From Lachnospiraceae bacterium (GTDB lineage: Bacteria > Bacillota > Clostridia > Lachnospirales > Lachnospiraceae): a stretch of DNA of 44,575 nt. A model generated the notes under the pieces. That model ran no database searches and was not told the origin of the DNA. It worked only from the letters and a program-made list of their open reading frames with translations. A program made the translations under genes and the position numbers. Shown one piece after another: positions 1-44,575 of this stretch; within the stretch, counting starts at the first letter, position 1, and every line of letters starts with the position of its first letter. The stretch spans positions 1 through 44,575 of the forward strand of contig JAFLTB010000014.1 of the NCBI GenBank assembly GCA_022510605.1. Direction: 5' to 3'.

Positions 1-1362
1 GTGCAGCCACGGGACCGGTATCAGAGCATGGCAGAATTCAAAGAGGCTCTGATGGTGACGACTGAGGTTCAAGCAGTGGAAGTACAACCTGAGACTGAAC
101 CACCATCAGAATCGCAGCAGGAGGGACAGCCCGAACCTCAACAGGAACCGCAATATACAGAGCCGGATGCGAAGCGAAAGAGAAAGTGGTTGGAAAATTC
201 AGAAAGAATTTTTTTAGTGATTAGTGGAATTTGTTTTGCTTTATCAGGTGTTCTGTACCTTTGTGTTATAGGAATGCAAAGCAGTTTTGACAAGGACTTG
301 CCGGTTGCCACACTCTTTATAATGAAAAGCTATATTTTAGAGTATTATAGTGAGCCTCAGGCAAGAACCATAATATTAGGCGTATTATACATAATTTTTG
401 CAGTATTTCTTTTCAATAAATTGCTTTTTATAAAGAAGAAAAATAAAGGAGTACTCATCACATCAGGATTGCTTTTGATCATTCAGATAACTTATCTTGC
501 GAACATCCTACCAGCAGATGGGAAACTGGTACTAGCATGGGCAGGGCAAAATCTGGCATACATTTTGATGTTTGCTGTCCTGCTTATAACGGAAATTGAT
601 TTGCCGGAAAAAATAAAATATATAGCCGGCAATGGATGTTTATTGATAGTATGTGTGTATTTGGCTGGATTTTTACTAGCGTGGTCTTTTTACGATTATA
701 ATCGTGGGCTTCCATGGGTGGTACCGCTTGCGTCCATTGCTGAAACAGGAGGAATTCTTTTTACCAGTTTGTGGTGCAGGAAAAAGTTGAGTATTGGCAT
801 TGTTTCAGAAAAAAATGCATTATTAAAACAAAGTGGTGGAATGTGTTTTGCTTTATATGGTTTATATTGCTTGCTTATCTCGACTTTCGTGCTATCTAAA
901 GGGTATAATATAACGCCATTTCGTGCTATAATAAATCTTGTGCTGTCAATTGTTTACATTGGTTTTGCAGTACAGCTTTTTCGGAAAAAGAAAGACTTAA
1001 TCATAGTGGTAGGGTTGCTTTTTGTGCTGCATACAGCCCGTTGCTTCGAAAATTTTCTTGAGAATGTTGATGGTGTTACCGAGATATTTTCAAGTGCAGC
1101 CTACGCACTAATATTAACTGTTTTTATTATAAATGCAATTGCCCTGCCGGAGAAAGTAAAACGTATAGCCAGTCATGGATGTCTGTTGGCAGCATTTGTA
1201 CACTTGGTTGGGGTTATAGCATATTGGCATGCCTTCCATTTTGTGGTGCATTTGCCGGATATGATTCCTTACATTGTCGAAACAGCAGCAATCCTTTTGG
1301 TTGGGTTGTGGTATAGAAAAGAAATCTCCCAGGCTTCCCCCCAATTTGGAGATGTGAATTGA
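1..1362 (+). CDS. C-terminal part of a membrane Ser/Thr protein kinase (5' end outside window)
   Basis: The first ~20 residues (PRDRYQSMAEFKEAL) match the last helix of Hanks-type Ser/Thr kinase domains, where P-x-x-R-Y-x-S is usual. The catalytic domain therefore lies upstream of the window, and the GTG at base 1 is probably an internal Val codon. A Pro/Glu/Gln-rich linker follows (about 24-57), then a basic stretch and many hydrophobic segments. The membrane part looks internally duplicated: LPEKIKYIAGNGCLL near residue 201 and LPEKVKRIASHGCLL near 387 sit in equivalent places, each preceded by similar helices. Such kinases usually carry an extracellular sensor; here the tail is almost entirely membrane-embedded. 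It would be the writer for the three FHA readers and the target or partner of the two PP2C phosphatases downstream. The base composition is visibly AT-rich. The kinase call rests only on the tail plus context. Confidence 0.72.
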   Translation: MQPRDRYQSMAEFKEALMVTTEVQAVEVQPETEPPSESQQEGQPEPQQEPQYTEPDAKRKRKWLENSERIFLVISGICFALSGVLYLCVIGMQSSFDKDLPVATLFIMKSYILEYYSEPQARTIILGVLYIIFAVFLFNKLLFIKKKNKGVLITSGLLLIIQITYLANILPADGKLVLAWAGQNLAYILMFAVLLITEIDLPEKIKYIAGNGCLLIVCVYLAGFLLAWSFYDYNRGLPWVVPLASIAETGGILFTSLWCRKKLSIGIVSEKNALLKQSGGMCFALYGLYCLLISTFVLSKGYNITPFRAIINLVLSIVYIGFAVQLFRKKKDLIIVVGLLFVLHTARCFENFLENVDGVTEIFSSAAYALILTVFIINAIALPEKVKRIASHGCLLAAFVHLVGVIAYWHAFHFVVHLPDMIPYIVETAAILLVGLWYRKEISQASPQFGDVN

Positions 1363-1453
1363 GGGGTTCAGTGAATCACAGTATAACGCTTCGGAACGGA
1401 GGCTGAAATTATAAATAAACAAGAGAACTACAATCAAAAGGAGGCAGGAAATT

Positions 1454-2104
1454 ATGGCAACATATGTAACATGTGCACAGGGACATTTATATGACGCAGA
1501 TTTACATGCGGCATGTCCCATCTGTAATGGAGGCGGGAATGTAATTGATTTTAGTGCAAAACCAGTTTCCGATAATATTGGGAGAACAGCACCGGTGGGC
1601 GGCGGTTTTGGCGCATCAACCGGAGGTGCGCCGGGAAGCGGGGGAAGTGATAATAGCATTGGTGAGACAGTGGCTCCGGACTTCTATCAGAAACGCAAAG
1701 AGGAAGAAGATAAAACCGTTGGTGTTTTCAGCAGGAGCATGAAGTCAGAGCCGACGGTAGGATGGCTGGTATGTATAGAAGGTCAGAATCAGGGGAAAGA
1801 TTACCGGCTTCTGGCAAAGAATAATACGATTGGACGGAGTGACCGTATGGATGTCTGCATCAAAGGCGATATGGCAATAACGCGTGAGAATCATGCACGG
1901 CTGGACTATGATGAAAAGCATAATGGGTATTACCTGAGTCCTGCGGATAATGCGAATACCATCTATCTGAATGATGAAGCGATGTATGTTCCGTCGAAAC
2001 TGTCTGCGTATGATTGTATTGAACTGGGTGATAGCAAATTTATATTTGTGCCCCTGTGCAGTGAGAGGTTTACATGGAGAGATGGTTTGAGACAAGGAGA
2101 ATAG
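1454..2104 (+). CDS. Cytoplasmic zinc-ribbon/FHA-domain protein
   Basis: This 216-residue soluble protein has an N-terminal zinc-ribbon-like motif (C-A-Q-G-H near residue 7, then C-P-I-C near 23). A Gly/Ser/Pro-rich linker follows, then a C-terminal FHA domain (about 95-205) with the signature NTIGRSDRMDVCI and a later TRENHARL segment. FHA domains bind phospho-threonine, so the protein is a likely adaptor read out by the neighbouring kinase. The linker and the segment around FYQKRKEEEDKTVGVF contain Thr residues that could be phosphorylated, as in GarA/Rv1827-type adaptors; this is inference. The start is the ATG preceded by AAAGGAGG at a spacing of about 9. The PP2C gene begins right after its stop codon, so the two are probably translationally coupled. 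Confidence 0.85.
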   Translation: MATYVTCAQGHLYDADLHAACPICNGGGNVIDFSAKPVSDNIGRTAPVGGGFGASTGGAPGSGGSDNSIGETVAPDFYQKRKEEEDKTVGVFSRSMKSEPTVGWLVCIEGQNQGKDYRLLAKNNTIGRSDRMDVCIKGDMAITRENHARLDYDEKHNGYYLSPADNANTIYLNDEAMYVPSKLSAYDCIELGDSKFIFVPLCSERFTWRDGLRQGE

Positions 2105-2105
2105 T

Positions 2106-2942
2106 ATGAAATGGTTGCGGCGAAATAAGAAAACACAGGAAGAAGAGACAGTCATTCGGGCAGAGGCCCCCAGTGTCCGGCCAAGTCTTCTCAGTTATGA
2201 TGCGGCAAACCTTCAGGGTATGGGTACAAGGCGGGGCCAGGAAGACGCTTTCGCCTTCGTCAATATATTTGACGTTACGGAGATAAAAAAGAATGGCCTG
2301 ATGTTTATGGTTGCCGATGGAATGGGCGGCATGAAAGATGGAAGAGTAGCAAGTGATACTGTGATTGCCGGAATGAAGGAAGCTTTTTATCGGATGGACA
2401 GAAGCGGAGACCTGGCATTGCAGCTGCAGGATAGTGTTTTTGAAGTGGGAGAGCAGGTTGTGCGGGCTCTTGGGGGTGATGGAGGTAGTACGTTGATTGC
2501 CTGTATTTTGTTTGAGGAGCAGTTTTACTTCGCAAGTGTAGGGGACAGTTTTCTGTATCTCAAACGGAATGGACAGTTACATCGCCTGAACAGAGAGCAT
2601 AATCTTCTGAATCAGACCTATCTTGAGAACATCCGGCAGGGGAATATGAATCCGGCTCTGTGTGATGCAGGTAAGGAGGGGGCGGCACTGACACAGTTCA
2701 TGGGAATGGAGGGAATGGATGAGATTGATTTTCTCCGTAGTCCACTGCCATTATGTGAGGGGGATACATTTTTGGTATGCTCGGATGGTGTCGGCGGTGT
2801 CCTGTCAGAGCAGACCATTCTTTCCTGTATGGAAAAAGAGGAAGCAAAAGACATCTGTGACGCACTGGAGCGGGAAATTGTGGCACAGGGAAGAGACAAT
2901 CAGGATAATTACACAGCACTGGTAGTGAAGTGTGTTTATTAA
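2106..2942 (+). CDS. PP2C-family Ser/Thr protein phosphatase
   Basis: This 278-residue protein carries the PP2C motif series: RRGQEDAF near residue 39, MVADGMGGMKDG near 74 (metal-binding Asp and Gly), GGSTLIACI and ASVGDSFLYL in the middle, CSDGVGG near 225, and the C-terminal DNYTALVVK (metal-binding Asp). A short basic N-terminus precedes the domain and there is no membrane segment, so it acts in the cytoplasm. It should remove phosphate from Ser/Thr of the kinase, the FHA partners or the dynamins. The ATG lies two bases after the FHA stop, with a ribosome site (AAGGAGA) inside the end of the previous gene. It is one of two different PP2C paralogues in the locus, which suggests distinct substrates. 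Confidence 0.93.
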   Translation: MKWLRRNKKTQEEETVIRAEAPSVRPSLLSYDAANLQGMGTRRGQEDAFAFVNIFDVTEIKKNGLMFMVADGMGGMKDGRVASDTVIAGMKEAFYRMDRSGDLALQLQDSVFEVGEQVVRALGGDGGSTLIACILFEEQFYFASVGDSFLYLKRNGQLHRLNREHNLLNQTYLENIRQGNMNPALCDAGKEGAALTQFMGMEGMDEIDFLRSPLPLCEGDTFLVCSDGVGGVLSEQTILSCMEKEEAKDICDALEREIVAQGRDNQDNYTALVVKCVY

Positions 2943-3002
2943 AAGTTGTAAACAAAGGCAGTGTTAAAAATACGAATACGGTAGCAGAAAGGAGCAATGA
3001 AA

Positions 3003-4319
3003 ATGAGAAAAGGTGTGAAAAAGGGGATAGGGAAAAAATGGCTGACACTCTGTATGGCGTTTGTCCTGCTGTTGGGTGTATCCGGTGGAATCCATACGGC
3101 CACAGTCAGGGGAAACAGTTCCTCCGTCAGAGAAAGCGTGGCGGTTGTGGTGCCCTGCTTAGAGAGCGAGGATGGCCAGCTGATTGCATTGGGCACTGGC
3201 ACTGGATTTTTTGTAGGGGACACGGATTCGGACGCCAAATATATCGTCACAAATCATCATGTAATAGAAGATTTTCTGGAATACGGTGCCGGTGAATGGC
3301 ACAGTGAGACGATAGGGAATGACACCATTAGGGTAAAGACCAAACTTCGTGTGTATTTTGACTCCGATGATTATACGGAGGCATATGTAGTGGATTACGA
3401 TGCGACAAAGGACATTGCCCTGTTAGAACTGGAATCTGCCACAGATAAGAGAAAAGCACTGCCTCTCTGCAGTCCCACCGATGATATGGTGGGAAGCACC
3501 ATATCGGTAGTAGGATACCCGGGGCTCTCGGATAATGCGGTGATAGATTCCACCTCAGCCTGGGGAATGAATGACGCCAGTGTAACCACAGGTACGATTG
3601 GCCGTCTGGTCACAGAATCCGGCACGGGGGTTAAACGTATTCAGACAGATGCCACAATGCAGCATGGCAACTCCGGCGGCCCAATGGTGAACCAGGATAA
3701 CGCTGTCATTGGTATCAGCGTAATGTCAGTAACGAGTGGCGATTCTGACGAGAAGCAGTATTACGCCATTAATATTGATGAACTGATTCCTATGTTGAAA
3801 CTTCACAATGTGCCTTATGAAATAGCAGGTAGTTTTCACATTTCCCAAATGATGCTGTTCATTATCATTGGGGCAGTGGTGGTACTTGCTGTAATTATAG
3901 TTGTACTTGTACTTGTTCTCGGAAAGAAAAAGCCAAAATCTTCTTCCGCAGCGAAGGCGCAGAGTGCACCGAATGCACAGGGGGCAGGTACGGCCGGTAA
4001 TCCGGTGGTGCGCTCCATGTCCGTGCAGCATAGTGGGGCCAGTTTTCCGCTGAATGGGAAGCAGATTTTGATTGGACGTGATACGGCGGCCTGTACTGTC
4101 GTTTTCCGTCCGGACACACCGGGTATCAGCGGCAGACATTGCTCCCTGTCATGGGATGCGTCCACAGGTGAGTTTATCCTTACCGATTTGAAATCAACCT
4201 ATGGTACCTTCCTGGCCAATGGCCAGAAACTGACCTCAGGTGTCCCTTACCGGTTGAAAAAGGGAGAACATTTTTATCTGGGTGAAAATGCCAATATGTT
4301 GTCCGTAGGATTGGAGTGA
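3003..4319 (+). CDS. Membrane-anchored trypsin-like (HtrA-type) protease with cytoplasmic FHA domain
   Basis: The 438-residue protein begins with a basic N-terminus and a signal/anchor (LTLCMAFVLLLGVSGG). A trypsin-fold protease domain follows with a visible triad: His in TNHHVIED (about residue 86), Asp in TKDIALLEL (about 137) and Ser in QHGNSGGPM (about 224). A strong transmembrane helix (MLFIIIGAVVVLAVIIVVLV) comes next, then a Ser/Ala/Lys linker and a C-terminal FHA domain (ILIGRDTAACTVVF, ISGRHCSLSW, STYGTFLANG). The protease therefore faces outside and the FHA faces the cytoplasm. There is no PDZ domain, unlike HtrA/DegP. The start was moved from the ATG at 2997 to the in-frame ATG at 3003, because GGAG at 2991-2994 is only two bases from the former and eight from the latter. 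The protease-to-FHA fusion suggests signalling across the membrane. Confidence 0.9.
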   Translation: MRKGVKKGIGKKWLTLCMAFVLLLGVSGGIHTATVRGNSSSVRESVAVVVPCLESEDGQLIALGTGTGFFVGDTDSDAKYIVTNHHVIEDFLEYGAGEWHSETIGNDTIRVKTKLRVYFDSDDYTEAYVVDYDATKDIALLELESATDKRKALPLCSPTDDMVGSTISVVGYPGLSDNAVIDSTSAWGMNDASVTTGTIGRLVTESGTGVKRIQTDATMQHGNSGGPMVNQDNAVIGISVMSVTSGDSDEKQYYAINIDELIPMLKLHNVPYEIAGSFHISQMMLFIIIGAVVVLAVIIVVLVLVLGKKKPKSSSAAKAQSAPNAQGAGTAGNPVVRSMSVQHSGASFPLNGKQILIGRDTAACTVVFRPDTPGISGRHCSLSWDASTGEFILTDLKSTYGTFLANGQKLTSGVPYRLKKGEHFYLGENANMLSVGLE

Positions 4320-4323
4320 TTGT

Positions 4324-5049
4324 GTGAAACTGGACGGATATGTATATACAAATCAAGGCGGCAGGGATTATAATGAGGATTCTGCGGCCATTCAGGAGAC
4401 AGACGGCCATGGAATCTATATTGTGGCAGATGGCCTGGGAGGGCATCTGCATGGAGAGATGGCCTCTGCCTGTGTGAGGGATTCCCTGATAGAGGGATGG
4501 AATCCCTATGAGGAGCAGGATAGAGGGCAGTCCCTGATGGAGCAGATTGTGGAGGCAAATCAGAAATTAATTGAATTGCAGCGGGAACAGCAATCCACGA
4601 TGAAAAGCACAGTGGTTGTTCTGACCATCGATGAAGAACGTGGGGCATGGGCCCATGTAGGGGATTCCCGATTGTATTATATCCACGGGAATGCTATTCA
4701 AAGCATTACGGAAGATCATTCGGTTGCTTTTAAAAAGTACAAAGCCGGGGAAATTACCAGAGAGCAGATTGCCTGGGATGAGGATCAGTCCAGTCTGCTG
4801 CGTTCTCTTGGCAATAATGATCACTGCGAACCTGCCATACATGTACAGGAAGATGCTCTGGAATCCGGCGATGCTTTTATGCTCTGTTCGGATGGCGTAT
4901 GGGAATATTTACATGACGAAGAGATACTGATTGACCGGCTGAAAGCAGAGACAGCGAAGGAATGGGCAGAATTGCTTTTGCTGCGGATGATTGAACGGAT
5001 TGATACAGGCAATGATAATCTGACTTTGTTGACAGTCATCTTGACGTAG
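4324..5049 (+). CDS. Second PP2C-family Ser/Thr protein phosphatase
   Basis: This 241-residue minimal PP2C domain resembles Stp1/PrpC. Its motifs are GGRDYNEDSAAI near residue 12, IYIVADGLGGHLHGE near 37, STVVVLTIDEERGAWAHVGDSRLYY, DHSVAFKKYKAGEIT (flap region), LRSLG, MLCSDGVWEYL and the final GNDNLTLLTVIL with the metal-binding Asp. It uses a GTG start with GGAG at 4313-4316, seven bases upstream, inside the end of the protease gene; the genes are four bases apart. Its sequence is clearly different from the first PP2C (it has the canonical flap region and is shorter), so this is not a recent duplication. It probably reverses kinase-dependent phosphorylation in the same pathway. Confidence 0.94.
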   Translation: MKLDGYVYTNQGGRDYNEDSAAIQETDGHGIYIVADGLGGHLHGEMASACVRDSLIEGWNPYEEQDRGQSLMEQIVEANQKLIELQREQQSTMKSTVVVLTIDEERGAWAHVGDSRLYYIHGNAIQSITEDHSVAFKKYKAGEITREQIAWDEDQSSLLRSLGNNDHCEPAIHVQEDALESGDAFMLCSDGVWEYLHDEEILIDRLKAETAKEWAELLLLRMIERIDTGNDNLTLLTVILT

Positions 5050-5107
5050 AAGTAAATGTAGTGACAAATGGGTCATGCTGCCTGGTTTAAGTTAGGAGAA
5101 GAATTCA

Positions 5108-6613
5108 ATGAGAAAAAGAATAATTGCAATTTGCATGGTTTTTTTGATGGTCTGGCTGATGATGCCAATTCAGACATGGGCTAAGCCCGATTTGAATAAG
5201 GCTGTCATACCAATATCCACATATTGTCTGGGAGATCAGATGCACGCGTTTGTAAATCTGAAGCCTGTATGCGACCCGGACACCATGAAAGTGGAAATTC
5301 AAAGTGGGGTTTCTTCGGAAGGAGAGACGGCACCTGTACCGCTGACAGAGAGTGATTCCATTGTCAGGTATTTATTCTTGATTGACCTATCCATGTCCAT
5401 GAAGGATTACGTCAGTGAAATTGAGAACTTTGTCGCTGCTCTGATGCGTGCAGAGAAGCAGGAGGCCGTCTATAGCGTGGCATCCTTTGGAGAGCAGTAT
5501 AAAATGGTCAGGAAGAATCTGACAGACTCTAAAACCGTGATAGATACAGTGAAGAATCTGGCATATGACCAGTATTTAACAGACCCCTATACGGCAATGA
5601 CCAGCGCCCTCACCGATTTAAAAGCAAACTGCCCCCGTGTAAGTGGAGATGTTGTCAATTTGGTTCTCATATCCGACGGGGAGCCGGATTTGGAGCAGGG
5701 TGATACGGCAGCAGAAGGGGAGAAGGAAAAGAGACTGGATAGCAAAGCGGCACAGAAGATAGGGGATACGCAGGATATTATTGTGCATACATTGATGTTT
5801 GCAGGGACGGGTTCCCATGCTGTTACCTCATTTTCGGCAGGAACCGGTCTGAGCCTGAAGACAGATGGAAGAAATGCAGGAAATAAAATTGCTTCTTTTG
5901 TGGACAGTCTGTACCGGCTCACCTTTTCCCTGTCAAAAGCCCCGTCAGATAATGAGGTTTCCGTCCAATTGAGCTATATGCCCAACGGGAAAAAGATTTT
6001 TACGGGTGAGTTACAGTTGGAATCTGTACCAGTGTTGCGAGGTTCCCTTTCTAATGGGGGAGATTCTGAGCAGGCTCCGGATGATTCCGGGGGAGGTTCC
6101 TGGAATGGGGGAAATGAGATTTCAGGAAGCGCCAGCTCCGGCAGCGGGATTTCCGGGGATACAGGCTCCGGGGACAATATTTTGGGTTTTCCGGGATATT
6201 TATGGATGATTCTGGGAGCCATTGTTCTGATTGTCATAGTCCTTTTGATTTTTGTTATCTGCAGGAAGAAGAAAAAAGGTGCTGGACACAGAAGGAAGAA
6301 AGTAAATTTGGATGAGGCAATATATATGAGGATGGAAATACTGGCCGGAGATTGTGTTACCTCAGACAGAGATTTTTATCTGACAGACCAGATTGTCATA
6401 GGAAGTGATTCGGATTGCGATTTGGTTTTGGAAGAGAAGGATGCTTCCGGACGCCACTCGCGAATCTTTTGCAAAGACCAGATGATTTACATCGAAGATT
6501 TACATTCGACAAATGGTACAATGTTGGAGGGAATGCGGCTCCATGCACCAAATCCTCTGAGGAGCGGCAACGAGATAACGATTGGAACAGCCCGGTTCAC
6601 CTTCCGCTTTTAG
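5108..6613 (+). CDS. Extracellular VWA-domain protein with transmembrane helix and cytoplasmic FHA domain
   Basis: This 501-residue protein starts with a signal peptide (MRKRIIAICMVFLMVWLMM). A von Willebrand A domain follows with an intact MIDAS motif D-L-S-M-S at about 93-97 and a later SDGEPD loop. A Gly/Ser-rich spacer (about 305-355), a transmembrane helix (WMILGAIVLIVIVLLIFVIC), a basic stop-transfer stretch and a C-terminal FHA domain (IVIGSDSDCDLVL, SGRHSRIFC, HSTNGTMLEG) complete it. The layout parallels the protease-FHA protein two genes upstream: an outside domain, one membrane pass and an inside FHA. VWA domains bind protein ligands through a metal, so this may sense or hold an extracellular partner and recruit phosphorylated cytoplasmic proteins. 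The ATG follows AGGAGAAG about 6 bases upstream. Confidence 0.9.
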   Translation: MRKRIIAICMVFLMVWLMMPIQTWAKPDLNKAVIPISTYCLGDQMHAFVNLKPVCDPDTMKVEIQSGVSSEGETAPVPLTESDSIVRYLFLIDLSMSMKDYVSEIENFVAALMRAEKQEAVYSVASFGEQYKMVRKNLTDSKTVIDTVKNLAYDQYLTDPYTAMTSALTDLKANCPRVSGDVVNLVLISDGEPDLEQGDTAAEGEKEKRLDSKAAQKIGDTQDIIVHTLMFAGTGSHAVTSFSAGTGLSLKTDGRNAGNKIASFVDSLYRLTFSLSKAPSDNEVSVQLSYMPNGKKIFTGELQLESVPVLRGSLSNGGDSEQAPDDSGGGSWNGGNEISGSASSGSGISGDTGSGDNILGFPGYLWMILGAIVLIVIVLLIFVICRKKKKGAGHRRKKVNLDEAIYMRMEILAGDCVTSDRDFYLTDQIVIGSDSDCDLVLEEKDASGRHSRIFCKDQMIYIEDLHSTNGTMLEGMRLHAPNPLRSGNEITIGTARFTFRF

Positions 6614-6635
6614 GCATGGATGAGGGGAGACAGAT

Positions 6636-8414
6636 ATGGATGCCAATGAATATGTAAGCTGCGCCGTGGATGCCATGAATTCATTGCCGGAAGCTTTTAA
6701 GAATAAGCGTGAGCATTTTCTGGCGGCACTCAATCAGATTTGCGCCCAGTTGGACAAGCCTTGTCTGAACGTGGCACTAATCGGCAATTTCAGTTCTGGC
6801 AAAAGTACTTTTATCAATGCCCTGATTAAAAAGGAACTTCTGAAAACAGCATGGAGTGCAACAACAGCGGCTCCCACCTATATTTATTACCATGATAAAG
6901 AGGAGACGCTGGTTGTTGTTGAAACATCGGAGGATGGGGCATTTTACATGAATCATTCCGAACAGCGTGAGAGGTTTGAGAAAATTATTGACAGGGGCCT
7001 CCCATCGGACTTAAAGGAAATGATTGCGGTTCTATCCACCTCCAATGAATTTTCCGATGTAATACAGAAAATAAAAATATATGTTTCAGGCGATGAGAGG
7101 ATTAAACACATATGTCTCATTGACACCCCGGGAGTCAATCCCGGAGCGGCCGAGGCCGCAGCACATGTAATGAAGACAAAGGATGTCCTGCTGGAGGATG
7201 CGGATATTACAATTGTTCTTTTTCAGGAGACACAGGTATTTACCAATTCTTTTAAAGTGTTTCTTGAGGAAAATGCCAGACATTTTATGAAGGATGCTAT
7301 CTTCGTTATTACCATGATGGATTTGGCAGAAGAAGAGGAACGAGAGGAATTGATTGCCTATGTAAAGCAGCATTTGCAGAACGCCTTTAATATTGAAAAT
7401 CCGGAGGTTTGTGAGTGCTGTGCCAAAGCCGTGTTTGCGGAGACGCCGGACAGGAAAAGCGAATACTGGGCAGAGTTGTTTGATGAACTGAGGGATAAGG
7501 TCGTAAAGCAGCTGGCGGATAAACAGGAAGTGATTTTTCGAGAGAGAACCGTCTCACAACTGAAAGACCTTCTTCATGAGATGGATGGAGAGGCAACCCG
7601 GAGTATTTCCGAAAAAGACAGGGAAAAGGATTTGCTGAAAGAAAATCCGGTAGAGCACATGAAGAAGGAGTTGGATGATTATTATAATTCCTTTCTGACC
7701 TATCGTTATGGAGAGTTTATCGAAAAAGTAAAGAAAAATGTCAGAAAGGAATACGAAAAAACGTTCCCGGATATAAGCAGCAAGGCCGCTTCGCAGATAA
7801 GCATATGCACGAAGGTGCATGGAACTGAGAGCGGTACGGTAACCGGGTACATCCATAACTATCTGCCAGACGAGATTTCCGGGGTGCTGCATAAAATGGC
7901 AAATAATATACAGATACATTTTTCTGGTTTTCGGGAGCTGCAGAAGGAATTTTACATAAAAAATAAAAAAATGTTCCAAAACCACAACTTAAAGATAAAC
8001 TCCGATGTACCCCATTTTTCGCCTTTGCCGGAACAGCCGCTTCTCGATATCCTGTTTTCCAATATGGCAGGTGCTCTGACTGCAGCGGGCGAGGAACTGG
8101 AGCGTTCTCTCGGCAGGTTCGGAAATTTGAAAAAAAGCCGGGAAAGGGCGATGTCCTGTGTCCATAATTATTTGGAAAAAGCCCACAAAGACAGCATATC
8201 GGCACTGGACACATGGATGGAGGAAAATATTAAGAAAATGCATCAGGGGATGGCATCTATTCGGGAGCAGATAGAGGCGGAATATGCCAGAGGATATGAG
8301 GAGGCGTCCCGGAGACTTTGTGACAGGAAAAAAGAATTGGAGAGTGACTTGAATCGATTGGGGGACATTCACCAATCGCTGCAACGGTGTTTGGATGCTT
8401 TGAAGGATAGTTGA
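6636..8414 (+). CDS. Dynamin-like GTPase 1
   Basis: This 592-residue protein has an N-terminal dynamin-type GTPase domain. The P-loop is GNFSSGKST (about 50-58), a Thr-rich switch I segment follows (SATTAAPTYIYY), G3 is DTPGVNPG near 162 and G4 is TMMD near 226. The C-terminal ~300 residues are charged and predicted helical/coiled coil, as in bacterial dynamin-like proteins, without a clear transmembrane hairpin, so membrane contact would be peripheral. Bacterial dynamins bind, tubulate or repair membranes. The ATG lies 22 bases after the VWA-FHA stop, with a GGGGAGACAG ribosome site. It is the first of three non-identical dynamins in a row, which suggests hetero-oligomers. Confidence 0.88.
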   Translation: MDANEYVSCAVDAMNSLPEAFKNKREHFLAALNQICAQLDKPCLNVALIGNFSSGKSTFINALIKKELLKTAWSATTAAPTYIYYHDKEETLVVVETSEDGAFYMNHSEQRERFEKIIDRGLPSDLKEMIAVLSTSNEFSDVIQKIKIYVSGDERIKHICLIDTPGVNPGAAEAAAHVMKTKDVLLEDADITIVLFQETQVFTNSFKVFLEENARHFMKDAIFVITMMDLAEEEEREELIAYVKQHLQNAFNIENPEVCECCAKAVFAETPDRKSEYWAELFDELRDKVVKQLADKQEVIFRERTVSQLKDLLHEMDGEATRSISEKDREKDLLKENPVEHMKKELDDYYNSFLTYRYGEFIEKVKKNVRKEYEKTFPDISSKAASQISICTKVHGTESGTVTGYIHNYLPDEISGVLHKMANNIQIHFSGFRELQKEFYIKNKKMFQNHNLKINSDVPHFSPLPEQPLLDILFSNMAGALTAAGEELERSLGRFGNLKKSRERAMSCVHNYLEKAHKDSISALDTWMEENIKKMHQGMASIREQIEAEYARGYEEASRRLCDRKKELESDLNRLGDIHQSLQRCLDALKDS

Positions 8415-8458
8415 GTGAAATTGAAATTGACTACGCACAGGGAAAGGAAGTTGGGAAA

Positions 8459-9997
8459 ATGAGTTTACTGGAAAAAATGGGTGATGCAGCGGTGCTTGCC
8501 GGCTGTGAGGAGGACATAAAGGCCTTTGATGCCGTAATTGAGAGGCTGCAGGGAAGTAAAACAAAAAATATTGCGGTTCTTGGGGAAGCAAACTGCGGCA
8601 AGACAGAGCTTATAAATATGATAGCGGGAAAAGAGGTCAGGAAACCGACCAAACTTTCTTTGGGAGAAGAACCGTTGATGTTGACATTCAACAGTGGCGA
8701 GTCAAAGCCGGAGTACGAGGTGACAGACATAAAAGATTCCCAATATGAGGAAGCCGGACTTTCATTCTACGAAATTCCAATAGATATGGCGCTGGACAGC
8801 GACTCCGGGCAGGTGCGGCCGATGCTGGAGGAAATGGATGCGGTTATATATATCCTGTCGGCAGTCACGCCTATGACCGCTTTGGACGTAGCTAATATAG
8901 AGGCGTTTGTGAACAAACTTCCACTTGTTGTATTCATTAGTAAGACGGATTTGCTGGATAGTGAAGAGGATTATCAGTCTACGCTTGAATACATCCAAAA
9001 TGAATTTTCAGATAGGTTCGGCAATACAATCTGTGAATTTTTTGATAACAATCAGGGAGAGGCTGCGGATGCCATAGTTGGCAGCCTGAAGGAAATATCT
9101 CTGGATGAACTTCGGGAATTCCACATAATACGAATTGAGCAGCAGATGAAAAATTTAGTCATTGAAAGACTGAATGAACAGTTGGAGGAATTGGATAAAG
9201 AGAAGAAAAGACGGGAAGAAGAGAAGGCCCGGGGGGATGCTGAATACAGGAAAAAAACTCTTCAGTGGGAAAGTGTACGGGTAAAAATGCTGGAGAAAGA
9301 GCAAAGGGTGATGGAAGAAGCAGAGCAGAAACTGAGTGCTTCAAGTATAAGCGTAAAAAAGGAAATGAAGAAGGAATTAAAAGAGGCATCCAATAAAAAG
9401 GAATGGATGGAACGAAGCATGAAGCATGTTGTGCGGGGCGAGGTGGAAAATGTAGTTGAACGCCTGAACGAGGATATAGAAGACCGGGCAAAGGCAGACG
9501 CCGCATGGCTGGTCAGCGAGGTAAACAGACAGTTTGGCGTGAAAATCCAGGTAGAGGATATTCAATTAAAAGGTACGGCCCGCACCGAGGGAAATCCAGA
9601 GAGCTGCAAGGAGAAGCCGCCGTATCAGAAAGCAATTGTCGCAGCAGGTGCCGGGATTCTTGCCGGTGGAGCGGTTCTGAGCAGTATATCATTGATACCG
9701 ACCTGTATTATTGCCATACCGGCCTCTGTGATTACTTTGACATGTATCAAGGGAAGCATGGATGATTTAGAAAAATATAACAAAAAACTTATCCGGCTGG
9801 TGGAGGATTATTGTGATAAGGTTTTCAACAATCTGTCAAAACAGATTCATGCAGGCATCCGTAAGTACTATGGCAATATTACGGAATGTATAAGGAAGCT
9901 GAGTGTCAGAGACGAAGAAGATGTGGATATGGGAGATATTGATGAGAGACGGGATAAGCTGTCCCAGGCCATTCATCAATTGCAACAGGCCCTTTAA
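8459..9997 (+). CDS. Dynamin-like GTPase 2 with degenerate G3 motif and membrane hairpin
   Basis: The GTPase domain has a P-loop (GEANCGKTELI, near residue 40) and a G4-like FISKTDLL near 160. Where DxxG is expected it reads FYEIPIDM, so switch II is degenerate. A long charged coiled coil follows (LEELDKEKKRREEEKARG and onward). A paired hydrophobic segment near 400-435 (AIVAAGAGILAGGAVLSSIS, then PTCIIAIPASVITLTCI) looks like a membrane hairpin, and a helical tail ends the protein. An in-frame TTG at 8411 would overlap the previous stop, but AAGGAAG at 8444-8450 lies eight bases before the ATG at 8459, which I prefer. With a weak G3 it may bind GTP but hydrolyse it poorly and serve as the partner of the other dynamins. 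Confidence 0.82.
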   Translation: MSLLEKMGDAAVLAGCEEDIKAFDAVIERLQGSKTKNIAVLGEANCGKTELINMIAGKEVRKPTKLSLGEEPLMLTFNSGESKPEYEVTDIKDSQYEEAGLSFYEIPIDMALDSDSGQVRPMLEEMDAVIYILSAVTPMTALDVANIEAFVNKLPLVVFISKTDLLDSEEDYQSTLEYIQNEFSDRFGNTICEFFDNNQGEAADAIVGSLKEISLDELREFHIIRIEQQMKNLVIERLNEQLEELDKEKKRREEEKARGDAEYRKKTLQWESVRVKMLEKEQRVMEEAEQKLSASSISVKKEMKKELKEASNKKEWMERSMKHVVRGEVENVVERLNEDIEDRAKADAAWLVSEVNRQFGVKIQVEDIQLKGTARTEGNPESCKEKPPYQKAIVAAGAGILAGGAVLSSISLIPTCIIAIPASVITLTCIKGSMDDLEKYNKKLIRLVEDYCDKVFNNLSKQIHAGIRKYYGNITECIRKLSVRDEEDVDMGDIDERRDKLSQAIHQLQQAL

Positions 9998-10038
9998 CAT
10001 TTTTTATAAAAAACAGAGAGAAAGGAAGGATAAGAAAA

Positions 10039-12036
10039 ATGATTAGTACAAAATCGTTTAAAGAAGTTATGGAAAAAATTCACCAGAAGGTGAGCGAGGA
10101 GAAGGAACTTCTTGTGAAAAATGGTGTGTCTGTCAAGGGAACATCGGAAAATGAGGATATTGACGTTCTGCTCCGAAGAACCAAAGACACTTCCTTTAAA
10201 GTTCTTGTTATGGGAAGATTCAGTTCGGGAAAGTCTGCCTTTATTAATGTTCTTTTGGGCGAAAAACTCCTGCCGGAAGGCGCTATGCCGATGACGGCTC
10301 TTATAACGGAGATATATTATGGCGAGGAGAAGAAGGTGATTATGTTCCCGAAAGAGGGGCAGTGGCCGGACGGAGATGAGCCCTTTGAGATTGAACCGAA
10401 GCTTTCCGAGATAAAAAAATTCTCAACAATTAACAATAAGTCCGGCATGAACAAAAAAGAGGCAAACAGGGTGGATTCCTGCTTTGAGAAGATGATTGTT
10501 TACTGGCCCCTTGACATATTGAAGGAAGGCGTATCCATTGTGGACTCGCCGGGAACGGACGACCCGTACTCCAATGATTATATTGTGGAGGAATATGTGC
10601 CTAAGGCAGATGCCATATTATACTGCATTAACGGTACCAACGCATATTGTGCGGGAGATAAGAGGACTCTTGAGCGAATGAACAGTATTGGGTTTGACAA
10701 TCCCATTATTGTCACCTCTTATTTTGATGTGGTAACAGATGGAATGGAGCCGGATGAAATACAGGATTTTATCGACACCTCCTACCAGTCCTTTTATTCA
10801 AACCATACAGAGAAAAAATACTGCCATTATGTAAATTCCAAACTGGGTATGCAGGGTAAAATTGAAAATAAGCAATCGGATCTGGTGGATTCCGGATATT
10901 TTGAACTGGAAAAGGTTTTGAGCCAGTTTTTGACAGAGAATAAAGGAAAGGCCAAGATTGCTGGTGTAACAGCGGCAGTCAGACAATTCAATGAGGGACA
11001 GAAAAAACGGCTGAATGGTGTAATATCCAATCTCGACAGACCGCTGGAGGACTTTAACAAACGTGTGGAGGAGGCCAAAGCACGTCTGGAACAGGCAGAA
11101 CTGCAGGGAGAACTTCTGATACGGGAATTCAAGATTGGATTGAAGGAGCCAAAAGAGAAGGTGGCGAACGAACTGATGCCACAGCTCTATCAGGATCTTT
11201 ATGATAATATAAATCTGGATGATTTTGAACCCGACACCAATTTTACCATGTGGCATCCGAAGGAAAGCAGTGCCCAGATAGCAGATGAGTGCAGCAAGGA
11301 GCTTGAGATAAGGAATAAACAGTATGTATCAGACTGGAATAAAAGGGTTTTGCAGCCGATGGTGACAGAATCCTTTAAAGAGATTGTATCCAAAATGCAA
11401 AATCAATTCGATGCCTTTGAATCGGATATAGAGGAAGCCAATCTTACCCTTGAGACAGGAGGCGTTCATGTCGACACAGAGGTCAAGACGGGGACACGCG
11501 TTGCTATGGTAGCCTATGCGCTGGTGACAGGAGACTGGCTTACGGCTCTTATGGGCGGTGTTTTTGGTATGGCAGCCTTTGGAAGAACAATGGCCTGCGA
11601 GTTTGCCGCGGGTCTGGTGGTGGGTATTATAGCTTTATTTACCCCTGTGGGGCTGGCGACAATAGTTATTGCAGCGATTGGCGGACTGATTGGCGGTTTG
11701 GCATGGAATGCCTCCAAAGCGGCTCAATCCGTTAAAAATAACGCGGTCAAAGCAATGCGCGAATCCCTAAGCGAAAATAAAGAAAAAATCATTGTGGAAG
11801 CGACAAAAAAGTGTACAGAGATTTTTGACAAACAGGTCGAGACATTGAAGCAGGCCATTGATGATGATATTGAAGAAGTACGTGAAAATATCGAGATTAT
11901 TAAAGAAGAAAGAAAAACGAACGAGGCAAAGATAAACAACCGCAAGGAAGAGCTCTCCGGGCTGGAAAAATTCATTGACAGTGTGGATGAGGAAATGGTA
12001 CGCATAAGGAAAGAACTGGATATCCGGCAGGATTGA
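10039..12036 (+). CDS. Dynamin-like GTPase 3 with C-terminal membrane segment
   Basis: This 665-residue protein has a P-loop GRFSSGKSAF (about 59-68), a Thr in switch I (MPMTALITEIYYG) and G3 DSPGTDDPYS near 173. The expected G4 reads TSYFDVV, a departure from N/T-K-x-D. A long helical region is followed by a very hydrophobic, Gly/Ala-rich stretch (about 490-565, including GLVVGIIALFTPVGLATIV) that could form two membrane-inserted helices. A coiled-coil tail (EIIKEERKTNEAKINNRKEE) ends it. This is the layout of membrane-inserted bacterial dynamins. It has its own strong ribosome site (AGAGAAAGGAAGG), and the following gene is 22 bases downstream. Confidence 0.87.
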   Translation: MISTKSFKEVMEKIHQKVSEEKELLVKNGVSVKGTSENEDIDVLLRRTKDTSFKVLVMGRFSSGKSAFINVLLGEKLLPEGAMPMTALITEIYYGEEKKVIMFPKEGQWPDGDEPFEIEPKLSEIKKFSTINNKSGMNKKEANRVDSCFEKMIVYWPLDILKEGVSIVDSPGTDDPYSNDYIVEEYVPKADAILYCINGTNAYCAGDKRTLERMNSIGFDNPIIVTSYFDVVTDGMEPDEIQDFIDTSYQSFYSNHTEKKYCHYVNSKLGMQGKIENKQSDLVDSGYFELEKVLSQFLTENKGKAKIAGVTAAVRQFNEGQKKRLNGVISNLDRPLEDFNKRVEEAKARLEQAELQGELLIREFKIGLKEPKEKVANELMPQLYQDLYDNINLDDFEPDTNFTMWHPKESSAQIADECSKELEIRNKQYVSDWNKRVLQPMVTESFKEIVSKMQNQFDAFESDIEEANLTLETGGVHVDTEVKTGTRVAMVAYALVTGDWLTALMGGVFGMAAFGRTMACEFAAGLVVGIIALFTPVGLATIVIAAIGGLIGGLAWNASKAAQSVKNNAVKAMRESLSENKEKIIVEATKKCTEIFDKQVETLKQAIDDDIEEVRENIEIIKEERKTNEAKINNRKEELSGLEKFIDSVDEEMVRIRKELDIRQD

Positions 12037-12058
12037 CGCGCAATGGGAGAATCATAAA

Positions 12059-12670
12059 ATGACAAACATAAAAGTGAGTTATAACCCTTTTACGAAAGAG
12101 ACAAAAGTTTACAATGAGAAGCATGAAATTGCAGCGGCAGAAAATAAGCTGCATACCTTTTTGAATACCAATGGCTTTTATGACTGTCTGGTGCCGTTTC
12201 GTACCAAGTATGTAATCTGGGAGGGGCTTTTGCCGGAGTTGTTTAATGAGGCAAACGACGATGAATTAAGAATCACATTTGAAGGACGGGAGTCAGACTT
12301 TGCTGTTCTGAAAGAAGCATTTGAGCGCTCAGAAACAGTTGACAATGGGGCGGGGGATGCAAACAAATGGAGTCTGGTGCACATAGGAAATTTTGATGTT
12401 CAGAATCTGCTGGATGAACTACTGGATTTGGCCCAGGTGATTCGGGAAATATGTGAAACGAGAGAAGAACTGAATGAAATAAACCAGAGTATTTCGGGAA
12501 TCAAGAAGGGAGATTACAGCCGGGGCTGTCAGTCGCTGCAAAGGATTTTATCTGCGCATATTCATGGGCTGGAGCAGGAGGATGATAGATACCGTTCAGG
12601 GAAAACAGTTCATCTTGAAATGACAGCCAGTCGTCTGGATGAAATCAGCGCCCGGTTAGAAGAAGGATGA
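12059..12670 (+). CDS. Unknown protein of the dynamin/HerA locus
   Basis: I do not recognise a family for this 203-residue soluble protein. The N-terminal ~95 residues look alpha/beta (IKVSYNPFTKETKVYN, LRITFEGRESDFAVLKEAFE). The second half is mostly charged helix (LLDELLDLAQVIREICETRE, ISGIKKGDYSRGCQSL, MTASRLDEISARLEEG). There is no signal peptide and no membrane helix. Tight packing between the third dynamin and the ATPase gene (13-base gap with AGGAGGTGAG) suggests a subunit or adaptor linking them. The sequence shows no catalytic motif. Confidence 0.8.
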   Translation: MTNIKVSYNPFTKETKVYNEKHEIAAAENKLHTFLNTNGFYDCLVPFRTKYVIWEGLLPELFNEANDDELRITFEGRESDFAVLKEAFERSETVDNGAGDANKWSLVHIGNFDVQNLLDELLDLAQVIREICETREELNEINQSISGIKKGDYSRGCQSLQRILSAHIHGLEQEDDRYRSGKTVHLEMTASRLDEISARLEEG

Positions 12671-12683
12671 AGGAGGTGAGACA

Positions 12684-15600
12684 GTGTCTGAAAAAATGGA
12701 TTTGGCATCGGTAGAGAGCAATGCCAGAGTGCTGGCAAACAGTTTTGACGATGGCATTATTTCTGCTATAAGTATGGCAGACAGTTTTGTCAGAAAGCAG
12801 TATCTGACCGAGTTAAAAGATGCGCAGGTGGTGCCGATTAGCAGTCAGGCGGCACAGATTATGGTTGGGAAAAATGTGAGAATGTTCAAAATAAGGTCGA
12901 TTTCTTATTGCGAGGCAGATGACATTTACAGTAAAATTACCAATCTCTATAATGCGGTTTCGGAATTTAGTGCCAGCCAGATTCTGTTGCTTGACAGTGA
13001 CGGTTACAAGATATCTTTCTATCTTGGCATTTCATGCAATGAGTTGGACAAACTCAGCATGCAGTTTAATACCTTTGAGAGTTCCTTTCTCGGGAATTTT
13101 CCCGGGGGCCGGATAGAAAAGATGAGTATCACGCAAAATGAAGAGTTGTTTGGCAGCATATTTGATGAACCTAACATTAAAATCTCCTCTGTTTCAGCAC
13201 TGACAACGGCAAAAGAGGCTTCCGGTGACAGGATTTATGGTATAGAGCATCTGGTGAATGGCATGTATGGGAAGCCATTTACCATGCTGCTTATATCAGA
13301 TGCCGTTTCAAAGGATGAAATCCGGCGGCAGCGCCAGAGCCTTGAAGCTATGTATACGGAACTGTCTGCCTTCCGTGAATACACGGTTTCCATGAACAAA
13401 AGCGAGTCTGAAGGCCGCACTCAGTCCTTTAATTTTACAAAAAGCGAATCGGTAACAGAAGGAAAAAGTGTAACAGACAGTACCACTTTTGGAAAATCAA
13501 AAAATAAATCCAGTACGGTTTCGGATAATGAGGAAATGCAGCGGAAAAATGCGAAAAACCAGCTGGCGGGAACGGCGTTGTCTCTGGCTGCCATTATTTC
13601 CGGTTTTGGTGCCCCGGTAATCAATGGCGTTGTACAGACAATGAATCCCCTGCAGGGTTTGTTTTATGGAGGAAGTCTTTCCAATGTGATAGGCTCGGCC
13701 CAGACACTGATTAGCGGGGCAGATGCGAGCCGGACCGAGACGACCGGAGAGGGGGAAAACTACAGTATCAGTTTCTCGGAGGCAGAAACCACCTCACAGC
13801 AGAAAGGATTTTCCGCATCCAAGGGGATTTCCGACAGCAGTACGGACACGGTGGGGCGTTCTGTTCAGCTGCAGTATGAGAACAAATCCATTATGGAACT
13901 GCTCAAGGTACTTAGTGCCCGAATCGAAAGGATGCAGCATATAGAGTCAAGGGGAGGCTTTGACTGTGCCGCATATTTTGTGACAGGCGATAATTCCACC
14001 GCACTGACAGTTGCCAACATGTATCGGTCGTTGTTAGGAAGGGGGAACAGTCTGGGACAGAATAATGCAATCAATGTATGGTCGGAGCCCAATATGGTAA
14101 CGGGGCTTTGTGAGTACCTTAAAAGAATGGAACATCCGCTGTTCCATTTTGAGAAAAAGCCGGGATATCCGACTTTTACCGCAAGTTCACTGGTGGCAGT
14201 GGATGAATTTCCGATGTACGCCTCGCTTCCACGGAAGTCATTGAATGGACTGCCGGTTGCGTTACGTGCAGAATTTGCCAGAGATATTATAAGCACAAGT
14301 GACGACGATTCGGACAGAATTGAAATTGGAAATATTTTTCATATGGGAAAGACAGAAGTCAATAAGGTTTTTATATCCAAAAATGATTTGAGCGGCCATA
14401 TGTTTGTCTGTGGCTCTACCGGTATGGGAAAATCCAATTTCTGTTATGGTCTTATTGATGCCCTGCATAAAAAAGATGTCAGGTTCATGGTGATTGAGCC
14501 AGCTAAGGGCGAGTACCGCCATGTATTTGGAGGCTGTGAGGATGTTCTTACATTTGGTACAAACCCTAATCTGGCGCCGTTATTGAAGATTAATCCTTTT
14601 TCCTTTCCGAAAGGCATCCATGTTAACGAGCATATCAGCCGGTTATTGGAGATATTTAACTCCTGCTGGCCTATGTATGCGGCTATGCCGGAGGTCATGA
14701 AGGAGGGCATTGAGACTATTTACAAAAGGTGTGGATATGACTTGATTACCGGCAGGCTGTATGGTCAATCTGGCAGGGATACTAAAAGAAAATTTCCAAC
14801 CTTTGCTGATTTACTGAATATCCTGCCGGATATTATAAAAAGTTCTGAATTTTCGGGGGAGGTAAAAGGCAATTATATTGGCTCTCTGGTTACCCGGGTC
14901 AAGTCTCTTACGGATGGATTATACGGCTGTATATTTACGGAGAATGAAATAGATAACCGCACTTTATTTGAAGAAAATGTTCTGGTTGATTTGAGCCGTG
15001 TGGGTTTTGGAGAGATGAAGGCGCTGATTATGGGCGTGATGGTGATGAAACTGCAGGAATACCGGATGTGTACCGCTGAGATGAATACACCATTATCCCA
15101 TGTCACCGTATTGGAAGAGGCACACCATCTGTTGAAATCCAATACGTCTTCCAGTGCAGAGGGTGTTAATCTACGGGCCATGTCACTGGAAATGATAACG
15201 AATGCGATTGCTGAAATGCGTACCTATGGTGAAGGATTTATTATTGCTGACCAGTCACCGGCCATGATGGATTTGTCTGTTATTCGTAATACAAATACAA
15301 AGGTTGTGTTCAAACTGCCGGAAAATTCAGACCGTGTGGCAGTGGGAAGTGCCATGTCTCTTTCCGATGTCCGGATTAATGAATTATCACGACTGGAAAG
15401 AGGAGTAGCCGCAATTTATCAAAGTAACTGGGATAATGCTGTTTTATCGAAAATCCGGTATTTTGACAGCGGGAATTTCAAGCCATACATATATGATGCG
15501 CCGCCGGAGCAGGCCAGCAGCCGCGAGGTTTGTTCCCAGTTGCTGGCTATTCTGCTGAGAGGCAGACTTTCAGAAGAGGAAGAGTCTTCGCTGGATGCTG

Positions 15601-15977
15601 GTTTCTGTGATAAATTGTTGTCGAATTCTACGTATGCTGGAGGTGATTTAGAAGAGTATCTGGCTCTGATACGCCGGTACATGCAGAATGACGGGTGCGA
15701 GTTCTCCTTTGCTCAAATCTGCCGATACATAGACAGGATGATTCATAGCCGAAAACTGTTACACGAGTGCGGAAGTATGGAGCAGTTAGCCCAATGGGAT
15801 GCCAGGGCAAGGGCGTATATAAATAAAATAGTGGATTTGACAGAGGATGAGATGACGGAACTGATTATTATATGTATCAATATCCAGGTAAGCAGGAATG
15901 TTGAATTAAGAAAAATGTATTTTCGCTATTTTGCATACTGCCGGAGAACAAAAAAGGGAAAAGATAAAGCACAATAG
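12684..15977 (+). CDS. HerA/DUF87-type ATPase with long N-terminal region and Ser-rich segment
   Basis: This 1097-residue protein is the largest in the locus. The C-terminal half is a RecA-like HerA/VirB4-class motor. Walker A is GSTGMGKSNF (about 577), IEPAKGEYRHVFGG follows as in HerA-type ATPases, and Walker B is VTVLEEAHHLL (about 808). A later FIIADQSPAMMDLSVIRN resembles the HerA sensor region. The N-terminal half is unfamiliar. It has an alpha/beta start, a stretch dense in Ser/Thr (about 235-285: ESEGRTQSFNFTKSESVTEG), a hydrophobic segment (AGTALSLAAIISGFGAPVIN), then a second Ser-rich part. The hydrophobic segment could touch the membrane, and the Ser/Thr-rich stretches are natural kinase targets. 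GTG start, AGGAGGTGAG just upstream. HerA motors pump DNA or drive export; which applies here is unknown. Confidence 0.85.
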   Translation: MSEKMDLASVESNARVLANSFDDGIISAISMADSFVRKQYLTELKDAQVVPISSQAAQIMVGKNVRMFKIRSISYCEADDIYSKITNLYNAVSEFSASQILLLDSDGYKISFYLGISCNELDKLSMQFNTFESSFLGNFPGGRIEKMSITQNEELFGSIFDEPNIKISSVSALTTAKEASGDRIYGIEHLVNGMYGKPFTMLLISDAVSKDEIRRQRQSLEAMYTELSAFREYTVSMNKSESEGRTQSFNFTKSESVTEGKSVTDSTTFGKSKNKSSTVSDNEEMQRKNAKNQLAGTALSLAAIISGFGAPVINGVVQTMNPLQGLFYGGSLSNVIGSAQTLISGADASRTETTGEGENYSISFSEAETTSQQKGFSASKGISDSSTDTVGRSVQLQYENKSIMELLKVLSARIERMQHIESRGGFDCAAYFVTGDNSTALTVANMYRSLLGRGNSLGQNNAINVWSEPNMVTGLCEYLKRMEHPLFHFEKKPGYPTFTASSLVAVDEFPMYASLPRKSLNGLPVALRAEFARDIISTSDDDSDRIEIGNIFHMGKTEVNKVFISKNDLSGHMFVCGSTGMGKSNFCYGLIDALHKKDVRFMVIEPAKGEYRHVFGGCEDVLTFGTNPNLAPLLKINPFSFPKGIHVNEHISRLLEIFNSCWPMYAAMPEVMKEGIETIYKRCGYDLITGRLYGQSGRDTKRKFPTFADLLNILPDIIKSSEFSGEVKGNYIGSLVTRVKSLTDGLYGCIFTENEIDNRTLFEENVLVDLSRVGFGEMKALIMGVMVMKLQEYRMCTAEMNTPLSHVTVLEEAHHLLKSNTSSSAEGVNLRAMSLEMITNAIAEMRTYGEGFIIADQSPAMMDLSVIRNTNTKVVFKLPENSDRVAVGSAMSLSDVRINELSRLERGVAAIYQSNWDNAVLSKIRYFDSGNFKPYIYDAPPEQASSREVCSQLLAILLRGRLSEEEESSLDAGFCDKLLSNSTYAGGDLEEYLALIRRYMQNDGCEFSFAQICRYIDRMIHSRKLLHECGSMEQLAQWDARARAYINKIVDLTEDEMTELIIICINIQVSRNVELRKMYFRYFAYCRRTKKGKDKAQ

Positions 15978-15991
15978 AAAGAAGGTATGTT

Positions 15992-16750
15992 ATGATGTTT
16001 ATGGAAGGAATGCAATTGGATGAAGCCATGGAGCCAGTGAATATTACGGAAACCGGAGAAGGAGTCGAAGCCGGCATTGACTATGATGGAATCGGGGAAA
16101 AGATGGTTGATGCGGAAGTCAGGACAGATGTGGAAAACTTTGAGGGGGAAGAGGTGATTGTAATTGGAAATCCATTTGAGGTAGCAGGGAATTTGGATTA
16201 TAAACAAGGGGATAATCCATATGGAGCCCGGGGGGACTGTGGACTGACAAGCTGTTCCAATTTTTTGAATCTCTGCGGAATTGAGGCAACGGAAGATGAT
16301 GTCGTTGGATTTGCCCTTGAAAATGGTCTGTGTGCGAACAATCCATTTGCCTCTCCAGAGCATGTGGGAGGGACAAATGATGCGCAATTAGAGACCATTC
16401 TGGAATGCTATGGCGTAGAGTCCTCTGTCTATTATCCAGATGATTCCCAGGGTTCACTGGAGGGAATCGCCAGTGCTGTTGAGGAAGGACATGCGGTAAT
16501 GATGGGTGTGAACGCTGGATATTTGTGGGATGAACCAGCTTATGTAGATGGTGGTGATGTGAACCATCAGATTACAGTAACCGGTGCCATTAGAGATACG
16601 GAAGGCGAAGTTGTCGGACTGACAATCTGCGACAGCGGAAGAGGTCTGGAGGAAGATAGCTGCAGAGTTCTTTCCATATCAGAACTACAGGATTGTTATG
16701 CAACAGCAGGCGGTGCCTCAGTGATTATTTCAGACGAAGTTGTAAGATAG
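15992..16750 (+). CDS. Papain/C39-like cysteine protease-fold protein
   Basis: This 252-residue acidic protein has a papain-like (C39-type) arrangement. Cys83 sits in YGARGDCGLTSCSNFL at the start of a helix, His192 in DVNHQITVTGAI and Asp214 in TICDSGRG, in the right order and spacing for a Cys-His-Asp triad. The N-terminal ~70 residues are acidic and probably disordered. No signal peptide or transmembrane helix is visible, so it is either cytoplasmic or exported by a leaderless route. It could process a partner, act as a maturation protease, or be cargo/effector of the preceding ATPase. The ATG at 15992 (or 15995) follows GAAGG. It ends 13 bases before the next gene. Confidence 0.72.
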   Translation: MMFMEGMQLDEAMEPVNITETGEGVEAGIDYDGIGEKMVDAEVRTDVENFEGEEVIVIGNPFEVAGNLDYKQGDNPYGARGDCGLTSCSNFLNLCGIEATEDDVVGFALENGLCANNPFASPEHVGGTNDAQLETILECYGVESSVYYPDDSQGSLEGIASAVEEGHAVMMGVNAGYLWDEPAYVDGGDVNHQITVTGAIRDTEGEVVGLTICDSGRGLEEDSCRVLSISELQDCYATAGGASVIISDEVVR

Positions 16751-16763
16751 AGGAGGATCCAAT

Positions 16764-17285
16764 ATGAAAGCAAAAAAGATTAAAAGCATTGACACTATTG
16801 CAGCAATAAAGGTTGCGACAGGAACCAATTTTTCCAAGTCGTTTTATATACCGGTTAAAAAAGGTGATCATATTCTCGATGCAGCATTTTTGTATAGTGC
16901 CGGAAGCCTGTCACAAACCAGACTGCGTCCCAATGCATCAATTATCATTGAGCCAGGTTCAGGCTCTATTCTTGAATACCGAAATTCCTATATCAATGAT
17001 TTTATGGATTCGGCTAAATATCCAATGACATTGGAACTGGATTATTCCGTACCGTCTGCCAAATCTGCAAAGGAGCAGGGTGAACTTGTAAAAACCGTCA
17101 ATGAGTTATATGGGGACATTCGCAAAATGGCCTTTAAGGAAACTTTAAGCGATGCCCAGAAAAAAACTCTTGCGAAATACAATTCTTGCTTTTATAAGGC
17201 AGTTCCTGACTCCTTGGTGCCATTTTATGAAGCCTTGTCACCAGAGTTCTTTCAATGGATGAAAGAGATGATTACTCTGCAATAA
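16764..17285 (+). CDS. Unknown protein, last gene of the locus
   Basis: This 173-residue protein belongs to no family I recognise. The first ~100 residues look beta-rich (FYIPVKKGDHILDAAFLYS, NASIIIEPGSGSILEYRNS, YPMTLELDYSVP) and the rest helical (KEQGELVKTVNELYGDIRKM, LSPEFFQWMKEMI). There is no signal peptide, no membrane segment and no Cys cluster. It follows the C39-like gene by 13 bases with GAGGAGG, so it is probably its partner: an inhibitor, substrate or immunity-like protein are possibilities, none shown by sequence. The stop codon overlaps a reading frame that continues into a degraded HD-domain fragment. Confidence 0.78.
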   Translation: MKAKKIKSIDTIAAIKVATGTNFSKSFYIPVKKGDHILDAAFLYSAGSLSQTRLRPNASIIIEPGSGSILEYRNSYINDFMDSAKYPMTLELDYSVPSAKSAKEQGELVKTVNELYGDIRKMAFKETLSDAQKKTLAKYNSCFYKAVPDSLVPFYEALSPEFFQWMKEMITLQ

Positions 17286-17290
17286 GAGAT

Positions 17291-17416
17291 AAAGATTTGA
17301 AAAACAAAGCCCTGAGTCTTGGGATTCGGGATGATGAAGTGATTGCCACCATCCTTCTGCATGATGTATGTGAAGACTGCGGGGAAAAGGGCGGCCGCCG
17401 TCCTGGAATAAGTTGA
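17291..17416 (+). pseudogene. Remnant of an HD-domain phosphohydrolase gene
   Basis: In the frame ending at the TGA inside the next promoter, the DNA reads RDKDLKNKALSLGIRDDEV followed by IATILLHDVCEDCG. This is the HD-motif segment (LLHDVxED) of (p)ppGpp hydrolase-type HD proteins. After CEDCG it turns into a non-family tail (EKGGRRPGIS) and stops. No start codon, no upstream half and no downstream catalytic part remain, so it is an internal fragment of about 40 codons. It sits right at the end of the accessory locus. Confidence 0.6.
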
Positions 17417-17441
17417 CAAAAGGGCGGGGGAAGGCTATACT
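17413..17441 (+). promoter_or_regulatory. Sigma-A-type promoter for the small membrane protein pair
   Basis: TTGACA at 17413-17418, a 17-base spacer and TATACT at 17436-17441. The ribosome site AAGGAGG follows at 17453-17459. This starts a new transcription unit after the accessory locus. Confidence 0.8.
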
Positions 17442-17468
17442 GAAAGAAATGCAAGGAGGATGATGTAT

Positions 17469-17888
17469 ATGGGATGCTTTATTGTGCCGGCTGCTGAGGC
17501 AGTCATTACAACCATTGCTGCAAAGGCCGTGAAGTCAAAAGAAAGAGAACCGGAGACGGTGAAAGTAAATATAGAACACAAGGAAATGGAGACGATGGTA
17601 AAAATACCGTTTTCCAAAAAAGTAAAGTGGCTCTCCAAATTACTCTGGGGAGGTTCCGCCCTGCTGGCCTTTGAACACGTATGGCATGGAGAGGTGACGC
17701 CGTGGTTTCCATTCCTGACCGGAGCAGGCAGTCCGGCGGATGCCGCAGAGATGCTGCAGGAAATGGCGACGACGGGAGTCAGCATGGCCGGCCTGGTATT
17801 TGTCGTATGGCTGGGTATGGTATTTGCCTCCTCATCCATTGAGAAGAAAGCCCTGAAGGAAGCCAGTGTGAAGGGCGTGAAAAAATGA
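17469..17888 (+). CDS. Small membrane protein, unknown function
   Basis: About 139 residues. The N-terminus (MGCFIVPAAEAVITTIAAKA) is hydrophobic, followed by a charged cytoplasmic-type stretch, then two membrane segments (LLWGGSALLAFEHVW and ATTGVSMAGLVFVVWLGMVF) and a basic tail. In-frame ATGs at 17460 and 17463 overlap or touch the AAGGAGG ribosome site, so the ATG at 17469, nine bases after it, is the likely start. It overlaps the next membrane-protein gene by four bases, so the two are translationally coupled and probably form a complex. I do not know the function. Confidence 0.8.
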   Translation: MGCFIVPAAEAVITTIAAKAVKSKEREPETVKVNIEHKEMETMVKIPFSKKVKWLSKLLWGGSALLAFEHVWHGEVTPWFPFLTGAGSPADAAEMLQEMATTGVSMAGLVFVVWLGMVFASSSIEKKALKEASVKGVKK

Positions 17889-18202
17889 CCTTACTTGTTA
17901 CAGTATTTGCCGCTGTGATTTCCACAGTTATCTGGTATAAAAACGCACCGGACAATGAGATGAAGGTGGGGATTCTCTGCTGGATGTACTGGGGAGCTTC
18001 CATTATGTGGCTGGTGGATGCAGTTTATGAGTACATAGAACTCCAGGCGGCATACTTTACACCGGCTCCTGCCGATATGCTGAATGACCTGTATCTGGGA
18101 CTTTCGGTAATTGCGTTGGGGCTTGTTATCTGGATTATTGTTCTGCTTGTGAAGGACCCCAAAGGAGTGGTAAAAGCAGCGCTGTTTTCCAAAAAGGACT
18201 AA
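17885..18202 (+). CDS. Small membrane protein, coupled to upstream gene
   Basis: This 105-residue protein has three hydrophobic segments (LLVTVFAAVISTVIWY, VGILCWMYWGASIMWLVDAV, LYLGLSVIALGLVIWIIVLL) and a basic C-terminus. Its ATG overlaps the previous stop (ATGA arrangement). A strong terminator follows at 18216. The function is unknown; the pair looks like a conserved two-subunit membrane protein of Clostridia. Confidence 0.8.
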   Translation: MTLLVTVFAAVISTVIWYKNAPDNEMKVGILCWMYWGASIMWLVDAVYEYIELQAAYFTPAPADMLNDLYLGLSVIALGLVIWIIVLLVKDPKGVVKAALFSKKD

Positions 18203-18215
18203 AACCGATTATAGA

Positions 18216-18247
18216 GCGGTTCTGCTGAAATGGGCAGAATCGCTTTT
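18216..18247 (+). terminator. Intrinsic terminator after membrane protein pair
   Basis: GCGGTTCTGC pairs with GCAGAATCGC (10 bp, one G-U) around an 8-base loop, followed by TTTT. Confidence 0.75.
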
Positions 18248-18252
18248 GCTAA

Positions 18253-18304
18253 CATAAGAGCAGAATGCTCGTTGTTTGCATAAGAGCAGAATGCTCGTTG
18301 TTTG
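18253..18304 (+). repeat. Perfect tandem duplication of a 26-bp unit upstream of larB
   Basis: Two identical 26-bp units occupy 18253-18278 and 18279-18304. Each contains the inverted repeat GAGC-agaat-GCTC. They fill the space between the terminator and the larB ribosome site. Confidence 0.9.
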
Positions 18305-18323
18305 CATATATGGAGGGGTAACG

Positions 18324-19079
18324 TTGAATCATGAAGTGAAAGCAATTTTGGAGGCGGTGCAAAGCGGCGGCATGTCTGTGGAGGAGGCCCTGCTGAAAAT
18401 TCGTACCGCCCCCTATGAAGATATTGGCTTTGCCAAGGTGGACTTACACCGACAGGTGCGCCAGGGCGTGGCGGAGGTCATTTATGGAGCCGGCAAAACA
18501 TCGGAGCAGATAGACGGTATCGCCGATGCCATGAAGAAAAACGGCCAGGAGACCATTCTGATTACCAGACTTTCCGGAGAGGCGGCGAAGCAGCTGGGGC
18601 AGAAGCACGCCCTTGCTTATCACGCCGATGCCCGGATTGGAATCATCGGAGAGATGCCGGAACCCTCCGGCCTTGGCAGTATTGTAGTGGCCACGGGAGG
18701 GACCAGCGATATTCCTGTGGCGGAGGAAGCGGCTTTGACGGCAGAAGTGCTGGGCAACAAAGTGATACGGCTGTATGATGTAGGGGTGGCGGGGATTCAC
18801 CGGCTCTTTGCCCACAAGGAGGAGCTGATGCAGGCCAGTGTGATTATTGCCCTTGCCGGAATGGAAGGAGCCCTTGCCAGTGTCATTGGGGGTCTGGTGG
18901 ACTGCCCGGTCATTGCGGTTCCCACCAGTGTGGGATACGGGGCTTCCTTTGGAGGACTGTCCGCCCTGCTGTCCATGTTAAACTCCTGCGCCAGCGGCGT
19001 CAGTGTCGTCAACATTGATAACGGCTTTGGAGCGGGATATCTGGCGAATATGATAAATCATATGGAGGAGGTAAAATGA
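18324..19079 (+). CDS. larB: LarB, nickel-pincer cofactor biosynthesis (carboxylase/hydrolase)
   Basis: About 251 residues. LarB converts nicotinic acid adenine dinucleotide to pyridinium-3,5-biscarboxylic acid mononucleotide, the first step of nickel-pincer nucleotide synthesis. The C-terminal part is PurE-like: [51 protein letters not shown] and [20 protein letters not shown] are all typical of LarB. The start is a TTG at 18324 with GGAGGGG at 18312-18318. The reading frame stays open further upstream into the 26-bp repeat, but no ribosome site supports that. It overlaps larC by four bases. No larA or larE is in this window. Confidence 0.93.
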
Positions 19080-20311
19080 AAACCTTATACTTGGATTGTG
19101 GGATGGGAGCGGCAGGAGATATGCTGACGGCAGCACTGCTCGAATTACTGCCGGACCCGGAGGAATATATGAACGAATTAAATGGACTGGGGATTCCTGA
19201 CGTTCAGATTGTCCGGGAGGATGCTGTAAAATGTGGCATTCGGGGAACTCATATAGCCGTGAAAATTCATGGGGAAGAGGAAGGGGAGACTCATGAACAT
19301 ACCCACGGGCATAGTCATAGCCATGAACATACGCACAGTCACGAGCATTCCCATACTCATGAGCATCATCACAGCAGTATGCAGGATATTGAGCACATTG
19401 TCCGGGGACTGGCTCTGGAAAAAAAGGTACAGGAAGATATTCTGGCAGTCTATGGAAGGATTGCAGAGGCAGAGAGCCATGCCCACGGCGTTCCGGTGAC
19501 AGAGATTCATTTTCATGAAGTGGGAACCATGGACGCCATTGCGGATATCACCGCTGTGTGTCTGCTGATGAATCGGCTGGCTCCGGATGAAGTGGTGGTA
19601 TCGCCGATTCATGTAGGAAGCGGGCAGGTTCGGTGTGCCCATGGCATCCTGCCGGTGCCGGCTCCGGCCACCGCCTATATTCTCAAGGGTGTGCCGGCCT
19701 ATGGGGGCAAGATACGGGGCGAACTCTGCACGCCTACCGGAGCGGCGCTGCTTACCCATTTTGCCACGCGTTTTGGGGATATGCCGGTGATGCGGACCGA
19801 AGCCATTGGCTACGGCATGGGCAAGAAGGATTTTGAGGCCGCCAACTGTGTTCGTTCCATGCTGGGGGAAACAGAGGATGAGACCGAGAAGGATATGACG
19901 GAATTGTCCTGCAATGTAGACGACATGACGGCAGAGGATATCAGCTTTGCCGGGGAGTGTCTGCGGGAGGCAGGAGCCAGAGAGGTCTATACCATTGCCA
20001 TCGGCATGAAAAAATCCCGTCCTGGTACATTGCTCCGGGTATTGTGTAAAAAGGAAGACAGAGAAAAAATACTGGCGGTACTGTTTGCCCATACTACCAC
20101 CATCGGCGTCCGGGAGACCGAGGTAAACCGCTACGTTCTCAGACGGCAGATAGAGACAGTGCACACCCCTTATGGGGAGGTGCGCAAAAAAGTATCCACC
20201 GGCTTTGGTGTAACCCGTGAAAAATATGAATATGAAGACATTGCCCGCATTGCCAGGGAGGAGCAGATGAGTCTGGCAGAGGTGAGGGAGAGAGTTTCGG
20301 AATGGAGGTAA
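19076..20311 (+). CDS. larC: LarC, nickel insertion protein for nickel-pincer cofactor
   Basis: This 411-residue protein begins with the LarC signature [19 protein letters not shown]. It has a His-rich stretch at about 68-97 (15 His in 27 residues) that should bind nickel. [38 protein letters not shown] and the C-terminal [27 protein letters not shown] and [14 protein letters not shown] follow. LarC inserts Ni into the sulfurated pincer nucleotide using CTP. In Lactobacillus plantarum the gene is split and needs a programmed frameshift; here one uninterrupted frame encodes both halves. Its ATG overlaps the larB stop, so the two are coupled. Confidence 0.95.
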
Positions 20312-20360
20312 ATAGGATATATAAGTGTGCGGAGCAGGGGCAGATTCTATAAATTTCCAC

Positions 20361-20389
20361 TTGACAATACCACCTGCCCGTGGTATTCT
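20361..20389 (+). promoter_or_regulatory. Promoter of the infC operon with internal palindrome
   Basis: TTGACA at 20361-20366, a 17-base spacer and TATTCT at 20384-20389. A perfect inverted repeat, AATACCAC (20366-20373) and GTGGTATT (20380-20387), fills the space between the two boxes. Confidence 0.8.
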
Positions 20390-20395
20390 ACTAGA

Positions 20396-20629
20396 GTATT
20401 AAAAAGCAGAGTTATCCACTCTCACCCTGTCACATAACCTTGCCCGGCGCCAAATGGCGGTGCGGTTTCCGGTTATCACGTGGCTGTGGTTACATTTATT
20501 TTTGTAAATATGATTTCCTGTTTTTGGAAAGATAATTATGTGGATAACCGGCTTTTAGAAGCAGTTATCTACTTTTTTTTCTCTGGCCTGGACAGGGCAG
20601 AGGCAAGTTCTGTTAGGAGGTAATGAACA
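20396..20629 (+). promoter_or_regulatory. L20-type autoregulatory leader of infC-rpmI-rplT
   Basis: This is a non-coding leader of about 230 bases before infC. GTTATCCAC (20411-20419) is perfectly complementary to GTGGATAAC (20540-20548). The same GTGGATAAC can instead pair with GTTATCTAC (20564-20572) to form a terminator with a U8 tail. A further pair (ATAACC near 20434, GGTTAT near 20472) encloses a GC-rich hairpin. Firmicute infC operons are known to be controlled by L20 binding to such a leader (L20_leader). The long-range pairing fits that model. The exact structure is my inference. Confidence 0.75.
20540..20580 (+). terminator. Leader terminator (attenuator) before infC
   Basis: GTGGATAAC pairs with GTTATCTAC (9 bp, one G-U), with an inner GCTT/AAGC arm, followed by eight T (20573-20580). 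It lies before infC, so it works as an attenuator and not as an operon end. Confidence 0.75.
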
Positions 20630-21136
20630 ATAAGCGATTTAATGATTAACGAGCAGATTCGCGACAAAGAGGTTCGTCTGATTGGACCGGATGGAGAACA
20701 GTTAGGAATTATGTCTGCCAAGGAGGCATATTTCAAAGCAAAGGATGCCAATTTGGATTTGGTAAAAATTGCGCCGACGGCAAAGCCGCCTGTGTGCAAA
20801 ATTATTGACTATGGCAAATATCGTTATGAACTGTCTCGTAAGGCAAAGGAAGCGAAGAAAAAACAGAAAACCGTGGAGACCAAAGAAATTCGTCTCTCGC
20901 CGAACATTGGTGCCAACGACTTGAACACGAAGGTAAACCAGGCCCGGAAGTTTTTGCAGAAGGGCGCTAAAGTAAAGGTTTCCCTCCGATTCCGGGGACG
21001 TGAGATGGCACATAAGGACGTGGGCAGAGAGATTCTGGACTCCTTCTTCGATAAACTGGAAGATGTTGCGGTTATTGACAAGCCTGCCAAGATGGAAGGA
21101 AGAAGTATGGTAATGTTTTTATCAGCCACTAAATAA
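20630..21136 (+). CDS. infC: Translation initiation factor IF-3
   Basis: The protein is IF-3: INEQIRDKEVRLIGPDGEQL at the N-terminus, KIIDYGKYRYELSRKAKEAK in the linker, IRLSPNIGANDLNTKV and VSLRFRGREMAHKDVG in the C-domain. It prevents subunit joining and checks the start codon. The start is unusual. TTAGGAGG ends at 20620. The in-frame ATG at 20642 is 21 bases away, too far, while an ATA codon at 20630 is nine bases away and in frame (ATA-AGC-GAT-TTA-ATG). A TGA lies two codons further upstream. infC commonly uses a rare start (AUU in E. coli and B. subtilis), which lets IF-3 limit its own synthesis, so I place the start at ATA; the fallback is 20642. Confidence 0.95.
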   Translation: MSDLMINEQIRDKEVRLIGPDGEQLGIMSAKEAYFKAKDANLDLVKIAPTAKPPVCKIIDYGKYRYELSRKAKEAKKKQKTVETKEIRLSPNIGANDLNTKVNQARKFLQKGAKVKVSLRFRGREMAHKDVGREILDSFFDKLEDVAVIDKPAKMEGRSMVMFLSATK

Positions 21137-21154
21137 TAACGGAGGAATGAAATC

Positions 21155-21358
21155 ATGGCAAAACAGAAAATGAAAACCAAAAAAAGTGCCGCAAAGCGCT
21201 TCAAAGTGACTGGAACTGGCAAATTAAAAAGAAACAAGGCATACAGGAGTCACATTTTGACCAAGAAGTCACCAAAAAGAAAGAGAAATCTTAGAAAGTC
21301 TACTCTGGTTGATGATACAAATGTGAAGACAATGAAAAAAATCATGCCATACATTTAA
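21155..21358 (+). CDS. rpmI: Ribosomal protein L35
   Basis: This 67-residue, very basic protein has the L35 pattern: [37 protein letters not shown] and the C-terminal MKKIMPYI. It lies between infC and rplT, the standard order, 18 bases after infC with a GGAGG site. It is part of the large subunit and is co-regulated with L20. Confidence 0.97.
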
Positions 21359-21382
21359 TGGCGCGAAGGAGGGAAATGACAA

Positions 21383-21739
21383 ATGGCTAGAATTAAAGGC
21401 GGAGTGAACGCAAAGAAAAAACATAAAAGAGTGTTGAAACTGGCAAAGGGTTACCGTGGTGCCAGAAGCAAGCAGTACCGGGTTGCCAAGCAGTCGGTAA
21501 TGCGTGCCCTGGAGGAATCCTATAAAGGCAGAAAGCAGAGAAAGAGACAGTTCAGACAGTTGTGGATTGCCCGTATCAATGCAGCAGCCAGAATGAATGG
21601 CCTTTCCTACAGCAAGTTTATGTATGGCCTGAAGCTGGCAGAGGTAAATGTAAACCGCAAGATGCTTTCAGAGCTGGCAATCAGCGACCCGGAAGGTTTC
21701 ACCGCACTGGTAGAGGTGGCAAAAAGTAAATTAGCGTAA
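21383..21739 (+). CDS. rplT: Ribosomal protein L20
   Basis: This 118-residue protein has the L20 sequence: [57 protein letters not shown] and LNRKxLSELA-type ending. It is a primary 23S rRNA-binding protein and the likely repressor of its own operon through the leader at 20396-20629. It is the last gene of the operon; a terminator follows at 21791. Confidence 0.97.
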
Positions 21740-21790
21740 GGGAAAATAAATGGGGAGAGTTAGAAGGGCGGTTTTTGTACCGTTTCTTTC

Positions 21791-21831
21791 GTATGGAGGG
21801 TGCCTCGTTTTGAGGTGCCCTTTTTCCATAC
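21791..21831 (+). terminator. Terminator of the infC operon
   Basis: GGGTGCCTC pairs with GAGGTGCCC (9 bp, two wobble pairs) around GTTTT, followed by TTTTT. An outer GTATGG/CCATAC pair can extend the stem past the T-run. Confidence 0.8.
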
Positions 21832-21886
21832 TAAATTTATATAGATAAAGCATAGAATAGGATAGGATAGAGAGGGATGATTCATC

Positions 21887-23584
21887 ATGCAAAAGTTACA
21901 TTGTGGGAAACGTATGCTTGCGCTGTGTCTGTTTCTTGCTCTGATTGTGGGAGAGGGTGTGCCGGGAAAGGCGGCAGAGGTAAAAACGGTAACAGCAGAA
22001 GAGCCAGGTGACAGTGGGAAAACAGAAGAGACGGGGGAACCGGAAGCCACGGAAGAGCCGGCAGTGACGGAGGAGCCAGAAGAAAGCCCGATGCCAACGG
22101 CAACGCCAGTGGACACACCGATGCCTACGGCGGTACCGGAGGAATATGTCCTCACCAACGAGGGGGCCAAGTATTACAAAGGCGGACAGACTGGCATACA
22201 TTATCAAAAAGTAAAAGGAAAAAAGATTTATCACATTGTGTCCTATACAACGGATACAGTACAGTTATCTATGTCCCATAAATCCACTTTTACGGTTTAT
22301 GGTGGCGGCAGTAAAAAAGAAGTGCGGAAAAAACTGGTTTCCGTCTCGGCAGGAGGCGTCGTCCGATGCCACCAGAAAGGCAAAGGAGAGACGCTGTATA
22401 CCATTATACAGGCAGAATCCAAAGTGACGGGAGAAAAACAGTATATATATATTTATTTTAAGCGGAAGGTATTCTGTGAAAATGGGAATCGGATTACGCT
22501 GTACGAAAAGCATTCGGAGCGGCTGCGCTTCGATTATGCCAGAAAGAACCTGTCGATTTCCATTGAGAATAAGAAGAAGGCGAAACTGAATAAAAAGGGG
22601 GATGTCATCGGCATAAAAAAGGGAATCACCTATGTGACTGCCAAGGTGAAGGGTTCGGAAAACAATGAAATCCGGATTAAAATTGTTGTCAAAGAGGAGC
22701 CCTGGTTAGTAAATGATAAGGACCGGGTATACGACTACAATGATTTAACCAATGATTTACATGCTTTACGGAAAAAATATCCCAGCCAGACCGGTCTGTC
22801 CAGTCTGGGAAAATCCTGGGATGGCAGGGACATCTGGTGCCTCCGTATTGGCAGTGCCAGCGCACCGAGACAACTGGTGATAGATGCGGCCATCCACGCC
22901 AGGGAGTGGAAGAATACCCAGTTGGCCATGCGCCAGGCGGAGGATATGCTGAGGGATTATTCGGAGTATCGGGAGCGGTTCCGCCAGGTGTGTATCTATG
23001 TTATCCCCATGGCGAATCCCGACGGTGTGAGTCTGGCCCAGTATGGCGCCAGTGTCATCCGCAATGAAAAACTTCGTAAAAGATGCGAAAAAATCGGGAA
23101 TTTTTCCATATGGAAAAACAATGCCAGAGGCGTCAACCTGAATTACAATTTCCCGTCTGGTTTCAGCAAAAAAAGAAAGTCAAAGAAGCCGGACTATCTT
23201 TCCTATCCGGGAAAAAAGGCAGGCAGTGAAAAAGAGACAAAGGCACTGATGAAATTTTTTAAAAAAGTGAATCCGGACGCATCGCTGAATTTACATTCCA
23301 CGGGGAGTGTCCTCTACTGGGACTTCAATGTCAGCGGAGAACGTTACCGGAGGCAGTATTATCTGGCATCGAAGGTGCACTCCTTTAATGGCTACCGCAT
23401 GATGCCAAAAAGCGGCAGTACCAATGCCAACGGCGGTCTGGCAGACTGGCTCGTCTATAACCGGGAAATTACCAGCGTCACCGTTGAGACCGGTACAGTG
23501 CGCTGTCCTCTGCCGCATTCACAGTTTGCTTCTATCTATAAGAAAAACAACAAAATGCTTCGGTGGTTTATGACAAAATACTAA
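21887..23584 (+). CDS. Secreted M14-family zinc carboxypeptidase with Ig-like region
   Basis: This 565-residue protein has a signal peptide (MLALCLFLALIVGEGVPGKA) and a Glu/Pro/Thr-rich linker (about 35-85: TEEPAVTEEPEE, TATPVDTPMPTAVP). Lys-rich Ig-like (Big-2-type) repeats extend to about 280, followed by a C-terminal M14 peptidase domain. The zinc ligands are visible: His and Glu in AAIHAREWKN, and His in LNLHSTGSVLYW. The catalytic Glu is in TSVTVETGTV, and MANPDGVSLAQYG and ARGVNLNYNF are typical of M14. It should trim peptides or muropeptides outside the cell, with the Ig-like part as wall spacer. The ATG follows AGAGGGATGA. A rho-independent hairpin lies just after the gene. Confidence 0.9.
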   Translation: MQKLHCGKRMLALCLFLALIVGEGVPGKAAEVKTVTAEEPGDSGKTEETGEPEATEEPAVTEEPEESPMPTATPVDTPMPTAVPEEYVLTNEGAKYYKGGQTGIHYQKVKGKKIYHIVSYTTDTVQLSMSHKSTFTVYGGGSKKEVRKKLVSVSAGGVVRCHQKGKGETLYTIIQAESKVTGEKQYIYIYFKRKVFCENGNRITLYEKHSERLRFDYARKNLSISIENKKKAKLNKKGDVIGIKKGITYVTAKVKGSENNEIRIKIVVKEEPWLVNDKDRVYDYNDLTNDLHALRKKYPSQTGLSSLGKSWDGRDIWCLRIGSASAPRQLVIDAAIHAREWKNTQLAMRQAEDMLRDYSEYRERFRQVCIYVIPMANPDGVSLAQYGASVIRNEKLRKRCEKIGNFSIWKNNARGVNLNYNFPSGFSKKRKSKKPDYLSYPGKKAGSEKETKALMKFFKKVNPDASLNLHSTGSVLYWDFNVSGERYRRQYYLASKVHSFNGYRMMPKSGSTNANGGLADWLVYNREITSVTVETGTVRCPLPHSQFASIYKKNNKMLRWFMTKY

Positions 23585-23590
23585 GAAAGC

Positions 23591-23619
23591 GGCAGCCGTA
23601 GTTCATAACTATGGCTGCC
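23591..23619. terminator. Long hairpin after carboxypeptidase gene
   Basis: GGCAGCCGTAGTT pairs with AACTATGGCTGCC (13 bp, one G-U) around CAT. No T-run follows on the + strand, so it may be a weak terminator or an mRNA end-stabilising hairpin. Confidence 0.5.
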
Positions 23620-23647
23620 AGCGAAATTAATTTGCTGTAAAAAACAT

Positions 23648-23676
23648 TTGACATAGCCCGCTATTTTTGATAAGAT
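23648..23676 (+). promoter_or_regulatory. Promoter of tRNA-Leu
   Basis: TTGACA at 23648-23653, a 17-base spacer, TAAGAT at 23671-23676. The tRNA starts about 36 bases after the likely transcription start. Confidence 0.8.
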
Positions 23677-23718
23677 ATAGTTTGCTGACAGGTTATCTAC
23701 CAGTCGCAAATTCAATAT

Positions 23719-23801
23719 GCGGAGTTGCTGGAATTGGCAGACAGGCATGACTAAGGATCATGTGCTCGTAGGGCGTGTGGGTTCAAGTCCCATACTCCGC
23801 A
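23719..23801 (+). tRNA. tRNA-Leu with anticodon AAG
   Basis: The acceptor stem GCGGAGT/ACTCCGC is perfect. The D stem is CTG/CAG and the anticodon stem CATGA/TCATG. The 7-base loop is CTAAGGA, so the anticodon is AAG (reads CUU/CUC). A long class II variable arm (GCTC-GTA-GGGC) and the T arm GTGGG-TTCAAGT-CCCAT complete it. Discriminator A; no CCA is encoded. A34 would need deamination to inosine by TadA. Confidence 0.93.
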
Positions 23802-23809
23802 TGGTTTAA

Positions 23810-23844
23810 GGGCTGTTGACACTACGCTGTCAACGGCCCTTTTT
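23810..23844 (+). terminator. Terminator after tRNA-Leu
   Basis: GGGCTGTTGACA pairs with TGTCAACGGCCC (12 bp, one G-U) around CTACGC, followed by TTTTT. Confidence 0.88.
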
Positions 23845-23880
23845 AACATACATGTATGAAATAACAAGGAGGAATTTCCC

Positions 23881-24612
23881 ATGAAAAGATTGAGTGCATC
23901 ATTAATTTTGATTGCCCTGCTGACAGTCGGTTCCCTTTCTTTTGCGGTGCAGCCGGCGCAGGCAGAGCAGGAGTCAGACGCAGATAAGAAGGTGATTGTC
24001 ATTGACGCCGGGCATCAGAGCCATGCCAACAGCGCACAGGAGCCTATTGGGCCGGGAGCCTCGCAGAAAAAGGCGAAAGTGACCGGAGGTGCCACGGGAC
24101 GTGCCACCGGACTGCCAGAGTACAAGTTGAATCTTCAGGTGGCAAAAAAACTGAAAAAAGAACTGATAAACCGCGGTTATGAAGTGATTATGGTGCGTAC
24201 TAAAAACAATGTCAACATGTCCAACGCAGAGAGGGCGAAGGTGGCAAACCGGAATAAGGCCGATGCTTTTATCCGCATCCATGCCAATTCCTCCTCCAGC
24301 TCCAGTGTCAAGGGAGCTCTCACCATAGCGCCAGCCTCCTCCAACCCATATATGACAAAAAAGATACGCCAAAAAAGCCAGAATCTGTCCAAAAAGGTAT
24401 TAAAATCCCTGTGTAAAGCCACTGGGGCGGGCAACCGGGGAGTGATGTATACCAATTCCATGACCGGAATTAACTGGTGCACGGTGCCTGTGACCATTGT
24501 GGAAATGGGATTTATGAGTAATCCTGCCGAGGATAAAAAAATGGCTTCTGCCGCCTATCAGAAAAAAATTGTAAAAGGGATTGCAGATGGCATTGATAAC
24601 TTTTTGAAATAA
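23881..24612 (+). CDS. Secreted N-acetylmuramoyl-L-alanine amidase (Amidase_3)
   Basis: This 243-residue protein has a signal peptide (LSASLILIALLTVGSLSFA, cleavage near AQAEQ) and a single Amidase_3 catalytic domain. The zinc ligands are His in VIDAGHQSH, Glu in LPEYKLNLQVAKKL and His in FIRIHANSS. The catalytic Glu is in VTIVEMGFMSNPAEDK. It cuts the amide between MurNAc and the stem peptide in peptidoglycan. There is no separate cell-wall binding or SH3 domain. The ATG follows AAGGAGGAA. The gene is monocistronic between the tRNA terminator and a ~120-base gap. Confidence 0.92.
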   Translation: MKRLSASLILIALLTVGSLSFAVQPAQAEQESDADKKVIVIDAGHQSHANSAQEPIGPGASQKKAKVTGGATGRATGLPEYKLNLQVAKKLKKELINRGYEVIMVRTKNNVNMSNAERAKVANRNKADAFIRIHANSSSSSSVKGALTIAPASSNPYMTKKIRQKSQNLSKKVLKSLCKATGAGNRGVMYTNSMTGINWCTVPVTIVEMGFMSNPAEDKKMASAAYQKKIVKGIADGIDNFLK

Positions 24613-24734
24613 AATATTTCCCTATGAAAACTGCTTGCCAAGAACGGAAAACATGATAAAATAATAACAGAGGCAGTGCCCGAAAGAAAAGGGCTGGCAC
24701 GTTCTACAGAGCAGGCAGAAAGGCGGGATGATGT

Positions 24735-25346
24735 ATGAATAAAGTAATTACTATTACAAGACAGTATGGAAGCGGTGGACGCGAGATTGGACGCAAACTG
24801 GCAGAAGCCTATGACATTCCTTTTTATGATAATGAAATTATTGCACGGGCTGCCAAGGAGACTGGATTTGCTGAGGCGGCCTTTGAGCGGGCAGAGGATA
24901 AGGCAACCAATAGTCTTTTATATTCCATTGCTATGGGAATGAATGTATTCTCCAATCAGGATGCAGGCATGTCTGCTTTGTCGTTAGATGACCGGATTTT
25001 CCTGGCCCAGTCCAATGTGATTCGCAAAGTGGCAGAGGAAGGCCCTTGTGTCATTGTGGGAAGATGTGCCGACTATATTCTGAAAGACCGCAGTGATGTA
25101 ATCAATCTGTTTATCGGTGCCTCTGTGGATTCCCGGATTCAGCGCTCCATTGAGATTGATATGCTGCCAGAGAACAGAGCGGCTGAAATTGTTTTGAAGA
25201 AGGATAAGAGCAGAGGGAATTATTATAAATATCATTCCGGCGAGCGCTGGGATAATGTATTCAATTATGATATGGCGCTTCGCAGTGACCGGTGCGGCAT
25301 TGACGGCACCGTGGAGTGCATCAGGGCCTATCTGGATAGAATGTAA
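24735..25346 (+). CDS. Cytidylate kinase-like family protein
   Basis: This 203-residue P-loop protein begins with VITITRQYGSGGREIGRKLA, the typical nucleotide-binding start of the cytidylate-kinase-like family. IPFYDNEIIARAAKETGFAE, CVIVGRCADYILKDR and DKSRGNYYKYHSGERWDN (lid-like Arg/Lys region) follow. It is shorter than, and different from, true Cmk, and its substrate is not established. It may phosphorylate CMP or another small molecule. It sits 33 bases before gltX and could be in the same transcript. A possible promoter (TTGCCA, 16-base spacer, TAAAAT) lies near 24643-24670. Confidence 0.85.
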   Translation: MNKVITITRQYGSGGREIGRKLAEAYDIPFYDNEIIARAAKETGFAEAAFERAEDKATNSLLYSIAMGMNVFSNQDAGMSALSLDDRIFLAQSNVIRKVAEEGPCVIVGRCADYILKDRSDVINLFIGASVDSRIQRSIEIDMLPENRAAEIVLKKDKSRGNYYKYHSGERWDNVFNYDMALRSDRCGIDGTVECIRAYLDRM

Positions 25347-25379
25347 GAGTTTTAGGTGAAAGAAGAAAGAGAGGAACAC

Positions 25380-26849
25380 ATGAGTAAGAAAATACGGACA
25401 CGGTATGCGCCAAGCCCGACGGGAAAAATGCACGTGGGCAATCTGCGGACGGCGTTATATGCGTATCTGATTGCCAAGCATGAAGGCGGGGATTTTCTCC
25501 TGCGTATTGAGGATACGGACCAGGAGCGTTTTGTGGAGGGCGCACTGGATTTGATTTATAAGACCATGGCAGAGGCTGGACTGGCCCACGACGAGGGACC
25601 GGATATTGGCGGTGACTATGGTCCCTACGTGCAGAGTGAGCGCATGAAGACCGGTATGTATCTGGATTATGCCAAACAGCTGGTGGAAAAAGGCGAGGCC
25701 TATTACTGCTTCTGCACAAAGGAGAGATTACAGCAGCTCCACGATGAGGCCGAGGCCAAGGGAGAAGATGCGGCCAAGTATGACAAGCACTGCCTGTCTC
25801 TGACAAAGGAGGAGGTGGAGGAGAAACTGGCGGCAGGAGTTCCTTACGTAATCCGCCAGAACAATCCTGTGGATGGCGAGACGTCCTTTGACGATGTGAT
25901 TTATGGAAAAATTACCGCACCCAATGCGGAACTGGACGATATGATTCTGATTAAGTCCGATGGCTATCCTACCTATAATTTTGCCAATGTCATTGACGAC
26001 CACCAGATGGGGATTACCCATGTGGTACGGGGCAACGAATATTTGTCCTCAGCGCCGAAGTATAACCGGCTCTATGAGGCCTTTGGATGGGAAGTGCCGG
26101 TGTATATCCACTGCCCGATTATTACCGATGAAAATCATAAGAAATTAGCGAAACGCCGTGGAGACTCCTCCTTCGAGGATTTGACGGAGCTTGGTTTTCT
26201 GCCGGAAGCCATTGTAAACTATGTGGCTCTGCTGGGCTGGAGTCCGTCCACAGATGAGGAGCTCTTCAGTCTGGAAGAGTTAATCAAAGTCTTCGATTAT
26301 GCCCGGATTAATAAATCCCCGGCGGTATTTGACCTGGTGAAGTTAAAGTGGATGAATGGCGAGTACATTAAAGCCATGGACAATGACCGGTATTACGAGT
26401 ATGCCCTGCCGGAGATTGATAAGGTCATTCACCGGGCTCTGGATAAAAAGAAAATAGCAGATTTGGTTAAAACCCGCATTGAGGTATTTCCGGACATTTT
26501 GGAAAAAATTGACTTTTTCGAGGAACTGCCAGAGTATGATGTGGCTATGTATACCCATAAGAAAATGAAGACTAACACGGAGAACTCTCTGGAGGTGTTG
26601 CAGGAGATGCTTCCCCGGTTTGAGGCGCTTACGGATTACTCCATTGCAGGGATTGAAAAGACAGCTATGGACTATGTGGCAGAGAAGGGCTGTAAGAACG
26701 GTCAGGCACTCTGGCCGCTGCGTACTGCCGTATCCGGCAGACAGATGACGCCGGGAGGCGCTTATGAGATTATGGAAATCTTAGGCAAAGAAGAATCCCT
26801 GGCGCGCATACGGAAAGGGATTGAATTACTGAATGAAGCCAACCAGTGA
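25380..26849 (+). CDS. gltX: Glutamyl-tRNA synthetase
   Basis: This 489-residue class I enzyme charges tRNA with Glu. The HIGH-type signature is in [20 protein letters not shown] at the N-terminus, the KMSKS counterpart is [16 protein letters not shown] near residue 255, and [15 protein letters not shown] and [19 protein letters not shown] are typical of GluRS. The usual S of KLSKR is replaced by A, a conservative change. The ATG at 25380 with GAGG at 25371-25374 is preferred to an in-frame GTG at 25356. The end overlaps the helicase gene by 17 bases. Confidence 0.96.
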
Positions 26850-28692
26850 ACAGAGGGAGGCCATTCAGCATAAGGATGGCCCTATGATGGTGTTGGCCGG
26901 CCCGGGAGCAGGTAAGACCATGGTGATTACCAGCCGGGTAAAATACCTAATCGAGCACCACGGTGTGGAGCCGGAGAAAATCCTTGTGGTGACCTTTTCC
27001 AAGGCAGCAGCCCTGGAAATGAGGGAACGTTTTGAGGCCATGACAGGGGAAAAGGGATACCGGGTGCGGTTTGGCACCTTCCACTCCGTATTTTTTCAGA
27101 TTTTGAGAGCGGCTTATCATTATGATGCTAAGGACATTGTGACTCCGGCGCTGAAATACCGTTTTTTAGAGGAGGCACTGCGGGACGCTGCCTTTGATGT
27201 GGAGGACAGGAAAGAATTTCTGGAGGATGTGGAAAAGGAAATTAGCCGGGTGAAGGGTGAAGGCATCCCGGTGGACTGTTACTATTCTGCCAACTGCCCG
27301 GAGCAGGTATTTCGCGATATTTATCGGGGCTATCAGAGCCGTCTGCAGCGGCACCGGGCACTGGACTTTGATGATATGGTGGTATATACCAGTGAGCTGC
27401 TGAAGGCAAGAGCGGATATACTGGCCCGGTGGCAGCAGCATTTTACTTATATATTAATTGATGAGTTTCAAGACATCAATCGTCTCCAGTATGAGACCAT
27501 ACGTCTGCTGGCACAGCCGGAGGACAACCTGTTTATTGTGGGGGACGACGACCAGTCCATCTATGGATTTCGGGGTGCCAGGCCGGATATTATGCTGGCG
27601 TTTCCAAAGGCGTATCCGGACACCGAAAAAATTGTGCTGGGAGTGAATTATCGCTGTTCTGCCCAGATACTCACCGCAGCAGACAAGCTTATTGCCTGTA
27701 ATAAAAAAAGATTTGGCAAGAAACTGAGTGCCCATGCCGGACGGCTGGAGGGTGTACATATCACCCGCTGTCGGGATTTGTCGTCAGAGGCAGAGAAAAT
27801 TCTCTGCCAGATTAAGGAGTATGAAACGCAGGGAATTCCCTATGAGGGTATGGCCGTGTTATACCGAACCAACATGCAGATGCGGACACTGGCAGGAAAG
27901 CTCATGGAGCGGGGAGTTCCTTTTTCCATGAAGGAAAATCTGCCCAATATGTTTGATACCTGGCTGGCAAAGGATTTGCTTTGTTATGTGGAGCTGGCGC
28001 TGGGAGATCGGAGCCGGGAGAAGTTTTTGAAAATCTGCAACCGGCCGGTGCGGTATATAAGCCGTTCGGCGTTGGAAGAACCAGAGGTATCCTTTCCGGC
28101 ATTAAAGCGGTATTATTATGCAAGAAATCAGAGCTGGATGGTGGAACGGCTTGAGGATTTTGAAAATGAGCTGCGGGCGGTCAAAACCATGGCTCCCTAT
28201 TCCGCTCTTCACTATATCCGAAAGGGTATCGGCTATGATGAGTTTCTGGCGCAATATGCGGAGGAGAGAAATGTAAAGGTGGAGGACTGGCTGGAGGTGC
28301 TGGAGGAAATTCAGGAGAGCGCCAGGGATATGGTAAGCCTTCCCCAGTGGCTTGCCTTTGTGGAAAATTACGGGGAGCAGCTGGAGAACCTGCGGAAGGA
28401 ACAGCAGGAGAGACAGCCGGAAGGCGTCAGTCTGATGACGATGCATGGCGCCAAAGGCTTGGAATTTGAGGCGGTATTTATCCCTACGGTAAACGAGGGA
28501 GTCAGCCCCTACCGGAAGGCCATTCAGGCCGGTGATATAGAAGAAGAGAGACGTATGCTCTACGTGGCAATGACACGGGCCAAGCACCATCTCCATATGT
28601 CATTTGTAAAAGAGCGTTTTCATAAAGAAGTCGAGCCATCCCGTTTTTTATTCGAGATAAGCCCGGAATTGAAGGAAAAGGAAAAAGAATAG
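26833..28692 (+). CDS. UvrD/PcrA-family DNA helicase (short form)
   Basis: This 619-residue superfamily 1A helicase has all the motifs: Q-motif region NxEQREAI-like SEQREAIQH, Walker [15 protein letters not shown] (about 21), [10 protein letters not shown] (Walker B), [39 protein letters not shown] and [15 protein letters not shown]. It unwinds DNA 3' to 5' in repair or replication restart. It is about 100 residues shorter than PcrA/UvrD and lacks their C-terminal tail, so it is a paralogue and I give no symbol. Its start lies inside gltX with only a weak ribosome site, so translation probably depends on coupling to gltX. Confidence 0.92.
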
Positions 28693-28726
28693 CGTGAATA
28701 TGGGTTCACAGAAATGAGGTAAGCAA

Positions 28727-30364
28727 GTGAGAAAATTCGTATCTGGTATTTTGGTATATGCCATGCTGATGTTATCCGTGGCGGCAGTTACATTGTCTAC
28801 AGGAGAGAGCCAGGCGGCAGTTAAGGGAAAGCTGAACAAGACGAAGGCCACCATTGCCATTGGCAAGTCCGTCAAACTAAAGGTAAAAAATAAAGGCTCT
28901 GCCAAAGTGACCTATACTTCCTCAAAAAAATCTGTGGCTAAGGTTTCCCAAAAGGGAAAGGTAACCGGCCGGAAAAAAGGGAAAGCCGTCATTACTGCCC
29001 AAGTGCAAAAAGGCAGTAAGGCGAAAAAACTGAAGTGCAAAATTACCGTGGTGAAGGGAGCAAAAAACCTTTGGGTAGTGGATGCCGAAAAAAAGAAGGT
29101 AACGTCCCTTTCTCTGGATAAATTTAATACAGCGAAGCTGACGGCGGAAATTTCTCCGAAAAGTTCCAATGACGTGGTAACATGGACTTCGGCAGACACG
29201 GATATTGCCACGGTGAAAAACGGTGAGATTACCGGACAGTATGTGGGGAAAACCACAGTGACGGCTAAGACCTGCAGCGGGAAAAAGGTAAAGATTAAGG
29301 TTTCGGTAAAGGCGCCGGTGCTGAATGAGTCATTAAAGACTGCCTATGAAAAGGATTTTTCCATGGGTGTGGCAGTAAATACCTGGCAGCTTCAGGGGCT
29401 GGGAGGCTATGCCAAAGCCAAGTCGCTGATTACCGGCCAGTTTAACAGCATTACCATGGAAAATCAGATGAAGCCGGATTCTCTCTTGAGCACAGATACC
29501 AGAGAGAGGGGGACGGAAACCACCGTGGTGATAAATACAGAAACCTTGGATACGGTTTTGAAACTGGCCAGAGACAATGGATTAAACCTGCGGGGGCACT
29601 GCCTGGTATGGCACAGCCAGACGCCAGAGTGGTTTTTCCATAAAGAATATGATGCCAGCAGGGATTATGTCTCCAAAGACGTTATGCGCCAGCGGATGGA
29701 AAGTTACATCAGTCAGGTGTTAACCTATTGCCAGGAAAATTATCCGGGTATCGTCTATGCCTGGGATGTGGTAAATGAGGCCATGGGAGACGATGGCAAG
29801 CCCCGCACCGGTTCCAACTGGTACCGGGTGTATGGAGATACCAGCTACATTACCGATGCCTTTACCTTTGCAAGGAAGTATGCCGATGCAGAAGTCAGTT
29901 TGTTTTACAATGATTATAATGAATACATGCCGGTAAAACGGGATGCCATTTACTCCCTGGTAAAGGATTTGTACGGCAAGGGCATCTGCGACGGTATTGG
30001 TATGCAGTCCCATTATTCCATGGATTATCCTACCACGGCGCTGGTTCGGGTAGCCATCCAAAAGTACAATAACATTGCGCCGGGCAAAATCCAGATTCAA
30101 TTAACGGAACTGGATATTCACAATACGAACCGCACAGCGGCCAAACATAAGGCCGTAGCAAATAAATACCAGTCTCTGTTTGAAATGCTGTTATCATTAA
30201 AGAGAAATCAGGGCGTCAATCTTACCAATGTGACCTTCTGGGGCTTGACGGATGCGGACACCTGGCTCACCAGCTTTAAGGGAGAGACCAGCTATCCAAT
30301 GCTCTTTGGCGGGGATTATGCAGCAAAGACGGCGTATTTTTCTGTGTTGGGAGCGGCGGGATAA
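28727..30364 (+). CDS. Secreted GH10 endo-1,4-beta-xylanase with Ig-like repeats
   Basis: This 545-residue protein has a signal peptide (SGILVYAMLMLSVAAVTLST). Two Lys-rich Ig-like Big-2-type repeats follow (about 30-110 and 115-198; each with a GKxxxxG-xxxVTA-type strand), then a GH10 catalytic domain. MENQMKPDSLL, LRGHCLVWHSQTPEWFF, the acid/base Glu in WDVVNEAMGD, the nucleophile Glu in IQLTELDIHN and FWGLTDADTWL are all typical. It cleaves xylan outside the cell. GTG start with GAGG at 28716-28719. The basic Ig-like repeats probably hold it to the wall. A strong bidirectional terminator follows. Confidence 0.95.
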   Translation: MRKFVSGILVYAMLMLSVAAVTLSTGESQAAVKGKLNKTKATIAIGKSVKLKVKNKGSAKVTYTSSKKSVAKVSQKGKVTGRKKGKAVITAQVQKGSKAKKLKCKITVVKGAKNLWVVDAEKKKVTSLSLDKFNTAKLTAEISPKSSNDVVTWTSADTDIATVKNGEITGQYVGKTTVTAKTCSGKKVKIKVSVKAPVLNESLKTAYEKDFSMGVAVNTWQLQGLGGYAKAKSLITGQFNSITMENQMKPDSLLSTDTRERGTETTVVINTETLDTVLKLARDNGLNLRGHCLVWHSQTPEWFFHKEYDASRDYVSKDVMRQRMESYISQVLTYCQENYPGIVYAWDVVNEAMGDDGKPRTGSNWYRVYGDTSYITDAFTFARKYADAEVSLFYNDYNEYMPVKRDAIYSLVKDLYGKGICDGIGMQSHYSMDYPTTALVRVAIQKYNNIAPGKIQIQLTELDIHNTNRTAAKHKAVANKYQSLFEMLLSLKRNQGVNLTNVTFWGLTDADTWLTSFKGETSYPMLFGGDYAAKTAYFSVLGAAG

Positions 30365-30385
30365 ACGGAAAACAGTGTTAAAAGA

Positions 30386-30465
30386 AAAAGGCTGCCATCC
30401 AATCGACTCGAACCGGTAACAACGCTTTGCGTTAAGGTTCTCATTGATTGGATGGCAGCTTTTTT
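30386..30465. terminator. Bidirectional terminator, branched hairpin
   Basis: GCTGCCATCCAATC (30391-30404) pairs perfectly with GATTGGATGGCAGC (30446-30459), flanked by an A-run and a T6 run. Inside are two nested pairs, GAACC/GGTTC and AACGC-ttt-GCGTT. It separates the converging xylanase (+) and DUF1292 (-) genes. Confidence 0.88.
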
Positions 30466-30474
30466 CAAGCTTGT

Positions 30475-30807
30475 TTAATCATCCAGTTTCTTATTAATGA
30501 ATTCATCCCATTCGCTTTCATCCCCATCCTCTGCCTCCTCATAGGCCTCGGACAATTCTTCCAGCAAATCATCATCTTCAATATTGGTCAGGGTAAATTC
30601 GGTTTCCTCCCCCTTATCTTCCATCTCCACGCCAAAGAAATAGCGCTCCTCCAACATCTCATCGGTAGGGATTAATGCCGCATAGTGATTGCCATCGTAT
30701 TCAAAAATGCACTCCACCTGGCATTCAATTTCACCGCCATCCTCCAGCTCAAGATTCAAAATAATTTCTTCTTCCAGTTCCAGTTCGTCGGAATTTCTAT
30801 TTGCCAT
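30475..30807 (-). CDS. DUF1292-family acidic protein
   Basis: This 110-residue, strongly acidic cytoplasmic protein has the DUF1292 core: EIILNLELEDGGEIECQVEC, then IFEYDGNHYAALIP, ending in an acidic tail (EEAEDGDESEWDEFINKKLD). The family is widespread in Firmicutes and its function is unknown. Its ATG has GGAAAG five bases upstream. It is transcribed alone, from a promoter at 30870-30898. Confidence 0.88.
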   Translation of the reverse strand: MANRNSDELELEEEIILNLELEDGGEIECQVECIFEYDGNHYAALIPTDEMLEERYFFGVEMEDKGEETEFTLTNIEDDDLLEELSEAYEEAEDGDESEWDEFINKKLDD

Positions 30808-30833
30808 TTTTTCTTTCCATCCTCTCTGTTTTT

Positions 30834-30898
30834 GTGCCAGCCGGTAGCTTTCACTGTCCGGCTAGCACAACTGTAACATGTTTTTGAGGGAAATGCAA
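30834..30898 (-). promoter_or_regulatory. Promoter of the DUF1292 gene with adjacent inverted repeat
   Basis: On the minus strand: TTGCAT (30893-30898), a 17-base spacer and TACAGT (30870-30875). Just downstream an 11-bp imperfect inverted repeat, GTGCcAGCCGG and CCGGCTaGCAC (30834-30844, 30858-30868), spans the likely transcription start, so it could be an operator or a 5' hairpin. Confidence 0.6.
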
Positions 30899-31033
30899 GG
30901 TAATTCTACTGTTTGTTTTCCCCTGTTTTTATTATAATTCAGCGTAAAACGCCAAACCAATTTATTACGAAATAAAAGCCTTTCTGGCATATTGGAAGGG
31001 GCTTTTTGTGGGTTAAAATATGCTAAACCGTTG

Positions 31034-31062
31034 TTCACGTGCCCTTGTGAAAATGATATAAT
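31034..31062 (+). promoter_or_regulatory. Promoter of small peptide gene, copy A
   Basis: TTCACG, a 17-base spacer and TATAAT with an upstream TG (TGATATAAT, extended -10). The two boxes are conserved in copy B while the spacer sequence between them is not, as expected for a promoter. Confidence 0.75.
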
Positions 31063-31109
31063 CCATTTGTTACCGCCCCTATACTGGTATCAGAAAGGGG
31101 GATGCATAT

Positions 31110-31196
31110 ATGACATATATTCTATCTTTTTTGCTCTCTGTCGGAGCAGGTGTAGTTGCCTACTACATATGCAAATGGCTGGATGGAGAGGGATAG
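31110..31196 (+). CDS. 28-residue membrane peptide, type I toxin-like (copy A)
   Basis: The 28 residues run from MTYILSFLLSVGAGVVAYY to ICKWLDGEG: one hydrophobic helix and a short charged tail, the layout of type I toxins and other single-pass micropeptides. AAAGGGGG lies eight bases before the ATG. Copy B encodes the same peptide except for the last residue (E for G), while many codons differ at third positions, so the protein is under selection. In the mRNA, CCCCT (31076-31080) can pair with AGGGG of the ribosome site (31096-31100), and GTTACCG at the 5' end (31069-31075) can pair with CGGTAAC just after the stop (31198-31204). Both pairings would hold translation down. No antisense RNA promoter is proven. 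Confidence 0.8.
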   Translation: MTYILSFLLSVGAGVVAYYICKWLDGEG

Positions 31197-31239
31197 TCGG
31201 TAACTAGCCTAAACGGTTACTCCGCCGCTAACGGAGAAG

Positions 31240-31277
31240 AAACCCCAAAGAGTCACCTCTCTTTGGGGTTTCGTTTT
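31240..31277. terminator. Terminator of element copy A
   Basis: AAACCCCAAAGAG pairs perfectly with CTCTTTGGGGTTT (13 bp) around TCACCT, followed by a T-rich stretch. It lies between the peptide gene (+) and the converging beta-propeller gene (-). Confidence 0.85.
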
Positions 31278-31351
31278 GCGTATATGACAAATTCTATCAT
31301 TTTGCCTACAGATACTATATCATATGCAATTCTGTATTGCAATATTCTTTT

Positions 31352-33322
31352 TCAATTCTGCTTCTCCCAGGTATGGATGTCGAATATCTGGATGGGGCCG
31401 GATACGTCCACCACGTAGAAGTAATCGCCAATCCGCAGTCCCCGAATGTCGCCTGCGTCAGAGATGGTACTTTTAATCGGGAGGGAGAGAACCCTTTTCC
31501 ATTTTCCGTTCTTGTACTGGAATACAAGATATTTTAATTCATATTCATAGCGTGGATATGTGCTAATACAAAAACCTACCAGACAGCGTTCTTCGTCTAC
31601 AAAAACAGCCTTGTGGTTTTCCCCGGCGATGCTTTCCGTCCATTCACCCATAAGGGCTTTGGCGGTCTCCGTCAGTTTGTAATCCTTTCCGATAGAGAAC
31701 AGTGAGAGCTTCACACGGGTGTTATTGCCGTCGTCTCCTTTTTTATCCCCCTTGCCGATGCCCACCAGCATATCTTCACCAAAAGAATGCAGGTAGTCAG
31801 AGAATCCCGGTAGTTTTAACTCGGATTTCAAAACCGGATTTTTCGGGTCGGCAAAATCTACCGCAAACACCGGGTCTGTTTCCCGGAAGGTGACAAAATA
31901 GGCAATATTATCAATAAAGTAGGAGGAGTAAATCCGCTCGTCAATACCGAGGTTTGAAATCTCGCCAATCAGTTCCAGATTCTCATTCATAACGCCCAGA
32001 CCATTCACCGAACGGCGGGAGGAGTTGCGGGTGTAGACAAAGCAGAAGTTTCCTTCGTATTCGTGCATATAGTAGGAATTGTTAATCTGTCCCCGTATCT
32101 GTGTATTGGTATTATATTCAAAGTTCCCTTTCTCAAAGGTGTATTTGGCAATCGTGGATAAATACTCTCCCTGTTTTTCATCATAGGAGGCTTTGACGGT
32201 ATAAATATGGTTCGTATTCATATAGTAGGTATCAAAATTACCAAAGGCCGCAATTGAGTCAATGAAGTCTTCCGGATTCTCCACAGACAGAGAAGTCATA
32301 ACCATGTAGGAATTACTTTCCTTATTATCCGTAAGACAGATGTCCCCGGCTGGAATATTTTTCTCATTAATCTGTGGAACAAATTCCTTCGGCTTATCTG
32401 GCTGGCAGTCGCCTTTCTGCACGCTGTAGTTGGAAAAGGTATACAGGATTCCATCGTGAAAACGGGACGTGTTATAATAACCGCTCTGGGTCAGTTCTGC
32501 CAGTTTCTTTGGCTCCTCCGGATGGGAAATGTCATAGATGGAAATGCCTACCCGGTCGTTTCCTCCATCATCCCTGTTCCATATGGTGCCTGCCAGAATC
32601 AGACGGTCGCCATCTAAATACATCTCGTTGCAGTCTTGGTTGTATACTGGTGTAAGGGAGACCCTTTTTACCTCACTGCCCTTCACCTGGTAAATGGAGA
32701 AGGTATAGCCGGCGGTGCTTTCCCATACGGTATAGATGTAGGAGCCATCGGTTTTTACAATGTCCCCCTCCATGACGTCTGACACCTGGGTATCGGTATC
32801 GGAATAGTCGTCGTTGGTATCTGCGCCGGCAGAGGGGCCGTTGGTTTTTTGATTGCCGGAAGAAGTTGAACTCTCAGCCATGTCCATGCCTTCGTATTCA
32901 ACATCCTCTTGGGGGGCAGCGGCACCTGTGGAGTCACCAGCGCCACTGAAAGCCTCACCTTCAATCATATTGTAAACCCTCCAGTCCTTCTCCATGCCTT
33001 CGTAATACTGGTTAATCAGCTGGCATACCGTCTCATAAGAGGTCTGTCCTGCTGTATTCTCCCCCTGTGCCGTGCCAACTGGCGGTACAACGCCAGTGTT
33101 AGAGCTGCCTGCCAGAGTCTGGCGCAGGGCAAGAGTGGCTACCAGTACAAAAAGCAGACAGGCGGCTGTGGCAAGTACTGTCCGAGTGCTTTTTCTATAA
33201 CGAAAATGCTTTTGTTTTGTGTCAGACAGTTTCTCCTCCATCTTCTCCGGGTGCAGAGAATCCGGGACGGTGATGGATTCTGTTTCCTTTTTTATTGTAT
33301 CGAAAATTTCCTGTTCGTTCAT
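31352..33322 (-). CDS. Membrane-anchored beta-propeller protein, partner of the ECF sigma factor
   Basis: This 656-residue protein has a cytoplasmic N-terminus of ~45 residues, a transmembrane helix (VLATAACLLFVLVATLALR) and an acidic Ser/Asp-rich spacer (about 125-180). The large extracellular domain has repeats typical of the secreted beta-propeller family (Beta_propel): GDIVKTDGSYIYTVWEST, RVSLTPVYNQDCNEMYLDGD, NIAYFVTFRETDPVFAVDFA and GDYFYVVDVSGPIQIFDI. It lies 33 bases downstream of a sigma-factor gene. The short N-terminus plus one membrane helix is the layout of an anti-sigma factor, so the propeller may be the sensor. The start is the ATG behind AGGAGGTAAT. Confidence 0.87.
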   Translation of the reverse strand: MNEQEIFDTIKKETESITVPDSLHPEKMEEKLSDTKQKHFRYRKSTRTVLATAACLLFVLVATLALRQTLAGSSNTGVVPPVGTAQGENTAGQTSYETVCQLINQYYEGMEKDWRVYNMIEGEAFSGAGDSTGAAAPQEDVEYEGMDMAESSTSSGNQKTNGPSAGADTNDDYSDTDTQVSDVMEGDIVKTDGSYIYTVWESTAGYTFSIYQVKGSEVKRVSLTPVYNQDCNEMYLDGDRLILAGTIWNRDDGGNDRVGISIYDISHPEEPKKLAELTQSGYYNTSRFHDGILYTFSNYSVQKGDCQPDKPKEFVPQINEKNIPAGDICLTDNKESNSYMVMTSLSVENPEDFIDSIAAFGNFDTYYMNTNHIYTVKASYDEKQGEYLSTIAKYTFEKGNFEYNTNTQIRGQINNSYYMHEYEGNFCFVYTRNSSRRSVNGLGVMNENLELIGEISNLGIDERIYSSYFIDNIAYFVTFRETDPVFAVDFADPKNPVLKSELKLPGFSDYLHSFGEDMLVGIGKGDKKGDDGNNTRVKLSLFSIGKDYKLTETAKALMGEWTESIAGENHKAVFVDEERCLVGFCISTYPRYEYELKYLVFQYKNGKWKRVLSLPIKSTISDAGDIRGLRIGDYFYVVDVSGPIQIFDIHTWEKQN

Positions 33323-33355
33323 GGATATTACCTCCTTATATTGCGTTTGTTTGCC

Positions 33356-33871
33356 TCAGTTTTCCTTTTCCAGATGAGTACGGAGTTTCGCCAGTGAGCG
33401 GCTTTTCAGAGAGCGGATGGTGCCCTCCTTCTTATGTAGCAGGCTGGCAATCTCCCGGCTGTTGTAGCCGGTGAAAACGGCCAGAGTCACCACCAGACGT
33501 TCCTCCTCAGAGAGAAGATTCAGCAATTCCTCTAACTCCGGCGTTATATATCCCGTTTCCTCCGTGACTGGTTCCTGAAAAGAACTGTCCTCCAAATAGA
33601 GAGAAAACTGCCGTTTTAGCAGATTCCGACATTCATTGGCGGTAATCTGAAAAATCCAGCTCTTAAAAGAGTCATTCTTTTTCAGTCTCGGCAGGTATTC
33701 ATAGGCCCTCAGCACGGCACCGCTTACCGCATCCTCTGCGGTATGTGGATTTTTCAGCAGGCAGAGAGCGAACCGGTATAAATCGGTATAGTATTTTTCG
33801 TAGAGCCTGGCAAAGGCATGTGTGTCGCCCTGCTTTGCCAGAGCCACCAGCGACCATTCCATATTTGTCAT
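33356..33871 (-). CDS. ECF-type RNA polymerase sigma factor
   Basis: This 171-residue protein has sigma region 2 (DTHAFARLYEKYYTDLYRFA, then NPHTAEDAVSGAVLRAYEYL and FKSWIFQITANECRN) and region 4 (LSEEERLVVTLAVFTGYNSR, IASLLHKKEGTIRSLKSRSL, a helix-turn-helix). It directs RNA polymerase to its own regulon, likely including this operon. Its ATG has AGGAGGAAAT upstream. The beta-propeller gene is the second gene of the operon. On the minus strand upstream, TGCAAC near 33944 and GTCTTA some 18 bases further on resemble an ECF promoter, which would mean autoregulation; this is inference. Confidence 0.93.
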   Translation of the reverse strand: MTNMEWSLVALAKQGDTHAFARLYEKYYTDLYRFALCLLKNPHTAEDAVSGAVLRAYEYLPRLKKNDSFKSWIFQITANECRNLLKRQFSLYLEDSSFQEPVTEETGYITPELEELLNLLSEEERLVVTLAVFTGYNSREIASLLHKKEGTIRSLKSRSLAKLRTHLEKEN

Positions 33872-33942
33872 AGTTTGTATTTCCTCCTGTCACGCGTGTT
33901 TTCCCATCCGTCATAGATAAGACAGTGGAAAAGCAGAAAGTG

Positions 33943-33971
33943 TTGCAAGAATATTTGTTCTGTTTTATACT
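33943..33971 (+). promoter_or_regulatory. Promoter giving a leaderless helicase mRNA
   Basis: TTGCAA at 33943-33948, a 17-base spacer and TATACT at 33966-33971. The helicase ATG begins at 33978, where transcription is expected to start. TTGCAA is its own reverse complement and also falls in the divergent sigma-gene promoter region. Confidence 0.75.
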
Positions 33972-33977
33972 GGTATT

Positions 33978-36377
33978 ATGAGTGAAGAAAAAGAAATCGT
34001 CAAGATATCTGTACGCAGCCTGGTGGAATTTGTTTTCCGGGAAGGGGATATTACTTCCACTGGTTCCGGGGCAAAGAACACGGAGGCTATGCAGCTGGGA
34101 AGCAAAATTCACAGAAAAATACAAAAGAGCATGGGACTTGGCTATGAGGCGGAGGTCTCTCTTTTTACGTTGCAAAAAATGAAAAGTGAGGAGTATTCCA
34201 CGGATTTTTTCTTAAAGATAGAAGGGCGGGCTGACGGGATTTTTCGGGAAAAAGACCGGGTTATGATAGATGAGATTAAGGGTGTCTATCTGGATGTTAT
34301 GGAATTGGAAAAGCCGGTTTTTGTACACAAGGCCCAGGCTATGTGCTATGCCTATATGGTGGCGGAGGCAGAGGACTTGCCCGAGGTGGAGGTACAGGTG
34401 ACGTATTGCAATATGGAGACGGAGCTGATTAACCGTTTTCAGGAAACCTTTACCCGGAAGGAAATTAACGACTGGTTTCTGAATTTAATGGAGCGCTATG
34501 AAAAATGGGCCGTATATGAATATGACTGGAAGAAAAAAAGAAATGCCTCGATTCAGAAACTTGTATTTCCCTTTTCCTACCGTCCGGGTCAGAAAGAACT
34601 GGCGGCCATGACCTATCACACCATTGAGGCTCAAAAGAAACTGTTTATTGAGGCGCCTACCGGGGTAGGAAAGACGATTACCACCGTGTTTCCGGCGGTG
34701 AAAGCCATGGGAGAAGGGCTGTCTGACCGGGTGTTTTACCTGACGGCCAAAACCATTACCAGAACGGTGGCAGAGGAGTGTTTTGCCCTGCTGGGGCAGC
34801 AGAATCTGTGTTTTAAGCCCATTACCATTACGGCAAAGGAAAAAATGTGCATTTTGGAAAAGATTTCCTGCAATCCGGGAGACTGTGAACGAGCGAAAGG
34901 CCACTATGACCGGGTAAATGAAGCCGTATACGATATGTTAATCCATGAGGAAAAACTCACCCGGGAAATTCTTTTATCCTATGCGGAAAAGCACCAGGTC
35001 TGCCCCTTTGAGATGGGGCTGGATGCGGCGCTGTTTGCCGATGCGGTTATCTGTGATTACAATTATGCCTTTGATCCGAATGTATATCTGCGGCGCTTCT
35101 TTTCCACAGAGAAAAAGGGAGACATGGTATTTCTCATTGATGAGGCCCACAATCTGGTAGAGCGGGGACGGGAGATGTATAGTGCCAGACTGGTAAAGGA
35201 GGATTTTCTTGCCATTAAGCGGATTGTGAAAGCCACAGCACGCCACGAGAAGCGCCCGGAGGTGCAGTATAATCTGCGTAAGTTTGAAAAATCGCTGGAG
35301 GCGGCTAACCGCAGTTTATTATCCTGGAAGCATGAGTGTGATGAATTTGAAGTAATAAATGAAGTGGGGATGTTCCAGTTCCAGCTTCTGCGCGTTCTGG
35401 CAGACTATGAGCTGTTTGCCAAAGATTATCCGGTACTGCCGGAGCGGGATACCCTGTTAAACTTCTACTTTGACCTGCGCAACTTTACGGCGGTACTGGA
35501 GCAGCTGGATGACCGGTACAGGATTTATACAGACTATGACAGTGAGGGGAATTTCCGTATTAAATTACAGTGTATGGACCCTTCGGAACGATTAAAAGAG
35601 GTAATGGAACGAGGACGCAGTGCCATCTTGTTTTCCGCCACACTGCTTCCCATCCGTTATTATAAGGAGCAGCTGGGTGGTGAGGAGGGAGACCATGCGG
35701 TCTATGCCGAGTCCTCTTTTTTGCCGGAGCAGAGAAAAATTTTAATTGCCAGGGATGTCACCAGCAAATATACCAGGCGGGGGCAGTCCGAATACCAGCG
35801 CATTGCCAGATACCTGGAAGGCTTTGTCTCTGCCAGAGCCGGAAACTATATGATTTTTTTCCCGTCCTATTCCTTTATGGACCAGGTGATAACCCGGATG
35901 GAGTTGACGGAGAATCAAAAACTGCTGGTGCAGAGTATGGATATGCGGGAGCGGGAAAAGGAGGAGTTTCTTGAATCCTTTGAGGCTGAGAATGAAACCA
36001 GTATTATTGGCTGCTGCGTCATGGGGGGAATCTTCAGCGAGGGAATTGATTTAAAAGAGGACAGACTGATAGGCGCCGCTATTGTAGGCACCGGTCTTCC
36101 TATGGTCTGCCATGAGAGGGAACTGTTCAAAACCTATTATGATGAAAAGAAGGGACAGGGATTTTCCTATGCCTATCTTTATCCCGGAGTGAATAAAGTG
36201 TTCCAGGCGGGCGGCCGGGTGATACGTACAGCTGAGGATAAGGGAGCGATTCTGCTTTTGGATGAACGGTTTTTGAACCGCCAGTATCTGGAATTGTTCC
36301 CACGGGAATGGTTTCCCTATGAGGTAGTGGACGAAAAGAAGATGGGGCAGGAACTGGCGAAATTCTGGGGGGATTGA
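33978..36377 (+). CDS. XPD/DinG-type iron-sulfur DNA helicase with N-terminal PD-(D/E)XK nuclease-like domain
   Basis: In this 799-residue protein, residues 1-~170 have a Cas4/RecB-like nuclease pattern: a His in LGSKIHRKIQ, Asp in GRADGIF (about 85), DEIKG (about 97) and the QAMCYAYM motif. The helicase follows: APTGVGKTITT (about 225), four Cys between about 290 and 341 (KMCIL, SCNPGDC, QVCPFEM) for a 4Fe-4S cluster, CDYNYAFDP, LIDEAHNLVE (about 386), LFSATLLP and GRVIRTAEDKGAILLLDERF. It should unwind DNA 5' to 3' and perhaps cut it, in repair. No ribosome site precedes the ATG, and the -10 box ends six bases before it, so the mRNA is probably leaderless. Its 3' end faces copy B of the repeat element. 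Confidence 0.92.
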   Translation: MSEEKEIVKISVRSLVEFVFREGDITSTGSGAKNTEAMQLGSKIHRKIQKSMGLGYEAEVSLFTLQKMKSEEYSTDFFLKIEGRADGIFREKDRVMIDEIKGVYLDVMELEKPVFVHKAQAMCYAYMVAEAEDLPEVEVQVTYCNMETELINRFQETFTRKEINDWFLNLMERYEKWAVYEYDWKKKRNASIQKLVFPFSYRPGQKELAAMTYHTIEAQKKLFIEAPTGVGKTITTVFPAVKAMGEGLSDRVFYLTAKTITRTVAEECFALLGQQNLCFKPITITAKEKMCILEKISCNPGDCERAKGHYDRVNEAVYDMLIHEEKLTREILLSYAEKHQVCPFEMGLDAALFADAVICDYNYAFDPNVYLRRFFSTEKKGDMVFLIDEAHNLVERGREMYSARLVKEDFLAIKRIVKATARHEKRPEVQYNLRKFEKSLEAANRSLLSWKHECDEFEVINEVGMFQFQLLRVLADYELFAKDYPVLPERDTLLNFYFDLRNFTAVLEQLDDRYRIYTDYDSEGNFRIKLQCMDPSERLKEVMERGRSAILFSATLLPIRYYKEQLGGEEGDHAVYAESSFLPEQRKILIARDVTSKYTRRGQSEYQRIARYLEGFVSARAGNYMIFFPSYSFMDQVITRMELTENQKLLVQSMDMREREKEEFLESFEAENETSIIGCCVMGGIFSEGIDLKEDRLIGAAIVGTGLPMVCHERELFKTYYDEKKGQGFSYAYLYPGVNKVFQAGGRVIRTAEDKGAILLLDERFLNRQYLELFPREWFPYEVVDEKKMGQELAKFWGD

Positions 36378-36485
36378 GGGCGAAAAAGAATAAGGGGAAA
36401 AATAGAGGTTATACTTGAAAATAATGATTGCATATGATATAGTATCAATAGACAAAGATGATAGAATTTGTCATATAAACACAAC

Positions 36486-36521
36486 AAAACCCCAAAGAGC
36501 TGCTTCTCTTTGGGGTTTTTT
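36486..36521. terminator. Bidirectional terminator of copy B and helicase gene
   Basis: AAAACCCCAAAGAG pairs perfectly with CTCTTTGGGGTTTT (14 bp), with T6 on the + side. It ends both the helicase transcript (+) and the peptide transcript (-). Confidence 0.87.
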
Positions 36522-36561
36522 CTCCGTTAGCGGTGGAGTAACCGTTTAGGCTAGTTACCGA

Positions 36562-36648
36562 CTATTCCTCTCCATCTAGCCATTTGCATATGTAGTAAGC
36601 CACTACACCTGCTCCGACAGAGAGTAAGAATGATAGAATATAAGTCAT
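36562..36648 (-). CDS. 28-residue membrane peptide, type I toxin-like (copy B)
   Basis: This is the same peptide as copy A except for the last residue (ending LDGEE). At least eight codons differ from copy A only at the third position. The ribosome site is a run of eight G about six bases before the ATG, complementary to a CCCCT upstream in the leader. The 5'-3' pairing GTTACCG/CGGTAAC is preserved. It is a hydrophobic single helix with a K-W-L-D charged end, and the function is unproven. Confidence 0.8.
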   Translation of the reverse strand: MTYILSFLLSVGAGVVAYYICKWLDGEE

Positions 36649-36695
36649 ATAAACCCCCCCCTTTCTGATACCAGTTTAGGGGCGGTAACGAATGG

Positions 36696-36724
36696 ATTAT
36701 ATCATCTTTACAGGAGTTGGTGAA
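36696..36724 (-). promoter_or_regulatory. Promoter of small peptide gene, copy B
   Basis: On the minus strand: TTCACC (36719-36724), a 17-base spacer and TATAAT (36696-36701), with TGA just before the -10 (extended -10), as in copy A. Confidence 0.75.
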
Positions 36725-36750
36725 CAACGGTTTAGCGCATTTTAACCCAC

Positions 36751-36784
36751 AAAAAGGCCTTCCGAGTATGCCAGGAAGGCCTTT
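36751..36784 (-). terminator. Terminator of the sugar-transferase gene and 5' boundary of copy B
   Basis: AAAGGCCTTCC (36753-36763) and GGAAGGCCTTT (36774-36784) are perfectly complementary (11 bp, 10-base loop), with a T5 run on the minus strand. It ends the upstream transcript and insulates the peptide promoter. Confidence 0.85.
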
Positions 36785-36837
36785 ATTTCGTAATGAATCG
36801 GGTTGCCGTTTTACGCTGAATTATATCAGGATTTTCT

Positions 36838-38268
<1,431 letters not shown>

Positions 38269-38300
38269 AGCGCAGTCGTCCTTTCATGAAAAGTACCGTG

Positions 38301-38334
38301 TATAAATCATTACAAGTTATAAATCATTACAAGT
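38301..38334. repeat. Perfect tandem duplication of a 17-bp unit
   Basis: TATAAATCATTACAAGT occurs twice without a gap (38301-38317, 38318-38334), between the divergent sugar-transferase and HtrA genes. It could be a regulator site or part of a promoter on either strand. Confidence 0.9.
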
Positions 38335-38436
38335 ATATACCATTTTGTGACATTTCACAATAAAATTTTTTTTCACAAACTAAACACAATTAGTGATTAT
38401 AATAGGCAGTAACTTAAGAAGAAGGGGTGCAGTCTC

Positions 38437-39960
38437 ATGGATGAAAGAGAATACAATAATGAAAATGAGAGGGAAACGGGCTTTGTCATGTCAGAAAGTC
38501 CGGTTTCACAAGAAAGTCCGGTTTCACAGGACAGTCCGGTTTCACAAGACAGCTCGGCTCCGCAGGATAGTCCCCAGCCGATGCCATCGGAGGACAATAT
38601 TTACCGTTTTCAAAACATATCACCACAAAAACCGGTGAAGGAAAAAACGGAGAAAGGGTCAGGATGGGCAGATGGCAGCGGAAAAGGCTTTGGAAAGGTT
38701 ATAATCAGCGCAGTGGTATTTGGCGTTGTGGCTGCGGTGTGTTTTTTTGGCATCACGGCACTGTTAGGCCTGTTCACCGGGAGCAGAGAACCCGTAGCCC
38801 AGAGCAATTCCAATAGTGGAAGCATTCCGCTTACTACTGTTTCCGGTACGGCTGCCGGCGGTATGACGGATGTATCCGGTATTGTGGAGCAGGTTATGCC
38901 ATCGATTGTGGCGATTACAGAGACCAGCATGCAGTCCACTTATTTTGGGGAATATCCTTCCCAGGGAGCAGGCTCCGGATTTATTGTAAAGCAGGATGAT
39001 GACCAGCTTTTGATTGTCACCAACAACCATGTAGTGGAGGGTGCGGATAAAATATCGGTGCAGTTCAATGATGGTGAGAGTGCCGATGCGGAGATAAAAG
39101 GAACCAGCGCATCCAACGACCTGGCCGTTATTACAGTAGACCTGAAAGAATTGAAGGATTCCACGAAGAGCAGCATTAAAGTGGCTTCCCTGGGCAATTC
39201 GGATGAGGCCAAGGTGGGGCAGATGGTAATCGCCATTGGTAATGCACTGGGATATGGACAGTCCGTGACAGTGGGCTATGTGAGTGCGAAAAATCGTGAG
39301 ATTTCCAGTTCAGATGGCAGCTCAGGCAAAACTACCACACAGATTCTGATGCAGACGGATGCCGCAATCAATCCGGGCAACAGCGGTGGTGCCCTCATTG
39401 ACACAAGAGGCAATGTAATTGGTATTAACTCATCCAAATATTTCAGTTATGGCTCCACCAATGTAGAGGGAATGGGATATGCCATTCCTATGAGTGATGC
39501 CGTTTCGGTTATTAATGACCTGATGAACAAAGAGGTACTCAAGGATAATGAAAAAGGGTATCTCGGTATTACCGGAAGCAATATTGGAGAAACTCAAAAT
39601 GAGAATTATGGCATTCCGATTGGTGTCTATGTCCGGGCAGTATCGGATACAGGAGCCGCTTACAAGGCCGGAATCAAGCGGGGCGATGTGATTACCAAAA
39701 TCAATGACCGGACGGTGAAAACCATCGAGGAGGTTCAGGAAATCGTAAATAACACAAAGGTGGGTACTACCATTAACGTGACAGTTATGCGAAGCGATGA
39801 TGGTGAATATAAGGAAAAAACCATAAAGGTTACATTGAAGAGCAGAGATACGCTGGACGGACTGGAGGGGGAATCAGAAAGCAGTCCCCAGAGCGGCTAT
39901 AACAATGAAAGCCAGAATGATGACTCTCAGGTATTTCCGTGGGGAAACAGTATTTACTAA
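38437..39960 (+). CDS. HtrA/DegP-like membrane serine protease with PDZ domain
   Basis: In this 507-residue protein, a cytoplasmic N-terminus of ~80 residues contains a six-residue repeat (SPVSQ-E/D) encoded by 18-bp DNA repeats. A transmembrane helix (VIISAVVFGVVAAVCFFGIT) is followed by the protease domain with His in TNNHVVEGAD, Asp in SNDLAVITVD and Ser in NPGNSGGALID. One PDZ domain (about 375-465: GVYVRAVSDTGAAYKAGIKR) and a short acidic tail end it. It degrades or guards misfolded exported proteins. The ATG follows AAGAAGGGG. A TATAAT at 38398-38403 is the likely -10. A 13-bp hairpin after the gene may terminate it. Confidence 0.95.
   Translation: MDEREYNNENERETGFVMSESPVSQESPVSQDSPVSQDSSAPQDSPQPMPSEDNIYRFQNISPQKPVKEKTEKGSGWADGSGKGFGKVIISAVVFGVVAAVCFFGITALLGLFTGSREPVAQSNSNSGSIPLTTVSGTAAGGMTDVSGIVEQVMPSIVAITETSMQSTYFGEYPSQGAGSGFIVKQDDDQLLIVTNNHVVEGADKISVQFNDGESADAEIKGTSASNDLAVITVDLKELKDSTKSSIKVASLGNSDEAKVGQMVIAIGNALGYGQSVTVGYVSAKNREISSSDGSSGKTTTQILMQTDAAINPGNSGGALIDTRGNVIGINSSKYFSYGSTNVEGMGYAIPMSDAVSVINDLMNKEVLKDNEKGYLGITGSNIGETQNENYGIPIGVYVRAVSDTGAAYKAGIKRGDVITKINDRTVKTIEEVQEIVNNTKVGTTINVTVMRSDDGEYKEKTIKVTLKSRDTLDGLEGESESSPQSGYNNESQNDDSQVFPWGNSIY
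38497..38568 (+). repeat. 18-bp tandem repeats in the HtrA N-terminus
   Basis: Three near-identical 18-bp units (AGTCCGGTTTCACAAGAA-like) and a fourth diverged unit encode S-P-V-S-Q-E/D repeats. Copy number could vary by slippage. Confidence 0.85.
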
Positions 39961-39981
39961 AATACAAAAATCGTGTATAAT
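39953..39981 (+). promoter_or_regulatory. Probable clpX promoter
   Basis: TTTACT (39953-39958), a 17-base spacer and TATAAT (39976-39981). It starts inside the last codons of the HtrA gene and abuts the hairpin at 39982. Confidence 0.65.
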
Positions 39982-40013
39982 AAATCCCATCACAGGCAAT
40001 TGTGGTGGGATTT
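39982..40013 (+). terminator. Hairpin between htrA-like gene and clpX
   Basis: AAATCCCATCACA pairs with TGTGGTGGGATTT (13 bp, one G-U) around GGCAAT. Only TTT follows, so termination would be partial; the clpX promoter overlaps its left edge. Confidence 0.6.
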
Positions 40014-40059
40014 GCTGTGTATTTACAAAAAGCAAAGAGACAATGGTGCAGGAGGGACT

Positions 40060-41445
40060 ATGAGCGAGGAAATCAAAGATATAGATCGGGATGGAAAAGA
40101 CGATGAACAGCGGGATGGCTATGAGAAGGTCTGCTATATGTGCCATCGGCCGGAGAGCAAGGTAGATAAGATGATTACCATTCCCAACAATATTACTATC
40201 TGCTCTGATTGTATGCAGAAAACCTTTGACCAGATTGGCATGCAGGGAATACCGGTGCAATTTTCCGGTTTGGACGCCATGAATCTGGGGAGTATGGGAC
40301 TGGAGCCGCCGGAGGAATTTCAGAAGCGTCATGCAGTGAAGACAAAAAGGAAGAAAAAGAAGGAACAGCCGGCACTGGATATCAGAAATCTTCCAGCGCC
40401 CCATGTCATTAAGGGCAATCTGGATGAGTATGTCGTGGGACAGGAGCAGGCGAAAAAAGTTATTTCCGTAGGAGTTTATAATCACTACAAACGGGTTTTG
40501 GCGGAAAACGCTGAAGATGATATAGAAATTGAGAAATCCAATATGCTGATGTTAGGCCCTACCGGAAGTGGTAAAACCTTTATGGTAAAAACCATGGCGA
40601 AGCTGCTGCAAGTGCCTTTAGCCATTACCGATGCCACTGCCCTGACAGAGGCCGGCTACATCGGCGACGATGTGGAAAGCGTAATTTCCAAACTGTTGGC
40701 CAATGCCGACAACGATGTGGAGCTGGCAGAGAGAGGCATTGTCTACATTGACGAGATTGACAAAATTGCCAAAAAGCAGAATACCAACAGCCGGGATGTC
40801 AGCGGCGAGTCTGTCCAGCAGGCATTACTGAAACTGCTGGAAGGAGCCGATGTGGAAGTGCCGGTAGGTGCCAGCAATAAAAATGCCATGGTGCCTATGA
40901 CTACAGTGAATACCAGCCACATTCTCTTTATCTGTGGTGGTGCCTTTCCGGGGCTGGAGGATATTATCAAAAAACGCCTGACCAGCCAGGGGACCATGGG
41001 ATTTGGTTCGGAATTACGGGATAAATATGATAATGACAGAGATATTTTCTCCCGGGTAGAGACAGAAGATATTCGGGAATACGGTCTGATTCCGGAATTT
41101 ATTGGACGTCTCCCTATTGTTTTCTCTCTTCAGGCTATGGATGAGGAACTGTTAGTTAAGGTATTGACAGAACCAAAGAATGCCATCGTAAAACAGTACC
41201 ACAAATTACTGGAAATGGACGAAGTGGACTTGGAATTTGAGGAAGAGGCCCTTCATGCGGTGGCCAGACGGGCGGCGAAGAAAAAGACGGGGGCCAGAGC
41301 CCTCCGCTCCATCATTGAGGAATTTATGATGGACATTATGTATGAGATTCCCAAGGATGAAATGATTGGCAAGGTAGTAATCACCAGAGACTATATTGAG
41401 GGTAAAGGAGCTCCGGCTATTCTCATGAGGGGAAATCACGGGTAA
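40060..41445 (+). CDS. clpX: ClpX, ATP-dependent unfoldase of ClpXP
   Basis: This 461-residue protein has a four-Cys zinc-binding domain (Cys25, 28, 48, 51: CYMC and CSDC) that recruits adaptors and substrates. The AAA+ domain has Walker A MLGPTGSGKTFMVKTMA (about 166), YIGDDVESVISKLL, Walker B GIVYIDEIDKIAKKQ, pore loops near FICGGAFPGLEDII, and the C-terminal KTGARALRSIIEEFMMDIMY. It unfolds proteins for ClpP; clpP is not in this window. The ATG with GGAGGG just upstream is chosen; the frame is open for 29 more codons upstream without support. It has a longer linker after the zinc domain than most ClpX. Confidence 0.96.
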   Translation: MSEEIKDIDRDGKDDEQRDGYEKVCYMCHRPESKVDKMITIPNNITICSDCMQKTFDQIGMQGIPVQFSGLDAMNLGSMGLEPPEEFQKRHAVKTKRKKKKEQPALDIRNLPAPHVIKGNLDEYVVGQEQAKKVISVGVYNHYKRVLAENAEDDIEIEKSNMLMLGPTGSGKTFMVKTMAKLLQVPLAITDATALTEAGYIGDDVESVISKLLANADNDVELAERGIVYIDEIDKIAKKQNTNSRDVSGESVQQALLKLLEGADVEVPVGASNKNAMVPMTTVNTSHILFICGGAFPGLEDIIKKRLTSQGTMGFGSELRDKYDNDRDIFSRVETEDIREYGLIPEFIGRLPIVFSLQAMDEELLVKVLTEPKNAIVKQYHKLLEMDEVDLEFEEEALHAVARRAAKKKTGARALRSIIEEFMMDIMYEIPKDEMIGKVVITRDYIEGKGAPAILMRGNHG

Positions 41446-41456
41446 TAGAATATTGG

Positions 41457-41504
41457 AAATGCTCTCTGCGTATATTGAAAAAAAGCGCAGGGGGCATTTT
41501 TTTT
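41457..41504 (+). terminator. Terminator of clpX
   Basis: AAATGCTCTCTGCG pairs with CGCAGGGGGCATTT (14 bp, two wobble pairs), with a run of eight T (41497-41504). Its 3' arm also holds the only ribosome-site-like sequence for the next gene. Confidence 0.88.
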
Positions 41505-43158
41505 GACCTGTAAGGAAGCAGTCTATTCGGAAAATGTACTGGATTATATTATAAGTAATTATCGGGGAGAAGGATATGTCAGGGCATATTACAACCCCGA
41601 TTGTTACATGGCCTATGACAATATTCAGGCGGTTATTTATCAGGAAATACAGCAGATTAACAGCGAAAATATTGAAAAGTATGGTTTTTCTGCCATACCC
41701 AATGTATATGGCCTGATGAGTGAGGAGGCTTTAGAGGACAGCGGAGTGCTGCGGATTCGCAGACAGCCTTATCTGGATTTGTATGGACAGGGGATTCTGA
41801 TTGGCATAGTGGATACGGGAATTGATTTTACTCATGAAGCATTTATAAATGCAGACAACACCACGAGGATTGTATCGCTCTGGGACCAGACAATCCTGGA
41901 AGGGGACGGGACGGAACAGTTTCCCTATGGCCGGGTATACGGGAGGGAGGAGATAAATCAGGCGCTGGGAGAGGAAAATCCACAGAGCCTGATTCAGTCC
42001 CGGGATGAAATCGGACATGGCACCTTCCTGGCAGGAGTGGCGGCAGGCAATGAAAACGAAAGGGAGGAGTTCTCCGGCGTGGCGCCATTGGCGGAGCTGG
42101 TCATCGTAAAATGTAAGCAGGCAAAGAACAGTTACCGGGAATATTATGGTATACCTGGAGATGTGCCGGCATTTCAGGAAAATGACATTATGGCGGGAGT
42201 GGCCTATGTTCTGGATGTAGCCCGACGGGAACGCCGTCCGGTGGCAATCTGTGTGGGAATGGGAACCAATATGTGTACTCATGACGGTGATTCCAATCTT
42301 CCGGTCTTTATGGACCGATATACGGCTGTTCAGGACGTGGCCATGGTTGCCTGTGCAGGAAACGAGGGAAATGCCAGACATCACCATCATATCACCAGGC
42401 GGGAGGAAAGCATTGGCATTGATGTGGAAGGGGATTTGGATGGCTTTATGAGCCAGCTGTGGTGGCAGACACCGGGTAATCTGACGCTCAGCATTACCTC
42501 TCCCAGTGGAGATACCCTGACAGATGTCAGAGCGGTTTCGGGAACCAGACGGCGAAGGGTGTTCGTTCAGGAAAACACTGCAGTAGAACTGTATTTTGGC
42601 ATTGCCCAGGAGCAGACCCGTTCCCAGGTGGTGGTGTTTCGGTTTATATCACCTAAGGCGGGCGTCTGGAAAGTGAATGTCTCCTTTACCCATGCCAATG
42701 TGGATTTTCACATGTGGCTGCCCATTCGTCAGTTTTTGAGTTCCGAGGTCTTTTTTCTGGAGCCGGAGCCGGACGTCACCATATGCAATCCGGGGAGTGG
42801 AAGAAACCTCATTGCCGTATCGGCTTATAATACAGCAAATGACGCCCTGTATTTGCAGGCCAGCAGGGGATTTACCCCCTCCGGAAATGTAAAGCCGGAG
42901 GTGGTGGCGCCGGGAGTGAACCTGACCGGGCCCTATCCCCGCGGAATGTACGGAACCATGACAGGCACCAGCGTGGCGGCAGCTCTTACTACGGGTATCA
43001 GTGCGCTGTGTATGCAGCGGTACAGCGCTTACAGTATTAGCGGAATTTCGGTAAAAGAGGTGCTGATTCGGGGAGCTGTGCCCCGGGGAATACCCTATCC
43101 CAATACGGAGTGGGGCTATGGTATGGTAGATGCCTATGCCAGTGTAACGCAGGATTGA
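41503..43158 (+). CDS. S8-family (subtilisin/CspC-like) serine protease
   Basis: This 551-residue protein has a subtilisin-type triad: Asp in IGIVDTGIDFTH (about residue 105), His in EIGHGTFLAGVAAG (about 174) and Ser in MTGTSVAAALTTG (about 489). A long insert domain between them (about 300-430) is typical of the Csp-like S8 family found in Clostridia. It has no signal peptide, so it is probably cytoplasmic or spore-associated; the substrate is unknown. The N-terminus (TCKEAVYSENVLDYI) fits the family from the first codon, and the only in-frame start there is TTG at 41503, inside the T-run of the clpX terminator, with AGGGGG eight bases upstream. Confidence 0.9.
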   Translation: MTCKEAVYSENVLDYIISNYRGEGYVRAYYNPDCYMAYDNIQAVIYQEIQQINSENIEKYGFSAIPNVYGLMSEEALEDSGVLRIRRQPYLDLYGQGILIGIVDTGIDFTHEAFINADNTTRIVSLWDQTILEGDGTEQFPYGRVYGREEINQALGEENPQSLIQSRDEIGHGTFLAGVAAGNENEREEFSGVAPLAELVIVKCKQAKNSYREYYGIPGDVPAFQENDIMAGVAYVLDVARRERRPVAICVGMGTNMCTHDGDSNLPVFMDRYTAVQDVAMVACAGNEGNARHHHHITRREESIGIDVEGDLDGFMSQLWWQTPGNLTLSITSPSGDTLTDVRAVSGTRRRRVFVQENTAVELYFGIAQEQTRSQVVVFRFISPKAGVWKVNVSFTHANVDFHMWLPIRQFLSSEVFFLEPEPDVTICNPGSGRNLIAVSAYNTANDALYLQASRGFTPSGNVKPEVVAPGVNLTGPYPRGMYGTMTGTSVAAALTTGISALCMQRYSAYSISGISVKEVLIRGAVPRGIPYPNTEWGYGMVDAYASVTQD

Positions 43159-43244
43159 CAGAAAAAAGGAAATGGGTTAAAGTTAAGGGAAATAAAAGTT
43201 CTCCGGGGAATCAGACTCGCTGACGCTTCGGAATGGAGGTCCGT

Positions 43245-44297
43245 ATGAAAAAATGGGAAGAAAACATCCGGCAGGTCACCCCGTATGTGCCGGGGGAACA
43301 GCCACAGGAAGAGAATATCATTAAGTTAAACACCAATGAAAATCCATATCCACCTACGCGGAAAGCAGTGGAAGCGTATTTGACAACGGATTTTACAAAG
43401 CTGGGTCTGTATCCCGACCCCACCGCCAGCGAACTGGTGGGGGCACTGGAAAAATATTATGGCCTGGAGGAGGGACAGGTGACGGTGGGAGCCGGCTCAG
43501 ACGATGTGCTGTCTCTTTCTTTTCTTACGTTTTTCAATTCGGATAAACCAATTCTTTTCCCGGATGTAACTTATTCCTTCTATCCGGTATGGGCGGAGGT
43601 ATACCGTATTCCCTATGAGTGTCCGCCCCTTGACAAGGACTTCCGCATTCGTCCAGAGGATTACAAAAAGGAAAACGGCGGTATTGTCATTGCTAACCCC
43701 AACGCACCCACCTCTTTGGGAATGGCAAGTTCGGAAATAGAGGAAATTCTTCAGGCGAATCCGGATGTGATTGTCATTGTGGATGAGGCTTATGTAGACT
43801 TTGGAGGGGAGAGCATGCTGCCGCTTCTAAGCCGGTATGAAAATCTGCTGATTGTGCGCACCTACTCCAAATCCCGCTCTTTGGCGGGCATGCGGATTGG
43901 TTTTGCCATGGGCAGTAAAGAACTGATACAGGCTCTCCGGAATGTGCAGGCCTCTATCAATTCATATCCATTGACTAGGGAAACTATCCGGGTGGGGTCA
44001 GCAGCCCTTGAGGATGAGGAGATGTTCCAGAAAAATCTGAAGCGTGTACTACATACCAGAGAGTGGGCAAAGAAGGAGCTGGAACAAAGGGGCTTTCTGG
44101 TACTGGATTCCCAGACCAACTTTCTGTTTGCACGGCATGAAAGGGTATCGGGACAGAGGCTCTTTGAAAAATTGCGGGACAGAGGTATCTATGTCCGCCA
44201 CTTTAATGGAGAGCGGATAAGAGAATATCTGAGGATTACGGTAGGGACAAAAGAGCAGATGGAGCGATTGGTTTCGACACTGGATGAACTGCTGTAA
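43245..44297 (+). CDS. hisC: Histidinol-phosphate aminotransferase
   Basis: This ~350-residue PLP enzyme of fold type I converts imidazole-acetol phosphate to histidinol phosphate in histidine synthesis. It has IIKLNTNENPYPPT at the N-terminus, VGAGSDDVL for phosphate binding, ANPNAPTSLGM, VIVDEAYVDFGG and the PLP Lys in RTYSKSRSLAGMRIGFAMGS. YLRITVGTKEQMERL ends it. GGAGG at 43235-43239 lies five bases before the ATG at 43245, so the in-frame ATG at 43233, inside the ribosome site, is not used. No other his gene is nearby. tRNA genes follow under their own promoter. Confidence 0.93.
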   Translation: MKKWEENIRQVTPYVPGEQPQEENIIKLNTNENPYPPTRKAVEAYLTTDFTKLGLYPDPTASELVGALEKYYGLEEGQVTVGAGSDDVLSLSFLTFFNSDKPILFPDVTYSFYPVWAEVYRIPYECPPLDKDFRIRPEDYKKENGGIVIANPNAPTSLGMASSEIEEILQANPDVIVIVDEAYVDFGGESMLPLLSRYENLLIVRTYSKSRSLAGMRIGFAMGSKELIQALRNVQASINSYPLTRETIRVGSAALEDEEMFQKNLKRVLHTREWAKKELEQRGFLVLDSQTNFLFARHERVSGQRLFEKLRDRGIYVRHFNGERIREYLRITVGTKEQMERLVSTLDELL

Positions 44298-44314
44298 ATT
44301 CCCTAAAAAAGTGG

Positions 44315-44343
44315 TTGACAATCATTTCATCCTATAATATAAT
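44315..44343 (+). promoter_or_regulatory. Consensus promoter of the tRNA cluster
   Basis: TTGACA (44315-44320), a 17-base spacer, TATAAT (44338-44343): both boxes are perfect, as expected for a stable-RNA operon. Confidence 0.92.
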
Positions 44344-44395
44344 AGGTCTTGCGTCACGACTTAACGCAGGAAGGCGTGGAGCCAGAGACGTCAGG

Positions 44396-44470
44396 CGGGG
44401 TGTGGCCCAGTTTGGCTAGGGCGCTTGATTTGGGATCAAGAGATCGCAGGTTCGAATCCTGTCACCCCGA
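44396..44470 (+). tRNA. tRNA-Pro with anticodon TGG
   Basis: Acceptor stem CGGGGTG/CACCCCG, anticodon stem CTTGA/TCAAG with loop TTTGGGA (anticodon TGG) and T arm GCAGG-TTCGAAT-CCTGT. Discriminator A; no encoded CCA. Confidence 0.95.
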
Positions 44471-44521
44471 TTGAATGACTGTTTCCGAACAGTCATTTTC
44501 AATAATTACATAGTACCCTGT

Positions 44522-44575
44522 GCGGGTGTAGTTCAATGGTAGAACACTAGCCTTCCAAGCTAGATACGTGGGTTC
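44522..44575 (+). tRNA. tRNA-Gly with anticodon TCC (3' end outside window)
   Basis: Acceptor 5' strand GCGGGTG, D arm GTTC-AATGGT-AGAAC, anticodon stem CTAGC/GCTAG with loop CTTCCAA (anticodon TCC). The window ends within the T arm (GGTTC). Confidence 0.93.

Follow-up and report, generated by a model that had tools for sequence, protein, structure and literature searches.

What system do the first thirteen genes of this Lachnospiraceae contig encode, and do they belong to one system or to two? The window, the whole stretch of 44,575 nucleotides analysed here, starts at a contig end, and its first protein is present only as a tail. ORF calling placed 13 consecutive plus-strand ORFs at positions 1-17285 (Table 1), with intergenic gaps of 91, 1, 54, 4, 58, 22, -4, 41, 22, 13, 14 and 13 bp in order. 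An earlier note on this DNA had described a one-strand layout with gaps of 0-60 bases; the single strand holds, but the gap range does not, as one gap measures 91 bp. The operon probably ends at 17285, because a promoter-like site (11/12) lies at 17413-17441, although such sites as a whole did not stand out against shuffles (36 versus a mean of 32.5). Pfam returned the domains that had been claimed: three FHA, two PP2C, trypsin, VWA, two Dynamin_N and DUF87. The ATPase, trypsin and PP2C proteins have their catalytic motifs; the VWA protein has its MIDAS, and each of the three GTPases a G1 motif.

Table 1. Genes of the thirteen-gene stretch and the evidence for each assignment.
Feature	Position	Strand	Evidence
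Membrane Ser/Thr kinase, C-terminal tail, many hydrophobic segments	1..1362	+	match to L158 kinase; truncated by contig start
FHA1, FHA protein without hydrophobic segment	1454..2104	+	Pfam FHA 1.3e-6; homologues in L158-L161, 38-60% identical
PP2C phosphatase a	2106..2942	+	PP2C_2 2.2e-10; motifs; homologues in signalling operons of other genomes
Trypsin-like protease - TM - FHA	2997..4319	+	Trypsin_2 2.6e-26, FHA 7e-15; TNHHV 85, DIALL 139, GNSGGP 224
PP2C phosphatase b	4324..5049	+	PP2C_2 1.1e-13
VWA - TM - FHA protein	5108..6613	+	FHA 1.4e-16, VWA_2 3e-6; MIDAS DLSMS at 93
Dynamin-like GTPase A	6636..8414	+	Dynamin_N 8e-20; profile match to first dynamin of ordinary loci
Divergent dynamin-like GTPase B, start codon uncertain	8411..9997	+	G1 at 58; hydrophobic 408-445; LeoBC 5e-6
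Dynamin-like GTPase C	10039..12036	+	Dynamin_N 1.6e-28, bacterial dynamin helical domain 2.6e-13; hydrophobic 516-553
203-aa protein, like N-terminal domain of large dynamin (split gene)	12059..12670	+	hhalign; blast
HerA/VirB4-like ATPase, 1097 aa, Ser-rich low-confidence insert 238-394	12684..15977	+	
Papain/C39-like protein, toxin slot, candidate toxin	15992..16750	+	position; invariant Q72, C83, H192, D214
173-aa protein, immunity slot, candidate immunity protein	16764..17285	+	position; homologue in L135

Our answer is that the stretch has two parts. The right half (6636-17285) is probably a polymorphic-toxin locus with a delivery machine of dynamins and a VirB4-like ATPase, possibly under kinase control in this genome; from the sequence comparisons below we put the probability of this reading at roughly 0.6. 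The left half (1-6613), which consists of kinase, FHA, PP2C, trypsin-FHA, PP2C and VWA-FHA genes, is a separable operon, and the earlier note was right to see an envelope-facing phospho-signalling half. The truncated first protein has no kinase match of its own in Pfam; its identity as a kinase follows from an 18-aa, 83% match to the full kinase (Pfam Pkinase E 3e-34) of a matching operon in another species of the genus (L158). The module is present as an operon in four other genomes, where the kinase beside it was called by Pfam in L158, from a motif in L160 and by visual inspection in L159 and L161. Profile searches found no such ATPase in three of these genomes (G231, G114 and G147), and the fourth (G194) has one on another contig. 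Two further genomes (G329 and G204) gave a single match each, to one module protein. The proposal that all 13 genes form one conserved system was dropped on this evidence: the parts are separately conserved elsewhere, the module being found without the ATPase and the ATPase core without the module.

The two halves may therefore adjoin by chance, with the kinase/FHA/PP2C/protease/VWA operon serving an envelope role of its own and the toxin locus merely inserted beside it, and we regard this as not far short of an even bet. Consistent with it, besides the genome distribution just given, the module stands without adjoining dynamins or ATPase in L158, L159 and L161, the examined flanks of ATPase loci contain no PP2C or FHA1 homologue, and the ATPase is patchy in the genus, occurring in 4 of 39 genomes including the one analysed here. 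On the other hand, the halves share a strand and are separated by 22 bp with no terminator-like site in the gap. In L162, dynamin genes adjoin the signalling module and one of the dynamins is fused to an FHA domain, so that a link between FHA signalling and dynamins recurs in one of the four module genomes. A kinase-NACHT gene adjoins the L135 locus, and four further ATPase loci (L027, L054, L072 and L076) have kinase-like genes in their flanks. In the threonine phosphorylation pathway of the T6SS (PpkA, PppA and Fha), kinase, PP2C and FHA proteins gate a toxin-delivery machine. The window locus likewise combines kinase, PP2C and FHA genes; no T6SS genes were recognised in it, and its FHA domains score 30 and 34 bits against the T6SS FHA model, which has a cut-off of 120.

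Judged by its relatives, the right half is a rare form of a core that is itself widespread and has the order dynamin, dynamin, small protein, ATPase, putative toxin, putative immunity protein. We sampled the best 80 of at least 524 relatives of the ATPase, and the distribution figures describe near relatives of the window ATPase. The 93 distinct loci comprise 78 of these 80 and 15 drawn from genomes; L057 and L116 were left out as duplicates of L021 and L023. Record titles among the best 80 of at least 524 place the core in many Firmicutes, Paenibacillus included, as well as some spirochaetes, fusobacteria and proteobacteria. Lactococcus cremoris (plasmid pF27B) has a relative too. Dynamins lie 5' of the ATPase in 72 of 84 loci. 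A phage-borne system was considered and rejected, with 7 loci in a viral contig collection and 2 records in a phage collection.

The window genes can be placed on this core. GTPase A matches the first dynamin of ordinary loci (Prob 99.9, E 2e-37), and GTPase B is divergent, with weak general GTPase matches alone and no Dynamin_N match in Pfam. The 203-aa protein matches the large dynamin of ordinary loci (residues 3-117; hhalign Prob 96.7, E 4e-10), with blast matches to the large dynamin in four loci. The idea that it corresponds to the ~190-aa small protein encoded in ordinary loci was rejected (profile comparison Prob 0.1). A GrpE/DnaK-linked chaperone role for the small gene before the ATPase was also discarded, as one representative had no Pfam match and no literature support was found. 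In a structural comparison of the predicted ATPase model, VirB4 was the top match, tied with DndH-C within 1 Z unit; the structure alignment of relatives took in 42 of the best 80. The FtsK/SpoIIIE match of the ATPase is weak and just above the cut-off (24.2 versus 24), with DUF87 scoring higher. For the NF033849 serine-rich protein model, a score of 70.6 bits does not reach the curated cut-off of 650.

The toxin reading comes from the two genes 3' of the ATPase; that they fill the toxin slot and the immunity slot of a polymorphic-toxin locus with many relatives had escaped the earlier note. A same-strand gene starts within 400 bp 3' of the ATPase in 87 of 93 loci, with a median gap of -3 bp; further inspection added a slot gene in four of the other six, and two end at a contig end. 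Among 88 slot-1 proteins, including that of the window, the families were Colicin-DNase (44), WHH (43), NUC (12) and LHH (10), with overlaps, plus one ADP-ribosyltransferase and one papain-fold toxin. Among 80 slot-2 proteins they were SUKH_6 (33), SMI1 (33), DUF6985 (17) and YezG-like immunity (2). For 88 control genes, drawn from 198 eligible ORFs of 140-330 aa, none of these families appeared among the 25 of 126 families listed, beyond which single matches are possible. Toxin and immunity clusters pair consistently: five pairs (21, 18, 10, 10 and 7 loci) cover 66 of 79 loci, and no toxin cluster of one pair is combined with an immunity cluster of another. In Brachyspira, two loci (L049 and L085) have ATPases that are 91% identical and toxin and immunity genes that are unrelated, indicating a cassette swap.

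By sequence, the slot-1 proteins of the relatives join a related N-terminal region to different C-terminal toxin domains. Their N-termini gave 21 matches across toxin types versus 0-3 in five shuffles, and only 1 of 616 C-terminal matches crossed types. None of 87 slot-1 proteins has a hydrophobic stretch within its first 60 residues. Some observations count against the toxin reading or narrow it. Seventeen of the 87 slot-1 genes belong to none of the four main toxin clusters, one encodes a methyltransferase, and the fourth cluster (7 loci), of uncertain family, was called nuclease-like by eye. No recognised toxin lies 3' of the ATPase closest to that of the window in this sample (L038), and two of six plasmid loci examined have hypothetical genes alone at that place. 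Two candidate observations were set aside. A targeting motif, [LAFM][DN]xP[LIVFM], occurs in 18 of 87 slot-1 proteins versus a shuffle mean of 1.5, but it is absent from most, inflated by kinship and was chosen post hoc. A count of orphan immunity genes (11 of 93) was not used, since several of these loci have a true toxin missed by ORF selection.

In the window itself, neither the papain-like gene nor the 173-aa gene has a Pfam match at 1e-3, and the C39 call is weak (E 0.016). The four residues listed in Table 1 for the papain-like protein are invariant in it and six homologues, two of them from T7SS-type clusters, and its Cys-His-Asp is intact. Its C39 domain is the C-terminal part of proteins from clusters L138 and L140, and acidic-repeat proteins in L139 and L141 end in it as well. 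Cluster L138 also encodes an FtsK/SpoIIIE ATPase and gave a WXG100 match below threshold, and L140 was judged T7SS-type by eye. A short motif, also found by eye, is common to the window candidate, L136, L137 and L143. In L135, a duplicated homologue of the 173-aa protein, itself without a family match, lies directly 3' of the C39 gene. In L137, against the toxin-delivery reading, the C39 gene adjoins a fused dynamin and no ATPase is present in the stretch examined. The single-sequence model of the papain-like protein is poor (pLDDT 43); its best Foldseek rows include the papain-like proteases IdeS, Mac-1 and calpain, with no row at E <= 0.001, and do not constitute proof. A profile search of solved structures with the toxin candidate returned nothing.

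Combining these data, we infer toxicity, immunity, leader recognition, export, a target and kinase control for this locus as follows. The papain-like protein would be the toxin and the 173-aa protein its immunity protein. The toxins would bear an N-terminal leader in place of a Sec-type signal. The leader would be bound by the HerA/VirB4-like ATPase, which is probably a hexameric pump and would drive the toxin to or through the membrane; there the dynamin-like GTPases may bend, bud or fuse membrane so that the toxin leaves the cell or enters a neighbouring one. The left module, encoded just upstream, may gate the dynamins by phosphorylation. Dynamin action on membranes, and export as one of several options, had been anticipated in the earlier note, and both functions agree with this proposal. 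No channel or envelope-spanning component was recognised, which counts against delivery.

The missing channel would fit instead a stress module resembling a toxin-antitoxin system: the ATPase and dynamins would act within the cell when the envelope is stressed, and neither export nor a function against phage would be involved. Stress sensing could likewise fall to the protease and VWA domains, both of which come with a membrane segment. The toxin types and cassette swapping better fit competition between cells, and we consider the stress module improbable.

Anti-phage defence or abortive infection deserves somewhat more weight, although we think it unlikely. Here the HerA-type ATPase would load an effector, a nuclease or in this case a protease, onto a target in the same cell; the dynamins would sense membrane damage and the WYL regulators DNA damage, and the second gene would be a silencing antitoxin. 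HerA-type ATPases are known in defence; the window ATPase resembles the HerA, mad8 and DndH models in PADLOC, and the HerA-SIR2 and HerA-DUF4297 complexes are among the structural neighbours of its predicted fold. PADLOC also includes LeoA-type dynamins, and the window dynamins match its LeoA and LeoBC models, with GTPase A below the curated cut-off of the LeoA/HP0731 model (26.5 versus 325 bits). Regulators of a cluster named WYL after one representative lie 5' in 35 of 84 loci, and WYL regulators are common in phage defence. One plasmid copy sits between UvrD/PD-DExK and McrC-type genes. Against defence, slot 2 mostly holds immunity families of inter-bacterial toxins, which swap together with the toxin. 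The cargo extends to an ADP-ribosyltransferase and a papain-fold toxin, related N-termini carry differing C-terminal toxins, and the C39 domain is shared with T7SS-type clusters. The nucleases of two typical loci matched none of the PADLOC models, and neither did the SMI1 protein from one locus; among 10 of the 13 window proteins PADLOC found no SIR2 or DUF4297 partner, and mad8 was the sole MADS-type match.

The polymorphic-toxin reading agrees with what is described for such systems: a variable C-terminal toxin domain, an adjacent immunity gene of SUKH/SUFU type and cassette exchange, with papain-like Tox-PLC39 and Tox-PL among the toxins and at least eight delivery routes (Zhang et al., 2012; PMC3482391). 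The relatives of the window locus share the variable toxin domain, the adjacent immunity gene and the exchange. In the available part of that work, no route combines dynamins with a HerA/VirB4-like ATPase, the word dynamin is absent and HerA denotes YueA-like T7SS ATPases. Other known machines differ as well. Among the 17 window proteins, Pfam recognised no further VirB component of a T4SS to go with the VirB4-like ATPase and no WXG100; the T7SS combination of WXG100 substrates and EssC is lacking. HerA-SIR2, HerA-DUF4297 and HerA-NurA likewise place a HerA-type ATPase beside an effector enzyme, but in the core described here the effector is a colicin-type nuclease or a papain-like toxin accompanied by an immunity-like gene, dynamins are present, and the ATPase has a long N-terminal region and a Ser-rich insert. 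LeoABC are bacterial dynamins tied to vesicle-associated toxin release; unlike at the window locus, neither an ATPase nor a polymorphic toxin is named in the part of that paper available (Michie et al., 2014; PMC4159319). We found no description of the dynamin/ATPase/toxin core in the open-access literature, subscription papers being mostly outside the search, and the two open-access papers combining dynamin and polymorphic toxin were, by title, both on Neisseria meningitidis.

We tentatively propose, at a little under even odds, that the core is a new protein-delivery machine, spread over about five phyla and in some cases plasmid-borne. Its VirB4/HerA-like ATPase, together with two or three dynamins, would carry leader-tagged polymorphic toxins across membranes by budding or fusing, with no known channel and, in this genome, under kinase/FHA/PP2C control. 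If true, bacteria would possess one more way of delivering toxins, which combines dynamins with a secretion-type ATPase. Few roles are reported for bacterial dynamins in the available part of one study (Michie et al., 2014; PMC4159319); they would gain a testable function, and many toxin-immunity pairs would be added. The relatives in Paenibacillus and Lactococcus cremoris, which we take to be culturable and harmless, would make the system directly testable.

The window corresponds to contig C30 in a draft genome of 2.72 Mb, and its start coincides with the contig end. Positions 1-17285 are occupied by 13 plus-strand genes with intergenic gaps of -4 to 91 bp, which an earlier note had read as one candidate undescribed system. 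Pfam searches bore out the families it named (three proteins with FHA, two with PP2C, a trypsin and a VWA domain, and DUF87 in the 1097-residue protein), and active-site motifs were found in proteins of the set. For the three proposed dynamin-like GTPases, Pfam found Dynamin_N in two proteins; the C39 match is present but weak. The first protein is a membrane tail only, and comparison with the equivalent operon of a congeneric species indicates that it is probably a kinase. A promoter-like site (see table) points to 17285 as the end of the operon. The AIR-carboxylase-like and nickel-insertion genes further downstream are probably involved in nickel-pincer cofactor synthesis, unconnected with the toxin-locus finding.

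The left half of the set (1-6613) is a separable operon, because it is found in genomes without the ATPase and, in the flanks available, the ATPase loci show almost none of its genes. At E 1e-15 the VWA-FHA protein has matches in 5 of 348 family genomes, and the trypsin-FHA protein in 3 of 39 genus genomes (own genome counted in both). In the four module genomes inspected (G231, from the same genus, G114, G147 and G194), counterparts of FHA1, PP2Ca, trypsin-FHA, PP2Cb and VWA-FHA adjoin one another with 26-64% identity, alongside a kinase or kinase-like gene. A profile search for the ATPase gave no match in G231, G114 and G147; G194 encodes one, but on a different contig from the module. Searches of the available sequence around the ATPase loci revealed no homologue of PP2C or FHA1, and module proteins matched only twice (trypsin-like in L053, FHA in L076); kinase-like genes occur in the flanks of L027, L054, L072 and L076. 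The reading of all 13 genes as a single conserved system thus did not hold.

The distribution of the ATPase is patchy: of 200 genomes sampled from the family 17 encode it, and of 39 from the genus 4 do, own genome counted in both. When named genomes were scanned, at least 524 relatives were found; the best 80, which were retained, include many Bacillota, Brachyspira, Treponema, Leptotrichia, Synergistaceae, Pasteurellaceae and Psychrobacter. Judged by organism names, the relatives span five phyla. Neighbour clustering revealed a common layout: a WYL/HTH regulator, dynamins of ~440 and ~770 aa, a ~190-aa protein, the ATPase and two small genes. Upstream sequence of at least 4 kb is available for 84 loci; same-strand dynamin-like genes lie in it in 72 of them, two or more in 65. 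Six plasmid records were inspected. In three of them (Escherichia coli, Lactococcus cremoris and Treponema saccharophilum), the annotated order is two dynamins, one or two hypothetical proteins, the ATPase, an HNH-type nuclease, and SMI1/KNR4 or a hypothetical protein. The Exiguobacterium plasmid has ATPase, HNH and SMI1/KNR4 without an annotated dynamin, and in those of Ruminococcus albus and Acinetobacter piscicola the genes immediately 3' of the ATPase all encode hypothetical proteins. DNA near-identical to the E. coli copy occurs in 1 of 5,426 E. coli genomes. In a second core subtype (L023, L086, L099, L117), the region upstream of the ATPase contains a pair of dynamin-cluster genes (~520-550 aa), one gene of ~420 aa whose product is beta-helix-like in L099, and genes of ~315-370 aa that match no known family, ahead of a ~715-aa dynamin.

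After two duplicates were dropped, 93 loci were compared. A same-strand gene (slot 1) lies within 400 bp of the ATPase in 87, with a median gap of -3 bp; re-inspection placed one in four further loci, and the final two end at a contig end. Pfam matches among 88 slot-1 proteins, window counted, were Colicin-DNase (44), WHH (43), NUC (12) and LHH (10), counts that overlap between HNH families, and more rarely NERD (2), GH-E, ADP-ribosyltransferase and papain-fold toxin (1 each). One of the 88 is a methyltransferase, and the window protein has no Pfam match at 1e-3. Sequence clustering placed 70 of 87 in four main groups, leaving 17 outside them. Slot-2 proteins, encoded by the next gene, matched mostly immunity families (80 proteins, window counted: SUKH_6 33, SMI1 33, SUKH_5 29, DUF6985 17, YezG-like immunity 2, SUFU 1). 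Of the 126 families found among 88 control genes of 140-330 aa further downstream, the 25 listed, none of which has more than three members, include none of the slot families.

Toxin and immunity clusters form five strict pairs of 21, 18, 10, 10 and 7 loci, together 66 of 79, and within this set no toxin cluster of one pair occurs with the immunity cluster of another. Two Brachyspira loci have ATPases 91% identical over 1,040 residues, yet their toxin and immunity genes are unrelated. When 70 toxins of four cluster types were compared, 21 of 149 matches between the first 80 residues crossed types, versus 3, 0, 0, 2 and 2 in five shuffles; for the last 80 residues, 1 of 616 did. On a simple scale, no hydrophobic stretch was seen within the first 60 residues of any of 87 slot-1 proteins. 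Strict pairing, swapping, cross-type N-termini and the lack of this stretch are, at the sequence level, marks of polymorphic toxins. We infer that the toxins leave the cell without a Sec signal.

The window's own candidate toxin is the papain/C39-like protein; 8 of 348 genomes in the family, own counted, encode homologues. L135 has the order DynA-DynB-DynC-203aa-ATPase-C39-173aa, its final gene containing two copies of the domain, and L136 has DynB-DynC-203aa-ATPase-DynA-C39. In L137 a fused dynamin precedes the C39 gene, with no ATPase within the available stretch. The C39 domain is also the C-terminus of a protein within T7SS-type clusters in L138 (FtsK/SpoIIIE ATPase and a sub-threshold WXG100 gene) and L140 (so called by eye), and ends an acidic-repeat protein in L139 and L141, in the latter directly 3' of a distant 896-aa ATPase relative. 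The short-ATPase arrangement of L141 and L031 is possibly a sister toxin system. The window protein and six homologues all share Gln72, Cys83, His192 and Asp214, the pattern to be expected for papain-like peptidases; a model predicted from the single sequence was of too low quality to establish the fold. Zhang et al. (PMC3482391) include papain-like C39 toxins among the polymorphic toxins.

Features with coordinates in the window and in related loci
Feature	Location	Strand	Remarks
Dynamin, Dynamin_N + C-terminal FHA, 621 aa	L162:4699-6564	-	beside module; genome without ATPase profile match
Kinase-NACHT gene, 955 aa	L135:3191-6058	-	directly downstream of toxin and immunity genes
Promoter-like site	window 17413-17441		11/12 matches; just 5' of two small membrane-protein genes
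AIR-carboxylase-like (LarB-like) and nickel-insertion (LarC-like) genes	window 18276-20311		
Secreted 565-aa protein	window 21887-23584		M14-type carboxypeptidase look, Pro/Glu/Thr-rich linker (by eye)
Two tandem cassettes after ATPase	L067:13123-15050	+	unassigned-family protein + small gene, then WHH-like protein + small gene; N-termini alike by eye
Shorter ATPase relative (~890 aa), then protein with long Asp/Glu-rich N-terminus	L141:4882-10635		Asp/Glu-rich protein ends in C39 domain; 160-aa gene next
Same arrangement	L031:6551-12568		
LytTR regulator	L038:5792-6544		within or adjoining dynamin-ATPase operon of window subtype
LytTR regulator	L143:2344-3063		as for L038

In a FastTree tree of 100 ATPases, the window groups with L038, L136 and L135 (support 0.95 to 1.0). 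In this group the 203-aa protein has a gene of its own; in loci of the common layout, the large dynamin carries the homologous region as its N-terminal domain (Prob 96.7, E 4e-10). This split links the 203-aa protein with the dynamins. No recognised toxin follows the ATPase in L038. The subtype is rare, since a DynC search of 200 genomes found its own genome only; G288 and G358 (the sources of L135 and L136) are not among the listed genomes of that sample.

In the window, 22 bp separate the signalling module from the first dynamin gene downstream of it, and in L162 a kinase/FHA/PP2C/trypsin/VWA module also adjoins dynamin genes. Together with the dynamin-FHA protein of L162 and the kinase-NACHT gene of L135, this adjacency suggests that kinase/FHA signalling may act on the dynamins, for which the threonine-phosphorylation switch of the T6SS is an analogue. 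That the two halves are adjacent by chance is a live alternative, bearing on this control step alone.

A role in phage defence is possible: 35 of 84 loci carry an upstream regulator of the WYL cluster, HerA complexes are known from defence, and one plasmid copy is flanked by UvrD/nuclease and McrC-type genes. However, the immunity-type slot partners, the swapping of cassettes and the variety of toxins speak against it. PADLOC gave no whole-system match, only parts (HerA, mad8, DndH, Leo dynamins, proteases and two candidate models), and we found no description of a dynamin-ATPase-toxin locus in the open-access library searched. The locus probably belongs with the polymorphic toxins, and the part of it that may be new is the putative delivery machine.
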